64,000 bases of DNA from Flavobacterium ginsengisoli. GTDB taxonomy: Bacteria; Bacteroidota; Bacteroidia; Flavobacteriales; Flavobacteriaceae. The DNA lies in NCBI RefSeq assembly GCF_029625315.1, contig NZ_CP121110.1, positions 434,001 to 498,000 on the forward strand, given 5' to 3'. The position numbers and the translations under genes were made by a program. How positions within the stretch are numbered: the first letter of the stretch is position 1; every line of letters starts with the position of its first letter. Below, in pieces: positions 1 to 64,000 of this stretch. Under the pieces are notes generated by a model, which worked only from the letters and a program-made list of their open reading frames with translations, was not told the origin of the DNA and made no database searches.

Positions 1-2
1 TG

Positions 3-2293
3 GAACAGGGATTTGAAAAAGAGGATGTAGAAGACTACTTATTGCGACTTATTGATACTGGATTATTGATTGAAAATTTTATGTTTAATCCATACGCTAA
101 AAAATTAGAAAATAAGCAGATGCCTTATTTATCCGATTTAATAAGTAAGGGAAATTTTCAGTTAAACAGTGCCGAAGATATTAAATCGTTTAACAATCAA
201 TATCTGCATGAGCAAAATTTATTTTTTGGAGAAATCGGAAGCGAACGCTTTTCACATTCTATTAATTCTTTTGAAATGCAGTCTGGACAGCTTAATGCAG
301 ATATAAAGTCATCAGTAAAAAAATATATTGATTTTGTACTAACCTATAATTTTAATACAAAACCTGTTACAGGAAAAATAAACGAATTTATTGCCAAAGT
401 TTCAGAACATTACAATGACGGTTTTATTCCTTTAAATACAATATTTAATCCTTATTCAGGCATAACCTATTTTGACGATAATTCAGATTATATTCTTAAG
501 CTTCATCAGGATATTTTTTGCAAGGTTATCGCTTCTAGCGAAACAGAATTAGTATTGGATCTTCCTATAGCGGATGATATTGCGGAAAAAAGAAAAAGTC
601 TGCCTCTTACCTTTAGCGTGCTTGTTGAGGTTTTAAAATGTAAAAAAACAGGAAAAGAAATCACCTATATGCAAGCCTTTGCAGGTGGCTCTGCTTTGAA
701 TATCATTTCGAGATTCAGTGAGGTTAATAAAGAACTTTGCCAACAAATCACCAATTTTGAAAAAGAATTTCATAAGGATAAAATTTTAGCAGATATTAAT
801 TGTGTCGGAAACTTTCGAAGCATAAATATTGCTCCCAAAAAACAGCTGTACGATTTTTGCATTCCTTTAAATACTTCTAATACAGCAAGTAAAAATCCTG
901 TATTCGTCTCAGACATTTATATGCATTTACAAGGCGATAAATTTCGGTTAGTATCAAAAGAATATCAGAAGGAAATTATACCTAAGAAAGTTTCAGCGGT
1001 CAATCCTAAAGTATCTGAATCTGATTTATACAAATTTTTATGTGATCTTGAACTGTATAACCAAGAGATTTATGCCATTAGTTTTGATTTTAATACGTAT
1101 GCTTGTTTTAAAGATTATATTCCCAGAATCTATTTAGATGAAGCTATTTTATTATCCCGGCCCAATTGCTATTGGTAAACAGCAACTATAGTTTTGAAGA
1201 ATTTAAAGCTTATTTTTTTGAAAGGCTTTTAAAATTCCAATTTACGCAAACCGTTAATTTTTATTATTTAAAAGGAAATTCAATTATTGACACTTCAAAA
1301 GATAATGAACTAAGAATAATCTATGACAGTTTGAAAACTAGGGATTATTTTTACATCTCTGAGAATATATATGAACATTTTGATCCTATTGTAGAAGACG
1401 ATTCTGGCAATTATGCGCATGAATTAATAATAAGCGTGAAGAACACTTCTTATGAACCAAATGAATTTTCTAATAGTGGGGTTGTCATTGAAAATTGTAG
1501 TTCTCCTCGAGTACCAATTGTATCAGAATGGATCTATTTTGAAGTCTATTGCAATTCATTCGCCGATAATGATATTTTAAAGGGCATTTATAGTGAGCTT
1601 TATTTGCAAAAGAGGTTTTCAAATTTCTTTTTTGTCCATTACGATACTAATGGACGTGTGTTGAGATTAAGGTTTAGAACAGATTCTATAGATAATAAAA
1701 AAGCTGTGCTAAGTTTTGTAGATGGCTTAAAACAGAAAAATATCATTAAAAAATATCATCTTCTGCCTTATGAGCCAGAAACATTCCGATATGGAGGTGA
1801 GGAGCTAATGGCTTGTGCTGAATATATTTTTAATTTGGATACCATAGATTTAATCGAAAATGTAACACTGCAAGATTTAAGTAAAGATGATTCTAATATT
1901 GTTTCGGTATTAAAAATTATCAATTATCTCGAATTAATGGGTTTTAGCAAAGATCAAATGATTGATTTTTGTGAAAATGCAGTTCGGAAATTTTCAAAAG
2001 AATTTGAACTAAATGCCGACTTAAGAAAAAGTTTCAATGAAGACTATGCCAAAATAAGGTTTAAAATTTCAGACTACAGATATGAAAGCTTTGTTAATAT
2101 TGAATCATTAAAAAATAGACTTTCTCAAAATTTAAAACAGAACACAATTCCGAATAATGCGTATGCATGGCTGATTATACATATGAGTATGAATCGTCAT
2201 TTTAATGAAAATCAAAGGTTTAATGAATTTCGTTGCTATTATTTGGCAAAGAATTATCTGAACCAGTTAAAATTTAAAAACCGCTTAAACTAA
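3..2293 (+). CDS. LanB-type lantibiotic dehydratase, 5'-truncated by the window edge, one frame break
   Basis: This enzyme family glutamylates and eliminates Ser/Thr of a precursor peptide to make dehydroamino acids. The frame is open from base 3, so the start lies outside the window. The first part (to 1178) is the end of the dehydratase N domain: FVSDIYMHLQGDKFRLVS, then IIPKKVSAVNP, then FLCDLEL, is the typical LanB order. The second part (from about 1166) is the SpaB C-terminal / thiopeptide-type elimination domain, with SEWIYFEVYC, VLRLRFR and PETFRYGGEE. The two parts join through ILLSR-AQLLLVNS if one base is restored near 1158-1164 (a CCCGGCCC context), so I read one protein with an indel, not split LanB subunits. 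A true split (as in thiopeptide systems) is less likely because the first part ends inside the conserved PRIYLDEAILLSR segment. It is the first visible gene of a five-gene operon. Confidence 0.85.
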
Positions 2294-2306
2294 TATTGTT
2301 TTCAAA

Positions 2307-3641
2307 ATGAAAATTATACAAAGCTTTTGGTCCGGAAATAAAAAAATGAATGAAAAGTACGGATGGTACAATTCTGAATTTCATTGGATGGGATGGATAT
2401 TGAGCGTAAACCAGCTCATTAAATATTATGATAAAGTTGAGTTGTATACTGATAATTACGGATATGAAATCCTGATTAATCAGCTTAAACTGCCTTATAC
2501 AAAAGTTCATGTTGTTTTAAATGAATTAGACATTTTTCCTTCTGAATTATGGGCACTGGCAAAAATAAAAGTATATGCAATGCAGGAGGAGCCTTTTATA
2601 CATGTTGATGGAGACGTTTTTATTTGGGAACCATTTCCAAATAATTTTAAAAAGGCCTCTTTAATAGCTCAGAATATTGAAACTGCAACAGACTACTATT
2701 TTGATACATGGAATAGTATTACACCATTTTTACTGCATATGCCAGACGAAATGAGTGATTTTGATATTAATATGGCAAATTTAAGTGCCAATATGGGAAT
2801 CACTGGAGGCTCAAATCTTGAGTTTTTTACCGAGTATGCTAGCAAAGCTTTTGAGTTTGTTGAAAAAAATAAACTGATATGGAACAAAATAAACCTTTTT
2901 AATTTTAATGTATTTTTTGAGCAGGTTCTATTTTTTAAAATGGCAAAAAACAATAGTATTTCTGTAGAATATTTGTTTTCTGAAATTTGGGCAGATAACT
3001 TATACGAAGGATTTGGCGATTTTCATTATGTCCCTTTTCAGAAAACGTATCTTCATTTGCTAGGTGATTTTAAAAGAAATGCTTCTGTATGCAGAGCTAT
3101 GGAATCGTACGTAAAAAAGTTTTACCCTGAAAATTATTCGCCGCTTATTGAAATGTATTCAAAAAATGGCGACCATTTAAAATCAGAATATCCTTTAGAT
3201 CAAAATATGATAACAGAGTTGGAAGAAGAATTTGAACTAGAACTTCATAACAACGATTTCAAGGTTTTAAATTTCCTCTTAAAAAGAGACCTCAACAATG
3301 TTAGTTTAAATGAATTCTATAAAGGGTATTTGGATAAAAAAAGAGATTTTAAGATTGTGCGTTTGCCAGGTTTTAAAATTGCAGAGAAAGATGATGTCAG
3401 AATTTTTGAAATAGATGAAAGTAAGTCAGAAATTAGGTTATATGTAATTGACGAGGTAGATGAGATTCTTATCGATGAGTTGAGTGTTCCTATTACTTAT
3501 TTTGATCTCATAGAAAAAATGAATCTCTATCTGGAAGATCAGCAAGATCATGAAGCTGTACAAGAACTTGCAGCAGTAATCGAAGGAAAAATAGAAATAT
3601 ATATCACCTTAAAAATTATAAGTATTTATAGTTGCAATTAG
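2307..3641 (+). CDS. glycosyltransferase-like protein in RiPP operon (paralogue 1)
   Basis: A 444-residue protein that starts 13 bases after the dehydratase stop. Its N-terminal two thirds look like a GT-A-type nucleotide-sugar transferase: it opens with MKIIQSFWSG, and a DxD-like motif sits in HVDGDVFIWEPF (about residue 98), the usual metal/nucleotide-sugar site. Conserved YTDNYGYE and NMGITGGSN segments recur in the next gene. It may belong to the family Pfam calls DUF6734, but I am not certain. The last 75 residues (ending DEILIDELSVPITYFDLIEK and an amphipathic helix) form a separate module shared with the downstream paralogue. No signal peptide is visible, so it should act in the cytoplasm, possibly glycosylating the modified peptide. 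That role is inferred from the operon, not shown by sequence. Confidence 0.7.
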   Translation: MKIIQSFWSGNKKMNEKYGWYNSEFHWMGWILSVNQLIKYYDKVELYTDNYGYEILINQLKLPYTKVHVVLNELDIFPSELWALAKIKVYAMQEEPFIHVDGDVFIWEPFPNNFKKASLIAQNIETATDYYFDTWNSITPFLLHMPDEMSDFDINMANLSANMGITGGSNLEFFTEYASKAFEFVEKNKLIWNKINLFNFNVFFEQVLFFKMAKNNSISVEYLFSEIWADNLYEGFGDFHYVPFQKTYLHLLGDFKRNASVCRAMESYVKKFYPENYSPLIEMYSKNGDHLKSEYPLDQNMITELEEEFELELHNNDFKVLNFLLKRDLNNVSLNEFYKGYLDKKRDFKIVRLPGFKIAEKDDVRIFEIDESKSEIRLYVIDEVDEILIDELSVPITYFDLIEKMNLYLEDQQDHEAVQELAAVIEGKIEIYITLKIISIYSCN

Positions 3642-3651
3642 TAAATTAAGC

Positions 3652-4990
3652 ATGAAGATTATTCAGAGTTTTTGGAGCGGTAATCAAAACGATTTTAGCA
3701 ATGCATGTGGCTGGGAATCCTATAGATACAATTGGATGAGCTGGATTTTGAGTCGCTATCAATTAGTGAAATACCATAAAAATGTAGAGTTGTACACTGA
3801 TGCTTTTGGTTATAAAATTTTAATCGAAAAATTAAAATTACCATACACAAAAGTTCATGTTGTTTTAGACGAGGTAAACCATTACCCAAAAGATTTTTGG
3901 GCAATTGCAAAAATTAAAACTTTTCAGCGACAAGAAGAGCCTTTCCTGCATGTTGACGGAGATGTTTTTGTTTGGGAAAGTTTGACAAACCATTTTCACG
4001 AATCGAATTTGGTAGTTCAGAGTATGGAAGTTACAGATTACTATTATCAAAACATATGGAGCAATATCTATCCAGAACTGGAGTATTTGCCTAAAGAGCT
4101 GGCGGAATTTCATAATGATAAAACCAATGTTTCTTTTAACATGGGAATTGTAGGCGGAAATAATGTAGAGTTTTTAAAAATTATTGTAGCAAAAGTTTTG
4201 AATTTGTCAATCTAAACAAGAAATCATGGAGTCGGATTAATGGTTTGCATTACAATGTTTTCTTCGAGCAGTTGCTTTTTTGCAAATATGCACAATCAAA
4301 GAAACAGGAAGTTGATTTCTTATTTCCTGAAATTCCAATCGATAACGAATATTTTGGATTTGCCGATTTTCATGAAGTTCCGCATAAAACGTATCTGCAT
4401 TTACTTGGAAATTATAAGAAAGAACCGGCAGTATGTAAATTTATGGAACTCTATCTCATGAAGAATTATCCGGAAGCTTATTCAAATTTGGGAGCTGTAA
4501 TTAATGAATTTACTGGCAGCAGTTCTGAAAATGATTATTTAAACCCGAATTTATTCAAAGACTTGAATGCGAATTTCAAATCGAGATTCGTAAAAATTCA
4601 TTTAGCTCTGGAAATTTTCTTCTCAAACGAGATCTTAATAATTCAGGACTGCATCAAAGAATAGAGGAGTTATTTCTAAAAAGGGAAAATTTTTCTATTG
4701 TAAAATTAAAAGGCTTTGAATTTAAGAGAAATACTTCGCCAGAAACAGACGAATTGGATTATCTGGTAATCGAAGAGATTAATTCAGCTGAAAGGAAATA
4801 TAAGCTGGATGAGTTTGACGAAATTTTACTCGACGAACTTCAAAATCCTATTTTATATTCTGATTTACTAAATGTGATGAAGGAATATCTAGAAGAACAT
4901 AATGAAGAATCTTTAAATGAACTGTCAGATGTGTTAAATGCAAAGTTGAAAAATTATATTAAGCTAAAAATAATAAGCATATACAATTAA
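3652..4990 (+). CDS. glycosyltransferase-like protein in RiPP operon (paralogue 2), two frame breaks
   Basis: Tandem paralogue of the preceding gene, starting 10 bases after it: MKIIQSFWSG, YTDAFGYK, HVDGDVFVWES and NMGIVGGNN match position by position. It is broken twice in the sequence as given. Near 4197 one base is missing (K-A-F-E-F-V expected from the paralogue). Near 4606 another is missing, after which NFLLKRDLNN matches the paralogue again. With both restored the protein is about 446 residues and keeps the same C-terminal module (DEILLDELQNPILYSDLL). Because similarity to the paralogue resumes immediately after each break, I treat both as indel errors or very recent mutations. Function is as uncertain as for paralogue 1. 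Retaining two copies suggests two sugar additions or two acceptors, which is inference. Confidence 0.65.
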
Positions 4991-4992
4991 TT

Positions 4993-7217
4993 TTGAAAAA
5001 ATTCCCCAATTATATCCAAGCCGATTCAAAGGACTGTGGTGCAACCTGTATAAAGATTATTGCCAGATATTATGGTAAAACTATTCATATTCAAGATTTA
5101 AGGACTTACAGCGAAACAAGCAGAGAAGGAAGCAATTTGCTGCTTTTGGGAGATGCTGCGGAGAAAATCGGTTTTAGAACTTTGGGGGCAAAACTGAGTC
5201 ATGAAAAATTAGAAGAAGTTCCGCTTCCCTGCATATTGCATTGGAACAAGTCGCATTTTGTCGTTTTGTACAAAATAAAAAAAAGGAAGTATTATATTTC
5301 AGATCCTGGATTTGGCCTATTGGAATATGATGAAGAACAGTTTTTAAAATCTTGGATTGGAAATAATGCAGAGCGGTCGACAGAAGAAGGCATAGGTCTT
5401 TTAATAGAGCCAACGCCAAATTTCATGGACAGTAAAGATGATATTGGATCGCAAGAGAGTAAATTTGGGTTTTCGCCGCTTTTTAAATACATTATTCCTT
5501 ACAGGCATTTTTTATTGCAATTGGCCATAGGTTTAGCCGCAACGAGTTTGTCGCAGATCTACTTTTTCCGTTTCTGACCCAAAGCATTGTAGATGTAGGA
5601 ATTCAGAACCAGAACATTCATTTTGTTTATCTTATTCTGTTTGCCCAGCTTTTTCTGTTTGTAGGAAAAACGGCTTTAGATCTTATAAGAAGCTGGATTA
5701 TGCTTCATATGTCAGCGCGAATTAATATTTCTTTAATCTCAGACTTTTTCATTAAGCTCATGAACCTGCCCATATCTTTTTTTGATGTGAGGATGACAGG
5801 CGATATCATGCAGCGTATAAATGATCATCATAGAATTGAAAGCCTTCTTACTTCATCTTCGCTTACTGTTTTGTTTTCTGCAATAAATATGATAATCATG
5901 GGAGGTGTGCTGGCTTACTATAATGTTGAAATTTTTTGCGTTTTCTTTTTAGGAAGTGGCTTATATTTTTTATGGATCATCCTGTTTTTAAAACGAAGAG
6001 CAGTTCTTGATTATAAGAGGTTTGCAGAGGTGAGCCAAGAACAAAGCAAGGTCATCGAGCTTATAAGCGGCATGCAAGAAATAAAGCTTCATAATGCCGA
6101 AAAGAAGAAAAGATGGGGTTGGGAATTCATACAAGCAAGACTCTTTAAGGTCTCAATTAAAAATCTTGCATTGGAGCAGGCTCAGATTTTGGGATCAAAT
6201 TTTATTAATGAAATTAAGAATATCATAATTGTGTTTCTTTCTGCTAAATTTGTTATTGACGGGCAGATTACTTTAGGAATGATGCTGGCTATAAGTAGTA
6301 TTGTTGGAAGTTTAAATGGACCTGTCGTTCAGATTATTGCTTTTGTTAGGGAAGTGCAGGACGCTAAAATTTCATTGGCCCGCCTTTCTGAGATACATGA
6401 GAAAGAAGATGAATGCCAGCAGGAGGATAATCAGATTCATGAACTTCCAGGTGAGTTTGATATTTTAATCAATAATCTGTCTTTCCGTTACGCGGGTTTG
6501 CACGATTTTGTACTTAGCGGACTCAATTTAATGATACCTGCAAACAAAGTGACAGCTATTGTTGGGACAAGCGGAAGTGGTAAAACAACCCTAATGAAAT
6601 TGCTTTTGAAATTTTATGATTTGGAACGTGGTGCTGTAACTCTTATGGCAAAGGATCAAAAGCAGGATAATGCAACTGTCGATCTGAAAAATATAGCGCA
6701 AAAGACTTGGCGCAATGCAATAGGAACTGTCATGCAGGAAGGGTTTATATTTAATGATACTATTGCAAACAATATTGCGGTAGGATCTGAAATAATTGAT
6801 AAGGAGAAATTGAAATATGCTGCAGATGTGGCAAATATTTCTGGATACATATCAGGGCTTCCTTTAGGCTATAACACTAAGATTGGAGCAGAAGGACAGG
6901 GAATGAGCACTGGACAGAAGCAGCGCCTTCTTATTGCGCGGGCAGTTTACAAGAATCCTGAAATCTTATTTTTTGATGAAGCAACTTCAGCTTTAGATAC
7001 TAGTAATGAGCGAAAGATAATGGAGAATCTAGGAGTCTTTTTTAAAAACAGAACGGTGGTTATTATTGCCCACAGATTGAGTACCGTTATTAAGGCAGAT
7101 AAAATTGTCGTATTGGATAAGGGACAAATCATAGAAGTGGGAACACATCAAGAACTTGTTAAGTTTAAAGGGTCATATTACGAACTGGTTAGAAACCAAT
7201 TGAATTTAGGAGCCTGA
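4993..7217 (+). CDS. C39-peptidase-containing ABC exporter (bacteriocin processing and export), one frame break
   Basis: About 741 residues, starting at a TTG two bases after the previous stop. Residues 1-130 are a C39 peptidase with Q9, C15 (in KDCGAT), H88 (NKSHFV) and D104 (SDPGFG), the triad that cleaves leaders after a double glycine. A six-helix ABC membrane domain follows, then an ATPase with Walker A GTSGSGKTT (about residue 523), signature MSTGQKQR and Walker B ILFFDEATSALD. A break at 5553-5559 (GCAGATC) interrupts the first helix; TSLSQLLFPFLTQSIVDVG is restored if two bases are removed to leave GCAGC. Together with the HlyD protein downstream it should form a trans-envelope exporter that cuts and secretes the operon's peptide product, so precursors with GG-type leaders are expected upstream of the window. 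Confidence 0.9.
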
Positions 7218-7237
7218 TTAAAAATATATTTATAAAA

Positions 7238-8531
7238 ATGCCTCAGAGAACCGATATTGAGTTAAGAAGTGAAGAAGTTCAGGATATCCTGACCAAAATG
7301 CCGCATTGGATGATCCGATGGGGAACAGTTTTAATGTTTGTTATTATCATTCTGCTATTTTTCATCTCATGGTTTGTGAAATATCCGGATGTGATAAAAA
7401 CCGAAATTATAATTACTACCAATATTCCGCCAGAGAAAATCATGTCGAAATCTTCTGGAAGAATTGAGGCTATTTTGGTTAAAAATAAAACATTGGTTAA
7501 AAAGTACAGCACATTGGCTATTATCGAAAATACAGCCAATTACAAAGACGTTTTTTTGTTGAAGAGTATTGTTGATAAGCATAATATCAATAACGCTAAA
7601 GAAGAATTTCCTTTTCAACTATTGAAAAATATGCAACTGGGCGAAATTGAAAGTGCGTATGCGGCATTTGAGAAAGACTATCAGGCTCAGGAATTGAATA
7701 TAAATCTGCATCCTTTTCAAGTCGAAACCAGAGCGCAACAGTCTGAAAAAAATCAGATAAAGGAAAGAATAGGAATCTTACAGCAGCAGAAAGTGATCAA
7801 CGAGCACGAACTGGAACTTCAGAAAAATGAAGTTGCCCGTTTTGAAACGTTATTCAATAAAGGGATAATTTCTGCTCAGGAAATAGAAACCAAAAAAACT
7901 GAACTTGCTTCAGGCGCAGAAGAGTTATAAAAGTTTATTATCGTCGATTTCTCAACTTAAATCTTCTTTGATTGACAACACAAAATCGAGCCAGAATTTG
8001 CAGATTAACAGCACCAAAGAAGAAGTTAATCTCGCCCGCAATGTTTCACAATCCTTTTATCAGTTAAAAAAAGCAATAAGAGATTGGGAGCTAACATACG
8101 CGCTGAAATCATCAATAACAGGAAAGGTTACCTTTTTGCAGGTATGGAATGAAAGCCAGACTATAAATGTTGGAGATAATGTATTTTCAATTATTCCGCA
8201 TGAAGAAAATGGATTTATTGGAAAGCTAAAAGCATCTGCTTTAAATTCAGGTAAGATAGAGGTGGGACAGCGTGTCAATATTCGTCTGGCAAATTATCCT
8301 GACAGGGAGTTTGGGGTTGTGAAAGGAGAAATCAAAAATATTTCGCTCGTGCCTGATAAGGATGGAAATCTGCTAATGGATGTCACACTTTCTAAAGGCT
8401 TGAAAACATCATATGGGAAAAATATTGCTTTTCAACAAGAGATGAAAGGAAACGCCGAAATTATAACTGAAGACCTGCGTTTGATAGAGCGGATTTTATA
8501 TCAGTTTAAAAGTGTTTTTGAGGAGTCATAG
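7238..8531 (+). CDS. HlyD-family membrane fusion protein (exporter partner), one frame break
   Basis: The protein starts MPQRTDIELRSEEVQDIL and has one inner-membrane helix at about residues 28-48 (TVLMFVIIILLFFISW). A biotinyl-lipoyl half (GRIEAILVKNKTLVKKYSTL), a long coiled coil and a C-terminal beta-barrel follow (GQRVNIRLANYPDREFG). This is the usual HlyD order and it would bridge the ABC exporter to an outer-membrane channel. The frame breaks between about 7892 and 7930. Removing one base, either from the seven-A run at 7892-7898 or from ACTTGCTT just after it, gives ETKKTELLQAQKSYKSL and a continuous protein of about 431 residues. It is the last gene of the RiPP operon, 20 bases after the exporter and followed by a terminator-like hairpin. 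No TolC-type gene is in the window. Confidence 0.85.
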
Positions 8532-8544
8532 TGAGAGTTTAGAA

Positions 8545-8567
8545 GGCAAATGTTTTTTGCCGCTTTT
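8545..8567 (+). terminator. intrinsic terminator after the RiPP operon
   Basis: Six-base-pair stem GGCAAA/TTTGCC (8545-8550 with 8556-8561) and a T run starting two bases later, 14 bases after the HlyD stop. The stem is short, so confidence is moderate. Confidence 0.5.
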
Positions 8568-9119
8568 TAATCTACTTCTTGTTAGCGTCCTGTTTTTTTG
8601 AATGCCTTGTGATTGTTGGAAAGTTAAATTTCTGATACAGGTATTGTTTAGCTTTTAAATAATTTATGCAAATAAGACTTTTTTTTCTCATAAAAAAAGT
8701 CCCTGGCTTGGTTTGATTGCATGTATTTTGTACCTGCTTAAAGATTGCATTCATTCCTGTTTTTTTAGAGTTTCTTGTACTTTTTAGAAGGTTTTGGTAC
8801 GATAATTAGATGCTGAATTTCTATATTCAATCTTGATTTTAGTTTTGTCTCCGAAATTGTAAATGTTTGTAGGCTAATTTTTTAAATCAATAAAATAGTT
8901 TTTAAAATCTTGATTTTTATTTGATACTTTTTTATCCATTTATTTTCCATATAAATTAGATTTTTCATTAGCACGAATTTTACTAGTTAAAAATTACAGG
9001 TATGAAGAATCAATTATCACCGCTTTTTAATAAAGGAGCCTTCCTCCTAATTTACGACTTTTTTTTCTTCTAAACCTTCAGCAACCAATACTTTGGTCCT
9101 GTAAAATAATGAAAGGAGA
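8568..9119. other. non-coding stretch upstream of the XRE regulator
   Basis: About 550 AT-rich bases without a convincing gene. A 23-codon ORF at 9002-9073 (MKNQLSPLFNKGAFLLIYDF...) contains a hairpin AGGAG/CTCCT, and a second hairpin ACCAA-TACT-TTGGT lies near 9089-9102. Either could be a leader or attenuator for the regulator that follows, but I have no support beyond the structure. Confidence 0.3.
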
Positions 9120-9488
9120 ATGAAACAGACTTGGTATTATCTTTTTTTAATAAACGCAGAAGTGATTAAACTAAAATTGCAGATTATGCGATTGCAAAAA
9201 CAATTATCGCAGGAAGAAATTGCTGATCTGGTAGGTATGACTCAATCCACTTACAGCAGAAAAGAAAAAGGAATTACGAATATAACAATGCAGGAATGGA
9301 TGAAAATTGCTAACGTCTTAGGTGTCGAAAAAGACGAAATATATCAGGCACCCATTTCCAAAGGAAGCATGTTAAATGTATCGGAGCATCAAAATCTCTA
9401 TGATATTACTTATGTTTTAGAGCAAATAGACTTTTTGCAGAGGAAAAATTATGAGCTAAGGGAAAAAATAAGTACACTTCAAAAATAA
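9120..9488 (+). CDS. small XRE-family helix-turn-helix regulator with C-terminal coiled coil
   Basis: A 122-residue DNA-binding protein. The HTH is clear: RLQKQLSQEEIADLVGMTQSTYSRKEKGI (about residues 24-52) is the Cro/CI-type fold with the recognition helix at QSTYSRKEKG, followed by EWMKIANVLGV. The C-terminal 30 residues (YDITYVLEQIDFLQRKNYELREKISTLQK) should form a coiled coil, probably for dimerisation. The ATG at 9120 has AGGAG only 3 bases upstream, which is close; an in-frame GTG at 9162 gives the more usual short N-terminus for this family. It follows the RiPP operon in the same direction after 590 bases, and no direct regulatory link can be shown. Confidence 0.8.
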   Translation: MKQTWYYLFLINAEVIKLKLQIMRLQKQLSQEEIADLVGMTQSTYSRKEKGITNITMQEWMKIANVLGVEKDEIYQAPISKGSMLNVSEHQNLYDITYVLEQIDFLQRKNYELREKISTLQK

Positions 9489-9577
9489 CGTTGCAATTTT
9501 TAATTGAACCTTATAATATTAGACTGTAAAGGCCTGAAAAATCTGCAAATTTGTGCATAAAAAAGAGATAACTAGTT

Positions 9578-9622
9578 ATGCACTGCCCCCAAATAGTGTC
9601 TAACTTTTTGGGGGCAGTGCAT
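9578..9622. repeat. 45-base perfect inverted repeat resembling paired IS ends
   Basis: Arms 9578-9593 and 9607-9622 pair over 16 bases without mismatch (ATGCACTGCCCCCAAA and its complement) around a 13-base loop. Read on the minus strand, the TGCACTGCCCCC...AAAGTTAGACA pattern resembles the terminal repeats I associate with IS3-family elements. It may be a footprint left by an insertion sequence, a tiny MITE, or simply a strong hairpin terminator. There is no transposase nearby. Confidence 0.45.
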
Positions 9623-10185
9623 TTAAGGGTCTGAATTTAGTAATGTTTCGAACTTCAGTAGTTAAATAGTTTTATACTAGTGTTTTAAAACAATATTAAA
9701 TAAAATTGCACCGATTCTGCACCCAGATTGATAAGTTTATTTCAATATTTTGTATAACAAACATCTTTCAAGGTGACTTTATTTTCGAGGCCGCATATAA
9801 ATTACAGACACTATGAATATGCTCGCCTTAGTTTTTCGAAAATAAAATAAGTAGAAAAAAATCTTACTAATACAAGATAATCTAAAGGTAATTTTTCAAT
9901 GTTTAAATTGTAACGAAATTTTGGATGGTAAATAGGAAAGATGTTAGAAAGAAAATCGTCATTTATTAAAATTAAACGGACTATGGTCTTCAAATAATAA
10001 TAATCATTCTCATTAACTGCTTAACTTGTTTTGTATTTTAGAAGAATTAAAGAATAATTTTTTTAAATTTGACACAACTACTTAGTTCATAAGTTCTTTT
10101 TACACTCTGCAATAATTTTCCATAAGAAGACATTTTTCTGCGTGTTTTTTTGTAATACTTTTCTATGTGAAAATTTGTACCTTGA
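9623..10185. other. gene-free stretch
   Basis: About 560 very AT-rich bases. I see no ORF with family-like sequence on either strand; a 60-codon minus-strand ORF here (9811-9993) looks fortuitous. Confidence 0.4.
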
Positions 10186-10316
10186 CTAGTTTAACCCTTA
10201 TGAAATAAGGAAAGTTAACTTTTGCATCGGGAAATAGAGGGCGCAAAGAAAGACAAAGTAAAAATAAAAAAAGATTCAAAATGTTGGTAATTAATATTTT
10301 GGATCTTTTCTTTATT
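10186..10316 (+). ncRNA. candidate structured small RNA with terminator
   Basis: Three consecutive helices in a gene-free region. A nested hairpin pairs TTAAC (10191-10195) with GTTAA (10214-10218) and CCTTAT (10196-10201) with ATAAGG (10205-10210). A second stem pairs CTTTTGC with GCAAAG (10219-10248, one bulge). A 14-base-pair hairpin follows (10270-10283 with 10297-10310) with a T-rich tail. This succession is typical of a short terminated RNA. No clear promoter is visible upstream and the family is unknown to me. Confidence 0.35.
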
Positions 10317-10480
10317 GAAGTGTTTTTTAGAATATTTAGGTGTTGTTTTGCTAAAATTTGATATTGCCAAGCTGTAAAATCTTCAGTCTTGTTTCTGTGG
10401 CTGCAGATGGAAGCTTTTTTAAGTGCAGATGCCTGATAGCCTTTGCTTTTAAGAGATTTTCTGCGGCTCGCAAGAAGGGG

Positions 10481-10849
10481 CTACTCCGAAACAATAATAT
10501 AATAATGGTCCGGATCCCAAAGCGTAAATTGGTTTTTCAGGGAGTTTTCATTATAGTGGATTCCCTTTTCAACAGAGGCATCCAGCTCCAGAGCGTTTTG
10601 AAAGACAGCAGGCAGATCATCCACCCGGAAGAAAAGTATCAATCCGTTTGCTGCGCCATCATTTGGGCTGGCCATGGTCGGGTGCTTGTGTTCGCCCCAT
10701 TTATGGAGGCATAATATCACAATATCCCCACTGGTGAGGATTTCAAAGGTTTCTCCTCCGTGCACGCCTTTACAGCCCAACAGGTTCTGATAGAATCTTG
10801 AGCTTTCCGGCACGTTAGCCACTGCAATGATTGTTTCGGTTTTTACCAT
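10481..10849 (-). CDS. VOC-superfamily (glyoxalase/bleomycin-resistance-like) protein
   Basis: A protein of about 122 residues from MVKTETIIAVANV. An upstream in-frame ATG at 10900 would add 17 residues rich in Ser, His and Lys that do not fit the fold, so I prefer 10849. The single beta-alpha-beta-beta-beta repeat is visible as VANVPESSRFYQNLLG, then FEILTSGDIVILCLH, then GLILFFRVDDLPAVFQNAL, then NQFTLWDPDHYYIIVSE. This is the usual order of a small dimeric metal-binding VOC enzyme, with the terminal Glu a likely metal ligand. The substrate cannot be told from the sequence. Codon use around it is richer in G+C than the surroundings, and gene remnants lie just beyond its start, which hints at an acquired or decaying segment. 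Confidence 0.75.
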   Translation of the reverse strand: MVKTETIIAVANVPESSRFYQNLLGCKGVHGGETFEILTSGDIVILCLHKWGEHKHPTMASPNDGAANGLILFFRVDDLPAVFQNALELDASVEKGIHYNENSLKNQFTLWDPDHYYIIVSE

Positions 10850-10906
10850 ATTATAAGAATGGGAGTGCAAATGATATTTGGATTTGGAAGCCTTTTTCAA
10901 ATGTAA

Positions 10907-11047
10907 GGATTAAATGGGCGCGAACTGCTGGCATTGCCGCTTTTTTGCGTCTTTCCTGCAATAGCGTACGGCGCTTTTTTATCAGAACCGGCAGTTCTAT
11001 CAGGTGGCGATAAAAAAGCAATGGCAATGTATAAAAAGGCTCAGTAG
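10907..11047 (+). pseudogene. possible remnant of a membrane-protein C-terminus
   Basis: The frame from 10907 reads a hydrophobic helix (ELLALPLFCVFPAIAYGAFL) and a short tail ending GGDKKAMAMYKKAQ-stop at 11045. It has no start codon and a stop immediately upstream, so if it is real it is the 3' relic of a membrane protein. I do not recognise the family. Confidence 0.2.
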
Positions 11048-11082
11048 CATAGTTTGTAAGCTAAAATCCGATGCATATTGAC

Positions 11083-11155
<73 letters not shown>

Positions 11156-11276
11156 TTCTTCTTTTAGATTATTTTTAATTTTGGTTTTGGCCGGCGGGAG
11201 AGAGAATGAAGGGAGGGTTTTGTCTTTTAAAGGGAAGGAGTATTTTTTCTTGTTCTAAGCACTGTTTAATGATTAT

Positions 11277-11307
11277 TTCGTTACTGCGCAGTAACGAAGT
11301 ACCTTTG
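11277..11307 (+). promoter_or_regulatory. orphan promoter with 22-base palindromic operator
   Basis: A perfect 22-base palindrome (11277-11298, core GTTACTGCGCAGTAAC) is followed at once by TACCTTTG (11300-11307), an exact match to the Bacteroidota -7 box TANNTTTG. The palindrome covers the space where the spacer would lie, as a repressor site would. The only ORF downstream is 23 codons from 11358 (MNEIEKKVQNSAGAGLLTVM...), so the original gene seems lost. Confidence 0.5.
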
Positions 11308-11429
11308 TTGTTGTCTGGTATCCATTCAAACTTAAAGGCTCCAGATTATTGTGGGCGAATGAATGAAATAGAAAAAAAGGTACAAAATTCAGCAGGTGCG
11401 GGGTTATTAACTGTAATGCTTTATCAATA

Positions 11430-11600
11430 GGAAATATGCGGCTCTGCTGCGGCATCGTGCCGTTAAGGCTGCTACGGAAGCCCTTTCAATCCTGTCGGCA
11501 GGAACGTTAAAACAGCAGAATAGGCGCCGTCTTTTCCGCCGACCAATTGAGGAAGGTGCCCGTCTTTGTACAATACGAAAGCGGTAATTCCCAGAAGCAT
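11430..11600 (-). pseudogene. fragment of a sodium:solute (SSS/SglT-type) symporter
   Basis: Minus-strand frame 11600-11472 reads MLLGITAFVLYKDGHL, PQLVGGKDGAYSAVLTF and LPTGLKGLP, then a stop. One frame over, VAALTA continues to about 11455. The LYKDG..D.AYSAVLTFLPTGLKGL.VAALTA pattern is the late transmembrane region of Na+/sugar symporters of the SSS family, which are over 500 residues long. About 45-55 residues remain, with no flanking parts, so this is a relic. It abuts the orphan promoter region. Confidence 0.6.
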
Positions 11601-11618
11601 TACGAATCATTAAATAAA

Positions 11619-11646
11619 AAAGCACCTGTTTTTGGACAGGTGCTTT
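11619..11646 (-). terminator. terminator of the cold-shock gene
   Basis: Eleven-base-pair perfect stem (11619-11629 with 11636-11646, AAAGCACCTGT and its complement) with a six-base loop. Read on the minus strand it ends in a T run, 24 bases after the cold-shock gene stop. Confidence 0.85.
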
Positions 11647-11669
11647 ATAAACTAGTACTATAGTATATA

Positions 11670-11861
11670 TTATGCTACGATTACGTTTACTGCGTTCGGA
11701 CCTTTTCGGCCTTCTTGGATGTCATATCGAACTGAATCGTTTTCACGGATGTTTTCCGATAGACCTGAGGCATGGACAAAAATTTCGCTTCCTCCATCAT
11801 TAGGAGTTATAAATCCGAATCCTTTTTCCTCATTGAAAAATTTTACTGTACCTTCTTGCAT
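11670..11861 (-). CDS. CspA-family cold-shock protein
   Basis: A 63-residue single cold-shock domain that binds single-stranded RNA/DNA and melts RNA structure. RNP1 is KGFGFI (residues 13-18) and RNP2 is EIFVHAS (about 26-32); the start MQEGTVKFFNEEKGFGFI and end GPNAVNVIVA are family-standard, and the length is typical. It has its own promoter 20 bases upstream and its own strong terminator, so it is transcribed alone. Which paralogue (cold-induced or constitutive) cannot be decided; the very short leader argues against the long thermo-switch leader of E. coli cspA. Confidence 0.95.
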   Translation of the reverse strand: MQEGTVKFFNEEKGFGFITPNDGGSEIFVHASGLSENIRENDSVRYDIQEGRKGPNAVNVIVA

Positions 11862-11880
11862 ATTAAATATTTAATTTGGA

Positions 11881-11907
11881 CAAATGTACTCTATTAAATG
11901 ATAGCAA
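11881..11907 (-). promoter_or_regulatory. promoter of the cold-shock gene
   Basis: On the minus strand TTG (11907-11905), 16 bases, then TACATTTG (11888-11881), a perfect TANNTTTG -7 box. Transcription would start near 11874, giving a leader of only about a dozen bases. Confidence 0.65.
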
Positions 11908-12253
11908 CTTAGGAAATAGTTTTTAATTATGTTTTAATTAACTTTAAGTGCAGACAGTCCAATTTGATGGAATATGAGGAATCTTTGAAATAAATGTAAC
12001 TCATCTGATCTGGATTTTTTTTAAAATTAGCGTTTTCAGCTTTTCTTGAAAGAGCGGTTATGCTTGGAGATATTCCTTGAAGGAGTAGGTTTTGAATAGG
12101 ATTTTGGGTTTTAAAATTATTTAGGCATTAAGAAAACTTACATGTACTTTTTTGTTGTTTTGTTCTTTTTACTTTAAAGTGAAAAAAAAATCTTACATTT
12201 ATATTTACTATATGTATTTCAAGGATATTCAACACCTTATGGATTATACTGAT

Positions 12254-12709
12254 ATGTTGCACGAACCTTTACATAAACTTATTTATTTAGCAGAGGATGA
12301 TGAGGATGACAGAATTTTATTTTTGGAAGTCCTTAAGGAAATCCATCCTGAGATTGGCGTAAAGGTATTTGAAGACGGCCAGCGACTTTTAGACAGTCTT
12401 CATGAGGCAGAAAATGACAAGCCTAAAATCCTATTCCTAGATATAAATATGCCCTGCAAAAATGGTTTTGAATGTCTAAAGGAGATAAAATGTAGAGTAG
12501 GATGTTTGAGTGGGGTAAAAATTATTATGTTTTCTACCAGCAGCAGTACATTACATATTGAACTTTCCTATAAACTAGGAGCTGATGGCTATGCTATTAA
12601 GCCAGGCTCATTTAACGAACTTAAGGATTTGCTTCAAGAAATTATAGCAATAAACTGGAGCAAAGCCTCAAGAAATAGAACAGAATTCGTTTTGGATAGT
12701 AAAAAGTAA
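12254..12709 (+). CDS. receiver-only response regulator (Rcp-like)
   Basis: A single CheY-like receiver domain with no output domain. The acidic pocket is YLAEDDEDD (residues 12-20), the phospho-acceptor Asp lies in ILFLDINMP (about residue 63), the Thr/Ser switch position is in IIMFSTSSS and the conserved Lys is in GYAIKPGSF. These stand-alone receivers, common in Bacteroidota, pass phosphate between kinases or act by protein contact. In-frame ATGs also exist at 12152, 12212 and 12239; I chose 12254 because related proteins begin just before the PLHKLIYLA strand. The extra upstream residues are Tyr/Lys/Ile-rich and look non-coding. No kinase is adjacent, so its partner is unknown. Confidence 0.8.
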   Translation: MLHEPLHKLIYLAEDDEDDRILFLEVLKEIHPEIGVKVFEDGQRLLDSLHEAENDKPKILFLDINMPCKNGFECLKEIKCRVGCLSGVKIIMFSTSSSTLHIELSYKLGADGYAIKPGSFNELKDLLQEIIAINWSKASRNRTEFVLDSKK

Positions 12710-12788
12710 AAAACAAATGAAAAGTTAGTCGCGCCTAGTGATTTTTTAAAGCTATTTTTTTATGCAAGATTATCTGATGCAAATTAAT

Positions 12789-13097
12789 TTATACCGCAAC
12801 TTCTTTTTCAGTGGTAGCTAAATGGGCAGATTCTTCAATAGGAGTTTTTAAAGAAGCCTCTTCTGCTTGGGTTTCTTCAGTAGGACTCTGCTGAGCATTT
12901 TTTTTCATAAGAATATAAAAATCCCTCAGGTGCCACCATGCAGGACAACGATCGATAGGACCGTTAAAGTTTCGAATACCAATGTAACAGCTTTTTAGAA
13001 ATAACCGAGTATCGGTAATCTTTGCCCATCCTGTCCATTCCACAATTTCAGGCGGTGGATTATTCTCAAAATGGCGTTTTATCTCTTCGTAATTCAT
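12789..13097 (-). CDS. small uncharacterised Bacteroidota protein (DUF6965-like)
   Basis: A 102-residue protein with a compact N-terminal domain, MNYEEIKRHFENNPPPEIVE ... DTRLFLKSCY ... NFNGPIDRCPAWWHLRDFYILM, rich in conserved aromatic residues. The tail is low-complexity, acidic and Thr/Ala-rich (about residues 70-102). I believe the domain is what databases call DUF6965, but I am unsure of the number. No signal peptide or membrane segment. It stands alone between a response regulator and a candidate RNA, and no function can be assigned. Confidence 0.65.
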   Translation of the reverse strand: MNYEEIKRHFENNPPPEIVEWTGWAKITDTRLFLKSCYIGIRNFNGPIDRCPAWWHLRDFYILMKKNAQQSPTEETQAEEASLKTPIEESAHLATTEKEVAV

Positions 13098-13338
13098 GCC
13101 GTAAAATTAGATAAAAACTATGCATGAGGCAAGGTATACAATTGGGTTTATGCTTTATTAGCTATGGGGTTGTACTGTTTTTTAGTTCACTGTTTTGGAA
13201 GTCAGTTTATTGGAGACAAAGTTTTTTTTTAAGTTTATTTTTATTAAACTTAATTTTTGGCTATCTGCAATACCAAGCTTAGAATGATGTAATATTATTA
13301 GCAGATTCTGTAAGTTTTTATATTCATATTGCAATAAA

Positions 13339-13368
13339 TTTGTTTCTATACTGGTAATGATACTTTAT
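13339..13368 (+). promoter_or_regulatory. promoter of the candidate RNA at 13378
   Basis: TTTG (13339-13342), 18 bases, then TACTTTAT (13361-13368), matching TANNTTTG at all but the final base. Spacing is within the Bacteroidota norm. Confidence 0.45.
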
Positions 13369-13377
13369 TAAACAGTC

Positions 13378-13507
13378 AGAAAAAGTAACAGGGGACCGGC
13401 GGGTTCGTCTGAAGGTTCTGTACAATGATTTAGTTAGTTACCGCATACCATTTCAGGCACCCGCCAAGTTGCCGAATAACTCCTTAAATATTTAAGGAGT
13501 TTTTTCT
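13378..13507 (+). ncRNA. candidate structured small RNA with strong terminator
   Basis: About 130 bases, distinctly more G+C-rich than the flanks, with a promoter 10 bases upstream. GGCGGGT (13398-13404) pairs with ACCCGCC (13459-13465) and, inside it, CTGAA (13410-13414) pairs with TTCAG (13452-13456). A perfect 24-base palindromic stem (13478-13501) with a T run ends it. No ORF fits. It does not match tRNA, tmRNA, SRP or RNase P RNA patterns I know. The whole 600-base interval 13098-13710 otherwise holds nothing. Confidence 0.45.
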
Positions 13508-13664
13508 TTTCTTTTAGCAGATAATTTTCTATAGAAAAAGATATCTTTTTTATGTTGCCATATTTTTTTCTTTTTAAAGACTTTTTAAGTTTGATTGGTT
13601 TATCAAAGGTTTTGGTTCTGAAATCATTACAGTTGGTATCTGCATTTATTCAATATTGTTTTAA

Positions 13665-13691
13665 AAAAAACAGCCTTTTGAGCTGTTTTTT
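13665..13691 (-). terminator. terminator of the SDR gene
   Basis: Stem AAAAAACAGC/GCTGTTTTTT (13665-13674 with 13682-13691) with a seven-base loop, 20 bases past the minus-strand stop. The A and T runs make it usable on both strands. Confidence 0.7.
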
Positions 13692-13710
13692 AATTGAAAG
13701 AGAATTTTAT

Positions 13711-14415
13711 CTATTTGGTTTTCGTCGGACGAATCTCTATTTTGCTCGGTAGAACATTAGGGTTCATTTTTAGGAGATCTACTACCATCTGTCCGATATC
13801 TGAGGGTTGGATTTTCCAATTGTCATCTTCATTTGGCGTATGGCCGTTAAAATTTGAAGTAACCGATCCTGGCATAATGGTGGTACACTTTACATCATAA
13901 TCACGCAGATCTAACATCGCAGCTTGGGTAAAACCCACCAGTCCGAATTTTGAAGCATTGTAGGCAGCACCTTTTGCAAAGAAATTGGTGCCTGCAAGTG
14001 ATGCTATTGATATGTAATAGCCTTTGTTTGTTTTTAGTTGTCCGCTAGTTGCTTTTAAGGTATAGAAAGCTCCTGTCAGATTAGTATCAATCATTGCGTT
14101 CCAGTCCTCTAAGGACATTTCGTCTACGGGAGCAAATTTACCTACTCCAGCATTAGCAATAACAATATCGAGTTTTCCAAATTCAGATGTAATCTGTTCA
14201 ACAGCTTTGAGCTGGTCATTATAATTTCTGACATCAGATTCTAGAATAAGGATATTCTCGCTTCCCAATGCCTGCTGCGCCTTTTCAAGCGCCTTTATAT
14301 CCCTTCCTGAGATCGCTACTTTTAGCCCGTTCTGAACTAAAGCTTCTGCAATGCCAAAACCAATGCCTTTTGTCGCGCCGGTTATGTAGGCAACTTTGTT
14401 TTCTATGTTCTGCAT
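13711..14415 (-). CDS. SDR-family NAD(P)-dependent oxidoreductase
   Basis: A 234-residue classical short-chain dehydrogenase/reductase. The cofactor motif TGATKGIG is at residues 12-19, NAG at 88-90, the catalytic Ser near 136-139 (SIASLAG) and the YNASK active site has Tyr152 and Lys156. ISGRD after the second strand suggests NADPH preference (an Arg that can bind the 2'-phosphate). The C-terminus is short and unremarkable. A monocistronic gene with its own terminator. Substrate cannot be predicted; 3-oxoacyl-ACP reductase-like annotation would be over-specific because no fatty-acid genes are nearby. Confidence 0.9.
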   Translation of the reverse strand: MQNIENKVAYITGATKGIGFGIAEALVQNGLKVAISGRDIKALEKAQQALGSENILILESDVRNYNDQLKAVEQITSEFGKLDIVIANAGVGKFAPVDEMSLEDWNAMIDTNLTGAFYTLKATSGQLKTNKGYYISIASLAGTNFFAKGAAYNASKFGLVGFTQAAMLDLRDYDVKCTTIMPGSVTSNFNGHTPNEDDNWKIQPSDIGQMVVDLLKMNPNVLPSKIEIRPTKTK

Positions 14416-14831
14416 TTTTATAAAATTAATTTAAGTCCTTTTTATTGCCTGTTCTAAGGCAACTATTTTGTATGTACTGTCAAAAAAAGCATACCGTTTA
14501 TAAAAATACGATAAATTTCTAGTATTGTAGTAATAAAGCTGGTATCTAAAAACATAAACATACACTGTTTAAAGTGCCTCGAACATTAACAAGTGCTCAT
14601 GTTAATCAACATCTAACTGTCTTTCATTAATGAGACTTTAAGGGCAGTTTTTACATATGCTAGTAACACTATTATGGTTTTAAATATGATTTTAAAAGAA
14701 TTGTATATTTGTAAGAAAATAGGTGTAAATACGTGAAATTAACCCGATGTAAAATTTTACATTTGGCCTTTGAAAGAGAATTTACAGATACAGAATATAC
14801 AAATATTTAGGTTTTAATTTTTTAATGTTTT
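14416..14831. other. intergenic region with promoter TATATTTG
   Basis: About 415 bases between the SDR gene and a small ORF. A perfect -7 box TATATTTG lies at 14704-14711 on the plus strand, and a hairpin TGTAAAAT/ATTTTACA lies near 14749. Together they would give a leader of about 110 bases for the ORF at 14832. Nothing else is seen. Confidence 0.4.
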
Positions 14832-15080
14832 ATGACAGATAGATATCATGAGATTATAGCAGGAGAGAAAGCGGCTTTAAAACTAAAGCTCTCAGAGATT
14901 AGGCGCCGCCACAATAAAGAACTCTGTATTTTATTTGCGAGCATATGTTTTGATTGTGCTTTGTATGATCTTCTTTTTACTTCCGCTCTCGTAATGCGTT
15001 TGTTTGATAATAGCATATTAGAAGTTTTCGTGGTTTTGCTAAGAAGAAGGGAATTTTGCTGGGCAATCTACTTTATTTAG
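14832..15080 (+). CDS. small hypothetical protein, doubtful
   Basis: An 82-residue ORF: a charged N-terminus (MTDRYHEIIAGEKAALKLKL, then SEIRRRHNKE) likely to be helical, then hydrophobic segments (LCILFASICFDCALYDLLFT and ILEVFVVLLRRREFCWAIYF). The support is positional: a perfect -7 box upstream, and a terminator hairpin 10 bases after the stop. I do not recognise a family. If the first half is the real protein, the second could be out of frame because of an indel like those elsewhere in this window. Confidence 0.35.
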   Translation: MTDRYHEIIAGEKAALKLKLSEIRRRHNKELCILFASICFDCALYDLLFTSALVMRLFDNSILEVFVVLLRRREFCWAIYFI

Positions 15081-15090
15081 AGGGAAACAA

Positions 15091-15124
15091 AAAAGGAAAC
15101 ATCCGCAGGGATATTTCCTTTTTT
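15091..15124. terminator. bidirectional terminator
   Basis: AAAAGGAAA-C-ATCC (15091-15104) pairs with GGAT-A-TTTCCTTTT (15109-15122) with one internal mismatch, flanked by A and T runs. It serves the small plus-strand ORF and the minus-strand secreted protein. Confidence 0.65.
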
Positions 15125-15150
15125 TATTGTTTAATGGAAGATATTTGAAT

Positions 15151-16437
15151 TTATCTACCGCTAGATGCTGTAATTTTTCCTAACTGCAATCTGAAGTCTG
15201 GTCTTTTTGCATTGCTTATGTCAACAAAAGTTTCTTTATTGTCGGTTTGCGAATATACATTTTGGAATAGGTTGTTGCCATACCAGTTTTCTAGATCAGA
15301 ATTGTCTGTCTTATTTTCTGTAAAGATGTTACCCGTACATTGGTTGAAAAACATTTCTTCAAATTTGATCTTCTTTAAGTTATCTGCATTTACTGCCATT
15401 TGGCTATCTAATAATACAGCTGGATTAAAACCTGAAATCACACTTCTTTTAAGCTCAAGAGAAGCATTATCAGCTACATAAACAGCTTCTTTTATAAGAC
15501 CAGCCTGAATATCAGCTTTGATATTATCACTGTCATTTAAAAGTGTAAGGTTTGAAGCAGAAACGAAAGTTGATTTTCTAGTAAAATCAGTTTCGCTCTT
15601 CTTTTCGTATGCTTTTACCTCAAGACATCTTGAACCGTCTCTGTTACTTGAAAGATAAGAAGATCTAACCGCTAGAGAATTAAACAAACGGCATTGAGCA
15701 CCTTGTGTGATTTTAAAATCGTCGTTTATAGATTTATATGAAACCAGTTGTGAAGCATTTACATCTCCACCATAAAAAGCAAATGAATCGCCTCCTGAGA
15801 AGCTCACCATAATGTTTTCTAAAACAGTTTTGTTTCCAGCTCCTGCAACAGTTAACCCATTAAAGCTATCTGCTCCTTTTACTTTTCGGCCTGCAAACTC
15901 AATTCGAACAAATTTAAATATTCCAGAGTTGCCAGCTGCATTGTCTCCTCCGTATGCGGTAAGTGAAGGATCAAGATCCATAGTGTATGAGCCAGCTCCA
16001 CCAAATTTATTGATAGGGGCATCACCAAGGATTACTACGCCACCCCAGTCGCCCGCTTTTTTCATGCTTGCGTTTGAAGTGAAAATAATAGGATCAGTTT
16101 CCTGTCCTTCTGCTATGATTTTTGCTCCTTTTGTTATGATAAGAGTTCCTTTGCTTGCTGCATCTCCAATAATTACAGTACCAGGATCAATTGTTAGAAT
16201 TGCGTTATTAGTAACATATACATTTCCTTGAAGGATGTATACATTTTTTTTCATCAGCTTAGTGTTCTGAGTGATATTTCCAGCCAGTATCTGGTTGGCA
16301 TCTTTAGACTCCGTCTTTTGCGGTTTGAATTCTGTCCAGTTGTCCAGCCAGTTCGCATATCCGATAATTCCTTTTTCCTGCTGCGCGTTCACGCCTACGG
16401 CAATCAGCAGGCACATCATTAAAGTAATTTTTTTCAT
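15151..16437 (-). CDS. secreted right-handed beta-helix-like protein
   Basis: A 428-residue exported protein. Residues 1-18 are a signal peptide (KKITLMMCLLIAVGVNAQ). The body has beta-helix-type turns: KNVYILQGNVYVTNNAILTI, DPGTVIIG, GTLIITKGAKIIAEG, DPIIFTSNA, DWGGVVILGDAP. Similar Bacteroidota proteins are carried as uncharacterised lipoproteins or surface proteins; this one has no lipobox Cys and no obvious T9SS tail at its end (LQLGKITASSGR). No catalytic motif is visible, so a structural or binding role is as likely as an enzyme. It is transcribed alone, with a CAAAAATA (TATTTTTG on its own strand) -7-like box at 16581-16588 upstream. Confidence 0.65.
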   Translation of the reverse strand: MKKITLMMCLLIAVGVNAQQEKGIIGYANWLDNWTEFKPQKTESKDANQILAGNITQNTKLMKKNVYILQGNVYVTNNAILTIDPGTVIIGDAASKGTLIITKGAKIIAEGQETDPIIFTSNASMKKAGDWGGVVILGDAPINKFGGAGSYTMDLDPSLTAYGGDNAAGNSGIFKFVRIEFAGRKVKGADSFNGLTVAGAGNKTVLENIMVSFSGGDSFAFYGGDVNASQLVSYKSINDDFKITQGAQCRLFNSLAVRSSYLSSNRDGSRCLEVKAYEKKSETDFTRKSTFVSASNLTLLNDSDNIKADIQAGLIKEAVYVADNASLELKRSVISGFNPAVLLDSQMAVNADNLKKIKFEEMFFNQCTGNIFTENKTDNSDLENWYGNNLFQNVYSQTDNKETFVDISNAKRPDFRLQLGKITASSGR

Positions 16438-16904
16438 AGTCTTGGGGCTATTTGTAGTGGTATTTTTTTTGGCTCTTTTTAAACAGATTATAAAGTTTTT
16501 AGCTTTTGTGGTCGCTGGGAAGAAAATGTCTGACTAACAACTACAAGAAAATTTAAATCTTTTTTCTGAAGAACCTCTAACAAAAATACGTAAAATCATG
16601 AGACTTTACAGGGCTTTACTTATATTTAACATTTGTTGAAGCTAAGTTTAACAATGAGTGACATCTTTCTTTCTTTTAAATTTTTTAAATCATGATTTTA
16701 GCGCTGAAGGATAGGTAGTTAGGATAATTTATTAGTTTTCATTGAATTTTAGCTTTCTTGCTAGCGTTTAAAAACTTTTATCATATTATTTTCATTTCTG
16801 TTCCAACCTTTTAGGCCAAGTAACAATCTATTATAGTAAGGGAAACAAAAAATATTCTTTTTTGTAAAAATTCTGCCTTTCTTTAATCAAAAAATATATT
16901 TCTA
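16438..16904. other. intergenic region between divergent genes
   Basis: About 465 AT-rich bases carrying the upstream regions of the minus-strand secreted protein and the plus-strand lipoprotein. Apart from the -7-like box at 16581-16588 I see nothing defined. Confidence 0.35.
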
Positions 16905-17297
16905 ATGAAACTTAGATTATGCCTGTTGTATTGCCTTATATGCATTTTTGCATCTTGTAGAACGCAAAAAGATTCAAAATCAGATATTAAAATTGCTAAA
17001 ACAGTTAGCGGAATTGTGATGGATGAAAATGGTCCGTTGCCTGGAGCTACTATCACTGTGAAAAACCAGAAAAAGGGAACATATGCAGACTTGGATGGAA
17101 AATTTGAAATTAGCTTAAATGAAAATGATGTATTAATTGTAGGCTTTATAGGTTTAGAATCAAAAGAAGTCACCATTACTGCTAAAGATTATTATGAAGT
17201 AAATTTAGAAGCTTTTAAGCCTTTTGTAAGTCGTAAGGAAAAAAGAAGAATAAGACGGGAGATGCGAAGAAACGGATTTTATATTTATCCAGATTAA
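16905..17297 (+). CDS. small lipoprotein with carboxypeptidase-D regulatory-like domain
   Basis: A 130-residue protein. The N-terminus is a lipoprotein signal with lipobox CIFASC (Cys18). Residues 33-105 are a CarboxypepD_reg-like beta-sandwich, the same fold that precedes SusC plugs: VSGIVMDENGPLPGATITVK, then GTYADLDGKFEISL, then DVLIVGFIGLESKEVTI. The C-terminus is strongly basic (RKEKRRIRREMRRNGFYIYP). It is too short to be a TonB-dependent receptor and there is no sign of a truncated one downstream, so it is a stand-alone domain protein of the cell envelope. Its role is unknown. Confidence 0.75.
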   Translation: MKLRLCLLYCLICIFASCRTQKDSKSDIKIAKTVSGIVMDENGPLPGATITVKNQKKGTYADLDGKFEISLNENDVLIVGFIGLESKEVTITAKDYYEVNLEAFKPFVSRKEKRRIRREMRRNGFYIYPD

Positions 17298-17468
17298 TGA
17301 ACTTGATGTTTCTTAAGTTGAGATTTTGATGAGGTTTTATTTTTATCGACAACAATATGCCTCGATTCTGTTGCAGTACTTTTATGCAGTTTTACATATA
17401 GTGAAAAATATTTTAAGAAAAAGCAACCTATAAATTGTCTGACCTTGTTTTGGTTATCCCTTGCTTTT

Positions 17469-17496
17469 TTGTGTAAAGCAATAATAGTTAACTTTG
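17469..17496 (+). promoter_or_regulatory. promoter of the AraC gene
   Basis: TTG (17469-17471), 17 bases, TAACTTTG (17489-17496): a perfect TANNTTTG -7 box at canonical spacing. Transcription would start near 17503, just ahead of the ATGs at 17517/17523, which supports the longer AraC start and the frame break inside its N-terminus. Confidence 0.65.
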
Positions 17497-17516
17497 TTTT
17501 ACTGCAATAGAGACAA

Positions 17517-18375
17517 ATGCATATGAAGATAAAGCCGATCCCAGTAAATACATTACCACCTGATTTTAATGAGGGCATCATAATTGGAAGAAGGTTCTTG
17601 AATGGCGCAATCGGATTCTAAAGAAACGGAAAGATCTCATCGAGATTCTGGATTTACCTTTATTGTGCAAGAAAAAGGGAGTACTCACATGGAAATTGAT
17701 TTTCAGAAGATGGAAATCAAAGCGCCTTCGGTTATTTTTATCCATCCAAACCAAGTGCATCGTTTAATCTTATTTGAAGAAGCTGTAATTACGAGTTGGA
17801 TAATGACAGTAGAAAATCTTCGTCCAGAATATTTAAAGATTTTAGAAGATCTTGTTCCTGTAAATGTACTTCCTGTCGAAGAAGATGTTCTATCGATAGT
17901 AACTGAAACGGCTTTACTCTGTGTTAAAATGTCTGACAGAAAAGAGGAAAAATTATATGGTTCAATTGTAAATGAATTTGGCAATGTATTGGTCGCATTA
18001 GTAGTATCACAATATTTAGCCGAATCAAAAAGAAATGAGAACTATTCAAGGTTTGAAATTATCACTAAGGCATTTATGACCGCCTTAGAATTGAATTTTA
18101 CAATCGAAAAAAGTCCAAGTTCTTATGCTGAGAAATTAAATATCTCAACGCCTTATTTAAATGAATGTGTTAAAGCTAAAACAGGCTACTCGGTTTCACA
18201 TCATATACAACAGCGTATTGTGCTAGAAGCAAAGCGCTTGCTTCATCATTCTGATCAGTCTATTAAAGAAATTGCAACAGAATTAGGCTATGATGATTAT
18301 TCTTATTTTACCCGTTTGTTTTCTAAAATAACCAAAATGACTCCATTGGCATTTCGAAATCAAAACCGCGATTAG
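17517..18375 (+). CDS. AraC-family transcriptional regulator, one frame break
   Basis: The C-terminal part is a standard AraC/XylS DNA-binding domain: YAEKLNISTPYLNECVKAKT as the first HTH, then IKEIATELGYDDYSYFTRLF and FSKITKMTPLAFR as the second. The N-terminal cupin starts with IPVNTLPPDFNEGIIIG (17532 on) and resumes one frame later as ETERSHRDSGFTFIVQEKG. The gap between them (17601-17625) therefore contains one extra base, or lacks two. I can restore the frame in several ways and cannot choose. Taking the start at the second frame (17602) would leave the cupin without its first strands. The gene is followed 9-80 bases later, in the same direction, by a TetX-like monooxygenase, which it may regulate. 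Confidence 0.75.
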
Positions 18376-18452
18376 TCCTATATTTGCTTCTTTCTGACAT
18401 TGTCCGTTCCTACGAAACGCGATTTCTTTGCACCAATAAAAAGTATGATAAG

Positions 18453-19637
18453 ATGGAAAGAAAAGCAAGCAGTCTGTTAGAAAATAAAAAAATAGCTATT
18501 CTAGGCGCTGGACCAGGTGGATTAACATTGGCTCGTCTGTTGCAATTGAAAGGAGCAGAGGTTAAAGTTTATGAAAGAGATTTTAATCAGGATTCTCGCG
18601 TTCAAGGTGCAATTGTGGATCTGCATTTTGATTCTGGTTTAAAAGTAATGCAAGCAGCGAACTTATTGGAAGCTTTTAAAGCTAATTATATGAAAGATGC
18701 CGATAGGTATCGTTTGGTTGACAAAGATTTAAATATACTTCTTGATGAAATTAATGAGGGCAATCAAGATAATTTTGACGATGAGCATTTTAGGCCTGAA
18801 ATTGATAGAGGAGTATTAAGAAATATGATAATTGAAGGCCTTTTGCCTAACACTGTAGTATGGGATAGCCAATTTCTGAGTATGGAACAGGTTAACAACA
18901 CGTGGGAATTGAAATTCAAAAATGGTATGACGGCTAATGCAGATATTGTAATCGGCGCCGATGGCTATCGTTCAAAAGTTCGTTCCTACGTGACAGATAT
19001 TAAAGCATTGTATTCTGGTGCAACAATTATTCAAGGGGAAATTGAAAATCCGAAAATTGACTGCCCTGATATGTATGAGCTAGTCAATAACGCAAATCTT
19101 AGCGCAATGGATATAGGAAAAACTATTGCGGTACAGCCAATGGGAAATGGCGGTTTGACATTTTACGCGGCTTCTCTGTATGCTAAAGATTGGATTGAAA
19201 CAAGTGGTATCGATTTTAATAATGCTGATGAAGTTTATGCTTATTTGGTTGGATTTTACGCCGACTGGAACCCAAAGTTTTTCACTTTATTTAAATCGTG
19301 CAAGAAATTTCTAGTTCGACCGCTAAATTATTTTCCAACGGACCAGCACTGGGAAGCAAAAGAAAATGTAACGCTTCTTGGTGATGCTGCACATCTGATG
19401 CCACCTTCTGGAGAAGGAGTTAACACTGCTATGCTAGATGCTTTAGATTTGAGCGAATGCTTAACTAATGGAGAATTCAGCGATCTAAAATCTGCTGTTG
19501 CGGCTTATGAAACAAAAATGAGGGCAAGAGCTTCAGTTTTAGGAAAAGAAGCTATTGAAGGAATAAAGGATTTTGCTTCTCCAAGCAGGGATTCTATAGA
19601 AGATTTAGTAAGAATGTTTTTAAATCGGAAAGAATGA
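18453..19637 (+). CDS. TetX-like FAD-dependent monooxygenase
   Basis: About 394 residues. The FAD-binding fold opens with KKIAILGAGPGGLTLARLL (GxGxxG at residues 18-23), then an Arg/Glu-type second strand (VKVYERD), the mid motif IGADGYRSKVRSYVTD and the late FAD motif LLGDAAHLMPPSGEGVN. The layout and phrases such as VYERD, NPEI/RPEIDR..LR and the late motif follow Tet(X) flavin monooxygenases, which hydroxylate and inactivate tetracyclines, and their chromosomal relatives. Whether this copy acts on tetracyclines is not decidable from sequence; many Flavobacterium homologues are housekeeping aromatic hydroxylases. An in-frame ATG at 18384 would add 23 residues outside the fold, so I prefer 18453. 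It lies just downstream of an AraC regulator. Confidence 0.8.
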   Translation: MERKASSLLENKKIAILGAGPGGLTLARLLQLKGAEVKVYERDFNQDSRVQGAIVDLHFDSGLKVMQAANLLEAFKANYMKDADRYRLVDKDLNILLDEINEGNQDNFDDEHFRPEIDRGVLRNMIIEGLLPNTVVWDSQFLSMEQVNNTWELKFKNGMTANADIVIGADGYRSKVRSYVTDIKALYSGATIIQGEIENPKIDCPDMYELVNNANLSAMDIGKTIAVQPMGNGGLTFYAASLYAKDWIETSGIDFNNADEVYAYLVGFYADWNPKFFTLFKSCKKFLVRPLNYFPTDQHWEAKENVTLLGDAAHLMPPSGEGVNTAMLDALDLSECLTNGEFSDLKSAVAAYETKMRARASVLGKEAIEGIKDFASPSRDSIEDLVRMFLNRKE

Positions 19638-19759
19638 AATACAGATTTTTTTTTGATTATACGGGACAATTGTTAAATTAAATTTATATGTTAATTTTTT
19701 TTAAGAATAAGATTTATATTTTTTTATTTTAGCGAACTCAATTAGCCCCCTTTTCCAAA

Positions 19760-21484
19760 ATGATGTTCTGTACAAAAAAAATTAGATTCTTTTTTGTGTT
19801 ATATGCTTTTGTTTTTTTTACCAAATTACAATCTCAAAAGCTATTCTCTTCATCCAAAGATTTAACAACTCATATTGAGTCTATTATAATCAAAGAAAAT
19901 AATCAAAAGAAAGACACTTTAGAACTAAAAAAAAGACTGTCTTTTTTGAAGGAATCATCCAATAAAAAATACCATATTCTTTATGATGCTTTATTAGCAA
20001 ACGGCTATTCAGTCTTCTTTGACAAAACAAATCCCCAAAGCGAGTATCATTATTTAAAATCTATTCAAGAGGCCCAAAAAAGTAAAGACTTAAGTCTTAT
20101 TATTTGGACACAGCTAAATTATTCAAAGTACCTGTATTTTTACTGTCAGATTGATAGGCTTACTCCGATCGTTCTTAAAGTAATGGAAGAAAGCAATCAG
20201 ATCGATAGTTCGGAGATGATTTTACCAGGAGAAACTTTTAAATTTTTTGGATGGATAATGTTTACTATAGAAGATGATTCTGCTGTAGATTTTTTAAAAA
20301 AATCAATGCTTTACATGAAAGGAACTTCTTCAGAATCTGCAGATGTTTTAAATGCAATTGGTAACTGTTATTTCAGAAAGAAAGATCTTGTAAATGCAAT
20401 GCATTATTTTGATAAATCTGAGGCTGTGGCATTAAAAACTAATGATAGTGTAAGATATGCAAAAGTTTTAGGTGATAAAGCGCTTATTTACAACAAAAAA
20501 GGAGACGTAGATACAGCTGTGAATCTTTTAAGGCAGGATATAGCTTATTCTCAAAAGTTCAAAATTGAAAAAAATGAGATGTATGCTTCGATACTATTGG
20601 CAAAAATTCTGCTGAAATTAAACAATAAAATAGAGGCTGAAAAAATTCTAGAAAGAGCTGGTAAAATTGCAGGAACTAAATCTTATTACAGAAGTTCTTT
20701 AAAAGAAGTAATCGAATTAAAACTACTGCTTTTAAACGGTGAAGACTCTCAAAAAGAACTGATATTAAGACGACAGCTCAAACAGGTTGAAGAGTATTTA
20801 CTTCAAACCAATGGCAATACTGTATTGAAAAGAACTAATTGGCTTATTCAGAAAAAAAGTATGAAGATGAAACCCAAAAAATCTTATTGGAATTAGAAAA
20901 AAGCGAAAGAATAAGAAACATTGGTCTCTTAATCTTAATTTCAACGATACTTTCGAGTGCAATTGCTTATGTTTTTTTTACTAAACGACTGGAAAATAAA
21001 AGATTAAAAGAGGAAGAATATGAAAATGATCTTTTAATGTATGAAGAAAAACTTAAAGATGTAAGTTCTAATATAGATAGCTATGCTGAAAATCTTCAAA
21101 ATAAAGACAAACAAATATCATTTTTAGAAGAAGAACTCGAAGAAATTAAAAGTTTTACTTCAAAGCATTCAGAACAAGAAAAAAACAAATTGCAAGCAAA
21201 TGTTAAGTTCTCACATTATGACTGATGAAAATTGGAGTGCTTTTAAAAGAGAATTTATAAATCAGTACAGTGATTTTTATTATGCGATAATAGAGAATTT
21301 TCCTGAAGTAAAAGAGTCAAATCTTAAAATAATAATGCTTCAAAAATTAAATCTTAACAATTATGAGATGTCTAATTTACTTGGTGTAACAATTGATGCG
21401 GTCAAAAAAAGCAAACAACGACTGAAGAAAAAATTAGGCGATAAATATGACCTTTTGTTTGAAATGGTAGAGTATAAAACATAA
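19760..21484 (+). CDS. TPR / transmembrane / helix-turn-helix regulatory protein, two frame breaks
   Basis: Reconstructed at about 574 residues. A signal peptide (IRFFFVLYAFVFFTKLQSQ) leads to a periplasmic array of TPR-like helices including VLNAIGNCYFRKKDLVNAMH, then one transmembrane helix (IGLLILISTILSSAIAYVFF), a cytoplasmic coiled coil (NLQNKDKQISFLEEELEEIK) and a C-terminal LuxR-like HTH (LQKLNLNNYEMSNLLGVTID, then AVKKSKQRLKKKL). This sensor architecture with the DNA-binding domain fused across the membrane is common in Flavobacteriia. The breaks are at about 20835-20841 (one base short) and at 21192-21197 (GCAAGC, where GCAGC restores KLQQMLSSHIMTDENW). It sits upstream of the giant adhesin gene in the same direction and may control it, though no direct evidence shows this. 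Confidence 0.75.
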
Positions 21485-21525
21485 AGTTAGCAGCGCATAA
21501 AAATAGTATATAAAACAAAAAATGG

Positions 21526-21552
21526 AAACAAGCTTCGGCTTGTTTTTTTTAT
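21526..21552 (+). terminator. UUCG-loop terminator
   Basis: AAACAAGC (21526-21533), loop TTCG, GCTTGTTT (21538-21545), then a T run. A clean intrinsic terminator 42 bases after the TPR/HTH gene. Confidence 0.9.
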
Positions 21553-22107
21553 ATTTTTTTTAAATCTGTCCTTTTTTAAGGGAAGTTATTTTTTTAGAAG
21601 TCATGGAGCTAGTTGAGTGAGCTACAAAAACAAAAAATTACTACGCGCGTACTTTTTTTTCTGAAAATGAAGTTTGTGGGGCAAAAATATAACATCATTT
21701 TAAAATGTCTTTTTTTTGTCCACCCTAATAAATAGGCTTAGTAGGGAAGATGTTTTTAATTTTGAAGCTTAATTGAGACTTTATTTTTAATCTCATTTCT
21801 GTAAACACTTAAAATAATTACAGTTGCTTGAAAAAAATCTACTTACAGTTATTTATGATGTTCTCTTGTTCATCTATCACTTTTCGAAACCCAAATATTT
21901 CATGTCTTGAAAAGATTGGTGCATTTGCAAAAATCTCAATATCTAAAATTGCAACGGTAACGTTATTTTTTGAATTTTTCCCCTTATTCAGTAACAAACA
22001 AAAAATGTCAATCTTATGAAAGAAATGACTTTTTTATTAAATGTCTCCAAAATATACAGTTAAACTAACCGAGAATTATATCAATCAATTTTACTACTTA
22101 CTTTTTT
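21553..22107. other. leader region of the giant surface protein gene
   Basis: About 555 AT-rich bases. A 63-codon ORF from a TTG at 21828 has no family-like features and I do not count it. No perfect -7 box was found, so where transcription of the giant gene starts is unclear. Confidence 0.35.
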
Positions 22108-25100
22108 ATGGAAAAAAACTACTTATTAATTTTGAAGTTTCTAGTCTTTGTATGGCATCTCTATTTACAGAAGATTAAAACTTTTAAGCTTTTAAAAAAA
22201 CAACCCAATTTATTAAGATACTCGTTTGTAACTTGTTTCTTTTTATTTACTGTTTTATTGCAATCTCAAACAATAAAATATGTTACTGTAAATGGTTCAG
22301 GAAGTAAAGACGGAAGTTCTTGGAGTAATGCTTCTGAGAACTTACAGAAAATGATTAGTTCATCTGACAGTGGTACTCAAATATGGATTGCCAGAGGAAC
22401 ATATACTCCTAAAGTAGCTTTGGCGCCTAACGGCAGTGCACAGGACAGGAATAACACTTTTGGACTAAAAAAAGGTGTACAATTATATGGTGGCTTTATT
22501 GGTAATGAAAACAGTCTTTCACAGAGAAATATTACAGCAAATGAAACTATTCTTAGCGGAAATTTGGGTGGTGGAAATTTTGCACACCATGTGATACTTA
22601 TCTATGCTCTTGAAGAAAATGAGAATTACTACTTAAACGGACTAACCATTAGTGATGGTAAGGCTGATTCATTAGAGTATTATAAAATATCTACAGAAAC
22701 TAAGAAGAATTCTATTAACGATAATATCAAAGATAAATATCCGGATTGGTTTGTTTCGATGACGGAAAGCCCTTATTATAGTTATGCTTCATTAGGTTTG
22801 CAACTTGCAGGATTTAGTGGCTTGCCAAGTATAGCTTCAATTCCGGGAGGTGACATGGTAACAACGGAAATACTTAATACATCCTATCCTAAAAGTAATG
22901 GTGGGGCTATATACAACATAAAAGGGGTTTTAACATTAGAAAACGTAACCTTTAAAAATAATCAAGGTATAATTGGTGGGGCAATATGTTTACAGGAAGG
23001 TGCTCGCGCCAATTTTACTAACTGTATATTTTCTAATAATACGGCAACAGATAATGGAGGTGCAATTAGCAACAGCGACAGTTATTTGACTATTGCAGGA
23101 GGAAATTTTAATGCTAACAGTGCGCCTCTGGGAGGAGTTATTTCTGATTTAGATGGAAAACTTTTAAATCTAAGTAATGTAACATTTAGTAATAACCTGG
23201 CGAATAAAATTAAGACTGGTACCGGTTATGGCGGGGCTATTTATATTGAAAAAGTGAGTCAGGATAATTCGTCATCAAGGATTGTCAATAATTGTACTTT
23301 TGATAACAATAGTGCAGATGTTGCAGGTGCTATTTATGCTGACGAAAATATACGTAATCTTAAAATTACGAATAGTGCATTTACCGGTAACAATGCTTTG
23401 ATGGAGGCTTCTGCTACAATTGCTGGAGGTGGAGGAGCTATTTTGCTTCGCAGAGTTATTAATGCAGAAATAACATCAAATAATTTTAGCAATAATAAAG
23501 CTTTAAAAAGTATAGGAGGAGGAACCTTTGCAGTTGAAACAAATGGTATTACATTTTCTGGAAATACATTTTCTGGAAATGCTTCTTTGTTAGGAGGTGC
23601 TGCATGTTTCATTGAAAATAAAAATACAACGACCTTAACCGGAAATACTTTTACCGGAAATAGTGTTACGGATACAAGTAGTTATTCTGTTTCTGGATTT
23701 GGAGGTGCTATAGTATCTGCAAATGATAATAACATTAAAATCTCTGATAATATATTTACAGGAAATACGGCTACTAAATTTGGAGGAGCCATTAATTTCG
23801 AAACAATCACAGTTAATTCTGTCATTAATAATAATATTTTCAAGACCAATAGTGCTTCTGAATTTGGAGGAGCAATCTATGCCAATGTAGTTAGCAATAA
23901 TATTACTACCAAGCTAACAATAAACAATAATAATTTTGAAAGTAACAACTCTGTAAAAAGAGGAGGAGGAATATTTTTAGCTAATTATAGTACAACTGAC
24001 ATTCGTGATAATTCATTCGTAGGAAACAAATCTTATTTTGGAGCTGTTTTAGATATTGAAAGTTATACAAAAAACCAGTTTTTCAATAATACTGTAAAGA
24101 ATAATGTTGGCGTCGCAGACAGCGCAGGGTATTCTGGTTGTATAATTGCTGTCTTTGAAGGTGTAAATAAACTGTATAATAATGTTTTTACAGGAAATGA
24201 AAGTTTTACGACTATTTTTCAACCTAATTCTACAGTCGATTTTATAAATAATACTGTTTGGAATGAAAGTCCGGGTTATGGTATTTATACCTTCAGTAAA
24301 AATGTTAAGCTGTATAATAATATTCTTGAAGAACTTACTGTCTCAAGTACTTCGGCAGATGTTCAAAGTAATTCTTTTAGGTATGATAGTCAGAATAATT
24401 TTGTAAATAAAAACAATAATATTCGCGAAACTAACCCATATTTTGCTGATCTTGCTAATTATAATTTTAATCTAACAGGTTGTAGTTCCATAATAAATAA
24501 AGGAAACAATTCTTTATATTCAAGTGAGTATCCAAACACTGATTTTTTAGGTAAGAACAGAAAAGTAAATACGATTGATATTGGTGCTTATGAAAATGAA
24601 TTAGGTGCTTCTGGTAAAACAGCACCAACTGCTGTTGCGACACAATCTTTTTGTAATGAAGCGATTGTTAATGATTTAAAAGCAACTGGCACAAATGTAA
24701 AATGGTACAGTCAAGCTTCAGGAGGAAGTTCGTTAGCCAGTAATACAGCTTTAGTTTCTGGTAATACGTATTATGCAAGTCAAACCGTTAATGGTTGCGA
24801 AAGTGATAGAACAAGTGTTAGTGTATCGATAAGTTCTACTCAGGCACCAACTGCACAATCTCCACAAAATTTTATTATTGGTCAAGCAGGAGCTAAAATC
24901 GTAGTAAATGGAAGCAATTTAAAATGGTATACACAAGAAAAAGATGGTACAGCATTAACAGCAACACCTTCTTTAAATATGTCATCTGAAAATTCTGCTA
25001 CTTATTGGGTAAGTCAAACTAACGCCAACAATTGCGAAAGTATCAGGACTAAAATAGTTGTTAATGTAACTAAAATACCTCTTACAATTAAAGCTGTCAA

Positions 25101-28100
25101 TAAGGTAAAAGTATTTGATGGAAGTGTTTATGGAAATAGTAATTATACTGTAACTTATTCTGGTTTTGAATCTGGTGATAGTCAATCAAATAGTACCTCT
25201 GGAACTCTTTCTTTTTCAGGTGACGCTGCTACTGCAACTGAACCAGGTATTTATAAAATTATTCCTCAGGGTATTACTTCTACTAAATACACTGTTTTGT
25301 ATGAAGAAGGAACTTTAGAAATAAAATCAAATTTAATTCTAACAGACAATATCTTATATGTAAAACAAAACGGAAGTGGCGACGGTTCTTCATGGAATAG
25401 TCCTTTAAGTAATTTAGAACTTGCTTTAACAAGAGCTTCTAATATTAACTCCGTACATACAGATGATACTGATCCTAAAAAAGTTAAAAAAATATTTGTA
25501 GCAAAAGGGACTTATCAAGTGACTTCAGGAAAGTCATATATAATGCCTAAAAATATAGAAATATATGGCGGATTTGATCCTGATAATGCTATTACAAATC
25601 TAACACATCAACGTATCACAGGTAATTTAAACGATGGAAGTATTTTAAAAGGAAATAATGCATCGGTTATTAAAAATGATGATAATAGTTTAACTAGCAG
25701 TGCTCTTTTAAACGGTTTTACAATAACAAGCGGTAGTGCAACTAATGGTGGAGGTATATACAATAAAAAAGTTGCAAGCAAGATTTGAAAACTGTATCAT
25801 CAGAGCCAATAATGCTACTACAAACGGTGGTGCTATATATAATGAAAACGCCAATACAACATGGGTTAACTGCTTAATTGTTAATAACACAGCACCAAAT
25901 GGAGCATCTATTTATAACAATGCATCGTTACCTACACTTCTTAATCTTACTATAGCAGATAACACAGGTGCGCAAGGAGCAGCATTGTATAATGCAAGTG
26001 GTTCTTCTGCAAGAATTGTAAATACAGTTAGTGTAAAAAATAATTCAGACATTGTTAATAATGCCAGTACTCCTAGTTATGAAAACAGTTTAATACAAGG
26101 TATAGGTGGTGTTACAAGCACAACTACAGTTTTTGATGCAAATTATTCGTTATTAACTACCAGTCCTGCTCTAAATGCTGGTAAAAACAATCCTGCTAGT
26201 ATTGCTTTTCCAGCTAAAGATTTAAAAGGCAAATCGCGTATTATTGATACTAATGTAGATATAGGGGCTTTTGAGAGAAATAAAACCCAAACCATAACAG
26301 TGGCTGCTCTTACAAAAAAATACGGAGATGAGCCATTTACACATGGTACTGCAACAAGCGGATTACCATTAGAATATACGTCTAGTAATACTTCTATTGC
26401 TATAATAGAAAACGGAAAAATTAAGCCCGTAGGTGCCGGAACAGCAACTATAACCCTAAAACAATCAGGAAATGACAGCGAATATGATGCTTGCACCTCA
26501 AACAGATTTCTTATTAACTGTAAATAAAGCGACATTAACTGTAACAGCAGATAATAAATTATTTTTTGAAAATGGTTCTGTCTTTAAAGACTTTTCTGTG
26601 AGTTATACTGGGTTTGTCCTAGGAGATACTCCAAGTACAGCTTTTGGGGGTGCAATAGCTTATGGCGGTACAGCTGTAACTGCAACCACTATAGGTAACT
26701 ACGTTATAACTCCTTCTGGATTAACATCTTTAAATTATAATATTACTTACAATAATGGTAAGCTAACAATTGAGTCTGATGTTCAATTAACAGATGGTAC
26801 AATATACGTTAAAAAAGGAAGTGCAGGAAAAGGAACCTCTTGGGATGATGCACTAGGAGAAGTTGCTGAGGGATTAAAATTAGCATACTCACTTAATACT
26901 AGTACTAGACCAGATGTTACTAAGGCTAATAAAATATATGTGGCTAAAGGGACTTATGCTCCACAATACAGTCCAAAAGACAGTTCTAACTTTGCGGATG
27001 AAGATACAGACAATAGTTTTTTATTAGTTGATGGTGTAAAAATTTATGGAGGTTTTGATGGATCTATTGCTAATGAAAGCATATCCAACAGACAAATTCA
27101 AAAGAATAAAACTATTTTAGATAGTTATAATCCAGTAACAGGACAAAAAGTACATCACATTGTTATTGTTTCTAACTCTACAGGAGACAACGAAATAGAT
27201 GGATTTACCATTATGAATGGTGCAGGAGGCTTTGGATCATGGATGGGGGCTGGTGCGACAATGACCATAAAGGGTAAGCCAATTACCCAAGCATTTGGTT
27301 CAGGTATTCGTGTACACAGTTCTAACCTTAATATAAAAAACTGTACTATTACTGGAAATTCCTCTGGTAACCAAGCTGGTGCTATGTATATAACGGATGT
27401 GTCAAATGTATCTGTTTTTAATACGCTTTTTTATAATAATAGCGCAGATCATTATGGGGCATCAGGTACCTCTATGGTGATATCAGAAGCTAATGTGAAA
27501 ATTTATAATTCTACTTTTGGAGATTCGCAGAATTCATTTCAAATTGTTACTGATCATGTAAATGCTAATTTGGAAGTATATAACTCAATATTTAGATATT
27601 TCGCTGATCCTACTCATAATGATATAAATAAATCGAGAGGAACAATTACCGTTAAGAACTCTTTTCTGCCTAATGCAGAAACTTTTTATAGTAGTAAAGG
27701 CTTTGTGTTAGCAAATAACATCTATAATGTAGACCCTGGTTTTATTGATGTTAACGCTAATAACTTTGCTTTAAAAACAAGCTCTGTAGTTGTCGATAAA
27801 GGAGACAATTCTTTTTATAACACCGCTATTTATCATGATAAAGATATTGCAGATGATAAACGTGTTCAGAATAATACAATAGATATGGGATGCTTTGAAT
27901 CTAAGCTACCTCAAACTATTACAGCATCTGATTTAACCAAAAATTATGGAGATTCAGATTTTGTTAATGAAGCTGTAACAGTAAATACTGGCTTAGCGTT
28001 AACTTATACCAAAAGTAGTAACACTACTGTTCTCGCTATTGTAAATGGTAAAATTCATACACAAAATGCTGGTACAACTACAATTACTGTTGCTGTAGCA

Positions 28101-31100
28101 GGTAATGAAACTTATGCTCCAACAGAAAAAACCTTTGTTTTAACTATAGCAAAAGCAAACTTAACTGTAAAAGCAAATGATAAGACCAAACTTGCCAATA
28201 ATTTAGCAATGTCAAATGCAGATTATGATGTAAGTTATACAGGTTTTGTTAACGGTGATGATCGTTCTAAGCTAACTGGATCATTAGTATATTCAGGTAA
28301 TGCTATAGGTAAAACCGAAGTTGGCATTTATACAGATGGGATAATGCCAGGTGGTTTATCTTCCAATAATTATAATTTTATTTATAATGCAGGAACTTTA
28401 AAAATACTACCTAATGCTTGCATTAACAAATAATACGCTATATGTAAAACAAGGTGCAGTTGGTGGGGATGGTTCTACATGGCAATTAGCACTAAGTGAT
28501 TTGTCATTAGCTTTACGCTATGCTACTATTCTTAATAACAATGCATCAAATACTGTAAATAAAATCTATGTAGCTCAAGGTACATATACACCAAAATACA
28601 GCTCAAGAGATAACTCTAACTTTATTGATGAAGGAAAAGATAACAGCTTTTTATTACCAGATGGTGTAAAACTATATGGAGGTTTTGATGGAAATATTGC
28701 CAATGAGAGTTTAACTGACAGAAATATTAAGGAGAATAAAACGATTCTAGATGGACAATCTACAATTAACCATATTATTACAGTTTCTAATTCAGCAGGT
28801 AATAATGAGATAGATGGTTTCAGTATTGTAAAAGGTAAAGCGACAAGCGCAACACTTGGAACAGAAGGAACTGTAACAATAAACGGAAAAGCTATTACCA
28901 GAGAGTATGGAGGAGGAATGCGTGTACACAGTTCCAACCTTACTGTAAAAAACTGTATTTTTTCAGAAAACTCTTCAGGCCATCGAGGCGGCGGTATGTA
29001 TATTACAGATAATTCTAATGTTTCAATATATAATACACTGTTTTACGGTAATTTAGTTTCTAACACTGGAGCACAAGGAACTTCAGTAGCACTAAATGAT
29101 GCCACTGTAAAAATTGTGAATACTACTTTTGGAGATAATATTAGTAATTCAGCTCATATTTTTACTAATGGTACTTCAAATTTAGAAGTGTTTAATACTG
29201 TTTTTAGAGATAATCCAGGCAATAATGATATATATAGAGTAACAGGAACAGTTACGGTTAAGAACTCTTTGCTGTCTAAAGCTCAATCTTTATACGCTCC
29301 AATGGCATTAGCCAATAATTTCTATGAGCAACCTGCTGATTTTGTTGATGCCAATGCATTTAACTTTGCTTTAAAAACCACATCTCCAGCAATTAACAAA
29401 GGAGATAATACACTATATAATGTATCAATTGCGGGTAATAAAGATATTGCGAATAACAGTCGTTTTCAAAGTACGACAATTGACATGGGATGTTATGAGT
29501 CCAAAATATTACAAACTATTGATGTCGATGATATTACTAAAAAATATACAGATGCTGATTTTGTAATAGGAACTGCATCAAGCGGGCTGTTACCACTTAC
29601 TTATAGTAGTGATAACAAAAATATAGCTTACATTACAAAAGATAACAAAATTCATATTGTAGGAGTTGGACAAGCTATAATAACAGTTGTTCAAAGTGGA
29701 GATGAGATTTATGCTCCAGCAACTAAAACCTTTAAACTTACGGTTGGAAAAGGAGACTTTTCTGCCACTTTACAGCCGGAAACATACACTTATGATGGTC
29801 TTGCAAAATATCTGAATGTTACAGCTTTACCAGCAGGGGTTAGTGTGTCTTATGAAGGTAATGGACAAATAAATGCAGGAGACTATATTGTTAAAGCAAT
29901 TATTAACGGAGGTGAATATTATAATGATATTACATTATCTAATACACTTAAAATTGATAAAAAAGAGCTGTTAGGTATTTCATTTCCATCAAATACATTT
30001 ACTTATGATGGTTTTGATAAGCACCCTGAAATATCAGGAACTTTACCTGAAGGAGTAAGTGTGGTTTACTCAAATACACAAAAGAATGCGGGAGCCTATA
30101 ACAACGTAAAAGCAACGATTTCAGGTTCAAATTACAACACGTTTGAGTTAACTACTTCTATGACAATTAATAAAGCAGATCTTCCGAGTGGAATATTTTT
30201 ATTAGAAAAAGAAGAAGTTTATGATGGCACTCCTAAAAGCTTATCACTTGATGGAATGCTTCCTGATGGAGCTACAGTAACTTATATAAATAATGATAAT
30301 ATAAATGTGGGCTCTTATAATGTTACAGTTAATATCAATGGAGGAATAAATTACAATGACAAACAGCTTATTGCCAAATTAACAATTGTAAAAGGCAATC
30401 TAACAGATAATTTCGTTCTAGCATCCAATACCTTTACTTATGATGGAAGCGAAAAATCATTAACGATTCAAGGCGGTCTTCCTAATCAAGTTTCTGTCAG
30501 TTATACTAATAACGACAAAATAGAGGTTGGTACTTATAGGGTTTATGCAGTATTAAGCAAACCAAATTATAATGATAAAGTAGTTGAAGCCGATTTAATT
30601 ATAGAACCAAAAACTATAAATGCTATAGCACAGGGTAAAGTATCAAAAGTTTATAATGCGACTGCTGTCATAGCATTAAATGCTGATAACTTTGCTTTAG
30701 AAGGTGTTGTTGATGGCGATGATGTACAATTGGATAATCCTGCAGCTGGTGATTTAGATGATAAAAATGTAGGAGAAAATAAGCAAGTTACTGTTAACAA
30801 TTTAAAATTATCTGGAACAGCTTCTAAAAACTACGTTTTAAGCCCAACTTCTTTAGTGGCTAATATAGCAAAAGTTGCACCTAAAGAAGTAGAGGTTTCA
30901 TTAAAAGGAAATGTATCCAAAGTTTTTGATGGAACAACTCAAGCAGTTTTATCAAGTAATAATTTTGAGCTTATCGGAATTTTAGAAAATGAAACAGTAA
31001 CGTTAAACAATGCGTTATCAGGAACATATGATACAAAGAACATTGGAGACAATAAAACTGTAACAATTAGCGACTTAACAATTAGCGGAGCCAATGCTTC

Positions 31101-34100
31101 AAATTATGTGTTAAGTGCTGAAACGAAGTCGGGACAAATAGGTGAGATTACACCAAAAGAAATCACTGTAACGGCTGATGCTTCTCAGGCAAAAGTATAT
31201 GGAGATGTTGAACCATCTTTGAGCTACACTATTACTCCTGATTTAGTAAGTGGTGATTCATTTACAGGAACTTTAGAAAGAGCAGTAGGAGAGAACATAG
31301 GAACTTATGCAATTGCACAAGGAACGTTGAGTGCAGGAACCAATTACAATCTTACCTACGTTGCTGATGATTTTGAAATTACAGCAAAACCAATTACTGT
31401 AACGGCAGATGCTTCTCAAAGAAAAGTATACGGAACAGCAGATCCAGTTTTCACTTATGCGGTTTCACCAAGTTTAGTTGGAAATGATGCTTTCTCTGGT
31501 ACTTTAGAAAGAATATCGGGAGAGAATGTCGGGAATTATGCAATAGGACAAGGAACACTGACAGCAGGCGGAAATTATGCCGTTACGTATGTTGGAAAAG
31601 ACTTTGAAATTACAGCAAAAACAATTGAAGTCACTGCCAATTCGCAAACAAAAGTATATGGAGAGACAGATTCAGCATTAACCTATTCGTTCGCACCAAG
31701 TTTAGAAAGCGGAGATTCATTCACAGGAGAGCTATCTAGAGTTGCGGGAGAAAATATTGGAGATTATGCTATTAACCAAGGAACTTTGAGTGCAGGATCT
31801 AATTACAGCATTGATTACGTAAGCAAAGATTATACAATCACAGCAAAACCTATCACGGTAACTGTTGATGCATCTCAAAAGAAAATCTATGGTTCAGCAG
31901 AGCCAATTCTGACATCGACTGTTTCGCCAAGTTTGGTAGGAACCGATGCTTTTACAGGAGCTTTATCTAGAATAATTGGAGAGAATGTTGGCTCTTATGC
32001 AATTGAGCAGGGAGATTTGAGTGCAGGCTCAAACTACACCATTACTTTTGAAAGTAAAGATTTTGAAATTACGCCAAAAGAAATCTCAGTAAGCGTTAAT
32101 GCTTCTCAAAGCAAATATTATGGAGAAGCCGATCCGATTTTCACTTATACTGCAAGCGAAGCTTTGGTATCAGGAAATAGTTTTAGCGGAAGCTTAAGCA
32201 GAGCAAATGGAGAGAATGCTGGAACTTATGATTATACTATTGGAAGTCTATCAGCAGGATCAAACTATGTTCTAACTTTAGTTACCTCAGACGCCTTTAC
32301 TATTGCGGCAAAACCAATCACTGTAACGGCAGATGCTTCTCAAACAAAAGTATACGGAACAGCAGATCCAGTTTTCACTTATGCTGTCTCACCAAGTTTA
32401 GTTGGAAATGATGCTTTCTCTGGTACTTTAGAAAGAATATCGGGAGAAAATGTCGGAAATTATGTAATAGGACAGGGAACATTGACAGCAGGCGGAAATT
32501 ATGCCGTTACGTATGTTGGAAAAGACTTTGAAATTACGGCTAAAACAATTGAAGTCACTGCCGATTCGAAAACAAAAGTATATGGAGAGACAGATTCAGC
32601 ATTAACCTATTCATTCGCACCAAGTTTAGAAAGCGGAGATTCATTCACAGGAGAGCTATCTAGAGTTGCGGGAGAAAATATTGGAAATTATGCTATTAAC
32701 CAAGGAACGTTGAGTGCAGGATCTAATTACAGCATTGATTACGTAAGCAAAGATTATACAATCACAGCAAAACCTATCACGGTAACTGTTGATGCTTCTC
32801 AAAGAAAAGTATACGGAACAGCAGATCCAGTTTTCACTTATGCGGTTTCACCAAGTTTAGTCGGAAATGATGCTTTCTCAGGTACTTTAGAAAGAATATC
32901 GGGAGAGAATGTCGGAACTTATGCAATAGGACAAGGAACGCTTACAGCAGGCGGCAATTATGCCATTACGTATGTTGGAAAAGGTTTTGAAATTACACCA
33001 AAAGAAATCTCAGTAAGCGTTAATACTTCTCAAAGCAAATATTATGGAGAAGCCGATCCGATTTTCACTTATACAGCAAGCGAAGCTTTGGTATCTGGAA
33101 ATGCTTTTAGCGGAAGCTTAAGCAGAACAAATGGAGAGAATGCTGGAACTTACGATTATACTATTGGAAGTTTATCAGCAGGATCAAACTATGTTCTAAC
33201 TTTAGTTGCCTCAGACGCCTTTGCTATTGCGGCAAAACCAATCACTGTAACGGCAGACGCTTCTCAAACAAAAGTGTACGGAACAGCAGATCCAGTTTTC
33301 ACTTATGCGGTTTCACCAAGTTTAGTCGGAAATGATGCTTTCTCTGGTACTTTAGAAAGACTAACAGGAGAGAATGTCGGAACTTATGCAATTTCACAAG
33401 GAACGCTGACAGCAGGTAGCAATTACATCATTACATATACTGGAAACGATTTTGAAATTACCAAAGCAGATCAGGTAATTACTTGGAACCAAACTTTAGT
33501 TTCAAATTGTGATGGAGTAAGTGAAAGTGTTTTAACTGCCAGTTCAAATAGCGGTTTGCCTGTAATGTATACTTCTTCGAATACGGATGTGGTAACGATT
33601 TCAAATGATGAACTAGTTTATAACAATTCCGGTTCGGCGACCATTACAGCATCTCAAGCGGGCAATAATAATTACAATGCGGCTGAAACGGTGTCATTGC
33701 CAGTTATAAATAGCCAGCCGAATTTAATCAGACAACAGTTTGAAAATGTTATTTTCTTTGACAATAGTTCAAAAGAATTTAAATCTTATGCCTGGTACAA
33801 AGACGGAATTTTAGTTGCAGACCAAACTTTGCAATATTATAAAGAAACAGGAGGTTTAAACGGAACATATTATGCCGTTGCAACAAAATTAGACGGAACA
33901 TTAATTACTTCTTGTCCATTAACGCTGTCTTCAACCAAAACAGTTGAAACGGTTAGAATTTATCCTAACCCTGTCAGAAAAAATGAGAGCTATCAATTGA
34001 TTACCAATATAGACCCAGCTAAAATGCTAAATGCTCGCATTGAGGTGTTTGCTGTAAATGGATCGCTGATAGACCAGAGAACAACTAATGATAACGAGAC

Positions 34101-34197
34101 TACTTTGCAGGCTCCAAATGTTGAAGCTGTTTATATCGTGAGAATGACTTTATCAAATAGCAAGACGTTTACAAAAAACCTTTTAGTGAAAAACTAA
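22108..34197 (+). CDS. giant T9SS-secreted beta-helix / MBG-repeat surface protein, three frame breaks
   Basis: About 4,030 residues once three frame breaks are closed. An unusually long N-terminus precedes the export signal (YSFVTCFFLFTVLLQSQT, about residues 39-56). Four large units follow, each opening with a strand such as YVTVNGSGSKDGSSW, LYVKQNGSGDGSSW, IYVKKGSAGKGTSW or LYVKQGAVGGDGSTW and continuing as right-handed beta-helix with many GGAI-type turns. Between them are Ig-like and MBG-type modules. From about 29750 come TYDG-type repeats, then two YDG domains, then ten MBG modules of about 77 residues (31150-33465). The last 80 residues (VRIYPNPVRKNESY ... TKNLLVKN) are a type A sorting domain for the type IX secretion system. 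The breaks lie at 25774-25779 (GCAAGC), 26489-26494 (GCTTGC) and 28416-28421 (GCTTGC); removing one base at each joins the frames. Probable adhesin or matrix protein. Confidence 0.85.
31384..33231 (+). repeat. two tandem 924-base higher-order repeats of four MBG modules
   Basis: Modules two to five of the MBG array (31384-32307) recur as modules six to nine (32308-33231) at an offset of exactly 924 bases, in frame (308 residues). The start of a third copy begins at 33232, again 924 bases on. Within a unit the four modules differ clearly (openings PITVTADAS, TIEVTA, PITVTVDAS, EISVSVN). Between units the matching modules are almost identical, so the duplication is recent. Confidence 0.9.
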
Positions 34198-34215
34198 ATA
34201 ACCGAAGAATATGAA

Positions 34216-34240
34216 ATCCCCATTATTTATAAATGGGGAT
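34216..34240 (+). terminator. hairpin between the giant protein gene and the beta-barrel gene
   Basis: ATCCCCATT (34216-34224) pairs with AATGGGGAT (34232-34240), seven-base loop. There is no T run, so it could be a pause, processing or partial termination site separating expression of the two genes. Confidence 0.4.
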
Positions 34241-34267
34241 GGATTGTTCTGAAAAAAAATAACAGAC

Positions 34268-35101
34268 ATGAAATTTAATAGTAAATATATACTAGGAATA
34301 ATATTAATTCTATTCTCTACAGTTGCCAATGCCCAATTTTATGTAGGCTTGCAAACAGGAGTGGCCAATCTAGAAAGTAACGTACAAGGAATAGTAGCCG
34401 AAACAAAAATGGGAGGAGCTATAAAAGCAGGATACATCTATTCCTTTACAAAAAACATCGGAATTGGATCAGGATTGGAATTTTCGCAATACAAGCAAAA
34501 CATATCTTTGGTTTCCCCTTCGAGCACACTAACTAATTATGAAGTAGATGCTTCAGGTTCTGCATTTATTTATACGGTTACTACAAGCAATTATAAAGAA
34601 AAACAAACATTGCAATCTATTCAAATCCCGCTTTTTGTGCAATTTAAAACGAACATCAATACAGGAATTGATTTTAATTTTAGAGCAGGAGTAAAGTATT
34701 TTTTGCCTGTTAGCTACAAAATAAAAGCGACCGCAGATAATGTAAATGGTATGGCTTATTATCCTGATGTAAATTTAACGATCGATAATCTGCCTGAATA
34801 CGGAATAGGACAGCAAAGCGGCTATTCAGCAGAAGGGGAATATGACACCAAAGGAATTTTTATGAGTTCTTTCGAGTTAGGATTTACATTCGACATCAAT
34901 AAAAAGAATGCTTTATATGTGGCAATGTTTTTCGAGAACGGATACGGAACGATACTTGACCAAAAAAATAATCAGTCTTATGTAGGGTTTAATCCAAAAT
35001 CAAGCACCGACAGAAAAGCGAACGGTTTATACAGTACTGAGAAAAATGCTGAAATAAAACCAGTGGCGTTTGGTTTGACATTAGGATGGAATTTTAAATA
35101 A
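34268..35101 (+). CDS. outer-membrane beta-barrel protein
   Basis: A 277-residue protein with a signal peptide (YILGIILILFSTVANA, cut before QFYVGLQTG). Alternating amphipathic strands follow, typical of the small porin-family/OMP beta-barrel group: GGAIKAGYIYSFTKNIGIGSGLEFSQ, IQIPLFVQFKT, FNFRAGVKYFLPVSY, FMSSFELGFTFDINKKNALYVAMFFENGYG, and a last strand ending in an aromatic-basic pair (FGLTLGWNFK). It lies 70 bases after the giant T9SS protein in the same direction. The pair could function together, with the barrel anchoring the surface protein, but that is inference from position only. Confidence 0.75.
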   Translation: MKFNSKYILGIILILFSTVANAQFYVGLQTGVANLESNVQGIVAETKMGGAIKAGYIYSFTKNIGIGSGLEFSQYKQNISLVSPSSTLTNYEVDASGSAFIYTVTTSNYKEKQTLQSIQIPLFVQFKTNINTGIDFNFRAGVKYFLPVSYKIKATADNVNGMAYYPDVNLTIDNLPEYGIGQQSGYSAEGEYDTKGIFMSSFELGFTFDINKKNALYVAMFFENGYGTILDQKNNQSYVGFNPKSSTDRKANGLYSTEKNAEIKPVAFGLTLGWNFK

Positions 35102-35238
35102 TTTTATTCTTTAAAAAGAATGATGCTTTAGACTTTATGTTTTGCCAATTATTTGTATTTGCTTCTTTTTAATAAGATGAAATCAATTGTTGCATAAGGA
35201 AATTATAAAGTTCCAAAGAAAACAAAACAAGAAATAAC

Positions 35239-35284
35239 AAAAAGAGTTAAGATGTTCATGAAATTATCTTAGCTCTTTTTTTGT
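35239..35284 (+). terminator. terminator after the beta-barrel gene
   Basis: Fifteen-base stem (35239-35253 with 35266-35280; one G-T wobble) with a 12-base loop and a T run. The rest of the 364-base gap to 35465 shows nothing else. Confidence 0.75.
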
Positions 35285-35464
35285 GTTTATTTTTTGTTGA
35301 GGTTTTAGTTGGTCTGCATCTAATTTAAATTTTCTATTGAATAGCGATTTCAAACACCAATAAAATTTATAATTGTTATTTTTGAGTTAATATCGTAATC
35401 AAGATTTTTTCTTGGCCTTTAAATCTATATTTTTAAAACCTTAAAACGATATCTTTAGAAAAAA

Positions 35465-38400
35465 ATGACAAGGAAGTTCTTAAAGAAAACTGCAATTACC
35501 ATTACAACCCTATTTCTGCTTTTCATAATTGTACTAACAATTGTTCCGTATGTCTTCAAAGATGAAATAACAAATAAATTAGAAAATTTAGCCAATGAAA
35601 AACTGGATGCAACAGTACGTTTTGACCAGATTGGATTGTCAGTTTTTAAACATTTTCCGGCATTAACCATTTATGCCAAAAATGTCAGTATAGACAGCAA
35701 AAAGAAACAATTTGATACCGCAAGAATTGTAAAAGCAGGAAGAGTGTCAGCTGGATTGAATTTTTACAGCTTATTAAAAGGAAAGATCGTTTTGGATGCA
35801 GTGTATCTCGACGAGGCCGATCTTAACCTTGAAATAGATTCTAAAGGAAATGCCAATTTTAATATTGTAAAACCTTCTAATTCTGCAGATACCACCCAAA
35901 CAGAATTTAATATCAAACGGGTTGTAATAAAACAAACCAACATATCCTACAATGATAAAAGTGCATTGTTAAAATTTAAGGTTCAGGATCTTAGTTATAA
36001 AGGAACAGGAGATTTAAGTGCAGAATTATTTGATCTTGATTCTAACGTAAAAATAAAATCATTCGATTTTAGCTTAAATGGCGTTGATTATGTGCGCAGT
36101 AAACCGGTTAATGCCGAAATTACAACTTACATTGATGCTAAAGCACTTAAATTTAAGTTTGAGCGAAATGTCATTCGCATTAAAAATTTTCCATTTTCAT
36201 TTAATGGCTATTTTGCATTTATAAAAGGAGGATATGATTTTGATTTGCGCATGCAGTCTAAAAATTCTACATTAGAAGAAATGCTATCGCTCGTGCCTCC
36301 AGTTTATGATAAGTGGCGCGAACAAATGACAATTACAGGTAATATAGATTTTAGAATATTTGCCAAAGGAAAATACATGCAGGATCAATCAGAAAAACCA
36401 ATCGTTTCAGCTGATTTGCAAATTAATAATGGCGCCATAGCATATAAAAAAATTAAAGAGCCATTAAAAGATATCAATATAGCGACAAAAGCTGAGGTTA
36501 AGGATTTAGACATTAATAAATTAAAATTCGATTTAGATAACCTATCCTTTAATTTGGATAAAAAGAAAACGACAGTTAATTTTCATTCGGAAGGTTTCAA
36601 AAAGCTGAAAATTAAAACCCTTATAAAAGCCGATTTAGATTTGGCAAAATTAAAAGATGCCCTAAATCTGAATGATAATGATATTCGCGGCGATATTGCT
36701 TTAGATTTAAAAGCCGATGGCGTGTTTTTAAGAGATTTAGGTTTTAGCCCTCGTTTAAACAAGATAGATACTATAATTAAGAGTATTCCAAAGTTTGAAT
36801 TTAATGCAAGCTTAAAAAACGGATATATTAAAAATATAAAGAAACCAGATGCAATCAAAAACATAAATCTAAATCTTAGTTTAACTGCCAAAGACAGTAT
36901 TTTGCGTAATGTTTCGGGTAAAATAACCAATTTGAATGCAGAAGCACTCGATAATTTTGTACGAGGACGTTTTGAACTTCATAAATTATATCCTTTTACA
37001 GTAGATACAGAATTAGAATCTAAAATTGATTTAGCGCAAATACATAAATTCTATCCTTTAGACAGTTTAGAAGTCAAAGGAGATTTAAATTTAAAAGTAA
37101 TTATGCACGGAGTTTTAAACCGTAAGCAGAAAAAATATCCATCATCAAAAACAGTGATAAATATTAAAAATGGATATTTAAAATCACTTAAATTCCCAAA
37201 AATACCTGTCGAAAATATAAACATAAGCGCAGCTGTAACAAGTGAAAAAGGAACTGGAGAAGATTTAAATGTCAAATTACAGCCTGCCGAATTTGTATTA
37301 GCAGGATCACCTTTTAAAGTTCAGGGCGAAGTAACTAATCTTTATGATTTAGTTTATAACATCAAAACTCAAGGAACATTAGATGTTGGTAAATTAACGC
37401 AGATATTTCCTGTAAAAGACATGAACATTTCAGGAATTATCCAGACCAATCTTATTGCCAAAGGTTCTAAAAAAGATATAGATGCCAAAAATTACGACAA
37501 TATTAAAAATGGAGGTAAGCTAGAAGCTAAAAATTTGGTAATTAAAAGCACCCTGTTTCCAGAACCTTTTGAGATCTCTAAAGGAACATTTAAGTTCTTT
37601 AAGGATAAAATGCGTTTTGAAGAATTCAATCTTACGTATGGTAAATCTGATGTGGTATTAAATGGTTATATCCACAATGTATTGCGATATCTTTTTAATA
37701 GAAAATATTTACGTCAAGCTAACGAAAAGCTTAAAGCAGATATTAATTTATCAAGCGATCAGATTAATGCGAACGAGTTTTTTGATATGATTGCTAAATA
37801 TACAGACCAGAAAGCGGAAGAAGAAACAATGCAGAAAACAGATTCTACAGCTGTAAATGCAAATAGTAAAACCAGTACTGATAAAAACAAAAACTACGTA
37901 ATTAGAATTCCAAGCACTGCCGATTTGAAAATCTCAGCAAAAGTTAATAATCTTCAATTTGATACATATAAAATTAAAGATTTTGTTGGAACACTAGTGG
38001 TTAATGATCGAAAAGTTCAGGTAACAGAAGCAGACTTTTAATATGGCTGGAACCAAAATCGCAATGACAGGAGATTATAAAGCGCAACATAGACGTTTAG
38101 CAAAATACAATGCAAATTTTAAAGCCAGTAATTTTGATATTCAGCGTGCTTATGCAGAAATTCCAATCTTTGCCGAATTGGTCAGTATGGCTAAAGATGC
38201 CTACGGATTGGTATCAGTCGATTATCAGCTTGGAGGAAGTATAGATCAGAACATGGATATTGATTTTAAATCTATTGAAGGTGAAGGAACTTTGACTCTG
38301 GAAGACATTAAATTCAAAAATTTTAAACTTTTAAATCATGTAGCTAAAAAAGCTGATGCGGCAGATTTAGAAAAAGCGTCATTTAATAAAATTGCCATTC

Positions 38401-38744
38401 ATTCGGCAATAAAAAATAATGTAATGACGATTACACCTACAACCATGAAAATGGCAGGTTTTAGAGGAAAACTCGAAGGACAAGTTACAATGGATGGTAA
38501 AATTAATGTTGGATTCCGTTTAGGTCTTCCGCCAATGGGACTTATTAATATTCCGATGAAAATTACGGGAACTGCAGATGATTTTGAAATTTCTACAGGT
38601 AAATTTAAAGAAGATACAACTTTTGCAGAAGAAAGCGAATTAAACAATTTGCAACCAGAAACAAGACGATCAAGAGAAAGAGATAGTACAAGATTACCTC
38701 GTCGTGAAGGGGGAAGAGTAAAAGATACGCTTAAATCAAAATAG
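35465..38744 (+). CDS. AsmA-family (translocation-and-assembly-like) envelope protein, one frame break
   Basis: About 1,092 residues. An N-terminal inner-membrane helix (ITITTLFLLFIIVLTIVPYV) is followed by a long periplasmic body with the AsmA N-terminal region (KLDATVRFDQIGLSVFKHFP, then ALTIYAKNVSI) and many repeating amphipathic strands. The AsmA C-terminal segment holds GEGTLTLEDIKFKNFKL and FRGKLEGQVTMDGKINVGFR. Such proteins are thought to act as hydrophobic grooves carrying lipids across the periplasm. The tail is charged (TRRSRERDSTRLPRREGG). The frame breaks at 38030-38035 (GCAGAC); dropping one A gives VTEAAFNMAGTKIAMTG and the frame continues. The next gene begins 20 bases on. Confidence 0.8.
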
Positions 38745-38764
38745 CGGTCAAATAAATAAAAATT

Positions 38765-39620
38765 ATGGTAAACGACTATAAAAAACACGATTTGTACGGA
38801 AAGACATTGATTCAGAAAATTGAATTGGCACCACCGTTTCATTTTGATTTTCCTGTTACAGAACAGGCCTGTTTTTTATATGTAAAAGGCGGAGATATTG
38901 AATATCAAATTGATGACCAACAAATAAACATTACCGCCAATTATTCATTATTACTGAACTGTATAAATTCTGGAAAGCAGATTCATAATTCAAAGTCAAA
39001 AAATAATTGTGAAATTGTAATTGTCACTTTTTATCCAGAGATATTAAAAAAGATTTACGACAGAGATCTTCCGCAGCTTTTACAGAGACCTCTAAACGTA
39101 ATCTCGAATAAATCTAGTGAAAAAATAAACAATGATTTTCTAATCCAGAAATACATAGAAGGATTACTATTTTATTTTGAAAATCCTTCTCTTATCAATG
39201 AAGATATTCTGATTTTAAAATTAAAAGAGATTATTCTGCTGTTATCACAAACACAAAATTCAGAATCAATACAAGTGATATTGTCGCAACTTTTTTCTCC
39301 TACAACTTATACTTTCAAACAAATTATAGAAGCAAATTTGTTTTCGCTGACTAACTATTGAGGAATTAGCACAATTGAACAATTTGAGCGTTTCATCATT
39401 CAAACGTGAATTTGCAAAAATATACAACGATACGCCGGCCAATTACATTAAGGTTAAAAAGCTCGAGAAAGCGACTCAGTTATTGCAAGTTTCAGATCAG
39501 CGTATTACAGAAATAGCGTTTGATTGCGGTTTTAATGATCTGGCCAATTTTACCAAAAGCTTTACAAGCAAATACAATATAAGTCCAACAAATTTCCGCC
39601 AGAAAAAGGACAATGAATAA
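38765..39620 (+). CDS. AraC-family transcriptional regulator, one frame break
   Basis: About 284 residues. The N-terminal half is a cupin-like sensing domain (PPFHFDFPVTEQACFLYVKG, IEYQIDDQQINITANYSLLL). The C-terminal half is the AraC double HTH, LTIEELAQLNNLSVSSFKRE then ITEIAFDCGFNDLANFTKSF, ending SPTNFRQKK. The frame breaks between the halves at 39346-39351 (GCTGAC); removing one A gives ANLFSLLTIEELAQL. It follows the AsmA-like gene by 20 bases but has its own terminator. The small membrane protein just downstream is the most obvious candidate target, which is a guess from proximity. Confidence 0.8.
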
Positions 39621-39647
39621 TTAAAAAATGGTTTTACATATTCTTTT

Positions 39648-39686
39648 AAGCATCCTTAAGATACATTCTTTTGGATGCTTTTTTGT
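39648..39686 (+). terminator. terminator of the AraC gene
   Basis: AAGCATCC (39648-39655) pairs with GGATGCTT (39673-39680), then a T run. The 17-base loop is long but the tail is good. Confidence 0.7.
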
Positions 39687-39785
39687 GGACTAAATTGACA
39701 AATAATTGAACAAATCGACAAAACCATTTTCTTTGTTTTATTCGAAGTTTGCTGTGTATTTTCAAACAATCTAAATCAATAAAAA

Positions 39786-40288
39786 ATGGGATTATCAAGC
39801 TTAGGAATTTTTCATACAATTATAGGTGTTGCGGCGATCATTGCGAGCAATAGCAGATTTTATCAAATATGGTAAAATCAATTTAAACAAATCATCTGGT
39901 AAAATATATTTTTACGGGACAATTGTTACCTCACTGACATCATTAGGCATATCAAAACATGGCGGATTTAATCCTGGACATGTCTTTTCTATTTTTATAA
40001 TTATTCTTGTTTTAGCTGACTTATTTTCTGAATTCTAAGAGAAAAAATAGTAAAAGAGCTCGCTATTTTGAAAACTTTTGGTTGTCTTTTAGTTTTTTTC
40101 TGTCTCTAGTTCCTACAGTTAATGAAACTTTTACAAGAATTCCATTAAGTCATCCATTGGCTAAGGATATAAAAGACCCAATAATAAGCAATACGCTTCT
40201 TGTTTTATTAGTACTATTTGTTGCAGGTTCAATTTATCAGTTTAAAAAGCAAAAGTTAATCAATGAAAAGCAGGATTTTAATTCATGA
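39786..40288 (+). CDS. small integral membrane protein, two frame breaks
   Basis: Reconstructed at about 166 residues with four hydrophobic segments: FHTIIGVAAIIAAIADFI, YFYGTIVTSLTSLGIS, FSIFIIILVLAAYFL and TLLVLLVLFVAGSIYQF. The second loop is His/Gly-rich (SKHGGFNPGH). Two breaks, at 39843-39848 (GCGAGC) and 40015-40020 (GCTGAC), both convert to GCAGC/GCTGC when one base is removed, and only then is the protein continuous. I do not recognise the family; similar four-helix proteins are usually annotated as hypothetical or DUF2306-like, which I cannot confirm. It starts 166 bases after an AraC regulator. Confidence 0.6.
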
Positions 40289-40307
40289 AACCTTTGTCTT
40301 AAAATAG

Positions 40308-40338
40308 AACAGACCTTCAATTTAATTGAAGGTCTGTT
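40308..40338. terminator. bidirectional terminator between convergent genes
   Basis: A 15-base arm (40308-40322) and its exact complement (40324-40338), AACAGACCTTCAATT and reverse, between the plus-strand membrane protein gene and the minus-strand phosphatase gene. Confidence 0.8.
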
Positions 40339-40373
40339 TATTGTTTGAAGATTAGATTGTTTTCAAAAAAAGT

Positions 40374-41781
40374 TTAATCTTCTTTTTCAATAGATGCTTG
40401 TAGCATCAAATAATGAAGATCTATGTTCTGTACAAAAGGCTTTAATAATTCACTACCTGGGCCAAACATTGCCAATTCGACATAATCTCCTGAATGATCC
40501 ATACTAATCCATCCCACATTATTATGCTTTTTCTGAATTTCAGAGTAGGCTTTAAAAGGCAGTTTTTTGTAATTATATAACCCATCTTCCTGCTTTTCTA
40601 ATCCAGAATAGAAATTCAGTAAATGTTTAGCCTCATCATCTGTAAGACTGATTTTATTAGTTTCTTTTATCCAATCTTTAACTTGCTCGCAAATTAAAAT
40701 CGGCATGAATAGCGTTTAAAATATATTCGTTGGTGTATTTATAATCTGCAATACTATTGAAATTTTTGGTTGCATCAGCACCATATATAAGACCCGGATT
40801 TGCATTTCCGTGATCGGTTGTTATAATTACAAGCGTTTCTTTATCTTTTTCAGCAAAATCAATTGCAGTTTTAACCGCTTCATCAAAAGCAAGTTGATCA
40901 TGAATTAAAGCCGCAATATCATTTGCATGTGCAGCCCAATCTACTTTTCCGCCTTCAATCATCAATACAAAACCATTTTTATGATCTTTCATTTGGTCAA
41001 TAGCTGCCGCACTCATTTCGGCAAGAGTAGGCGTTTGTTGTAGAGCCTCGATATTATTTCTGTCAATCGTGTACGGAAGTGCACCAGAATTAAAAACGCC
41101 TAATGTTTTTTCACCTTTTTTAATATTCTCTAAATCTGATTTTTGTTTTAATACCTGATATCCTTTTTGTTCATAAATTTTATAAACATCTTTTTTATCA
41201 GCTCTTTTAGAAGGATTAAAAAACTCATCGCCGCCACCCATCATTACATCCAGTCCAAGATTGGCATACATTTCTGCAATTTCATTTTCAGCATTTCTGC
41301 TATCAGAATTCACACAAAAACCTGCAGGAGTTGCATGAGTAATGGTAACTGTAGTAACGCAGCCTGCTTTTTTTCCAGCATTCTTAAATTTCTGCCAGAT
41401 TGGAAGATACTTCTCTCCATTCGGACCAATATTCAGCACACCGTTTTTAACGCGATGCCCGCCTCCAAAAGATGAACTTGCAGCAGCAGAATCAGTTACT
41501 GCAGAACTTGCAGATGCGGTATCCATTAAAGCTCTCGAAACTTTATTCTCTTTATAAAGGTTCATCCAATTTCCATTTTTCCCCAAAATATTTTGAGAGT
41601 AAAGATTGGCCATTTGTAACGTTCCGGTGCTCATTCCGTCACTTATAAGAAAAATGATGTTTTTTGCTTTTTTTCCTTTTTTATTTATCGCTCCTAAATC
41701 ATTTGATAAGATAACGGAAGGACTAAGAGTAAATAGTCCTGCCAAAACTGATGAGCCTTTTAAAAATTTGCGTCTGTTCAT
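40374..41781 (-). CDS. alkaline phosphatase (PhoA-type), Tat-exported, one frame break
   Basis: About 469 residues. The N-terminus carries a twin-arginine signal (MNRRKFLKGSSVLAGLF), so it is folded before export to the periplasm. Active-site motifs: metal Asp49 in FLISDGMSTGT, nucleophile Ser98 in VTDSAAASS, THATPAGF, IEGGKVDWAAHAND and TTDHGN, the standard two-zinc/one-magnesium PhoA set. The frame breaks at 40685-40690 (GCTCGC on the plus strand, GCGAGC on the gene strand). GCAGC restores FNLQQVKDWIKETNKISLTD, after which the last 105 residues form the normal C-terminal part. Taken literally the sequence would give two proteins, but neither is viable alone. Transcribed alone, likely for phosphate scavenging. 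Confidence 0.9.
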
Positions 41782-42105
41782 TGTGCTTTAATTAGAAGAA
41801 GTAAATTAAAAGTATTTCTTTGTTTAATGCAACTTTGATGCGTTAAATAATTGTTTTGTTTTGATAAATATAATTTTTAACATGCGAGTTTTATTGTTAA
41901 ATGTTTTGATGTTTAGTTGTTTACGGGTTTTTGATTATAAATAATTAGTGTAATTTGTCAAGATGAAATAAAAGTTTAATTTTACTTTTTTATAATATCC
42001 TTCTTGTTTGCCACCTAATATATTTCCTTCCTAACTATATTGGCAAGCTGTTGGTTCAGAAGGCTATTTTCAAAACTTACACTATTTACAAAACCTCATT
42101 ACCAC
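41782..42105. other. divergent control region of the phosphatase and fructan-sensor genes
   Basis: About 325 AT-rich bases between genes transcribed outward. No perfect -7 box or long palindrome was found; both promoters must lie here. Confidence 0.4.
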
Positions 42106-44847
42106 ATGTATCAATTTATAAAATATATTGTACTGGCTTTTGCAGTATCATTAAGTTTAATTTCTTGTAAAGAAAAACAAGGAAATAAGATTAAAGTTGG
42201 TTTTTCGCAGGCCATGACAACCGATGATTGGCGAAAACAAATGAATAGTTCTATTAAAATTGAAGCGTCGCTGAGACCAGAAGTCGATTTGACAATTAAA
42301 GACGCCAATAACAATGTCAATAAACAGATAGAAGACATAGAAAAATTTATTTCTAATAAAGTTGATGTTATAATTGTTTCTCCTATTCAATCTAAACCAT
42401 TAACAGCTGTTGTAGAAAAATCAATCAAAGCTGGAATTCCCGTTTTGGTTGTCGACCGAAAAATTGAGGGAGAAAATTATACAGCTTATTTAGGTGCCGA
42501 TAATATAGAAATTGGTCGAATTGGCGCTCGTTATATTATTTCACACAGCAAAGGTACTGGTAAAATTATCGAAATTACAGGAGCAAATGGGTCTTCGCCA
42601 GCCTATGAAAGATCGCTTGGTTTTAATCAGATTATCAATGAAAATAAACGTTTTAGCATTGTTAAAACCATTCAAGGGGATTGGGAAAAAGAGTCTGTGA
42701 AAGAGCCATTAAAGATTGCTCTTCAGCAAAATCCCGACGTTGAATATATTTTTGCGCATAATGACCGAATGGCTTTGAGCGCCTGGGAAACTGCCAAAAC
42801 TTTAGGATTAGAAAATAAAATTAAGTTTATTGGTGTTGATGCATTAAACAGTGTAAATGGCGGAATTGAATTGGTAAAAAATGGTGTTCTAGATGGAACA
42901 ATTTTATATCCTACTGGAGGAAATGAGGCTCTAAAATTAGCATTGAAAATTTACAACAAAGAATCTATTTCCAAAAACAACATATTAAACACTATTGTTA
43001 TCGATAAAAATAATGCAGAAATTATCGAAAACCAAATGGATAAAGTCGACCAGCGAGCAAGTTGTAATAGAATCGCGACAAGAGGCCATTAAAGTACAGG
43101 AAAAAGAATATGCTTCACAAAACAATTTGGTTCGTTTACTGAGTTTCTTTCTTGTAATTATTTTAAGCTTAACCATTTATAGCATTTATTCTACGATTTC
43201 GATTTCTAAGAAAAAGAAACAGCTGGAGAAAATTAACCAAACTGTTATTCATCAGAATAGTGAAATTCAGGAAATGGCAAAACTTGCGACTAAAAGTAAT
43301 CGCCGCAAAATTGAGTTTTTTTACAGGACTTTCACACGAGTTTAAAACTCCTATCACTTTAATAATGAGTTATGTGGAATCTTTAATAGAAAATGATAAA
43401 ATTAAAGGAACTGCATTGATCGACGAAGTTAAATTAATCCATAAAAATTCTAACCGTTTATTGCGATTAATTAATCAATTGTTAGATTTCAGAAAAATCG
43501 AAGAGCAAAAATTTACTTTAAGAGCTTCCAATACTAAGATTTATGATTTTACTAATGAAGTCATGCTTAATTTCAAAGGTGAAGCTGCGCGTAGAAATAT
43601 TGATTTTCAATTGATTTGCAAAAACAAAAATCTTGATCTTTTTATTGATCGAAATTTGATGGATAAAGTGTATTTCAATCTATTGTCAAACGCTTTTAAA
43701 TTTACGCCAGATAACGGAAAAATTACGATTTCAATTATTGAATCGTCTGATAATTCAGTTAAAATTCATTTTAAAGATTCTGGAATTGGAATTCCCGAAA
43801 ATGAATTGTCAAATGTTTTTAATCCTTTTTTTAGAGCATCAAATAATAACAAAAACAGTTCGGGAATTGGTTTGCATTTATCGAAAGAATTTGTGCTTTT
43901 GCATAAAGGGAATATTGAATTGAAATCAAAACAAGGCGGCGAATTTGTAATAACGTTATTGAAAGGAAATGAGCATCTACAGCCTTCAGAAATTATTCAA
44001 AAAGTAGAAAATTTAAGTAGTATTCCAAGTCTGATTACTGATAATTTGGAGCTAGAATCAGAATTAAAAGATTTAAATGCAATTGCAGATTCTGAAAAAC
44101 ATTCTCTTTTAATTATAGAAGATAATGCCGATTTGGTAACTTTCTTAAAAGCTAAATTATCTAATGAATATATTGTAAATATTTCTGATGGGAGTGATGC
44201 TATAGAAAAAGCTTTAGAAATTATTCCTGATATTATTATTTGTGATATTAATCTAGTGGATAAAGATGGTTACGAAATTAGTAAAGAATTAAAAAAAGAT
44301 CTTCGTTCCTCACATATTCCTATTATTATTTTAACGGCGCAAAGTAATAAAGAAGCTGTTTTAAAAGGATTACAAAGCGGTGTCGATCTCTATTTGACTA
44401 AACCATTTAGTCTTTCAATTTTGAAACAGTCTATTTTGAGTCTGCTTTTCAACCGAGAAAAATTACGTTATTATTATACTAATAATATATATCGTGTAGA
44501 ACCTGAATCTAAATTTGGAAACCAGGAACAGACTTTCATTACCAAAATGAATAGCATTATTATGGCAAATGTTGAGAATCCTAAATTTTCTGTTGAAGAA
44601 TTGGCAGACAAATTAGGCGTTTCTAGAGTACAGTTGTATAGAAAAGTAAAAGCAATTATCGGAATTAATATTAGCGATCATATTAATAATGTCAAATTAG
44701 AGAAAGTCTGCAGAGCTTTTAAAGTCAAATGAAATGAATATTTCTGAAATTGCGTACTCATTAGGTTTCTCTTCTCCAAACTATTTTTCTACAGCTTTTA
44801 AGAATAAATTTGGAATTTCTCCTAAAGAATATAAAACGTCCAGCTAA
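42106..44847 (+). CDS. hybrid two-component system with periplasmic sugar-binding sensor (fructan locus regulator), three frame breaks
   Basis: About 913 residues. Order: lipoprotein-like leader (AFAVSLSLISC), a type 1 periplasmic sugar-binding domain (about residues 25-325: KVGFSQAMTTDDWRKQM, VDVIIVSPIQSKPLTAVVEK, VLVVDRKIEG, YIFAHNDRMALSAWETAK), a transmembrane helix (LLSFFLVIILSLTIYSIYS), histidine kinase (H-box LSHEFKTPITL, N-box NLLSNAFKFTPD, GIGIPENE, GIGLHLS), receiver (DIIICDINL) and AraC HTH (IAYSLGFSSPNYFSTAF). A ribose/fructose-binding-type sensor instead of Y_Y_Y repeats is the layout of BT1754, the fructose-sensing regulator of B. thetaiotaomicron, and the genes that follow fit. 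Breaks: 43053-43058 (GCGAGC), 43301-43306 (CGCCGC) and 44706-44711 (GTCTGC); restoring them gives VDQQQVVIES, KSNAAKLSFFTG and EKAAELLKSNEMNISEIAYS. Confidence 0.85.
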
Positions 44848-45077
44848 TTTGTCTTTAAAATTGTTTCTTTTAAAGTATCAATTTTGAAGGTGATGTAACA
44901 AAATCGAAACTACAAGGTTTTCGTAAAAGATTTTTAATTTACGTAAAGTCTTGTAAATAAAGGTTTTGAGCTTAAAATGCTAAACCATCAATATTTATAG
45001 GAATAAATTGTAACATCATTAAAAATAAGTTGATTTTTTTGCAGATATCTTAGCAACAAGTTTTTAATACATGTACA

Positions 45078-46436
45078 ATGAATAAGATATTGATTTGGTC
45101 TGTTACTGCTGCACTGGCAGGTTTTCTTTTCGGTTTTGATACCGTAGTTATTTCTGGAGCTGATAAACAATTACAGCTTCTGTGGCACTCGTCAGATGCC
45201 TTTCATGGTTCAGTTGTTATGGCAATGGCATTATGGGGAACTGTAGTTGGTGCTATTTTTGGAGGAATCCCAACTAATAAAATAGGACGTAAAAAAACGC
45301 TGTTCTGGATTGGTATTTTATATTTCGCTTCAGCAATTGGTGCTGCCTTTGCAAATAATCCATTTGTATTTGCTGCTTTTAGATTTATTGGCGGTTTAGG
45401 AGTTGGTGCTTCTACTATTGCTGCTCCGGCTTATGTGTCAGAAATTGCTCCGGCAGACAAACGAGGAAGATTGGTTGCTTTATATCAGTTTAATATTGTA
45501 TTAGGTATTTTAATTGCTTTCATCTCCAATTATTTTCTGAAAGATATTGGAGAAAATGCATGGAGATGGATGATTGGTGTTCAGGCAATTCCTTCTCTTA
45601 TCTATATTCTTTTTATTTTGACAATTCCAGAAAGTCCAAGATGGCTTTTGTCTAAAAACCGTGACGAAGAAGCTCGTAAAGTTTTATATACCATTGATCC
45701 GTTTGCAAATATTGCCGACTTAATAGATGATTCCCGTGAAAACGGTGTTACCAAACACGAAAATATTTTCATGAAGAAATACCGTTTCCCTTTGATTCTC
45801 GCTTTTTTAATTGCCTTTTTCAATCAGTTTTCTGGAATTAATGCATTTCTATATTACGCGCCAAGAATTTTTGAAGAAGCCGGCTTAGGACAAAATACAG
45901 CGTTGTTAAGTAGTATCGGAATTGGAGTTACAAATCTTATTTTCACCTTAATTGGTGTGGCATTAATTGACAAATTAGGAAGAAAGTTGTTAATGTACAT
46001 TGGTTCTGTTGGATATATTATTTCACTCGGACTAGTATCGGCTTCTTTCTATTACAATTGGGGAGGCTTATCAGTTCCTATTTTCCTTTTCCTTTTTATT
46101 GCTTCACATGCAATTGGTCAGGGCGCGGTAATTTGGGTTTTTATTTCAGAAATATTTCCAAATCATATTCGAGCATCTGGACAAGCATTTGGAAGTTCAG
46201 TACATTGGGTTTTGGTCGCGATTATTCCCTCTTTAATTCCAATGTTATTTTCAGAAATCGGACCCGAAGTTGTATTCCTTATTTTTACTTTAATGATGGT
46301 TTTACAATTGTTATTTGTAATTTTTCTGATGCCGGAAACAAAAGGAATCTCTTTAGAAGCTTTAAGCGAAACACTAACTAAAAAAAATAACCACAAAAAT
46401 GAAATCAAAGAAACATCTGCCGTTAGCTCTTTATAG
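45078..46436 (+). CDS. MFS sugar porter (fructose importer of the fructan locus)
   Basis: A 452-residue inner-membrane permease with twelve hydrophobic segments. Sugar-porter family signatures: GFLFGFDTVVISGA in helix 1, NKIGRKKTLF after helix 2, RFIGGLGVGAS, PESPRWLL at the end of helix 6, QFSGINAFLYYAP in helix 7 and DKLGRKLLM after helix 8, ending LMPETKGISLE. It should import the free hexose released outside or in the periplasm. It follows the sensor gene by 230 bases and overlaps the GH32 gene by 38 bases, so the two are translationally coupled. Fructose as substrate is inferred from the locus; the protein alone says only hexose or pentose. Confidence 0.9.
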   Translation: MNKILIWSVTAALAGFLFGFDTVVISGADKQLQLLWHSSDAFHGSVVMAMALWGTVVGAIFGGIPTNKIGRKKTLFWIGILYFASAIGAAFANNPFVFAAFRFIGGLGVGASTIAAPAYVSEIAPADKRGRLVALYQFNIVLGILIAFISNYFLKDIGENAWRWMIGVQAIPSLIYILFILTIPESPRWLLSKNRDEEARKVLYTIDPFANIADLIDDSRENGVTKHENIFMKKYRFPLILAFLIAFFNQFSGINAFLYYAPRIFEEAGLGQNTALLSSIGIGVTNLIFTLIGVALIDKLGRKLLMYIGSVGYIISLGLVSASFYYNWGGLSVPIFLFLFIASHAIGQGAVIWVFISEIFPNHIRASGQAFGSSVHWVLVAIIPSLIPMLFSEIGPEVVFLIFTLMMVLQLLFVIFLMPETKGISLEALSETLTKKNNHKNEIKETSAVSSL

Positions 46437-48016
46437 TGCTGCCTTACTGTCGATAGTAGGATTAAAACCGTCTTCTGCAACTGCACAAACTGCTGCCGTA
46501 ACTGTATCGAACACCGCGGAAGAACAAATGTATCGACCAAATTTTCATTTTACGCCAAAAAAAGGCTGGATGAATGATCCTAACGGAATGTTTTTCTCCA
46601 ATGGATATTATCATTTATTCTACCAGCATTATCCTGACGGAAATACATGGGGACCAATGCATTGGGGACATGCCATTTCTAAAGATTTAATTAAATGGGA
46701 AGAACAGCCAATTGCGCTTTACCCAGATAAAGACAAATATATATTTTCAGGAAGTGCTGTTGTCGACACGCACAATACATCTGGATTAGGAACTGGAAAT
46801 ACAGCACCAATTGTTGCTATTTATACTTTGCATGATATGGCAAAGGAAAAAGCTGGCAAAATTGATGTGGAGCAGCAGGATATTGCTTTTTCTAATGATA
46901 ATGGTTTTACATGGCAGAAATTTGAGGAAGGAAATCCTGTCGTTAAAAATCCTGGAATTAGAGATTTCCGCGATCCAAAAGTATCTTGGGATGAAACTCA
47001 TAAACAATGGATTATGGCTTTGGCAGCGACAGGATCGAATTCATTTTTACAAATCAGCGAATCTGAAAAACTGGGAATTTGCATCTGAATTTGGAAAAAA
47101 TATTGGTGCTCATGGCGGTGTTTGGGAATGTCCCGATTTCTTCGAAATAAAAGTAGAAGGGACAAAAGAAACCAAATGGGTTTTAATCGTAAATCTTAAT
47201 CCAGGCGGGCCAAACGGAGGTTCTGGAGTTCAATATTTTGTTGGAGATTTTGACGGAAAAACATTTACGATGGATCAAAGTTTTGCCGAAAGAGTAAATA
47301 ACGAAAAAGCAGTTTGGGCAGATTATGGAAAAGATAATTATGCCGGAGTAACTTGGAATAATGTTCCAACTTCAGACGGAAGACGTTTATTTATCGGATG
47401 GATGTCAAATTGGGAATATGCACAGCAAGTTCCAACAACAACTTGGAGAAGTAGCACCACAATTCCGCGCGAATTGAAACTGGTTAAAAAAGAGGGCAAT
47501 TATAATTTGGTTAGTATGCCAGTACGAGAACTAAATAATTATGTTGCTGAAACTATTAGTGCAAAGAGTTTAAACGGAAAAGGAAATTTAACATTGGTTA
47601 AAGATGGTTTTAATGATTTGACTAAAAGCATTATTAACTTAGATTTAAAAAAATTAAAACAATGCGATTACACTTTTACGCTTTCTAATTTAGATGGCGA
47701 ATCTTTAAGTTTTGGACTCAATAACAAAGAGAATTTTCTATTCATAGATCGTTCTAAAGCCGGTAAAGTTGATTTCTCTGATAAGTTTGCTTCAACCATA
47801 AGTAAGGCGTTTTTGGAAGGAAGCCAAAAAAGTGCCGCTTTTAAAATTATTTTGGATAAAACTTCAATTGAAATTTTTTATAACAATGGCGAAAAAGTGA
47901 TGACTGAAATCTTTTTTCTAAATAAACCATTCTCAGCTTTATCTATTTCTTCGAAAGAAAAAATGGAGATAAACAATTTTAAAATTCAAGAACTAAATTT
48001 TTCTAAAAGTCATTAA
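46399..48016 (+). CDS. GH32 exo-fructanase (levanase/inulinase type), secreted, one frame break
   Basis: About 539 residues. Signal peptide to about residue 29 (ends SSATAQ). The five-bladed propeller carries the GH32 triad: nucleophile Asp60 in GWMNDPNG, transition-state Asp in FRDPKV (191-193) and acid/base Glu in GVWECPDFFE. The usual C-terminal beta-sandwich follows. FYQHYPDGNTWGPMHWGHA and IFSGSAV are typical of fructose-releasing exo-enzymes. The frame breaks at 47023-47029 (GCAGCGA): removing one base gives MALAAQDRIHFYKSANLKNW, the normal GH32 sequence. Overlapping the MFS porter gene, it probably frees fructose for import. Choice between levan and inulin linkage is not visible. Confidence 0.88.
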
Positions 48017-48200
48017 AAAAGAATAGCAAAAGCACTTTTTCTTTAGTGAAGAAATGACTGCCAAAGCTTGAAAACATTCGAAAGATTATTCCTTTCTGAC
48101 CTTTTATGCTTTATTCTGAAATAGATCGGCCACTTAAAATTGGCATTCGAAATACTAACTACGTAATTAACCAATTAAATATAACCAAAACCATTAATTT

Positions 48201-51200
48201 ATGAAAAGTAAGATTATTTATTTTCTATTTTTCTTCTTTCCGATGCTGATGATGACGGCTCAGGAAAACGGAATAAAAGGAACGGTCTTTTCGTCTGATG
48301 ACGGAATGCCGCTTCCTGGAGCGACAGTAATTATTTCAGGAACTAATACCAGTTCAGTAACTGACTTTGACGGAAATTTTTCCTTGCCGAATGTTGCTCC
48401 AGATGCTGTGCTTGTAGTTTCTTTTATAGGATATGCACCGCAATCGATTTCAGTTAAAGGGCAAAAAACAATCAATGTAACGCTAAAAGTTGACAACAAT
48501 CAATTGAATGAAGTTGTTGTAACGGGATATTCAAAACAAAAGAAAACGGATATTACAGGAGCGGTTGCTGTTGTAAACATGAAGGAAGTCATGAAACAGC
48601 CAGAACCAAACCCTATAAAAGCTTTACAGGGAAGAATTGCCGGAGTAAAAGTATCGTCTGATGGTTCGCCAAGCGGCGGAAATACCAAAGTGGTGATTCG
48701 TGGTGTTGGAACTTTAAACAACACAGATCCGCTTTATGTTATTGACGGAATGCCGACAAAATCTGGAATGCATGAACTAAACCCGAATGATATTGAAACC
48801 ATTCAGGTTCTGAAAGATGCTTCTTCTGCAAGTATTTACGGTTCTCGCGCTTCAAACGGTGTGATTATCATTACAACCAAAAAAGGAAAAGAAGGTAAAA
48901 TGAGAATCAATTTCAGCACCTATGCTTCCTTTTCTGATTATTCAAGAAAGTTAGATGTTCTAAATGCAAACCAATTTGGACAGGCGCTTTGGCAAGCAAA
49001 TATTAACGACGGTTTAAATCCGAATAACAATAATTTACGCTATCAGTTTGATTGGTCGGTAAATAATAATAAACCGCAATTGAATAAAGTTTTGGTTCCA
49101 GAATATTTAGATGCACAGCAAACTCTTAAAGCTTCAAATACAGATTGGTATGATGCTATTTCTCAAACCGGAGTTGCCAATTCTTATGATTTGTCTGTTT
49201 CAAATGCATCAGATAAAGGAAATTATGTTTTCTCGCTTGGTTATTATGATAACGAAGGTGTCGTAAAAACTACTGATTTCGAAAGAATTTCGGCTAGAAT
49301 GAACAGTTCTTATAAATATTTTGACGGGAAATTAGTTATTGGAGAAAATTTCAGTTTAAACCGTACAAACGAAGTGACAGATCCTGGCGTTTTAGATCCT
49401 GCACTTAGAGCTTTGCCAATTATTCCGGTTCACACTGTAGACGGAATAGGTTGGGGAGGTCCTGTTGGAGGAATGAACGATAGACAAAATCCTGTTCGTC
49501 TTTTAGAATATAATAAAGACAATAAATACGATTATTTGCGTCTTTTTGGTAACGTTTACGCGGATTTGGAAATCATTAAAAACCTGCATATCAAAACCAG
49601 TTTCGGAATGGATTATGGTTTTTATAAGAAGCGTACTTTACAAAGAAGCTACAAATCAGGTTATCTGCAAAATGATCAAACTTCTGTAACTATCGATCAG
49701 TCAATCAGTGATAAATGGACTTGGACGAACACAGCAATTTATAGCTTAAACTTTGGAAAAAGCAATCTGAATTTGATGGCGGGAACGGAAATGTATAAAG
49801 ATACTTACGATACAAATACATTACGTAAAAATGACTTTTTGATTGAAACGCCAGATTATATGTATCCAGATGCAGGAACGGGAGAATCTTTTACTAGTGG
49901 AACTTCGACTGTATATTCTTTGCTTTCTTATTTTGGAAAAGTAGATTACGAGTTTGATAATCGTTATTTGGTTTCGGCTACAATTCGTCGTGATGGTTCT
50001 TCTCGTTTTGGAAAAAACAATCAATTCGGAACATTTCCGGCAGTTTCAGCGGGATGGAGAATCAGCAATGAAAACTTCATTAAAAACAATGCTCCTGTTT
50101 TTTCTGACTTAAAATTAAGAGCAGGCTGGGGACAAACCGGTAATCAAGAAATTAGCAATACAGCAGTTTACTCGCTTTATCTGGCAAGTTACGCAGGTGG
50201 AAGCCCAACTTGGGCAACATCTTACGGAACCGCTTACGATATTGCAGGAAACGGAAACGGATTGCTTCCGTCTGGTTTTATCGCAACGCAATCAGGAAAT
50301 GATGATTTGAAATGGGAAACTACGACACAGACCAATATTGGTTTGGACTTTGGTTTATTCAAACAAAAATTAAGCGGTTCTGTAGATTATTATATCAAGA
50401 AAACAGATGATATTTTGGTATTGCCACCGTACTTAGGAGTTATAGGAGAAGGAGGAAACCGTTGGGTAAATGGAGCTTCTATGGAAAACAGAGGTTGGGA
50501 ATTTTCTTTAGGATATCATGACGAAACTTCATTTGGATTGAAATATGATATTTCAGGCAATATTTCGGCTAACAGAAACAAAATGACCAAATTACCAGAT
50601 GAAGTTAAAAACAATTATGGAGGTGATGGTCTAAACGATAATATCTTGGGACGACCAATAAATTCAATGTACGGTTACGTTACTGATGGCCTGTTTACAA
50701 GTCAGGATCAGGTTGATAATTCGGCTATTCAAGAAGGAAAAGGCCTTGGAAGAATTCGTTACAAAGATTTAAATGGCGATGGCGTAATTACAGACAAAGA
50801 TCGTACATGGATTGGAAACCCAAATCCAGGATTGCTGTACGGAATCAATTTAAACTTGTCTTATAAAAACTTTGATTTTACCACTTTTTGGGAAGGTGCA
50901 ACAGATGTTGATGTGATTAACAACACAAAATACCAAACTGATTTTTGGAGTGTTGATGACGTAGGATCAAATAAAGGAACTCGTTTACTGAATGCCTGGT
51001 CTTTGGATAATCCAAATTCAACTATTCCGGCTTTGACAACGGTTGACAGAAATGCAGAATCTAGATTTTCGACTTATTATGTAGAAAATGGCAGTTACCT
51101 TAAACTAAGAGTTTTGCAACTTGGATATAGTTTGCCAAAAGAACTATTGAAAAAGCTAAGTATGGAAAGCTTCAGACTGTACATCAGCGGTCAAAATTTA

Positions 51201-51305
51201 TTGATTCTTGATGCGAAAAGCTTCACAGGAGTTGATCCTGAAAATGCAGGTTTTGGATATCCACAGCCAACAACTTTTACTGCTGGTCTTAATTTTACTT
51301 TATAA
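48201..51305 (+). CDS. SusC-family TonB-dependent outer-membrane transporter (fructan locus)
   Basis: 1,034 residues. Signal peptide, then a CarboxypepD_reg-like domain (GIKGTVFSSDDGMPLPGATV ... VSFIGYAPQSISV), the SusC linker LNEVVVTGYSKQKK, a plug (ALQGRIAGVKVSSDGSPSGG, VLKDASSASIYGSRASNGVI) and a 22-strand barrel ending in a Phe-rich strand (FTAGLNFTL). With the SusD lipoprotein encoded 16 bases downstream it should import fructo-oligosaccharides in a pedal-bin mechanism. It is intact, unlike several neighbours. The 185-base gap upstream may contain the promoter used by the hybrid regulator. Confidence 0.93.
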   Translation: MKSKIIYFLFFFFPMLMMTAQENGIKGTVFSSDDGMPLPGATVIISGTNTSSVTDFDGNFSLPNVAPDAVLVVSFIGYAPQSISVKGQKTINVTLKVDNNQLNEVVVTGYSKQKKTDITGAVAVVNMKEVMKQPEPNPIKALQGRIAGVKVSSDGSPSGGNTKVVIRGVGTLNNTDPLYVIDGMPTKSGMHELNPNDIETIQVLKDASSASIYGSRASNGVIIITTKKGKEGKMRINFSTYASFSDYSRKLDVLNANQFGQALWQANINDGLNPNNNNLRYQFDWSVNNNKPQLNKVLVPEYLDAQQTLKASNTDWYDAISQTGVANSYDLSVSNASDKGNYVFSLGYYDNEGVVKTTDFERISARMNSSYKYFDGKLVIGENFSLNRTNEVTDPGVLDPALRALPIIPVHTVDGIGWGGPVGGMNDRQNPVRLLEYNKDNKYDYLRLFGNVYADLEIIKNLHIKTSFGMDYGFYKKRTLQRSYKSGYLQNDQTSVTIDQSISDKWTWTNTAIYSLNFGKSNLNLMAGTEMYKDTYDTNTLRKNDFLIETPDYMYPDAGTGESFTSGTSTVYSLLSYFGKVDYEFDNRYLVSATIRRDGSSRFGKNNQFGTFPAVSAGWRISNENFIKNNAPVFSDLKLRAGWGQTGNQEISNTAVYSLYLASYAGGSPTWATSYGTAYDIAGNGNGLLPSGFIATQSGNDDLKWETTTQTNIGLDFGLFKQKLSGSVDYYIKKTDDILVLPPYLGVIGEGGNRWVNGASMENRGWEFSLGYHDETSFGLKYDISGNISANRNKMTKLPDEVKNNYGGDGLNDNILGRPINSMYGYVTDGLFTSQDQVDNSAIQEGKGLGRIRYKDLNGDGVITDKDRTWIGNPNPGLLYGINLNLSYKNFDFTTFWEGATDVDVINNTKYQTDFWSVDDVGSNKGTRLLNAWSLDNPNSTIPALTTVDRNAESRFSTYYVENGSYLKLRVLQLGYSLPKELLKKLSMESFRLYISGQNLLILDAKSFTGVDPENAGFGYPQPTTFTAGLNFTL

Positions 51306-51320
51306 TAAAAGATTAAAAAA

Positions 51321-53013
51321 ATGAAAAAAATAATATATATGGCAGGATTTTTAGCGATAGGTTTCTTCGCTTCCTGTTCCGATTTTTTAGAAAATGATCC
51401 GCGTGGCGTTTTGTCAGAAAAAGATATTGTAACGCCTGAGAATGTTGAAGGATTTATGAATGTCGCTTACGCTCAATTAGGAAATGATCATTACGATTCT
51501 CCGTACAGTTTATGGCCATTTGGAAATGTTCGTTCTGATGATGCCTACAAAGGTGGAAGCGGTACGAATGATATTCAGGATTTTCACTTTTTTGAAGTTT
51601 CAAATAATATCCGCCCAGATTTTGGAGAGTTGGACAGTTTCTGGTATATCAGTTATGTGGGCGTTTCAAGAGCCAATAAAGCATTGAAAGCTTTGGAACA
51701 AATCTCAGAAGCAGATTATCCGTTGAAGAAAACGAGAATGGCTGAAATGCGTTTCTTGAGAGGGCATTTTTACTTTATGCTGAAAATCATGTTCAGAAAT
51801 GTGCCTTATATTACCGAAGATGTTCCGGTTGAAGATTATAAAACGATTTCAAACAAAGCACTTTCAAACGAAGAACTTTGGGAAAAAATTGCAGAAGATT
51901 TTCAGGCAGCAGCTGATAATTTGCCTGATACACAACCAGAAGTTGGACGTGCCAATAAAAAAGCGACTTATGCTTATTTGGCAAAAACTAGATTGTATCA
52001 GGCTTATACGCAGGATGAAACTTTTAAAGTTACAGGAATCAGTCAGCAAGCATTTGCAGGAAGTAATTGCCGCAACGGATAAAGTAATCGGAAAAGCTTC
52101 TTTAGAACCTGACTTTGCCAACAACTTCTTACCGGGAACTTATGAAAACGGACCTGAATCTATTTTCTCAATTCAGTTTTCTGATAACGACGGAACTTTA
52201 TACGGAAGATTAAATTTCTCGGATGTTCTTTCTACGCCACAAGGTTTAGGCTGTTGTGATTTTCATAAACCAAGCCAAAATTTAGTGAATGCTTTTAAAA
52301 CAGGAGCAAATGGTCTGCCTGAATTTGATACGTACAACAACGAAGATTTTGATTACAAAAATATAGATGCAAATACGGTTGATCCAAGATTATATCATAC
52401 GGTTGCAATGCCGGGTCTGCCTTACAAGTATGATCCAGAATTTTTATATGTTGAAGCTTGGGTACGTTCTCCAGGAACGTATGGTTATTATGCTTCTTTA
52501 AAAGAAAACGTTGCCCCAAATTGCAGTTGTGTTGTAAATATTGATCCATTTTACGGAAATTCTAAAAACAGAATTCAGATTCGTTATGCTGATGTGATTT
52601 TGATGCGTGCCGAAGCTTTGATTGAATTAGGAAGACAATCTGAAGCTTTGCCCTTAATTAATGAAATCAGAGAAAGAGCAGCGCAAAGTACAGGAAGATT
52701 ACCTTATGTGAGTAACTTCAAAATCAATACTTATGTGGATGGAAGCAATTGCAACTGGACACAGGATTTTGCCCGTAAAGCTTTGCGTTGGGAACGTCGT
52801 TTAGAATTGGCGATGGAAGGAAGTCGATTCTTTGACCTTGTTCGTTGGGGAATTACAGATCAGGTTATGAATGATTTTTATGCAAAAGAAAAAACAAAAC
52901 GTACCTATTATCAAGATGCTTTTTTTGATGCGCATAAAGAAGAATATTGCCCAATTCCGTTGAAGCAAATTAATTTCAGTCAGGGATTGTACAAACAGAA
53001 TCCAGGTTATTAA
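51321..53013 (+). CDS. SusD-family glycan-binding lipoprotein (fructan locus), one frame break
   Basis: About 564 residues. Lipobox FFASC at Cys19 anchors it to the outer membrane. The helical TPR scaffold of SusD is visible (VGVSRANKALKAL, MRFLRGHFYFMLKIMF, NKKATYAYLAKTRLYQAY), and the C-terminal part has the family motif RYADVILMRAEALIELG and LRWERRLELAMEGSRFFDLVRWG. The frame breaks at 52046-52051 (GCAAGC): GCAGC gives ISQQHLQEVIAATDKVIG. Its partner SusC is immediately upstream. It ends 19 bases before the surface-binding protein gene. Confidence 0.9.
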
Positions 53014-53032
53014 TCTTTAAAAAATCAGCAAT

Positions 53033-54430
53033 ATGAAAAAAGCTTTAAATAAATATTGGACCAAAGTGTCTATAGTATTCGCAATGATTTTTATGATTAC
53101 TGCCTGCGAGAATAGTTTTGAAACTGGCGGATTTGATGTGAGTTCGCCTTCAAATGTACTTTCATTCAAATTGAATGGAGTTTCAGGAAGCATTGATCAG
53201 GCAGCAGGAAAAATTACTGTTGTAATGCCTTACGGGTCTGATATAACAGCCATAAAACCGGAAGTTGTTTTTGTAGAAGGTGCGACATCAAATCCAGAAT
53301 TAAATTCGGCGATGAATTTTACAAATCCGGTAAAATTCAGAGTGGTTAACGGTAATTTATATAAAGATTATACAGTGACTACAACCGTTTTGAGTCCAAT
53401 TAAGAGTTTTACAATTAATGGAGTTGCAGCGACTGTAAACGACATTAGCAAAACCATTAATATGACGCTTCCTGAAAATACTGATTTAACAGCGCTTAAA
53501 CCAGTAATTGAAACAACTGCTGGTGTTACGATTTCACCTGCTTCAGGAGCAACAGTTGATTTTACAAATGCAGTTACTTTTGTAATAACATCAAACGGAA
53601 AAAGCGTTAATTATACCGCAAATGTTGGAGTTCCGGTAACAGGATTAACTGTGGCGTTTTTAGGAACTGCGGCTACAAGATCAGGAATTACAAATATGGA
53701 TGAAGTTACGGCTTCGAACTGGTTGTTTGATAACTTTCCAGGAGCTAAATATATTTCTTTCGAAAGTATACAAAACGGTGCCGATTTAAGTGATATTGAC
53801 GTCATTTGGTGGCATTTTGATTCGGTCGCCAATTTACCTTCTGTAGCTTATAATCCTGCGGTTACAAATGCATTGAAAAATTTCAGAACAAATGGAGGAA
53901 ATCTGTTGTTGACTTCATTTGCTTCACAATATGTTGATGCTTTAGGAATTGTTCCGTCAGGAAAAGGACCAAATAATGTTTTTGGTGACTTTCCTCCAAA
54001 CGGATTTGTAGACGGAAATTCATGGGGAATGTCATTCGTTGGTCATGAAGGTCATCCAATATTCCAAGGTCTAACCACTTTTGAAGCTGGAAAAGCCAAT
54101 TTACTGCAAAGTGGAACTTTCAGATTAAATCATACAGCGTGGTGGTTTTTACCGGAATGGGGAGGCTACAACAATGGAGAAGGTTGGAGAAACCAAACAG
54201 GAGGAACCAATCTGGCAAGTGAAGCGTGGGATAATGAACTTAACGGAAGAGTAACCATTGCAGAATTTCCAAATACAAGCACAAATAAAAATGTAATTGT
54301 TATCTCGATGGGAGCTTACGATTGGTACAATGAAACCAATAGCAGCGGAGTGCCAAGTCAGGCAAACGAGTTTATTACAAATATCAAACTGTTGACACAA
54401 AATAGTATCAATTATCTAGCGGCAAAATAA
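53033..54430 (+). CDS. surface glycan-binding lipoprotein (DUF5018/DUF4960-like) of the fructan locus
   Basis: 465 residues. Lipoprotein signal ending FMITAC. Two tandem beta-sandwich repeats (SFKLNGVSGSIDQAAGKITV and SFTINGVAATVNDISKTINM, about residues 42-200) resemble DUF5018. A C-terminal Trp-rich domain (WWHFDSVANLP, NHTAWWFLPEWGGYNNGEGW, MGAYDWYNE) resembles the DUF4960 domain of the levan-binding protein BT1761. Position right after SusC/SusD is where such SusE-type binding proteins are usually encoded. It has no catalytic motifs. The aromatic clusters are candidates for fructan contact, which is inference. Confidence 0.78.
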   Translation: MKKALNKYWTKVSIVFAMIFMITACENSFETGGFDVSSPSNVLSFKLNGVSGSIDQAAGKITVVMPYGSDITAIKPEVVFVEGATSNPELNSAMNFTNPVKFRVVNGNLYKDYTVTTTVLSPIKSFTINGVAATVNDISKTINMTLPENTDLTALKPVIETTAGVTISPASGATVDFTNAVTFVITSNGKSVNYTANVGVPVTGLTVAFLGTAATRSGITNMDEVTASNWLFDNFPGAKYISFESIQNGADLSDIDVIWWHFDSVANLPSVAYNPAVTNALKNFRTNGGNLLLTSFASQYVDALGIVPSGKGPNNVFGDFPPNGFVDGNSWGMSFVGHEGHPIFQGLTTFEAGKANLLQSGTFRLNHTAWWFLPEWGGYNNGEGWRNQTGGTNLASEAWDNELNGRVTIAEFPNTSTNKNVIVISMGAYDWYNETNSSGVPSQANEFITNIKLLTQNSINYLAAK

Positions 54431-54456
54431 TCCACTTTGAATTTAATTTAATTAAA

Positions 54457-56013
54457 ATGAAATATAGAAATATAATCACAATCGCCTCTGTTTTCTTTTC
54501 GCTGGTTTCGTGTAGTCAGGATGAAACGTATATTGGAGGTTCGATTTCGGGAGGGAATTCTGAAATAACAAGTGTTTTTCCTGTTCCGCCGGCGCAATGG
54601 ATGGGCACGAACGATCCTTATTACAGCGCGGGTTATACGGGAGATATTATGCCTTTTTTCGATAACGGAAAATTTCATATTTATTTTCTGCATGATGCAC
54701 AAAATAAACCTGCCGGAAAAGGATTTCATGATATTCATGAATACCAAAGCACAGATTTGGCACATTTTACTTATGAAGGTCAAACCATTCCGTATGGTAC
54801 AACGCTTGAACCTGATTTTGCTATTGGCACAGGATCAGTTGTCAAAGTGGGTAATCTCTATTATTTTTATTATACAGGGCACAACGAAAATCCGGCTTTT
54901 GTGCAGTCGAATGCCAGAGAAAGTGTTTTATGTGCAACAAGCAACGATTTGAAAAAATGGACAAAAGTTCCGTCTTTTAAAATTACAGCTCCTGCAGGAT
55001 ATTACAATTATGATTTCAGAGATCCGCACGTGTTTTATAATGATGAATTGAAAAAATATTCAATGTTAGTAAGCACACAGACAGAACCAGGAAGAAAAGC
55101 TGTTTTGTTACATTTTACAATCGCAGATCCTGCATCGGGAAAATGGGATGTTGAAGCTCCAATTTATACCACAACTCCTGAAGATAATTATCTGATGATG
55201 GAATGTGCGGATATTTTCAAAATGGGAAGCAATTGGTATTTAATTTTTTCTGAGAATTGGAGCGGAAACAAAGGAACGCATTACAGAATTTCATCATCAA
55301 TCAATGGGCCATGGATAAAACCTGAGAATGACAGAATTGACGGAGAATATTTTTATGCAGGAAAAACAGCTTCTGACGGAAATAAAAGATATGTTTTTGG
55401 ATGGAATGCCAGAAAAACACCTGAAAATGATTTAGGAAACAAGGATTGGGCTGGAAATATGGTTATTCATGAATTGATTCAGAATTCAGATGGAACTTTA
55501 GGAACGCAATCACCGAAATCGGTTAAGGATTTATTTTCGAAAAAGAATGCTACTGCAGAAGTAAATGCCATTTCAGCAAATGCAACAGCTAATAATGGAA
55601 CTTATTCTTTATCTGGAGAAACAGAAAAAGCAATGGTTACTTTTAAAAGCGTTGGAAAGAAAGTTAAAATAAAAGCCGAAATCACTTTAGCGAAAGCTAA
55701 CGGAACAGCCGGATTTGTTTTTCATACCAATGATACAGGAAGTTATTATAAAGTAGTTTTGGATATTGCTAATGGAAAAATAAGCGGTTATAATTCGGCT
55801 TCACAGGAAGTAACAAGCTTGCCTTTTGCTTTTCAGATAAATACAAAATATGATGTTGAAGTAATTGCTGAAGGAAGTGTTGTAGTCTTTTATATCAACG
55901 GAAAAGCAGCGCTCACCAATCGCATTTATGGGAGAGACAAAAATAAATGGGGTTTAATTGCAGAAGGGCAAACAAGTACAATTTCAAACCTTCAGGTAAC
56001 GCAGCCCGAATAA
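54457..56013 (+). CDS. GH32-family surface lipoprotein enzyme (variant motif, endo-type candidate)
   Basis: 518 residues. Lipobox SLVSC (Cys19) suggests it sits on the cell surface. The propeller carries a variant first motif: instead of WMNDPNG it reads YTGDIMPFFDNGKFHIYFLH, with Asp63 as likely nucleophile. FRDPHVF (188-190) and MMECADIF (Glu248) are the other catalytic residues. A C-terminal beta-sandwich (about 370-518: TAGFVFHTNDTGSYYKVVLD) follows. Surface-anchored GH32 enzymes in Bacteroides fructan loci are often endo-acting, cutting polymer for SusC/D uptake, and the contrast with the soluble exo-type enzyme upstream fits that division of labour. The linkage specificity is open. Confidence 0.8.
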   Translation: MKYRNIITIASVFFSLVSCSQDETYIGGSISGGNSEITSVFPVPPAQWMGTNDPYYSAGYTGDIMPFFDNGKFHIYFLHDAQNKPAGKGFHDIHEYQSTDLAHFTYEGQTIPYGTTLEPDFAIGTGSVVKVGNLYYFYYTGHNENPAFVQSNARESVLCATSNDLKKWTKVPSFKITAPAGYYNYDFRDPHVFYNDELKKYSMLVSTQTEPGRKAVLLHFTIADPASGKWDVEAPIYTTTPEDNYLMMECADIFKMGSNWYLIFSENWSGNKGTHYRISSSINGPWIKPENDRIDGEYFYAGKTASDGNKRYVFGWNARKTPENDLGNKDWAGNMVIHELIQNSDGTLGTQSPKSVKDLFSKKNATAEVNAISANATANNGTYSLSGETEKAMVTFKSVGKKVKIKAEITLAKANGTAGFVFHTNDTGSYYKVVLDIANGKISGYNSASQEVTSLPFAFQINTKYDVEVIAEGSVVVFYINGKAALTNRIYGRDKNKWGLIAEGQTSTISNLQVTQPE

Positions 56014-56038
56014 AAACTAATATTAAAATAATTCTAGA

Positions 56039-56945
56039 ATGAATAAGGGAAAAAACCTTAAGGCGATGGCATACGGAGAGGTTCTTTGGGATGTCTTTGC
56101 CAATGAAAAAAAGATTGGCGGAGCTCCATTGAATGTGGCCTTACGCATGAAAACGTTAGGTTGCGAAGTAGCCATGATAAGCTGTGTAGGAAATGACGAA
56201 GATGGAAAGGCAATAAAAAGTCAAATAAAAGAGCTTGGGCTTGAAACAGATACGATTGTAGTGTCACAAGATTTTCCAACGGGTTTGGTCAATGTTACAT
56301 TAAATGAACGTGGATCGGCAACGTATGAAATAAATTATCCGGCAGCTTGGGATAAAATTGTTTTGAATGATTTAGCAAAAACTACCGTTGCAGAAGCAGA
56401 TGTACTGATTTACGGAAGTTTGGTTTGCCGTGACACGGTTTCGAGAAATGCTCTAGAAGAATTGCTTCAAAATGATGTTTATAAAGTATTTGATGTGAAT
56501 TTAAGAAAACCGCATTATACTTATCAAATCTTAGAAGAACTTATGCAATCAGCCGACTTTATTAAATTTAATGATGAAGAATTACTTGAGATCGCAAAAA
56601 AGATGAATTCTCCTTTTAAAACTTTGGAAGAAAACATGGCTTTTATTGAAGAAAAAACGAAAGCCACAGCGATGTGTGTTACCAAAGGAAAACATGGAGC
56701 TTTACTGTTATGGAAAGGGAAAATCTATGAAAATGGAGGTTACCCAATTGAAGTTGCAGATACTGTTGGTGCAGGAGATTCTTTCTTAGCGAGCTTTAAT
56801 CACTTCATTATTAAATAGTAGAGATCCTCAAAGTTCAATTGATTTTGCCTGTGCAGTAGGAGCACTTGTTGCTGAGGCGCCTGGTGCAAATCCCGAAATT
56901 TCTACTTCAAGAATTAATGATTTAATGGCAACAGTTAAAGGTTAG
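56039..56945 (+). CDS. PfkB-family fructokinase, one frame break
   Basis: About 302 residues. Ribokinase/PfkB motifs: AYGEVLWDVFANEKKIGGAP at the substrate end, VDVN-like KVFDVNLRKPHYT, KFNDEEL, CVTKGKHGALL and the catalytic/anion-hole signature DTVGAGDSF. The frame breaks just after it at 56789-56794 (GCGAGC). GCAGC restores SFLAALITSLLNSRDPQSSI and the protein runs on to a stop at 56945 (ending NDLMATVKG). It phosphorylates the imported fructose and closes the locus. A terminator follows at 57005. Confidence 0.88.
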
Positions 56946-57004
56946 TCTCTTTGATAGAAGTTAAAGAAACTAGATTATTTTATTAGCAAAGAACTCAATA
57001 CTTT

Positions 57005-57036
57005 AAAAGAGCAGTATTTTTACTGCTCTTTTTATT
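57005..57036. terminator. bidirectional terminator between fructokinase and Lrp genes
   Basis: AAAAGAGCAGTA (57005-57016), loop TTTT, TACTGCTCTTTT (57021-57032), with T and A runs on the outer sides. It serves both convergent genes. Confidence 0.9.
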
Positions 57037-57054
57037 TATATAAAATTTTATCGG

Positions 57055-57525
57055 TTAGATTGGCAGGTTTTTTTCAAATGCAGAACCAAAAGAGAAAAAA
57101 GAATCAGTGCTTCCTACGCCTTCAATTTGATGAATTTGTTCATATAAGATTTTGCGGAGCTCCTCATTATTTGCCGCAACAATCTTAATGAACAAAGCAT
57201 AATTTCCAGAAACCCAATGGCATTCTACCACTTCAGGAATTTCTTTGAGTTTGTTCGCAATCGAATACGAAAAATGTGCTTCTTTGGTCACTATTCCGGT
57301 ATAAGTTGTGGTTTCAAAACCCATCATTTTAGGATCTAATTTCACAGAAAAACCTGTTATTACTCCACTTTCTTGCAATTTTTTAACTCTTAAATGGACT
57401 AATGAATTAGAAATGTTTAATTCTTTTGCTAAATCTGAAAAAGCAATTCTACTGTTCTCGCTGAGCTTTTGAATAATTTCTCGATCTAAATAATCAGTAT
57501 TTTCGTTCTTATTGAGCTTTGCCAT
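57055..57525 (-). CDS. Lrp/AsnC-family transcriptional regulator
   Basis: 156 residues. The N-terminal HTH is LDREIIQKLSENSRIAFSDL, AKELNISNSLVHLRVKKLQE, SGVITGFSVKLDP, the family standard. The C-terminal ligand-binding RAM domain (residues 68-150) contains VVECHWVSGNYALFIKIVA, where an effector amino acid normally binds between dimers. It is transcribed away from a two-gene set that looks like lysine catabolism, with palindromes in the shared region, so it is the probable local regulator, likely responding to lysine or a product. That assignment is inference. Confidence 0.93.
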   Translation of the reverse strand: MAKLNKNENTDYLDREIIQKLSENSRIAFSDLAKELNISNSLVHLRVKKLQESGVITGFSVKLDPKMMGFETTTYTGIVTKEAHFSYSIANKLKEIPEVVECHWVSGNYALFIKIVAANNEELRKILYEQIHQIEGVGSTDSFFSFGSAFEKNLPI

Positions 57526-57555
57526 AAGTTATGTCAATTTGTGTTTTCTATAATT

Positions 57556-57575
57556 TTGACAATTCTAATTGTCAA
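57556..57575. promoter_or_regulatory. palindromic Lrp-type operator candidate 1
   Basis: TTGACAATT-CT-AATTGTCAA, nine-base arms with no mismatch, 31 bases upstream of the Lrp gene start. A second GTGTCAAAA half-site lies near 57589. Confidence 0.55.
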
Positions 57576-57649
57576 ACTGGTTTTTAAAGTGTCAAAAATA
57601 CATAAAAAAATGTTAAAAATGTCTAATTGTAAATAATCGACTTCATTGG

Positions 57650-57681
57650 CTGTTATAATAACAGTATTATTGATATGTTTG
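57650..57681 (+). promoter_or_regulatory. operator candidate 2 and -7 box of the DUF1338 gene
   Basis: CTGTTAT-A-ATAACAG (57650-57664) is a perfect 15-base palindrome about ten bases upstream of TATGTTTG (57674-57681), an exact TANNTTTG -7 box. The palindrome therefore lies in the spacer/-33 area, where bound Lrp could activate or repress. Confidence 0.55.
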
Positions 57682-57713
57682 TGTCATTATAACACTATTT
57701 AACAAACCAACAA

Positions 57714-58529
57714 ATGAAGAACAATCAACTACTTACAAAGCTATGGGAGCAATATATCGATATAACTCCATCGGCACTGAAAATACATGAGTTGTTAGAA
57801 GAGAAAGGTGAAGAAATAAAAAATGACCATATTGCAATTCGAACTTTTAACGATAAACGTATCAACATCGAAGTATTAGAAAAAGCTTTTCTAAATGTAG
57901 GATATGAGGCAAAAGGCGAATATTATTTTGAAACCAAAAAGCTGTATGCTAAACATTATGAAAATGCTTTGGATAAAGACGCTCCTAGAATTTTTATTTC
58001 GGAATTGGAATTAGAAAAATGTTCTGCAGAATTGCAGGAAACAGTGCGACAACTTTTAGACAGCTGTGATCAAAATGCATTTAATGATCCGAATCTGATT
58101 TTAAGCGGAGCAGTTTGGAATGGAAATTCACAAGCGGTTTACAAATCGCTGTTAGAAGAATCTGAATATGCGGCATGGATGTATGTTTATGGTTTTAGAG
58201 CAAATCATTTCACTATAAACACAAATGCATTAAAAGGATTTCAAACATTAGAAGAATTAAATAACTTTTTAGAAGATAATGGTTGGAAACTTAACGCTTC
58301 TGGCGGAAAAATTAAAGGAACTCCAGAACAATTATTAGAACAATCTAGCACATTAGCAGATTTATACGATATAGATTTTAAAGAAGGTACACTAAAAGTG
58401 CCATCATGTTATTATGAATTTGCCCTTCGTTATCCTATGGCAAATGGAGAATTATATCAAGGTTTTGTAGCATCATCAGCAGATAAGATTTTTGAAAGTA
58501 CTGATGTAAAACTTCAAAAATCGATTTAA
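57714..58529 (+). CDS. DUF1338 (HglS-like 2-oxoadipate dioxygenase/decarboxylase) protein
   Basis: 271 residues. The family includes HglS, an Fe(II) enzyme that converts 2-oxoadipate to 2-hydroxyglutarate in lysine breakdown. Sequence support: IKNDHIAIRTFNDKRINIEV near residues 35-55 (the His of DHIAIRTF is a metal-ligand candidate), then FRANHFTINTNALKGFQTL around residue 160 with a second conserved His, and PSCYYEFALRYPMANG with a Glu near the end. This two-His-one-Glu arrangement fits the fold. At 271 residues it is one of the shorter DUF1338 proteins (HglS itself is longer). Neighbouring ALDH7 and Lrp genes support a place in lysine catabolism. Confidence 0.78.
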   Translation: MKNNQLLTKLWEQYIDITPSALKIHELLEEKGEEIKNDHIAIRTFNDKRINIEVLEKAFLNVGYEAKGEYYFETKKLYAKHYENALDKDAPRIFISELELEKCSAELQETVRQLLDSCDQNAFNDPNLILSGAVWNGNSQAVYKSLLEESEYAAWMYVYGFRANHFTINTNALKGFQTLEELNNFLEDNGWKLNASGGKIKGTPEQLLEQSSTLADLYDIDFKEGTLKVPSCYYEFALRYPMANGELYQGFVASSADKIFESTDVKLQKSI

Positions 58530-58584
58530 ATAATCGTTTTTTAGAAGAAAAAGACTTTGAGATAAACATAACAAAAAGTTCATA

Positions 58585-60138
58585 ATGAAAATCGAAGAAT
58601 TAAAAGCTACAATACAAGAAGCTTTAAAGGAATTAAATATAAAAGACGTTAACGAAGGAACTTCGACAGGGCTTAATAATTTTTCAGATGGAGAAATTTT
58701 AGAAAGCTATTCTCCTGTTGATGGCCAATTAATAGGAAAAATTAAAACATCATCTCCTGCTAATTACGAAAAAGTAATGGAAGTGGCGAGTGTTGCTTTT
58801 AAGGAATTCAGATTAATGCCAGCGCCACAGCGAGGCGAGATTGTTCGTCAGTTTGGCGAAAAATTGCGTAAAAACAAAGAAGCGTTGGGCAAATTGGTTT
58901 CGTACGAAATGGGCAAATCATTGCAGGAAGGTTACGGAGAAGTTCAGGAAATGATCGACATCTGCGATTTTGCTGTTGGACTTTCGCGTCAATTGCATGG
59001 ATTGACAATGCATTCAGAGAGACCTGGACACAGAATGTACGAACAATATCATTCTTTAGGAGTTGTCGGGATTATTTCTGCATTTAATTTTCCAGTGGCT
59101 GTTTGGGCTTGGAATGCTGCTTTGGCATGGGTTTGCGGTGATGTTTGCGTTTGGAAACCATCTGAAAAAACACCACTTTGTGCAATTGCATGTCAAAATA
59201 TAATGGCTGAAGTTATTAAAGAAAACAATCTTCCAGAAGGTATTTCTTGTTTGGTTAACGGAAATTATAGCATAGGAGAACTGTTAACCAATGACAAACG
59301 TATTCCGTTAATTTCTGCTACAGGATCTACTCGAATGGGTAAAACTGTCGCGCAGGTAGTCGCAGGGCGTTTAGGAAAATCATTGCTAGAATTAGGTGGA
59401 AATAACGCAATCATTGTAACGCCCGATGCCGATTTAAAAATGACAATTATAGGTGCCGTTTTTGGTGCCGTTGGAACAGCTGGACAAAGATGTACTTCTA
59501 CACGTCGTTTAATTATTCACGAAAGTATTTATGATAAGGTAAAAGATGCTCTTATCTCGGCATACAAACAATTGCGAATCGGAAATCCTTTAGATGAAAA
59601 AAATCATGTTGGTCCTCTGATTGATACGCAAGCAGTAGAAATGTATGAGAAAGCTTTGAAACAAGTCGTTACACAAGGAGGTAAAATTCTTGTTGAAGGC
59701 GGAGTGCTTTCTGGTGAAGGATATGAAAGTGGCTGTTATGTAAAACCTGCAATTGCAGAGGCAGAGAATACTTTTGAAATTGTACAGCATGAAACTTTCG
59801 CTCCTGTTTTATACCTATTAAAATATTCAGGTACAGTTGAAAATGCTATAGAAATCCAGAATGGAGTAGTGCAAGGATTGTCTTCTGCAATTATGACAAA
59901 TAATTTAAGAGAAGCAGAATTGTTTTTATCTGTTACTGGTTCTGATTGTGGAATTGCAAACGTGAACATCGGGACATCTGGTGCCGAAATTGGTGGAGCT
60001 TTTGGTGGAGAAAAGGAAACCGGTGGAGGACGTGAATCTGGATCTGATGCATGGAAAATTTACATGAGAAGACAAACCAATACAATCAATTATACTACGA
60101 GCTTGCCATTAGCGCAAGGAATAAAATTCGATTTGTAG
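58585..60138 (+). CDS. amaB: ALDH7-family alpha-aminoadipate semialdehyde dehydrogenase
   Basis: 517 residues. NAD-dependent aldehyde dehydrogenase; the ALDH7 subfamily oxidises alpha-aminoadipate semialdehyde, a lysine breakdown step. Catalytic Cys303 lies in GTAGQRCTSTRR and the general-base Glu269 in KSLLELGGNN; SATGSTRMGK is the nucleotide-binding turn. GTSGAEIGGAFGGEKETGGG followed by RESGSDAWKIYMRRQTNTIN is diagnostic of ALDH7 (AmaB/antiquitin). It lies 55 bases downstream of the DUF1338 gene in the same direction, a likely operon. The symbol follows the Pseudomonas name and is by family resemblance. Confidence 0.9.
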   Translation: MKIEELKATIQEALKELNIKDVNEGTSTGLNNFSDGEILESYSPVDGQLIGKIKTSSPANYEKVMEVASVAFKEFRLMPAPQRGEIVRQFGEKLRKNKEALGKLVSYEMGKSLQEGYGEVQEMIDICDFAVGLSRQLHGLTMHSERPGHRMYEQYHSLGVVGIISAFNFPVAVWAWNAALAWVCGDVCVWKPSEKTPLCAIACQNIMAEVIKENNLPEGISCLVNGNYSIGELLTNDKRIPLISATGSTRMGKTVAQVVAGRLGKSLLELGGNNAIIVTPDADLKMTIIGAVFGAVGTAGQRCTSTRRLIIHESIYDKVKDALISAYKQLRIGNPLDEKNHVGPLIDTQAVEMYEKALKQVVTQGGKILVEGGVLSGEGYESGCYVKPAIAEAENTFEIVQHETFAPVLYLLKYSGTVENAIEIQNGVVQGLSSAIMTNNLREAELFLSVTGSDCGIANVNIGTSGAEIGGAFGGEKETGGGRESGSDAWKIYMRRQTNTINYTTSLPLAQGIKFDL

Positions 60139-60300
60139 CCCAAAGAGATTAAAGCTTAACAAAAAATCACCCCAAAGAGAATACCACATTTTGTTTGATA
60201 ATGTTTCTTGAACATTATCAGGCGAGGTGTATCTGCATGCAAAAAAACTAAAAATGTAAAAAAAACAACTAAAAATTTACTAACTAAAACCATTACCGAA

Positions 60301-63300
60301 ATGAACAGAAAACTAATTAGGAGACTTTATTTTATTCCTTTACTGCTATGTTTGTGGTTACCAAACATCAATTTTGCGCAAGCGCAAAAGACTATTTCAG
60401 GAAAAGTTACAGACGATAAAAATAATACGTTGCCTGGCGTAAGTATTTCTATCAAAGATTCTAAATTTAATGCGACAACGGATATTGATGGAAATTATAC
60501 GTTGGTGTATTCATCGACTTTAGAAAATCCAGTTATCGTTTTTTCTTATGTAGGATTTACAGGAATAAGCGAAGAGGTAAATAATCGCAAAGAACTTAAT
60601 GTGGTTATGCAGGAAGAAACCAATAAACTGAATGAAGTTGTCATTATTGGTTATGGTTCGCAAAAGAAAAGTAATGTTACAGGAGCCATTTCTACCGTTA
60701 AAAAAGAAAGCCTAGAAACGCGTGCGACAACAAGTCCAGCAGAAGCACTTCAAGGCTTAGTTGCAGGGGTGAATGTGCAAAAAAGCGGTGGTGTTGCAGG
60801 TGCCTCTGTGAGCGTGAAAATTCGTGGAGTAAATACATTTGGAGCAACAGAACCGCTTTATATTATTGACGGATTTCAGGGATCTATCAATACTATTAAC
60901 CCAACAAATATAGAATCGATGGAGGTTCTTAAAGATGGTGCTGCGGCTGCAATTTACGGATCTGTCGCTGCCAATGGTGTAATTATCGTAACCACAAAAA
61001 ATGGACAGAAAGAAGGAGTAAAAGTAGATTTTAGTTCTTTTTTAAGTATCACAAACCCATCTAAAACATTAGATTTATTAGATGCTGATGGTTACAAAAC
61101 GGTTAATAAAAGAATGTATGACGAATACAATAAATATGCAACTTCTCCAAAACCGCTTCCAGCCTATATTACTGCACCGTCTGATACAAATACAGATTGG
61201 CAGGACGAAGTTTTCCGTTCTGGACTTACACAAAATTATGGTTTAGGAATTCAAGGAAGACAAGGAGATTTCAAATTTGCACTTTATGGTAATTACGTAA
61301 AGCAAAAAGGTATTGTAATAGATAACGAATTTGGTCAGCAAACAGGTAGTGCGAGAGTGAGTTTCAAAAAATCGATTTTTGACATTGATGGAAAAATGGC
61401 TTATATGGGAACGCAAAATGCATTGCCTAATTTCCAGTTAAAAGAAGTATATACAATGTCTCCTTTGGTTCCAGTTTATGACTCATCAGAGGAATATGGC
61501 TATGGATTGTCAAATAAAAATGGTTTGCCAGCAGGTACAAATCCAGTTGCTGAAGAGCATTTTAGAAAAAGCAATGATATAGGACAGGATATAACGGCAA
61601 ATATTGCGACAACAGCAAACATCGCACCTTGGTTAAAATACAAACTGGCTTATTCTTACCGTGTGAAAAACAACCAGCAAACGGCTCATTTTCCACCTTA
61701 TATTGCAAATCCTAAGGAAGTGCATCTTTATCCGATGCAAACAGAATTAAGAACTACTTGGAATGAGCAAATATTAGACAATATTATCACGATTGATAAA
61801 ACCTTCGGGAAACATGTTTTTGGTTTAATGCTTGGTAATACTTTTAATAGTCAGGCATCAAACTGGAATCAGGTTAGTGTTGAAGGTAAGACAACAGATT
61901 ATACAGTAGAAAACGGACAACTAGTTTCTATCGATCGTCCGTCAGGATTTCTTGATCCTAGTTTTGAAACAATTGGTGCCGGAAAAGGAGGAACGTATTC
62001 TGCCGACGGTTCAAAATTTCAATACAACAGAGTATCTTTCTTTAGCAGGTTAAATTACTCTTACAACGATCGTTACTTACTTCAAGTAACAGTTAGAAAA
62101 GATGGTTCTTCTAAATTTGGAGAAGACAGCCGTTGGGGAACTTTCCCATCTATTGCTTTAGGATGGAAAATCGAGCAAGAAGATTTCTTTCCAAAAGACA
62201 TGATTCTTTCTACTTTAAAATTAAGAGCAAGCTGGGGACAATTGGGTAACGAAGCGGCTTTAGGTTATTATTCTGCAAATACATTAATTAAAACAGGTAA
62301 TACTTTAGGAAACGGTTATGTTCAAGGTATAGGAAGCAATCCTTGGCCAGGAAGTATTGCAACAGCATTAGAAAATAGAAATTTGCAATGGGAAACCACA
62401 GATTCTAAAAACATCGGTATCGATTATACGCTATTAAAAGGAAAAATCAGCGGTTCGATGAACTATTACCATAATGTTACAGACAACTTATTGATTACGA
62501 AAAAACTTGCTCCATCTGCCGGAATCGATGATCCAGTTCTTAACGTAGGTAAAATTAGCAACAGCGGATTCGAATTTGAAGTAAATTACCGTGATCAAGT
62601 TAATGAATTTAAATATAATGCAGGATTAAACCTTACTACGCTTAAAAATAGGGTAGAAGAATTGGCAAACGACGGACAAACTATTTACGGAGAAGGATTA
62701 AAATACGGAGACGAACACTTTCCAACTCAGGCTCGCGTTGGAAGTCCAATTAGCGGATTCTATTTATACAAAACAGATGGTATTTTCCAATCTGCTGACG
62801 AAGTTGCCGCACATAACAAAAATGGAGTTTTATTACAGCCAAACGCTAAACCTGGAGACATTCGTTTCAAAGATTTGAACGGAGATGGTGTTATCGATGA
62901 AAAAGATAAAGCTTATGCAGGAACAGGATTGCCAAAACTAGAAGTAAACCTTAGCTTAGGTGCAAGTTACAAAGGATTTGATTTTTCTGCTTTGATAGGA
63001 AGCGGTTGGGGCAATAAGTTATACAACGGAAACAGATATTTCTATGAGTCTATGAATTCAGGAACAAATATGCTGGCTTCTACACTTAATTCATGGACAC
63101 CAGAAAATCATAGTAATATACCACGTGCCGTATTGCAAGATCCTAACGGAAACAGTCGTGAATCAGATCGTTTTCTTGAAAGCGGAGACTTCATCAGAAT
63201 GCGCCAATTGCAACTTGGGTATACTATTCCAAGCAAAATGTTAGGCAAAGCAAAAATTGATAAACTTAGAATTTATATAAGCGCCGAGAACTTGTTTACT

Positions 63301-63423
63301 ATCACCAATTACTCAGGTATCGATCCTGAATTCTCACGAGCTTCAGTAATTGATACTGGTGTAGACCGTTTTGTTTATCCATTTACAAGATCATTTGTTT
63401 CTGGTATTCAGTATATATTTTAA
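60301..63423 (+). CDS. SusC-family TonB-dependent outer-membrane transporter (second PUL)
   Basis: 1,040 residues from ATG 60301. The longer frame from 60208 adds 31 Lys/Thr-rich residues before an obvious signal peptide (RRLYFIPLLLCLWLPNINFA), so I reject it. CarboxypepD_reg-like domain (KTISGKVTDDKNNTLPGVSI), linker LNEVVIIGYGSQKKSNVTGA, plug (ALQGLVAGVNVQKSGGVAGA, VLKDGAAAAIYGSVAANGVI) and a barrel ending FTRSFVSGIQYIF. It begins a second polysaccharide-utilisation pair with the SusD gene downstream. Substrate is unknown because the enzymes lie beyond the window. Confidence 0.92.
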   Translation: MNRKLIRRLYFIPLLLCLWLPNINFAQAQKTISGKVTDDKNNTLPGVSISIKDSKFNATTDIDGNYTLVYSSTLENPVIVFSYVGFTGISEEVNNRKELNVVMQEETNKLNEVVIIGYGSQKKSNVTGAISTVKKESLETRATTSPAEALQGLVAGVNVQKSGGVAGASVSVKIRGVNTFGATEPLYIIDGFQGSINTINPTNIESMEVLKDGAAAAIYGSVAANGVIIVTTKNGQKEGVKVDFSSFLSITNPSKTLDLLDADGYKTVNKRMYDEYNKYATSPKPLPAYITAPSDTNTDWQDEVFRSGLTQNYGLGIQGRQGDFKFALYGNYVKQKGIVIDNEFGQQTGSARVSFKKSIFDIDGKMAYMGTQNALPNFQLKEVYTMSPLVPVYDSSEEYGYGLSNKNGLPAGTNPVAEEHFRKSNDIGQDITANIATTANIAPWLKYKLAYSYRVKNNQQTAHFPPYIANPKEVHLYPMQTELRTTWNEQILDNIITIDKTFGKHVFGLMLGNTFNSQASNWNQVSVEGKTTDYTVENGQLVSIDRPSGFLDPSFETIGAGKGGTYSADGSKFQYNRVSFFSRLNYSYNDRYLLQVTVRKDGSSKFGEDSRWGTFPSIALGWKIEQEDFFPKDMILSTLKLRASWGQLGNEAALGYYSANTLIKTGNTLGNGYVQGIGSNPWPGSIATALENRNLQWETTDSKNIGIDYTLLKGKISGSMNYYHNVTDNLLITKKLAPSAGIDDPVLNVGKISNSGFEFEVNYRDQVNEFKYNAGLNLTTLKNRVEELANDGQTIYGEGLKYGDEHFPTQARVGSPISGFYLYKTDGIFQSADEVAAHNKNGVLLQPNAKPGDIRFKDLNGDGVIDEKDKAYAGTGLPKLEVNLSLGASYKGFDFSALIGSGWGNKLYNGNRYFYESMNSGTNMLASTLNSWTPENHSNIPRAVLQDPNGNSRESDRFLESGDFIRMRQLQLGYTIPSKMLGKAKIDKLRIYISAENLFTITNYSGIDPEFSRASVIDTGVDRFVYPFTRSFVSGIQYIF

Positions 63424-63445
63424 TTCTATTTAATAAGACACTATC

Positions 63446-64000
63446 ATGAAAAAGATATTTTTAATATTATCCACTATAGGTTTATTCACTTTTGCAAGTT
63501 GTGATGATTATCTGGATCAGCAATCGCCTGATCAGCTTACATCAGATAATTTCTGGAGAAACAAAGCTGACGCCGAATCAGCTTTAGCGACCACTTATTC
63601 TCAGTTAGAATGTGCGGTTGATGAGTGGGCTTTCGCCGAAGTAAAATGGCCAGTTGAGGCTTATCGTGAAGACATAAACGAATTAGGAAGCGATGCATTG
63701 AACTACCAAAACTGGGTAGAACTTTCGACTTTTACGTACACCAACGGAAACAGTCAGTTTACTAGTTATTGGAAAATTAATTATAGAGGAATCAGTAATG
63801 CCAATCAGGTTATTGATAAGTTACCACAGGTTCCTTCAGATAAAATAACTGATGCAGACCGCAAACAAATTGAAGCCGAAGCTCGTTTTTTACGTGCTTA
63901 CTATCATATGAAACTTATTCTTAACTGGAATCAAATCTATATTAGAAATAAATATGTTACTAAAGAAAGCGATTTGAATATTCCTTTGTCAACACGTGCA
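63446..64000 (+). CDS. SusD-family lipoprotein, 3'-truncated by the window edge
   Basis: Starts 23 bases after the SusC stop and runs off the window at 185 residues. Lipobox FTFASC (Cys19), then CDDYLDQQSPDQLTSDNFWR, the classic start of mature SusD proteins; RGISNANQVIDKLPQV and IEAEARFLRAYYHMKLIL are the first TPR helices. Frame is intact over the visible part. Confidence 0.9.
   Translation, partial: MKKIFLILSTIGLFTFASCDDYLDQQSPDQLTSDNFWRNKADAESALATTYSQLECAVDEWAFAEVKWPVEAYREDINELGSDALNYQNWVELSTFTYTNGNSQFTSYWKINYRGISNANQVIDKLPQVPSDKITDADRKQIEAEARFLRAYYHMKLILNWNQIYIRNKYVTKESDLNIPLSTRA

What the first reader, a model, noticed from the sequence alone, without database searches (positions are those of the whole stretch)
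5553..56794. Frame breaks cluster on GCWGC sites: one extra base in GCAGC/GCTGC at about 15 positions
Seen in the sequence: reading-frame breaks at 21192 (GCAAGC), 25774 (GCAAGC), 26489 (GCTTGC), 28416 (GCTTGC), 38030 (GCAGAC), 39346 (GCTGAC), 39843 (GCGAGC), 40015 (GCTGAC), 40685 (GCTCGC), 43053 (GCGAGC), 43301 (CGCCGC, a looser GCNGC case), 44706 (GTCTGC), 47023 (GCAGCGA), 52046 (GCAAGC) and 56789 (GCGAGC). Each becomes GCAGC or GCTGC (or GCCGC) after removing one base, and in every case that restores a family-typical protein (for example EKAAELLKSNEMNISEIAYS, MALAAQDRIHFYKSANLKNW). 5553 (GCAGATC) fits with two bases removed. Dozens of other GCWGC sites in the window are intact, so only a fraction is hit, but breaks elsewhere are rare (five or six). 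Inference: GCWGC carries a modified base in this strain (BbvI/TseI-type specificity) and produced systematic consensus insertions, most likely in uncorrected nanopore data. A real GCWGC-targeted mutation process is the exciting but less likely reading.
Basis: partly seen in the sequence, partly recalled or inferred. Interest (0 to 1): 0.8.

Follow-up and report, generated by a model that had tools for sequence, protein, structure and literature searches.

The report
Sequencing errors at one DNA motif
In this Flavobacterium-like genome record about half of the GCAGC/GCTGC sites look misread, which seems to break many genes including vital ones, so the broken genes are almost surely sequencing errors, most likely caused by a chemical mark on that DNA word.

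Summary
The clustering is real; the breaks are almost certainly not biology. Against relative G015 (329 kb aligned) there are 62 one-base frame-breaking insertions in genes, 42 carrying a GCWGC-plus-one six-mer; of 510 five-mers, GCAGC/GCTGC has the highest insertion rate (29 of 444; mean 0.36%). A reference-free test agrees: 42 of 88 'extra base' frame switches carry the six-mers, 0 of 53 opposite ones; G015 gives 1 of 37. 68 of 225 aligned genes are broken, including rplF, rpoA, secY, rpsD and eno. Relatives with the same C5 methyltransferase (89%, 94.5% identical) show no such loss. The likely cause is an orphan C5 methyltransferase beside vsr, akin to enzymes found with NgoFVII/PLD-type nucleases (GCSGC/GCWGC class). 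Modification-driven nanopore errors at GCWGC are in print (PMC10687267). Corrections: other breaks are not rare. Platform and methylation were not tested directly.

The parts
   Evidence: reference-free; no relative aligned here
   Evidence: G008, G006, G015, G040
43075..43079 (+). length-preserving change: GCAGC in a relative, GCGAC in the window (one of four GCGAC/GTCGC swaps found; others at 46215, 51963, 53825)

Best explanation
The frame breaks are consensus errors of a long-read assembly, not features of the organism's DNA. Shown: in the aligned parts errors centre on GCWGC (GCAGC/GCTGC), about half of these sites are lost, and the loss takes the form of extra bases and, more often, same-length changes; whole-genome word counts agree. 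Inferred: GCWGC carries a modified base, most likely 5-methylcytosine placed by the orphan C5 methyltransferase at 4,007,513 of the contig (beside vsr); the basecaller was not trained on that mark, so the read consensus is wrong in similar ways at many sites. Separately, homopolymers are shortened, as is usual for nanopore data.
For: Insertion rate highest at GCAGC of 510 five-mers, 29 of 444. GCAGC is the most depleted five-mer, 223 against 447, and GCGAC the most enriched, 219 against 132. At 399 GCWGC sites of G015 with good flanks, own reads GCWGC at 121 and GCGAC or GTCGC at 47; the reverse direction gives 1 of 191. Whole genome: AGCAGC 1,089 in 5.41 Mb (201 per Mb; 22 other same-genus genomes about 355-591), AGCGAC 264 per Mb (others about 117-228), GCGAGC 1.73 times its reversed control (others about 0.60-1.18). 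Vital genes broken: rplF, rpoA, secY, rpsD, eno. One contig, completeness 95.52. 11 of 19 one-base deletions lie at homopolymers of 4 or more, against 19% of random positions. Two C5 methyltransferases were found, one of them without a nuclease beside it. Its plasmid relatives (50-53% identical, TRD-like part 52-57%) have an NgoFVII/PLD-type nuclease next to them or one gene away in 4 of 5 places viewed, the class of CglI/NgoAVII (GCSGC) and BceSIV (GCWGC) (PMC4267653, passages). Precedent: PMC10687267 (passages).
Against: No reads, platform label or methylation data were available. The published GCWGC case in Listeria was mostly mismatches, not insertions. About half of the frame breaks lack the six-mers (44 of 86). 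The methyltransferase could recognise GCSGC instead; GCCGC/GCGGC is not depleted (150 against 162), which fits GCWGC but does not prove it. GCGGC at G015 GCWGC sites is also asymmetric (35 against 18), which I cannot assign to error or divergence. Only four methyltransferase families were searched. Second copies of the broken vital genes were not sought. Window 48-64 kb against L001-L012 gave 16.5 kb of alignment with no break.
Confidence: 0.87

Rival explanations
1. A real mutation process in this strain targets GCWGC and inserts or swaps bases.
For: The motif dependence itself is what such a process would leave.
Against: Vital genes are broken. 68 of 225 aligned genes are broken. G015 and G006 hold the same methyltransferase at 89% and 94.5% identity yet have normal AGCAGC counts. 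Deamination of methylcytosine would give C to T, not GCAGC to GCGAC. Homopolymer deletions occur in the same record.
Confidence: 0.01
2. Ordinary long-read noise without any modified base; the motif is only a basecaller weakness at GCWGC.
For: 44 of 86 frame breaks lack the six-mers and deletions favour homopolymers.
Against: Such a weakness would be expected in long-read genomes in general; single-contig relatives G010 and G022 show normal AGCAGC counts, though their platforms are unknown. CCAGG (0 of 257) and GGACC (0 of 176) show no insertions.
Confidence: 0.07
3. The mark is not a symmetric methylcytosine on GCWGC but a mark on one strand only, for instance m6A on GCAGC.
For: GCAGC and GCTGC are the two strands of one site, so sequence alone cannot tell the cases apart.
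Against: No match to PF01555 in own; matches to PF02384 and PF07669 look like PrmC, TrmN6 and a small-molecule methyltransferase by my own reading. PF02086 and others were not searched.
Confidence: 0.04
4. The genes are true pseudogenes of a decaying genome.
For: Many genes are broken.
Against: One-base insertions favour one motif and hit core genes; intact copies exist in relatives.
Confidence: 0.01

Closest known systems
Modification-mediated nanopore errors at GCWGC/GCAGC in Listeria ST87 (PMC10687267; passages read)
   Same: Same motif; thousands of consensus errors in nanopore-only assemblies, greatly reduced there by whole-genome amplification or relative-based correction.
   Different: There mostly mismatches and another suspected system (mza); here frame-breaking insertions stand out, with same-length miscalls alongside. 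No reads were seen here.
Dcm (CCWGG) consensus errors of nanopore basecallers in Klebsiella (PMC6591954; passages read)
   Same: Methylation that the basecaller was not trained on makes up much of the consensus error at one motif.
   Different: Other motif and enzyme; CCAGG shows 0 insertions in 257 sites here.
CglI / NgoAVII / BceSIV restriction-modification class (PMC4267653; passages read)
   Same: The orphan C5 methyltransferase is 50-53% identical to plasmid enzymes that have NgoFVII/PLD-type nucleases close by (4 of 5 viewed); two of the five also have vsr, one of these with an AAA ATPase next to it.
   Different: In this genome the methyltransferase and vsr are there, but no nuclease or ATPase frame was recognised in the 3.9 kb read.
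GCWGC m5C in Prevotella intermedia, a fellow Bacteroidota (PMC5608340; passages read)
   Same: Shows methylcytosine at position 2 of GCAGC and GCTGC in this phylum.
   Different: Shown there by bisulfite; only inferred here.

Membership tests
modification-mediated long-read consensus errors | errors concentrated on one short motif | tested here: met
   about half of the frame breaks are of other kinds
modification-mediated long-read consensus errors | genome-wide, also in vital genes, absent from relatives | tested here: met
modification-mediated long-read consensus errors | the motif is modified in native DNA | not testable with these tools
   no reads or signal; a candidate methyltransferase is present
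modification-mediated long-read consensus errors | errors vanish with short reads or amplified DNA | not testable with these tools
   no read data
nanopore assembly | homopolymer shortening and a one-contig assembly | tested here: met
   11 of 19 one-base deletions at runs of 4 or more; 1 contig. The platform itself was not seen, so this is a sign, not proof
CglI/NgoAVII/BceSIV-class methyltransferase (GCSGC or GCWGC) | C5 methyltransferase domain, intact | tested here: met
   PF00145 285 bits, no stop inside
CglI/NgoAVII/BceSIV-class methyltransferase (GCSGC or GCWGC) | PLD nuclease and ATPase beside it | tested here: not met
   not recognised in the 3.9 kb around it; nuclease found near 4 of 5 plasmid relatives
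CglI/NgoAVII/BceSIV-class methyltransferase (GCSGC or GCWGC) | methylates GCWGC | not testable with these tools
   inference from class, TRD-like similarity and the error motif
real GCWGC-targeted mutation | compatible with life; present in the cell's DNA | tested here: not met
   rplF, rpoA, secY, rpsD and eno broken; essentiality is established knowledge; second copies not sought

The most novel reading that the evidence does not exclude
The GCWGC mark is something other than plain methylcytosine (for example a larger cytosine modification), strong enough to make the basecaller add a base or swap two; public assemblies would then hold readable traces of unknown DNA modifications.
Probability: 0.06. 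Interest if true: 0.55.

Novelty: new member of a known kind. Interest (0 to 1): 0.3.

Why it matters
Gene calls, pseudogene counts and protein sequences from this record cannot be trusted at GCWGC: about half of the sites in the aligned parts look misread, more of them by same-length changes than by extra bases, so many pass as amino-acid changes. The same signature, counted as depletion of one word and gain of its misread forms against a relative, can flag such records without reads and can hint at the specificity of an orphan methyltransferase.

Tried and rejected
Rejected: true pseudogenes and targeted mutation (vital genes broken; clean relatives with the same methyltransferase). Rejected: GCNGC as the motif; GCCGC/GCGGC is not depleted (150 against 162), although it ranks second for insertions (10 of 162), which I read as sites where G015 differs from this strain at the middle base; this was not tested site by site. 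Rejected as cause: the HpaII-type system (MTase A at 3,188,603). That HpaII recognises CCGG is recalled. The two words holding CCGG that one search printed show 0 insertions (CCCGG 0 of 58, ACCGG 0 of 120); against this, CCGG is slightly lower in own (188 against 221) and one unassigned insertion lies by a CCGG.

Fetched but unused: G015:C10 stretches. Rows dropped: one search left out words seen fewer than 30 times; one search left out sites with flanks under 75% identity and printed only the commonest 40 states; one search left out pairs with under 2 kb aligned; all alignment counts left out gaps within 25 columns of an alignment end, in flanks under 70% (60%), or balanced by a near gap. One search did not list the break at 56789 against G005 for that reason; one search shows it.
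Full report
What the window is. The window is bases 434,001-498,000 of a single 5,414,540-base contig (G000), 33.6% G+C. The best public matches for its aldehyde dehydrogenase gene are largely Flavobacterium and other Flavobacteriaceae, and 36 of the 59 held relatives searched are labelled same genus. Completeness is 95.52, while the same-genus relatives above 5 Mb show 99-100.

Is the clustering real? I aligned G000 to G015 by blastn and counted gaps that break a frame inside an open G015 gene. First set, 250,337 bases aligned: 76 frame-breaking gaps, of which 57 are one-base insertions and 14 one-base deletions. 39 of the 57 insertions touch a word one base longer than GCWGC (3 of them only through words holding an intact GCWGC); so do 2.3% of 20,000 random positions and 0 of the 14 deletions. 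The most enriched six-mers at the insertions, with no motif named beforehand, are GCGAGC (16, expected 0.06) and GCAAGC (15, expected 0.14), both strands counted together. With the ribosomal and rpoB regions added (329,471 bases), there are 86 one- or two-base breaks: 62 one-base insertions (42 with one of eight six-mers), 2 two-base insertions, 19 one-base and 3 two-base deletions. Of 510 five-mers with 30 or more occurrences, GCAGC/GCTGC has the highest insertion rate (29 of 444; mean over all words 0.36%); GCCGC/GCGGC is second (10 of 162); CCAGG 0 of 257, GGACC 0 of 176.

A test that needs no relative. Pairs of long open frames on one strand that overlap by 6-150 bases were listed, split by whether the step fits an extra base or the opposite. 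Own: 88 extra-base switches, 42 with a six-mer in the overlap (4.7% expected); 53 opposite switches, 0 with. G015: 37 with 1, and 45 with 2. Ten public loci (L003-L012): 6 with 0, and 9 with 0. Window alone: 7 with 4, and 6 with 0. As a baseline, 18 pairs with 2 kb or more aligned among 12 public loci (186.5 kb aligned) hold 7 breaks, none of this type. The same call aligned window 48-64 kb to these loci: 16.5 kb, no break; and G004 to G015: 6.2 kb, no break.

Ten of the sixteen positions are extra bases relative to aligned relatives, four have only the reference-free support, one (5553) shows a switch of the other kind without a six-mer, one (21192) was not tested. At 43301 and 40015 the relatives do not read GCWGC.

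Extra bases are the smaller part. In the aligned sequence GCAGC/GCTGC occurs 223 times in own and 447 times in G015, the largest depletion of any five-mer (z -8.7; the next is -3.1), and GCGAC/GTCGC is the largest gain (219 against 132). Site by site, at 399 G015 GCWGC sites with flanks of 75% identity or more, own reads GCWGC at 121, GCGAC or GTCGC at 47, GCAAC at 24, ACAGC at 15, GCAGA at 12, GAAGC at 10, and the listed plus-one forms at 27. In the reverse direction, from 191 own GCWGC sites, the same classes count 1, 5, 5, 1, 0 and 0. GCGGC (35 against 18) is also uneven and GCCGC (17 against 13) nearly even. With natural divergence alone the two directions should give similar counts, so I read the excess (96 over the five uneven same-length classes named, GCGGC left out; 27 plus-one) as misreads. 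In the window, of 41 places where a relative reads GCWGC (flanks 70% or more), own is intact at 8, has an insertion at 3, a GCGAC/GTCGC swap at 4 and another change at 26, many of these likely ordinary divergence since the relatives are mostly 69-84% identical (identities). Whole-genome counts fit: AGCAGC 1,089, that is 201 per Mb against about 355-591 in 22 other same-genus genomes; AGCGAC 1,431, 264 per Mb against about 117-228; GCGAGC 688, 1.73 times its reversed control against about 0.60-1.18 (per Mb one relative, G016, is higher than own). Sizes of relatives are given rounded, so the per-Mb figures, which I worked out by hand, are approximate. If the aligned parts are typical, roughly 7,000 GCWGC sites are expected and about half would be misread; this is extrapolation.

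Artefact or biology. 68 of 225 fully aligned G015 genes of 100 residues or more are broken in own, 38 of them by a motif-type insertion. Among the broken genes are ribosomal protein L6 (motif-type insertion), RNA polymerase alpha (insertion at a GCTGC-like site, outside the eight six-mers), enolase (one motif-type insertion, one deletion), SecY (two-base deletion) and ribosomal protein S4 (deletion in a run of A). That these genes are vital is established knowledge; second copies were not sought. rpoB and the L2 gene had no stop inside the matched part. GCAGC to GCGAC matches no mutation process known to me; deamination of methylcytosine would give C to T. G015 and G006 encode the same methyltransferase at 89.0% and 94.5% identity and have normal AGCAGC counts, so possession of the enzyme does not damage the motif. 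11 of 19 one-base deletions lie at homopolymers of four or more in G015, against 19% of random positions, a usual mark of nanopore data (established knowledge). Together: consensus errors, most likely of nanopore reads without short-read polishing. The platform itself was not seen.

The likely cause. Two C5 methyltransferases were found in own (PF00145), none with PF01555; matches to PF02384 and PF07669 look like PrmC, TrmN6 and a small-molecule methyltransferase by my own reading of the frames. PF02086 and others were not searched. MTase A (3,188,603) is followed by an HpaII-family nuclease gene, as on an Acinetobacter plasmid. MTase B (4,007,513) stands beside a vsr gene; I recognised no nuclease in the 3.9 kb read. 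Five plasmid relatives among the best hits are 50-53% identical to it, and 52-57% over the TRD-like residues 180-262 (the TRD limits are my estimate). In four of these five neighbourhoods a nuclease named NgoFVII family or PLD domain lies next to the methyltransferase or, in Priestia, one gene away; Priestia and Lactobacillus johnsonii also have vsr, Priestia with an AAA ATPase beside it; the fifth has no nuclease named. NgoFVII recognises GCSGC (PMC4081073, passages); CglI and NgoAVII recognise GCSGC and BceSIV GCWGC in the same class (PMC4267653, passages). GCCGC/GCGGC is not depleted in own (150 against 162), so if MTase B is the cause, GCWGC is its site. This is inference.

Known or new. 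PMC10687267 (passages) reports nanopore-only Listeria assemblies with thousands of errors, mostly mismatches, at GCAGC/GCTGC in four strains, greatly reduced by amplification. PMC6591954 (passages) reports such errors at Dcm sites. M.BatI acting in E. coli (PMC8936443, passages), Clostridium thermocellum (PMC6791906, passages) and Prevotella intermedia (PMC5608340, passages) give methylcytosine at GCWGC; an environmental survey has m4C there (PMC6329791, passages). So this is a further case of a known kind of artefact, with frame-breaking insertions and a same-length swap as its visible forms. I make no claim that the insertion form is unreported; the listings were not read further apart from the papers named here.

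Noticed in passing
window 42-1178 and 2307-7217: Lantibiotic dehydratase N-terminal domain, a DUF6734 protein and an ABC transporter: looks like part of a lanthipeptide-type peptide cluster running in from the left edge.
   Followed up: no
window 22108-34197: Four overlapping long frames that together look like one very long surface protein (Ig_7 and Chlam_PMP matches in the first frame).
   Followed up: partly
window 42040-56818: Periplasmic sugar-binding protein, hybrid sensor kinase, sugar transporter, SusD and DUF4960 genes: looks like a polysaccharide-use locus.
   Followed up: no
L175:1037-2439 (G000:C1 about 4,007,500): vsr gene and a C5 methyltransferase facing each other with overlapping ends; the methyltransferase is also in G015 and G006.
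   Followed up: yes
L171:1306-3629 (G000:C1 about 3,188,600): C5 methyltransferase and HpaII-family nuclease pair; the same pair lies on an Acinetobacter pittii plasmid with a 69-71% identical methyltransferase.
   Followed up: partly
G000:C1 4275052, 4277489, 4281615, 4293016: Deletions in short homopolymers break genes, some of them core genes; a second error type apart from the motif.
   Followed up: partly
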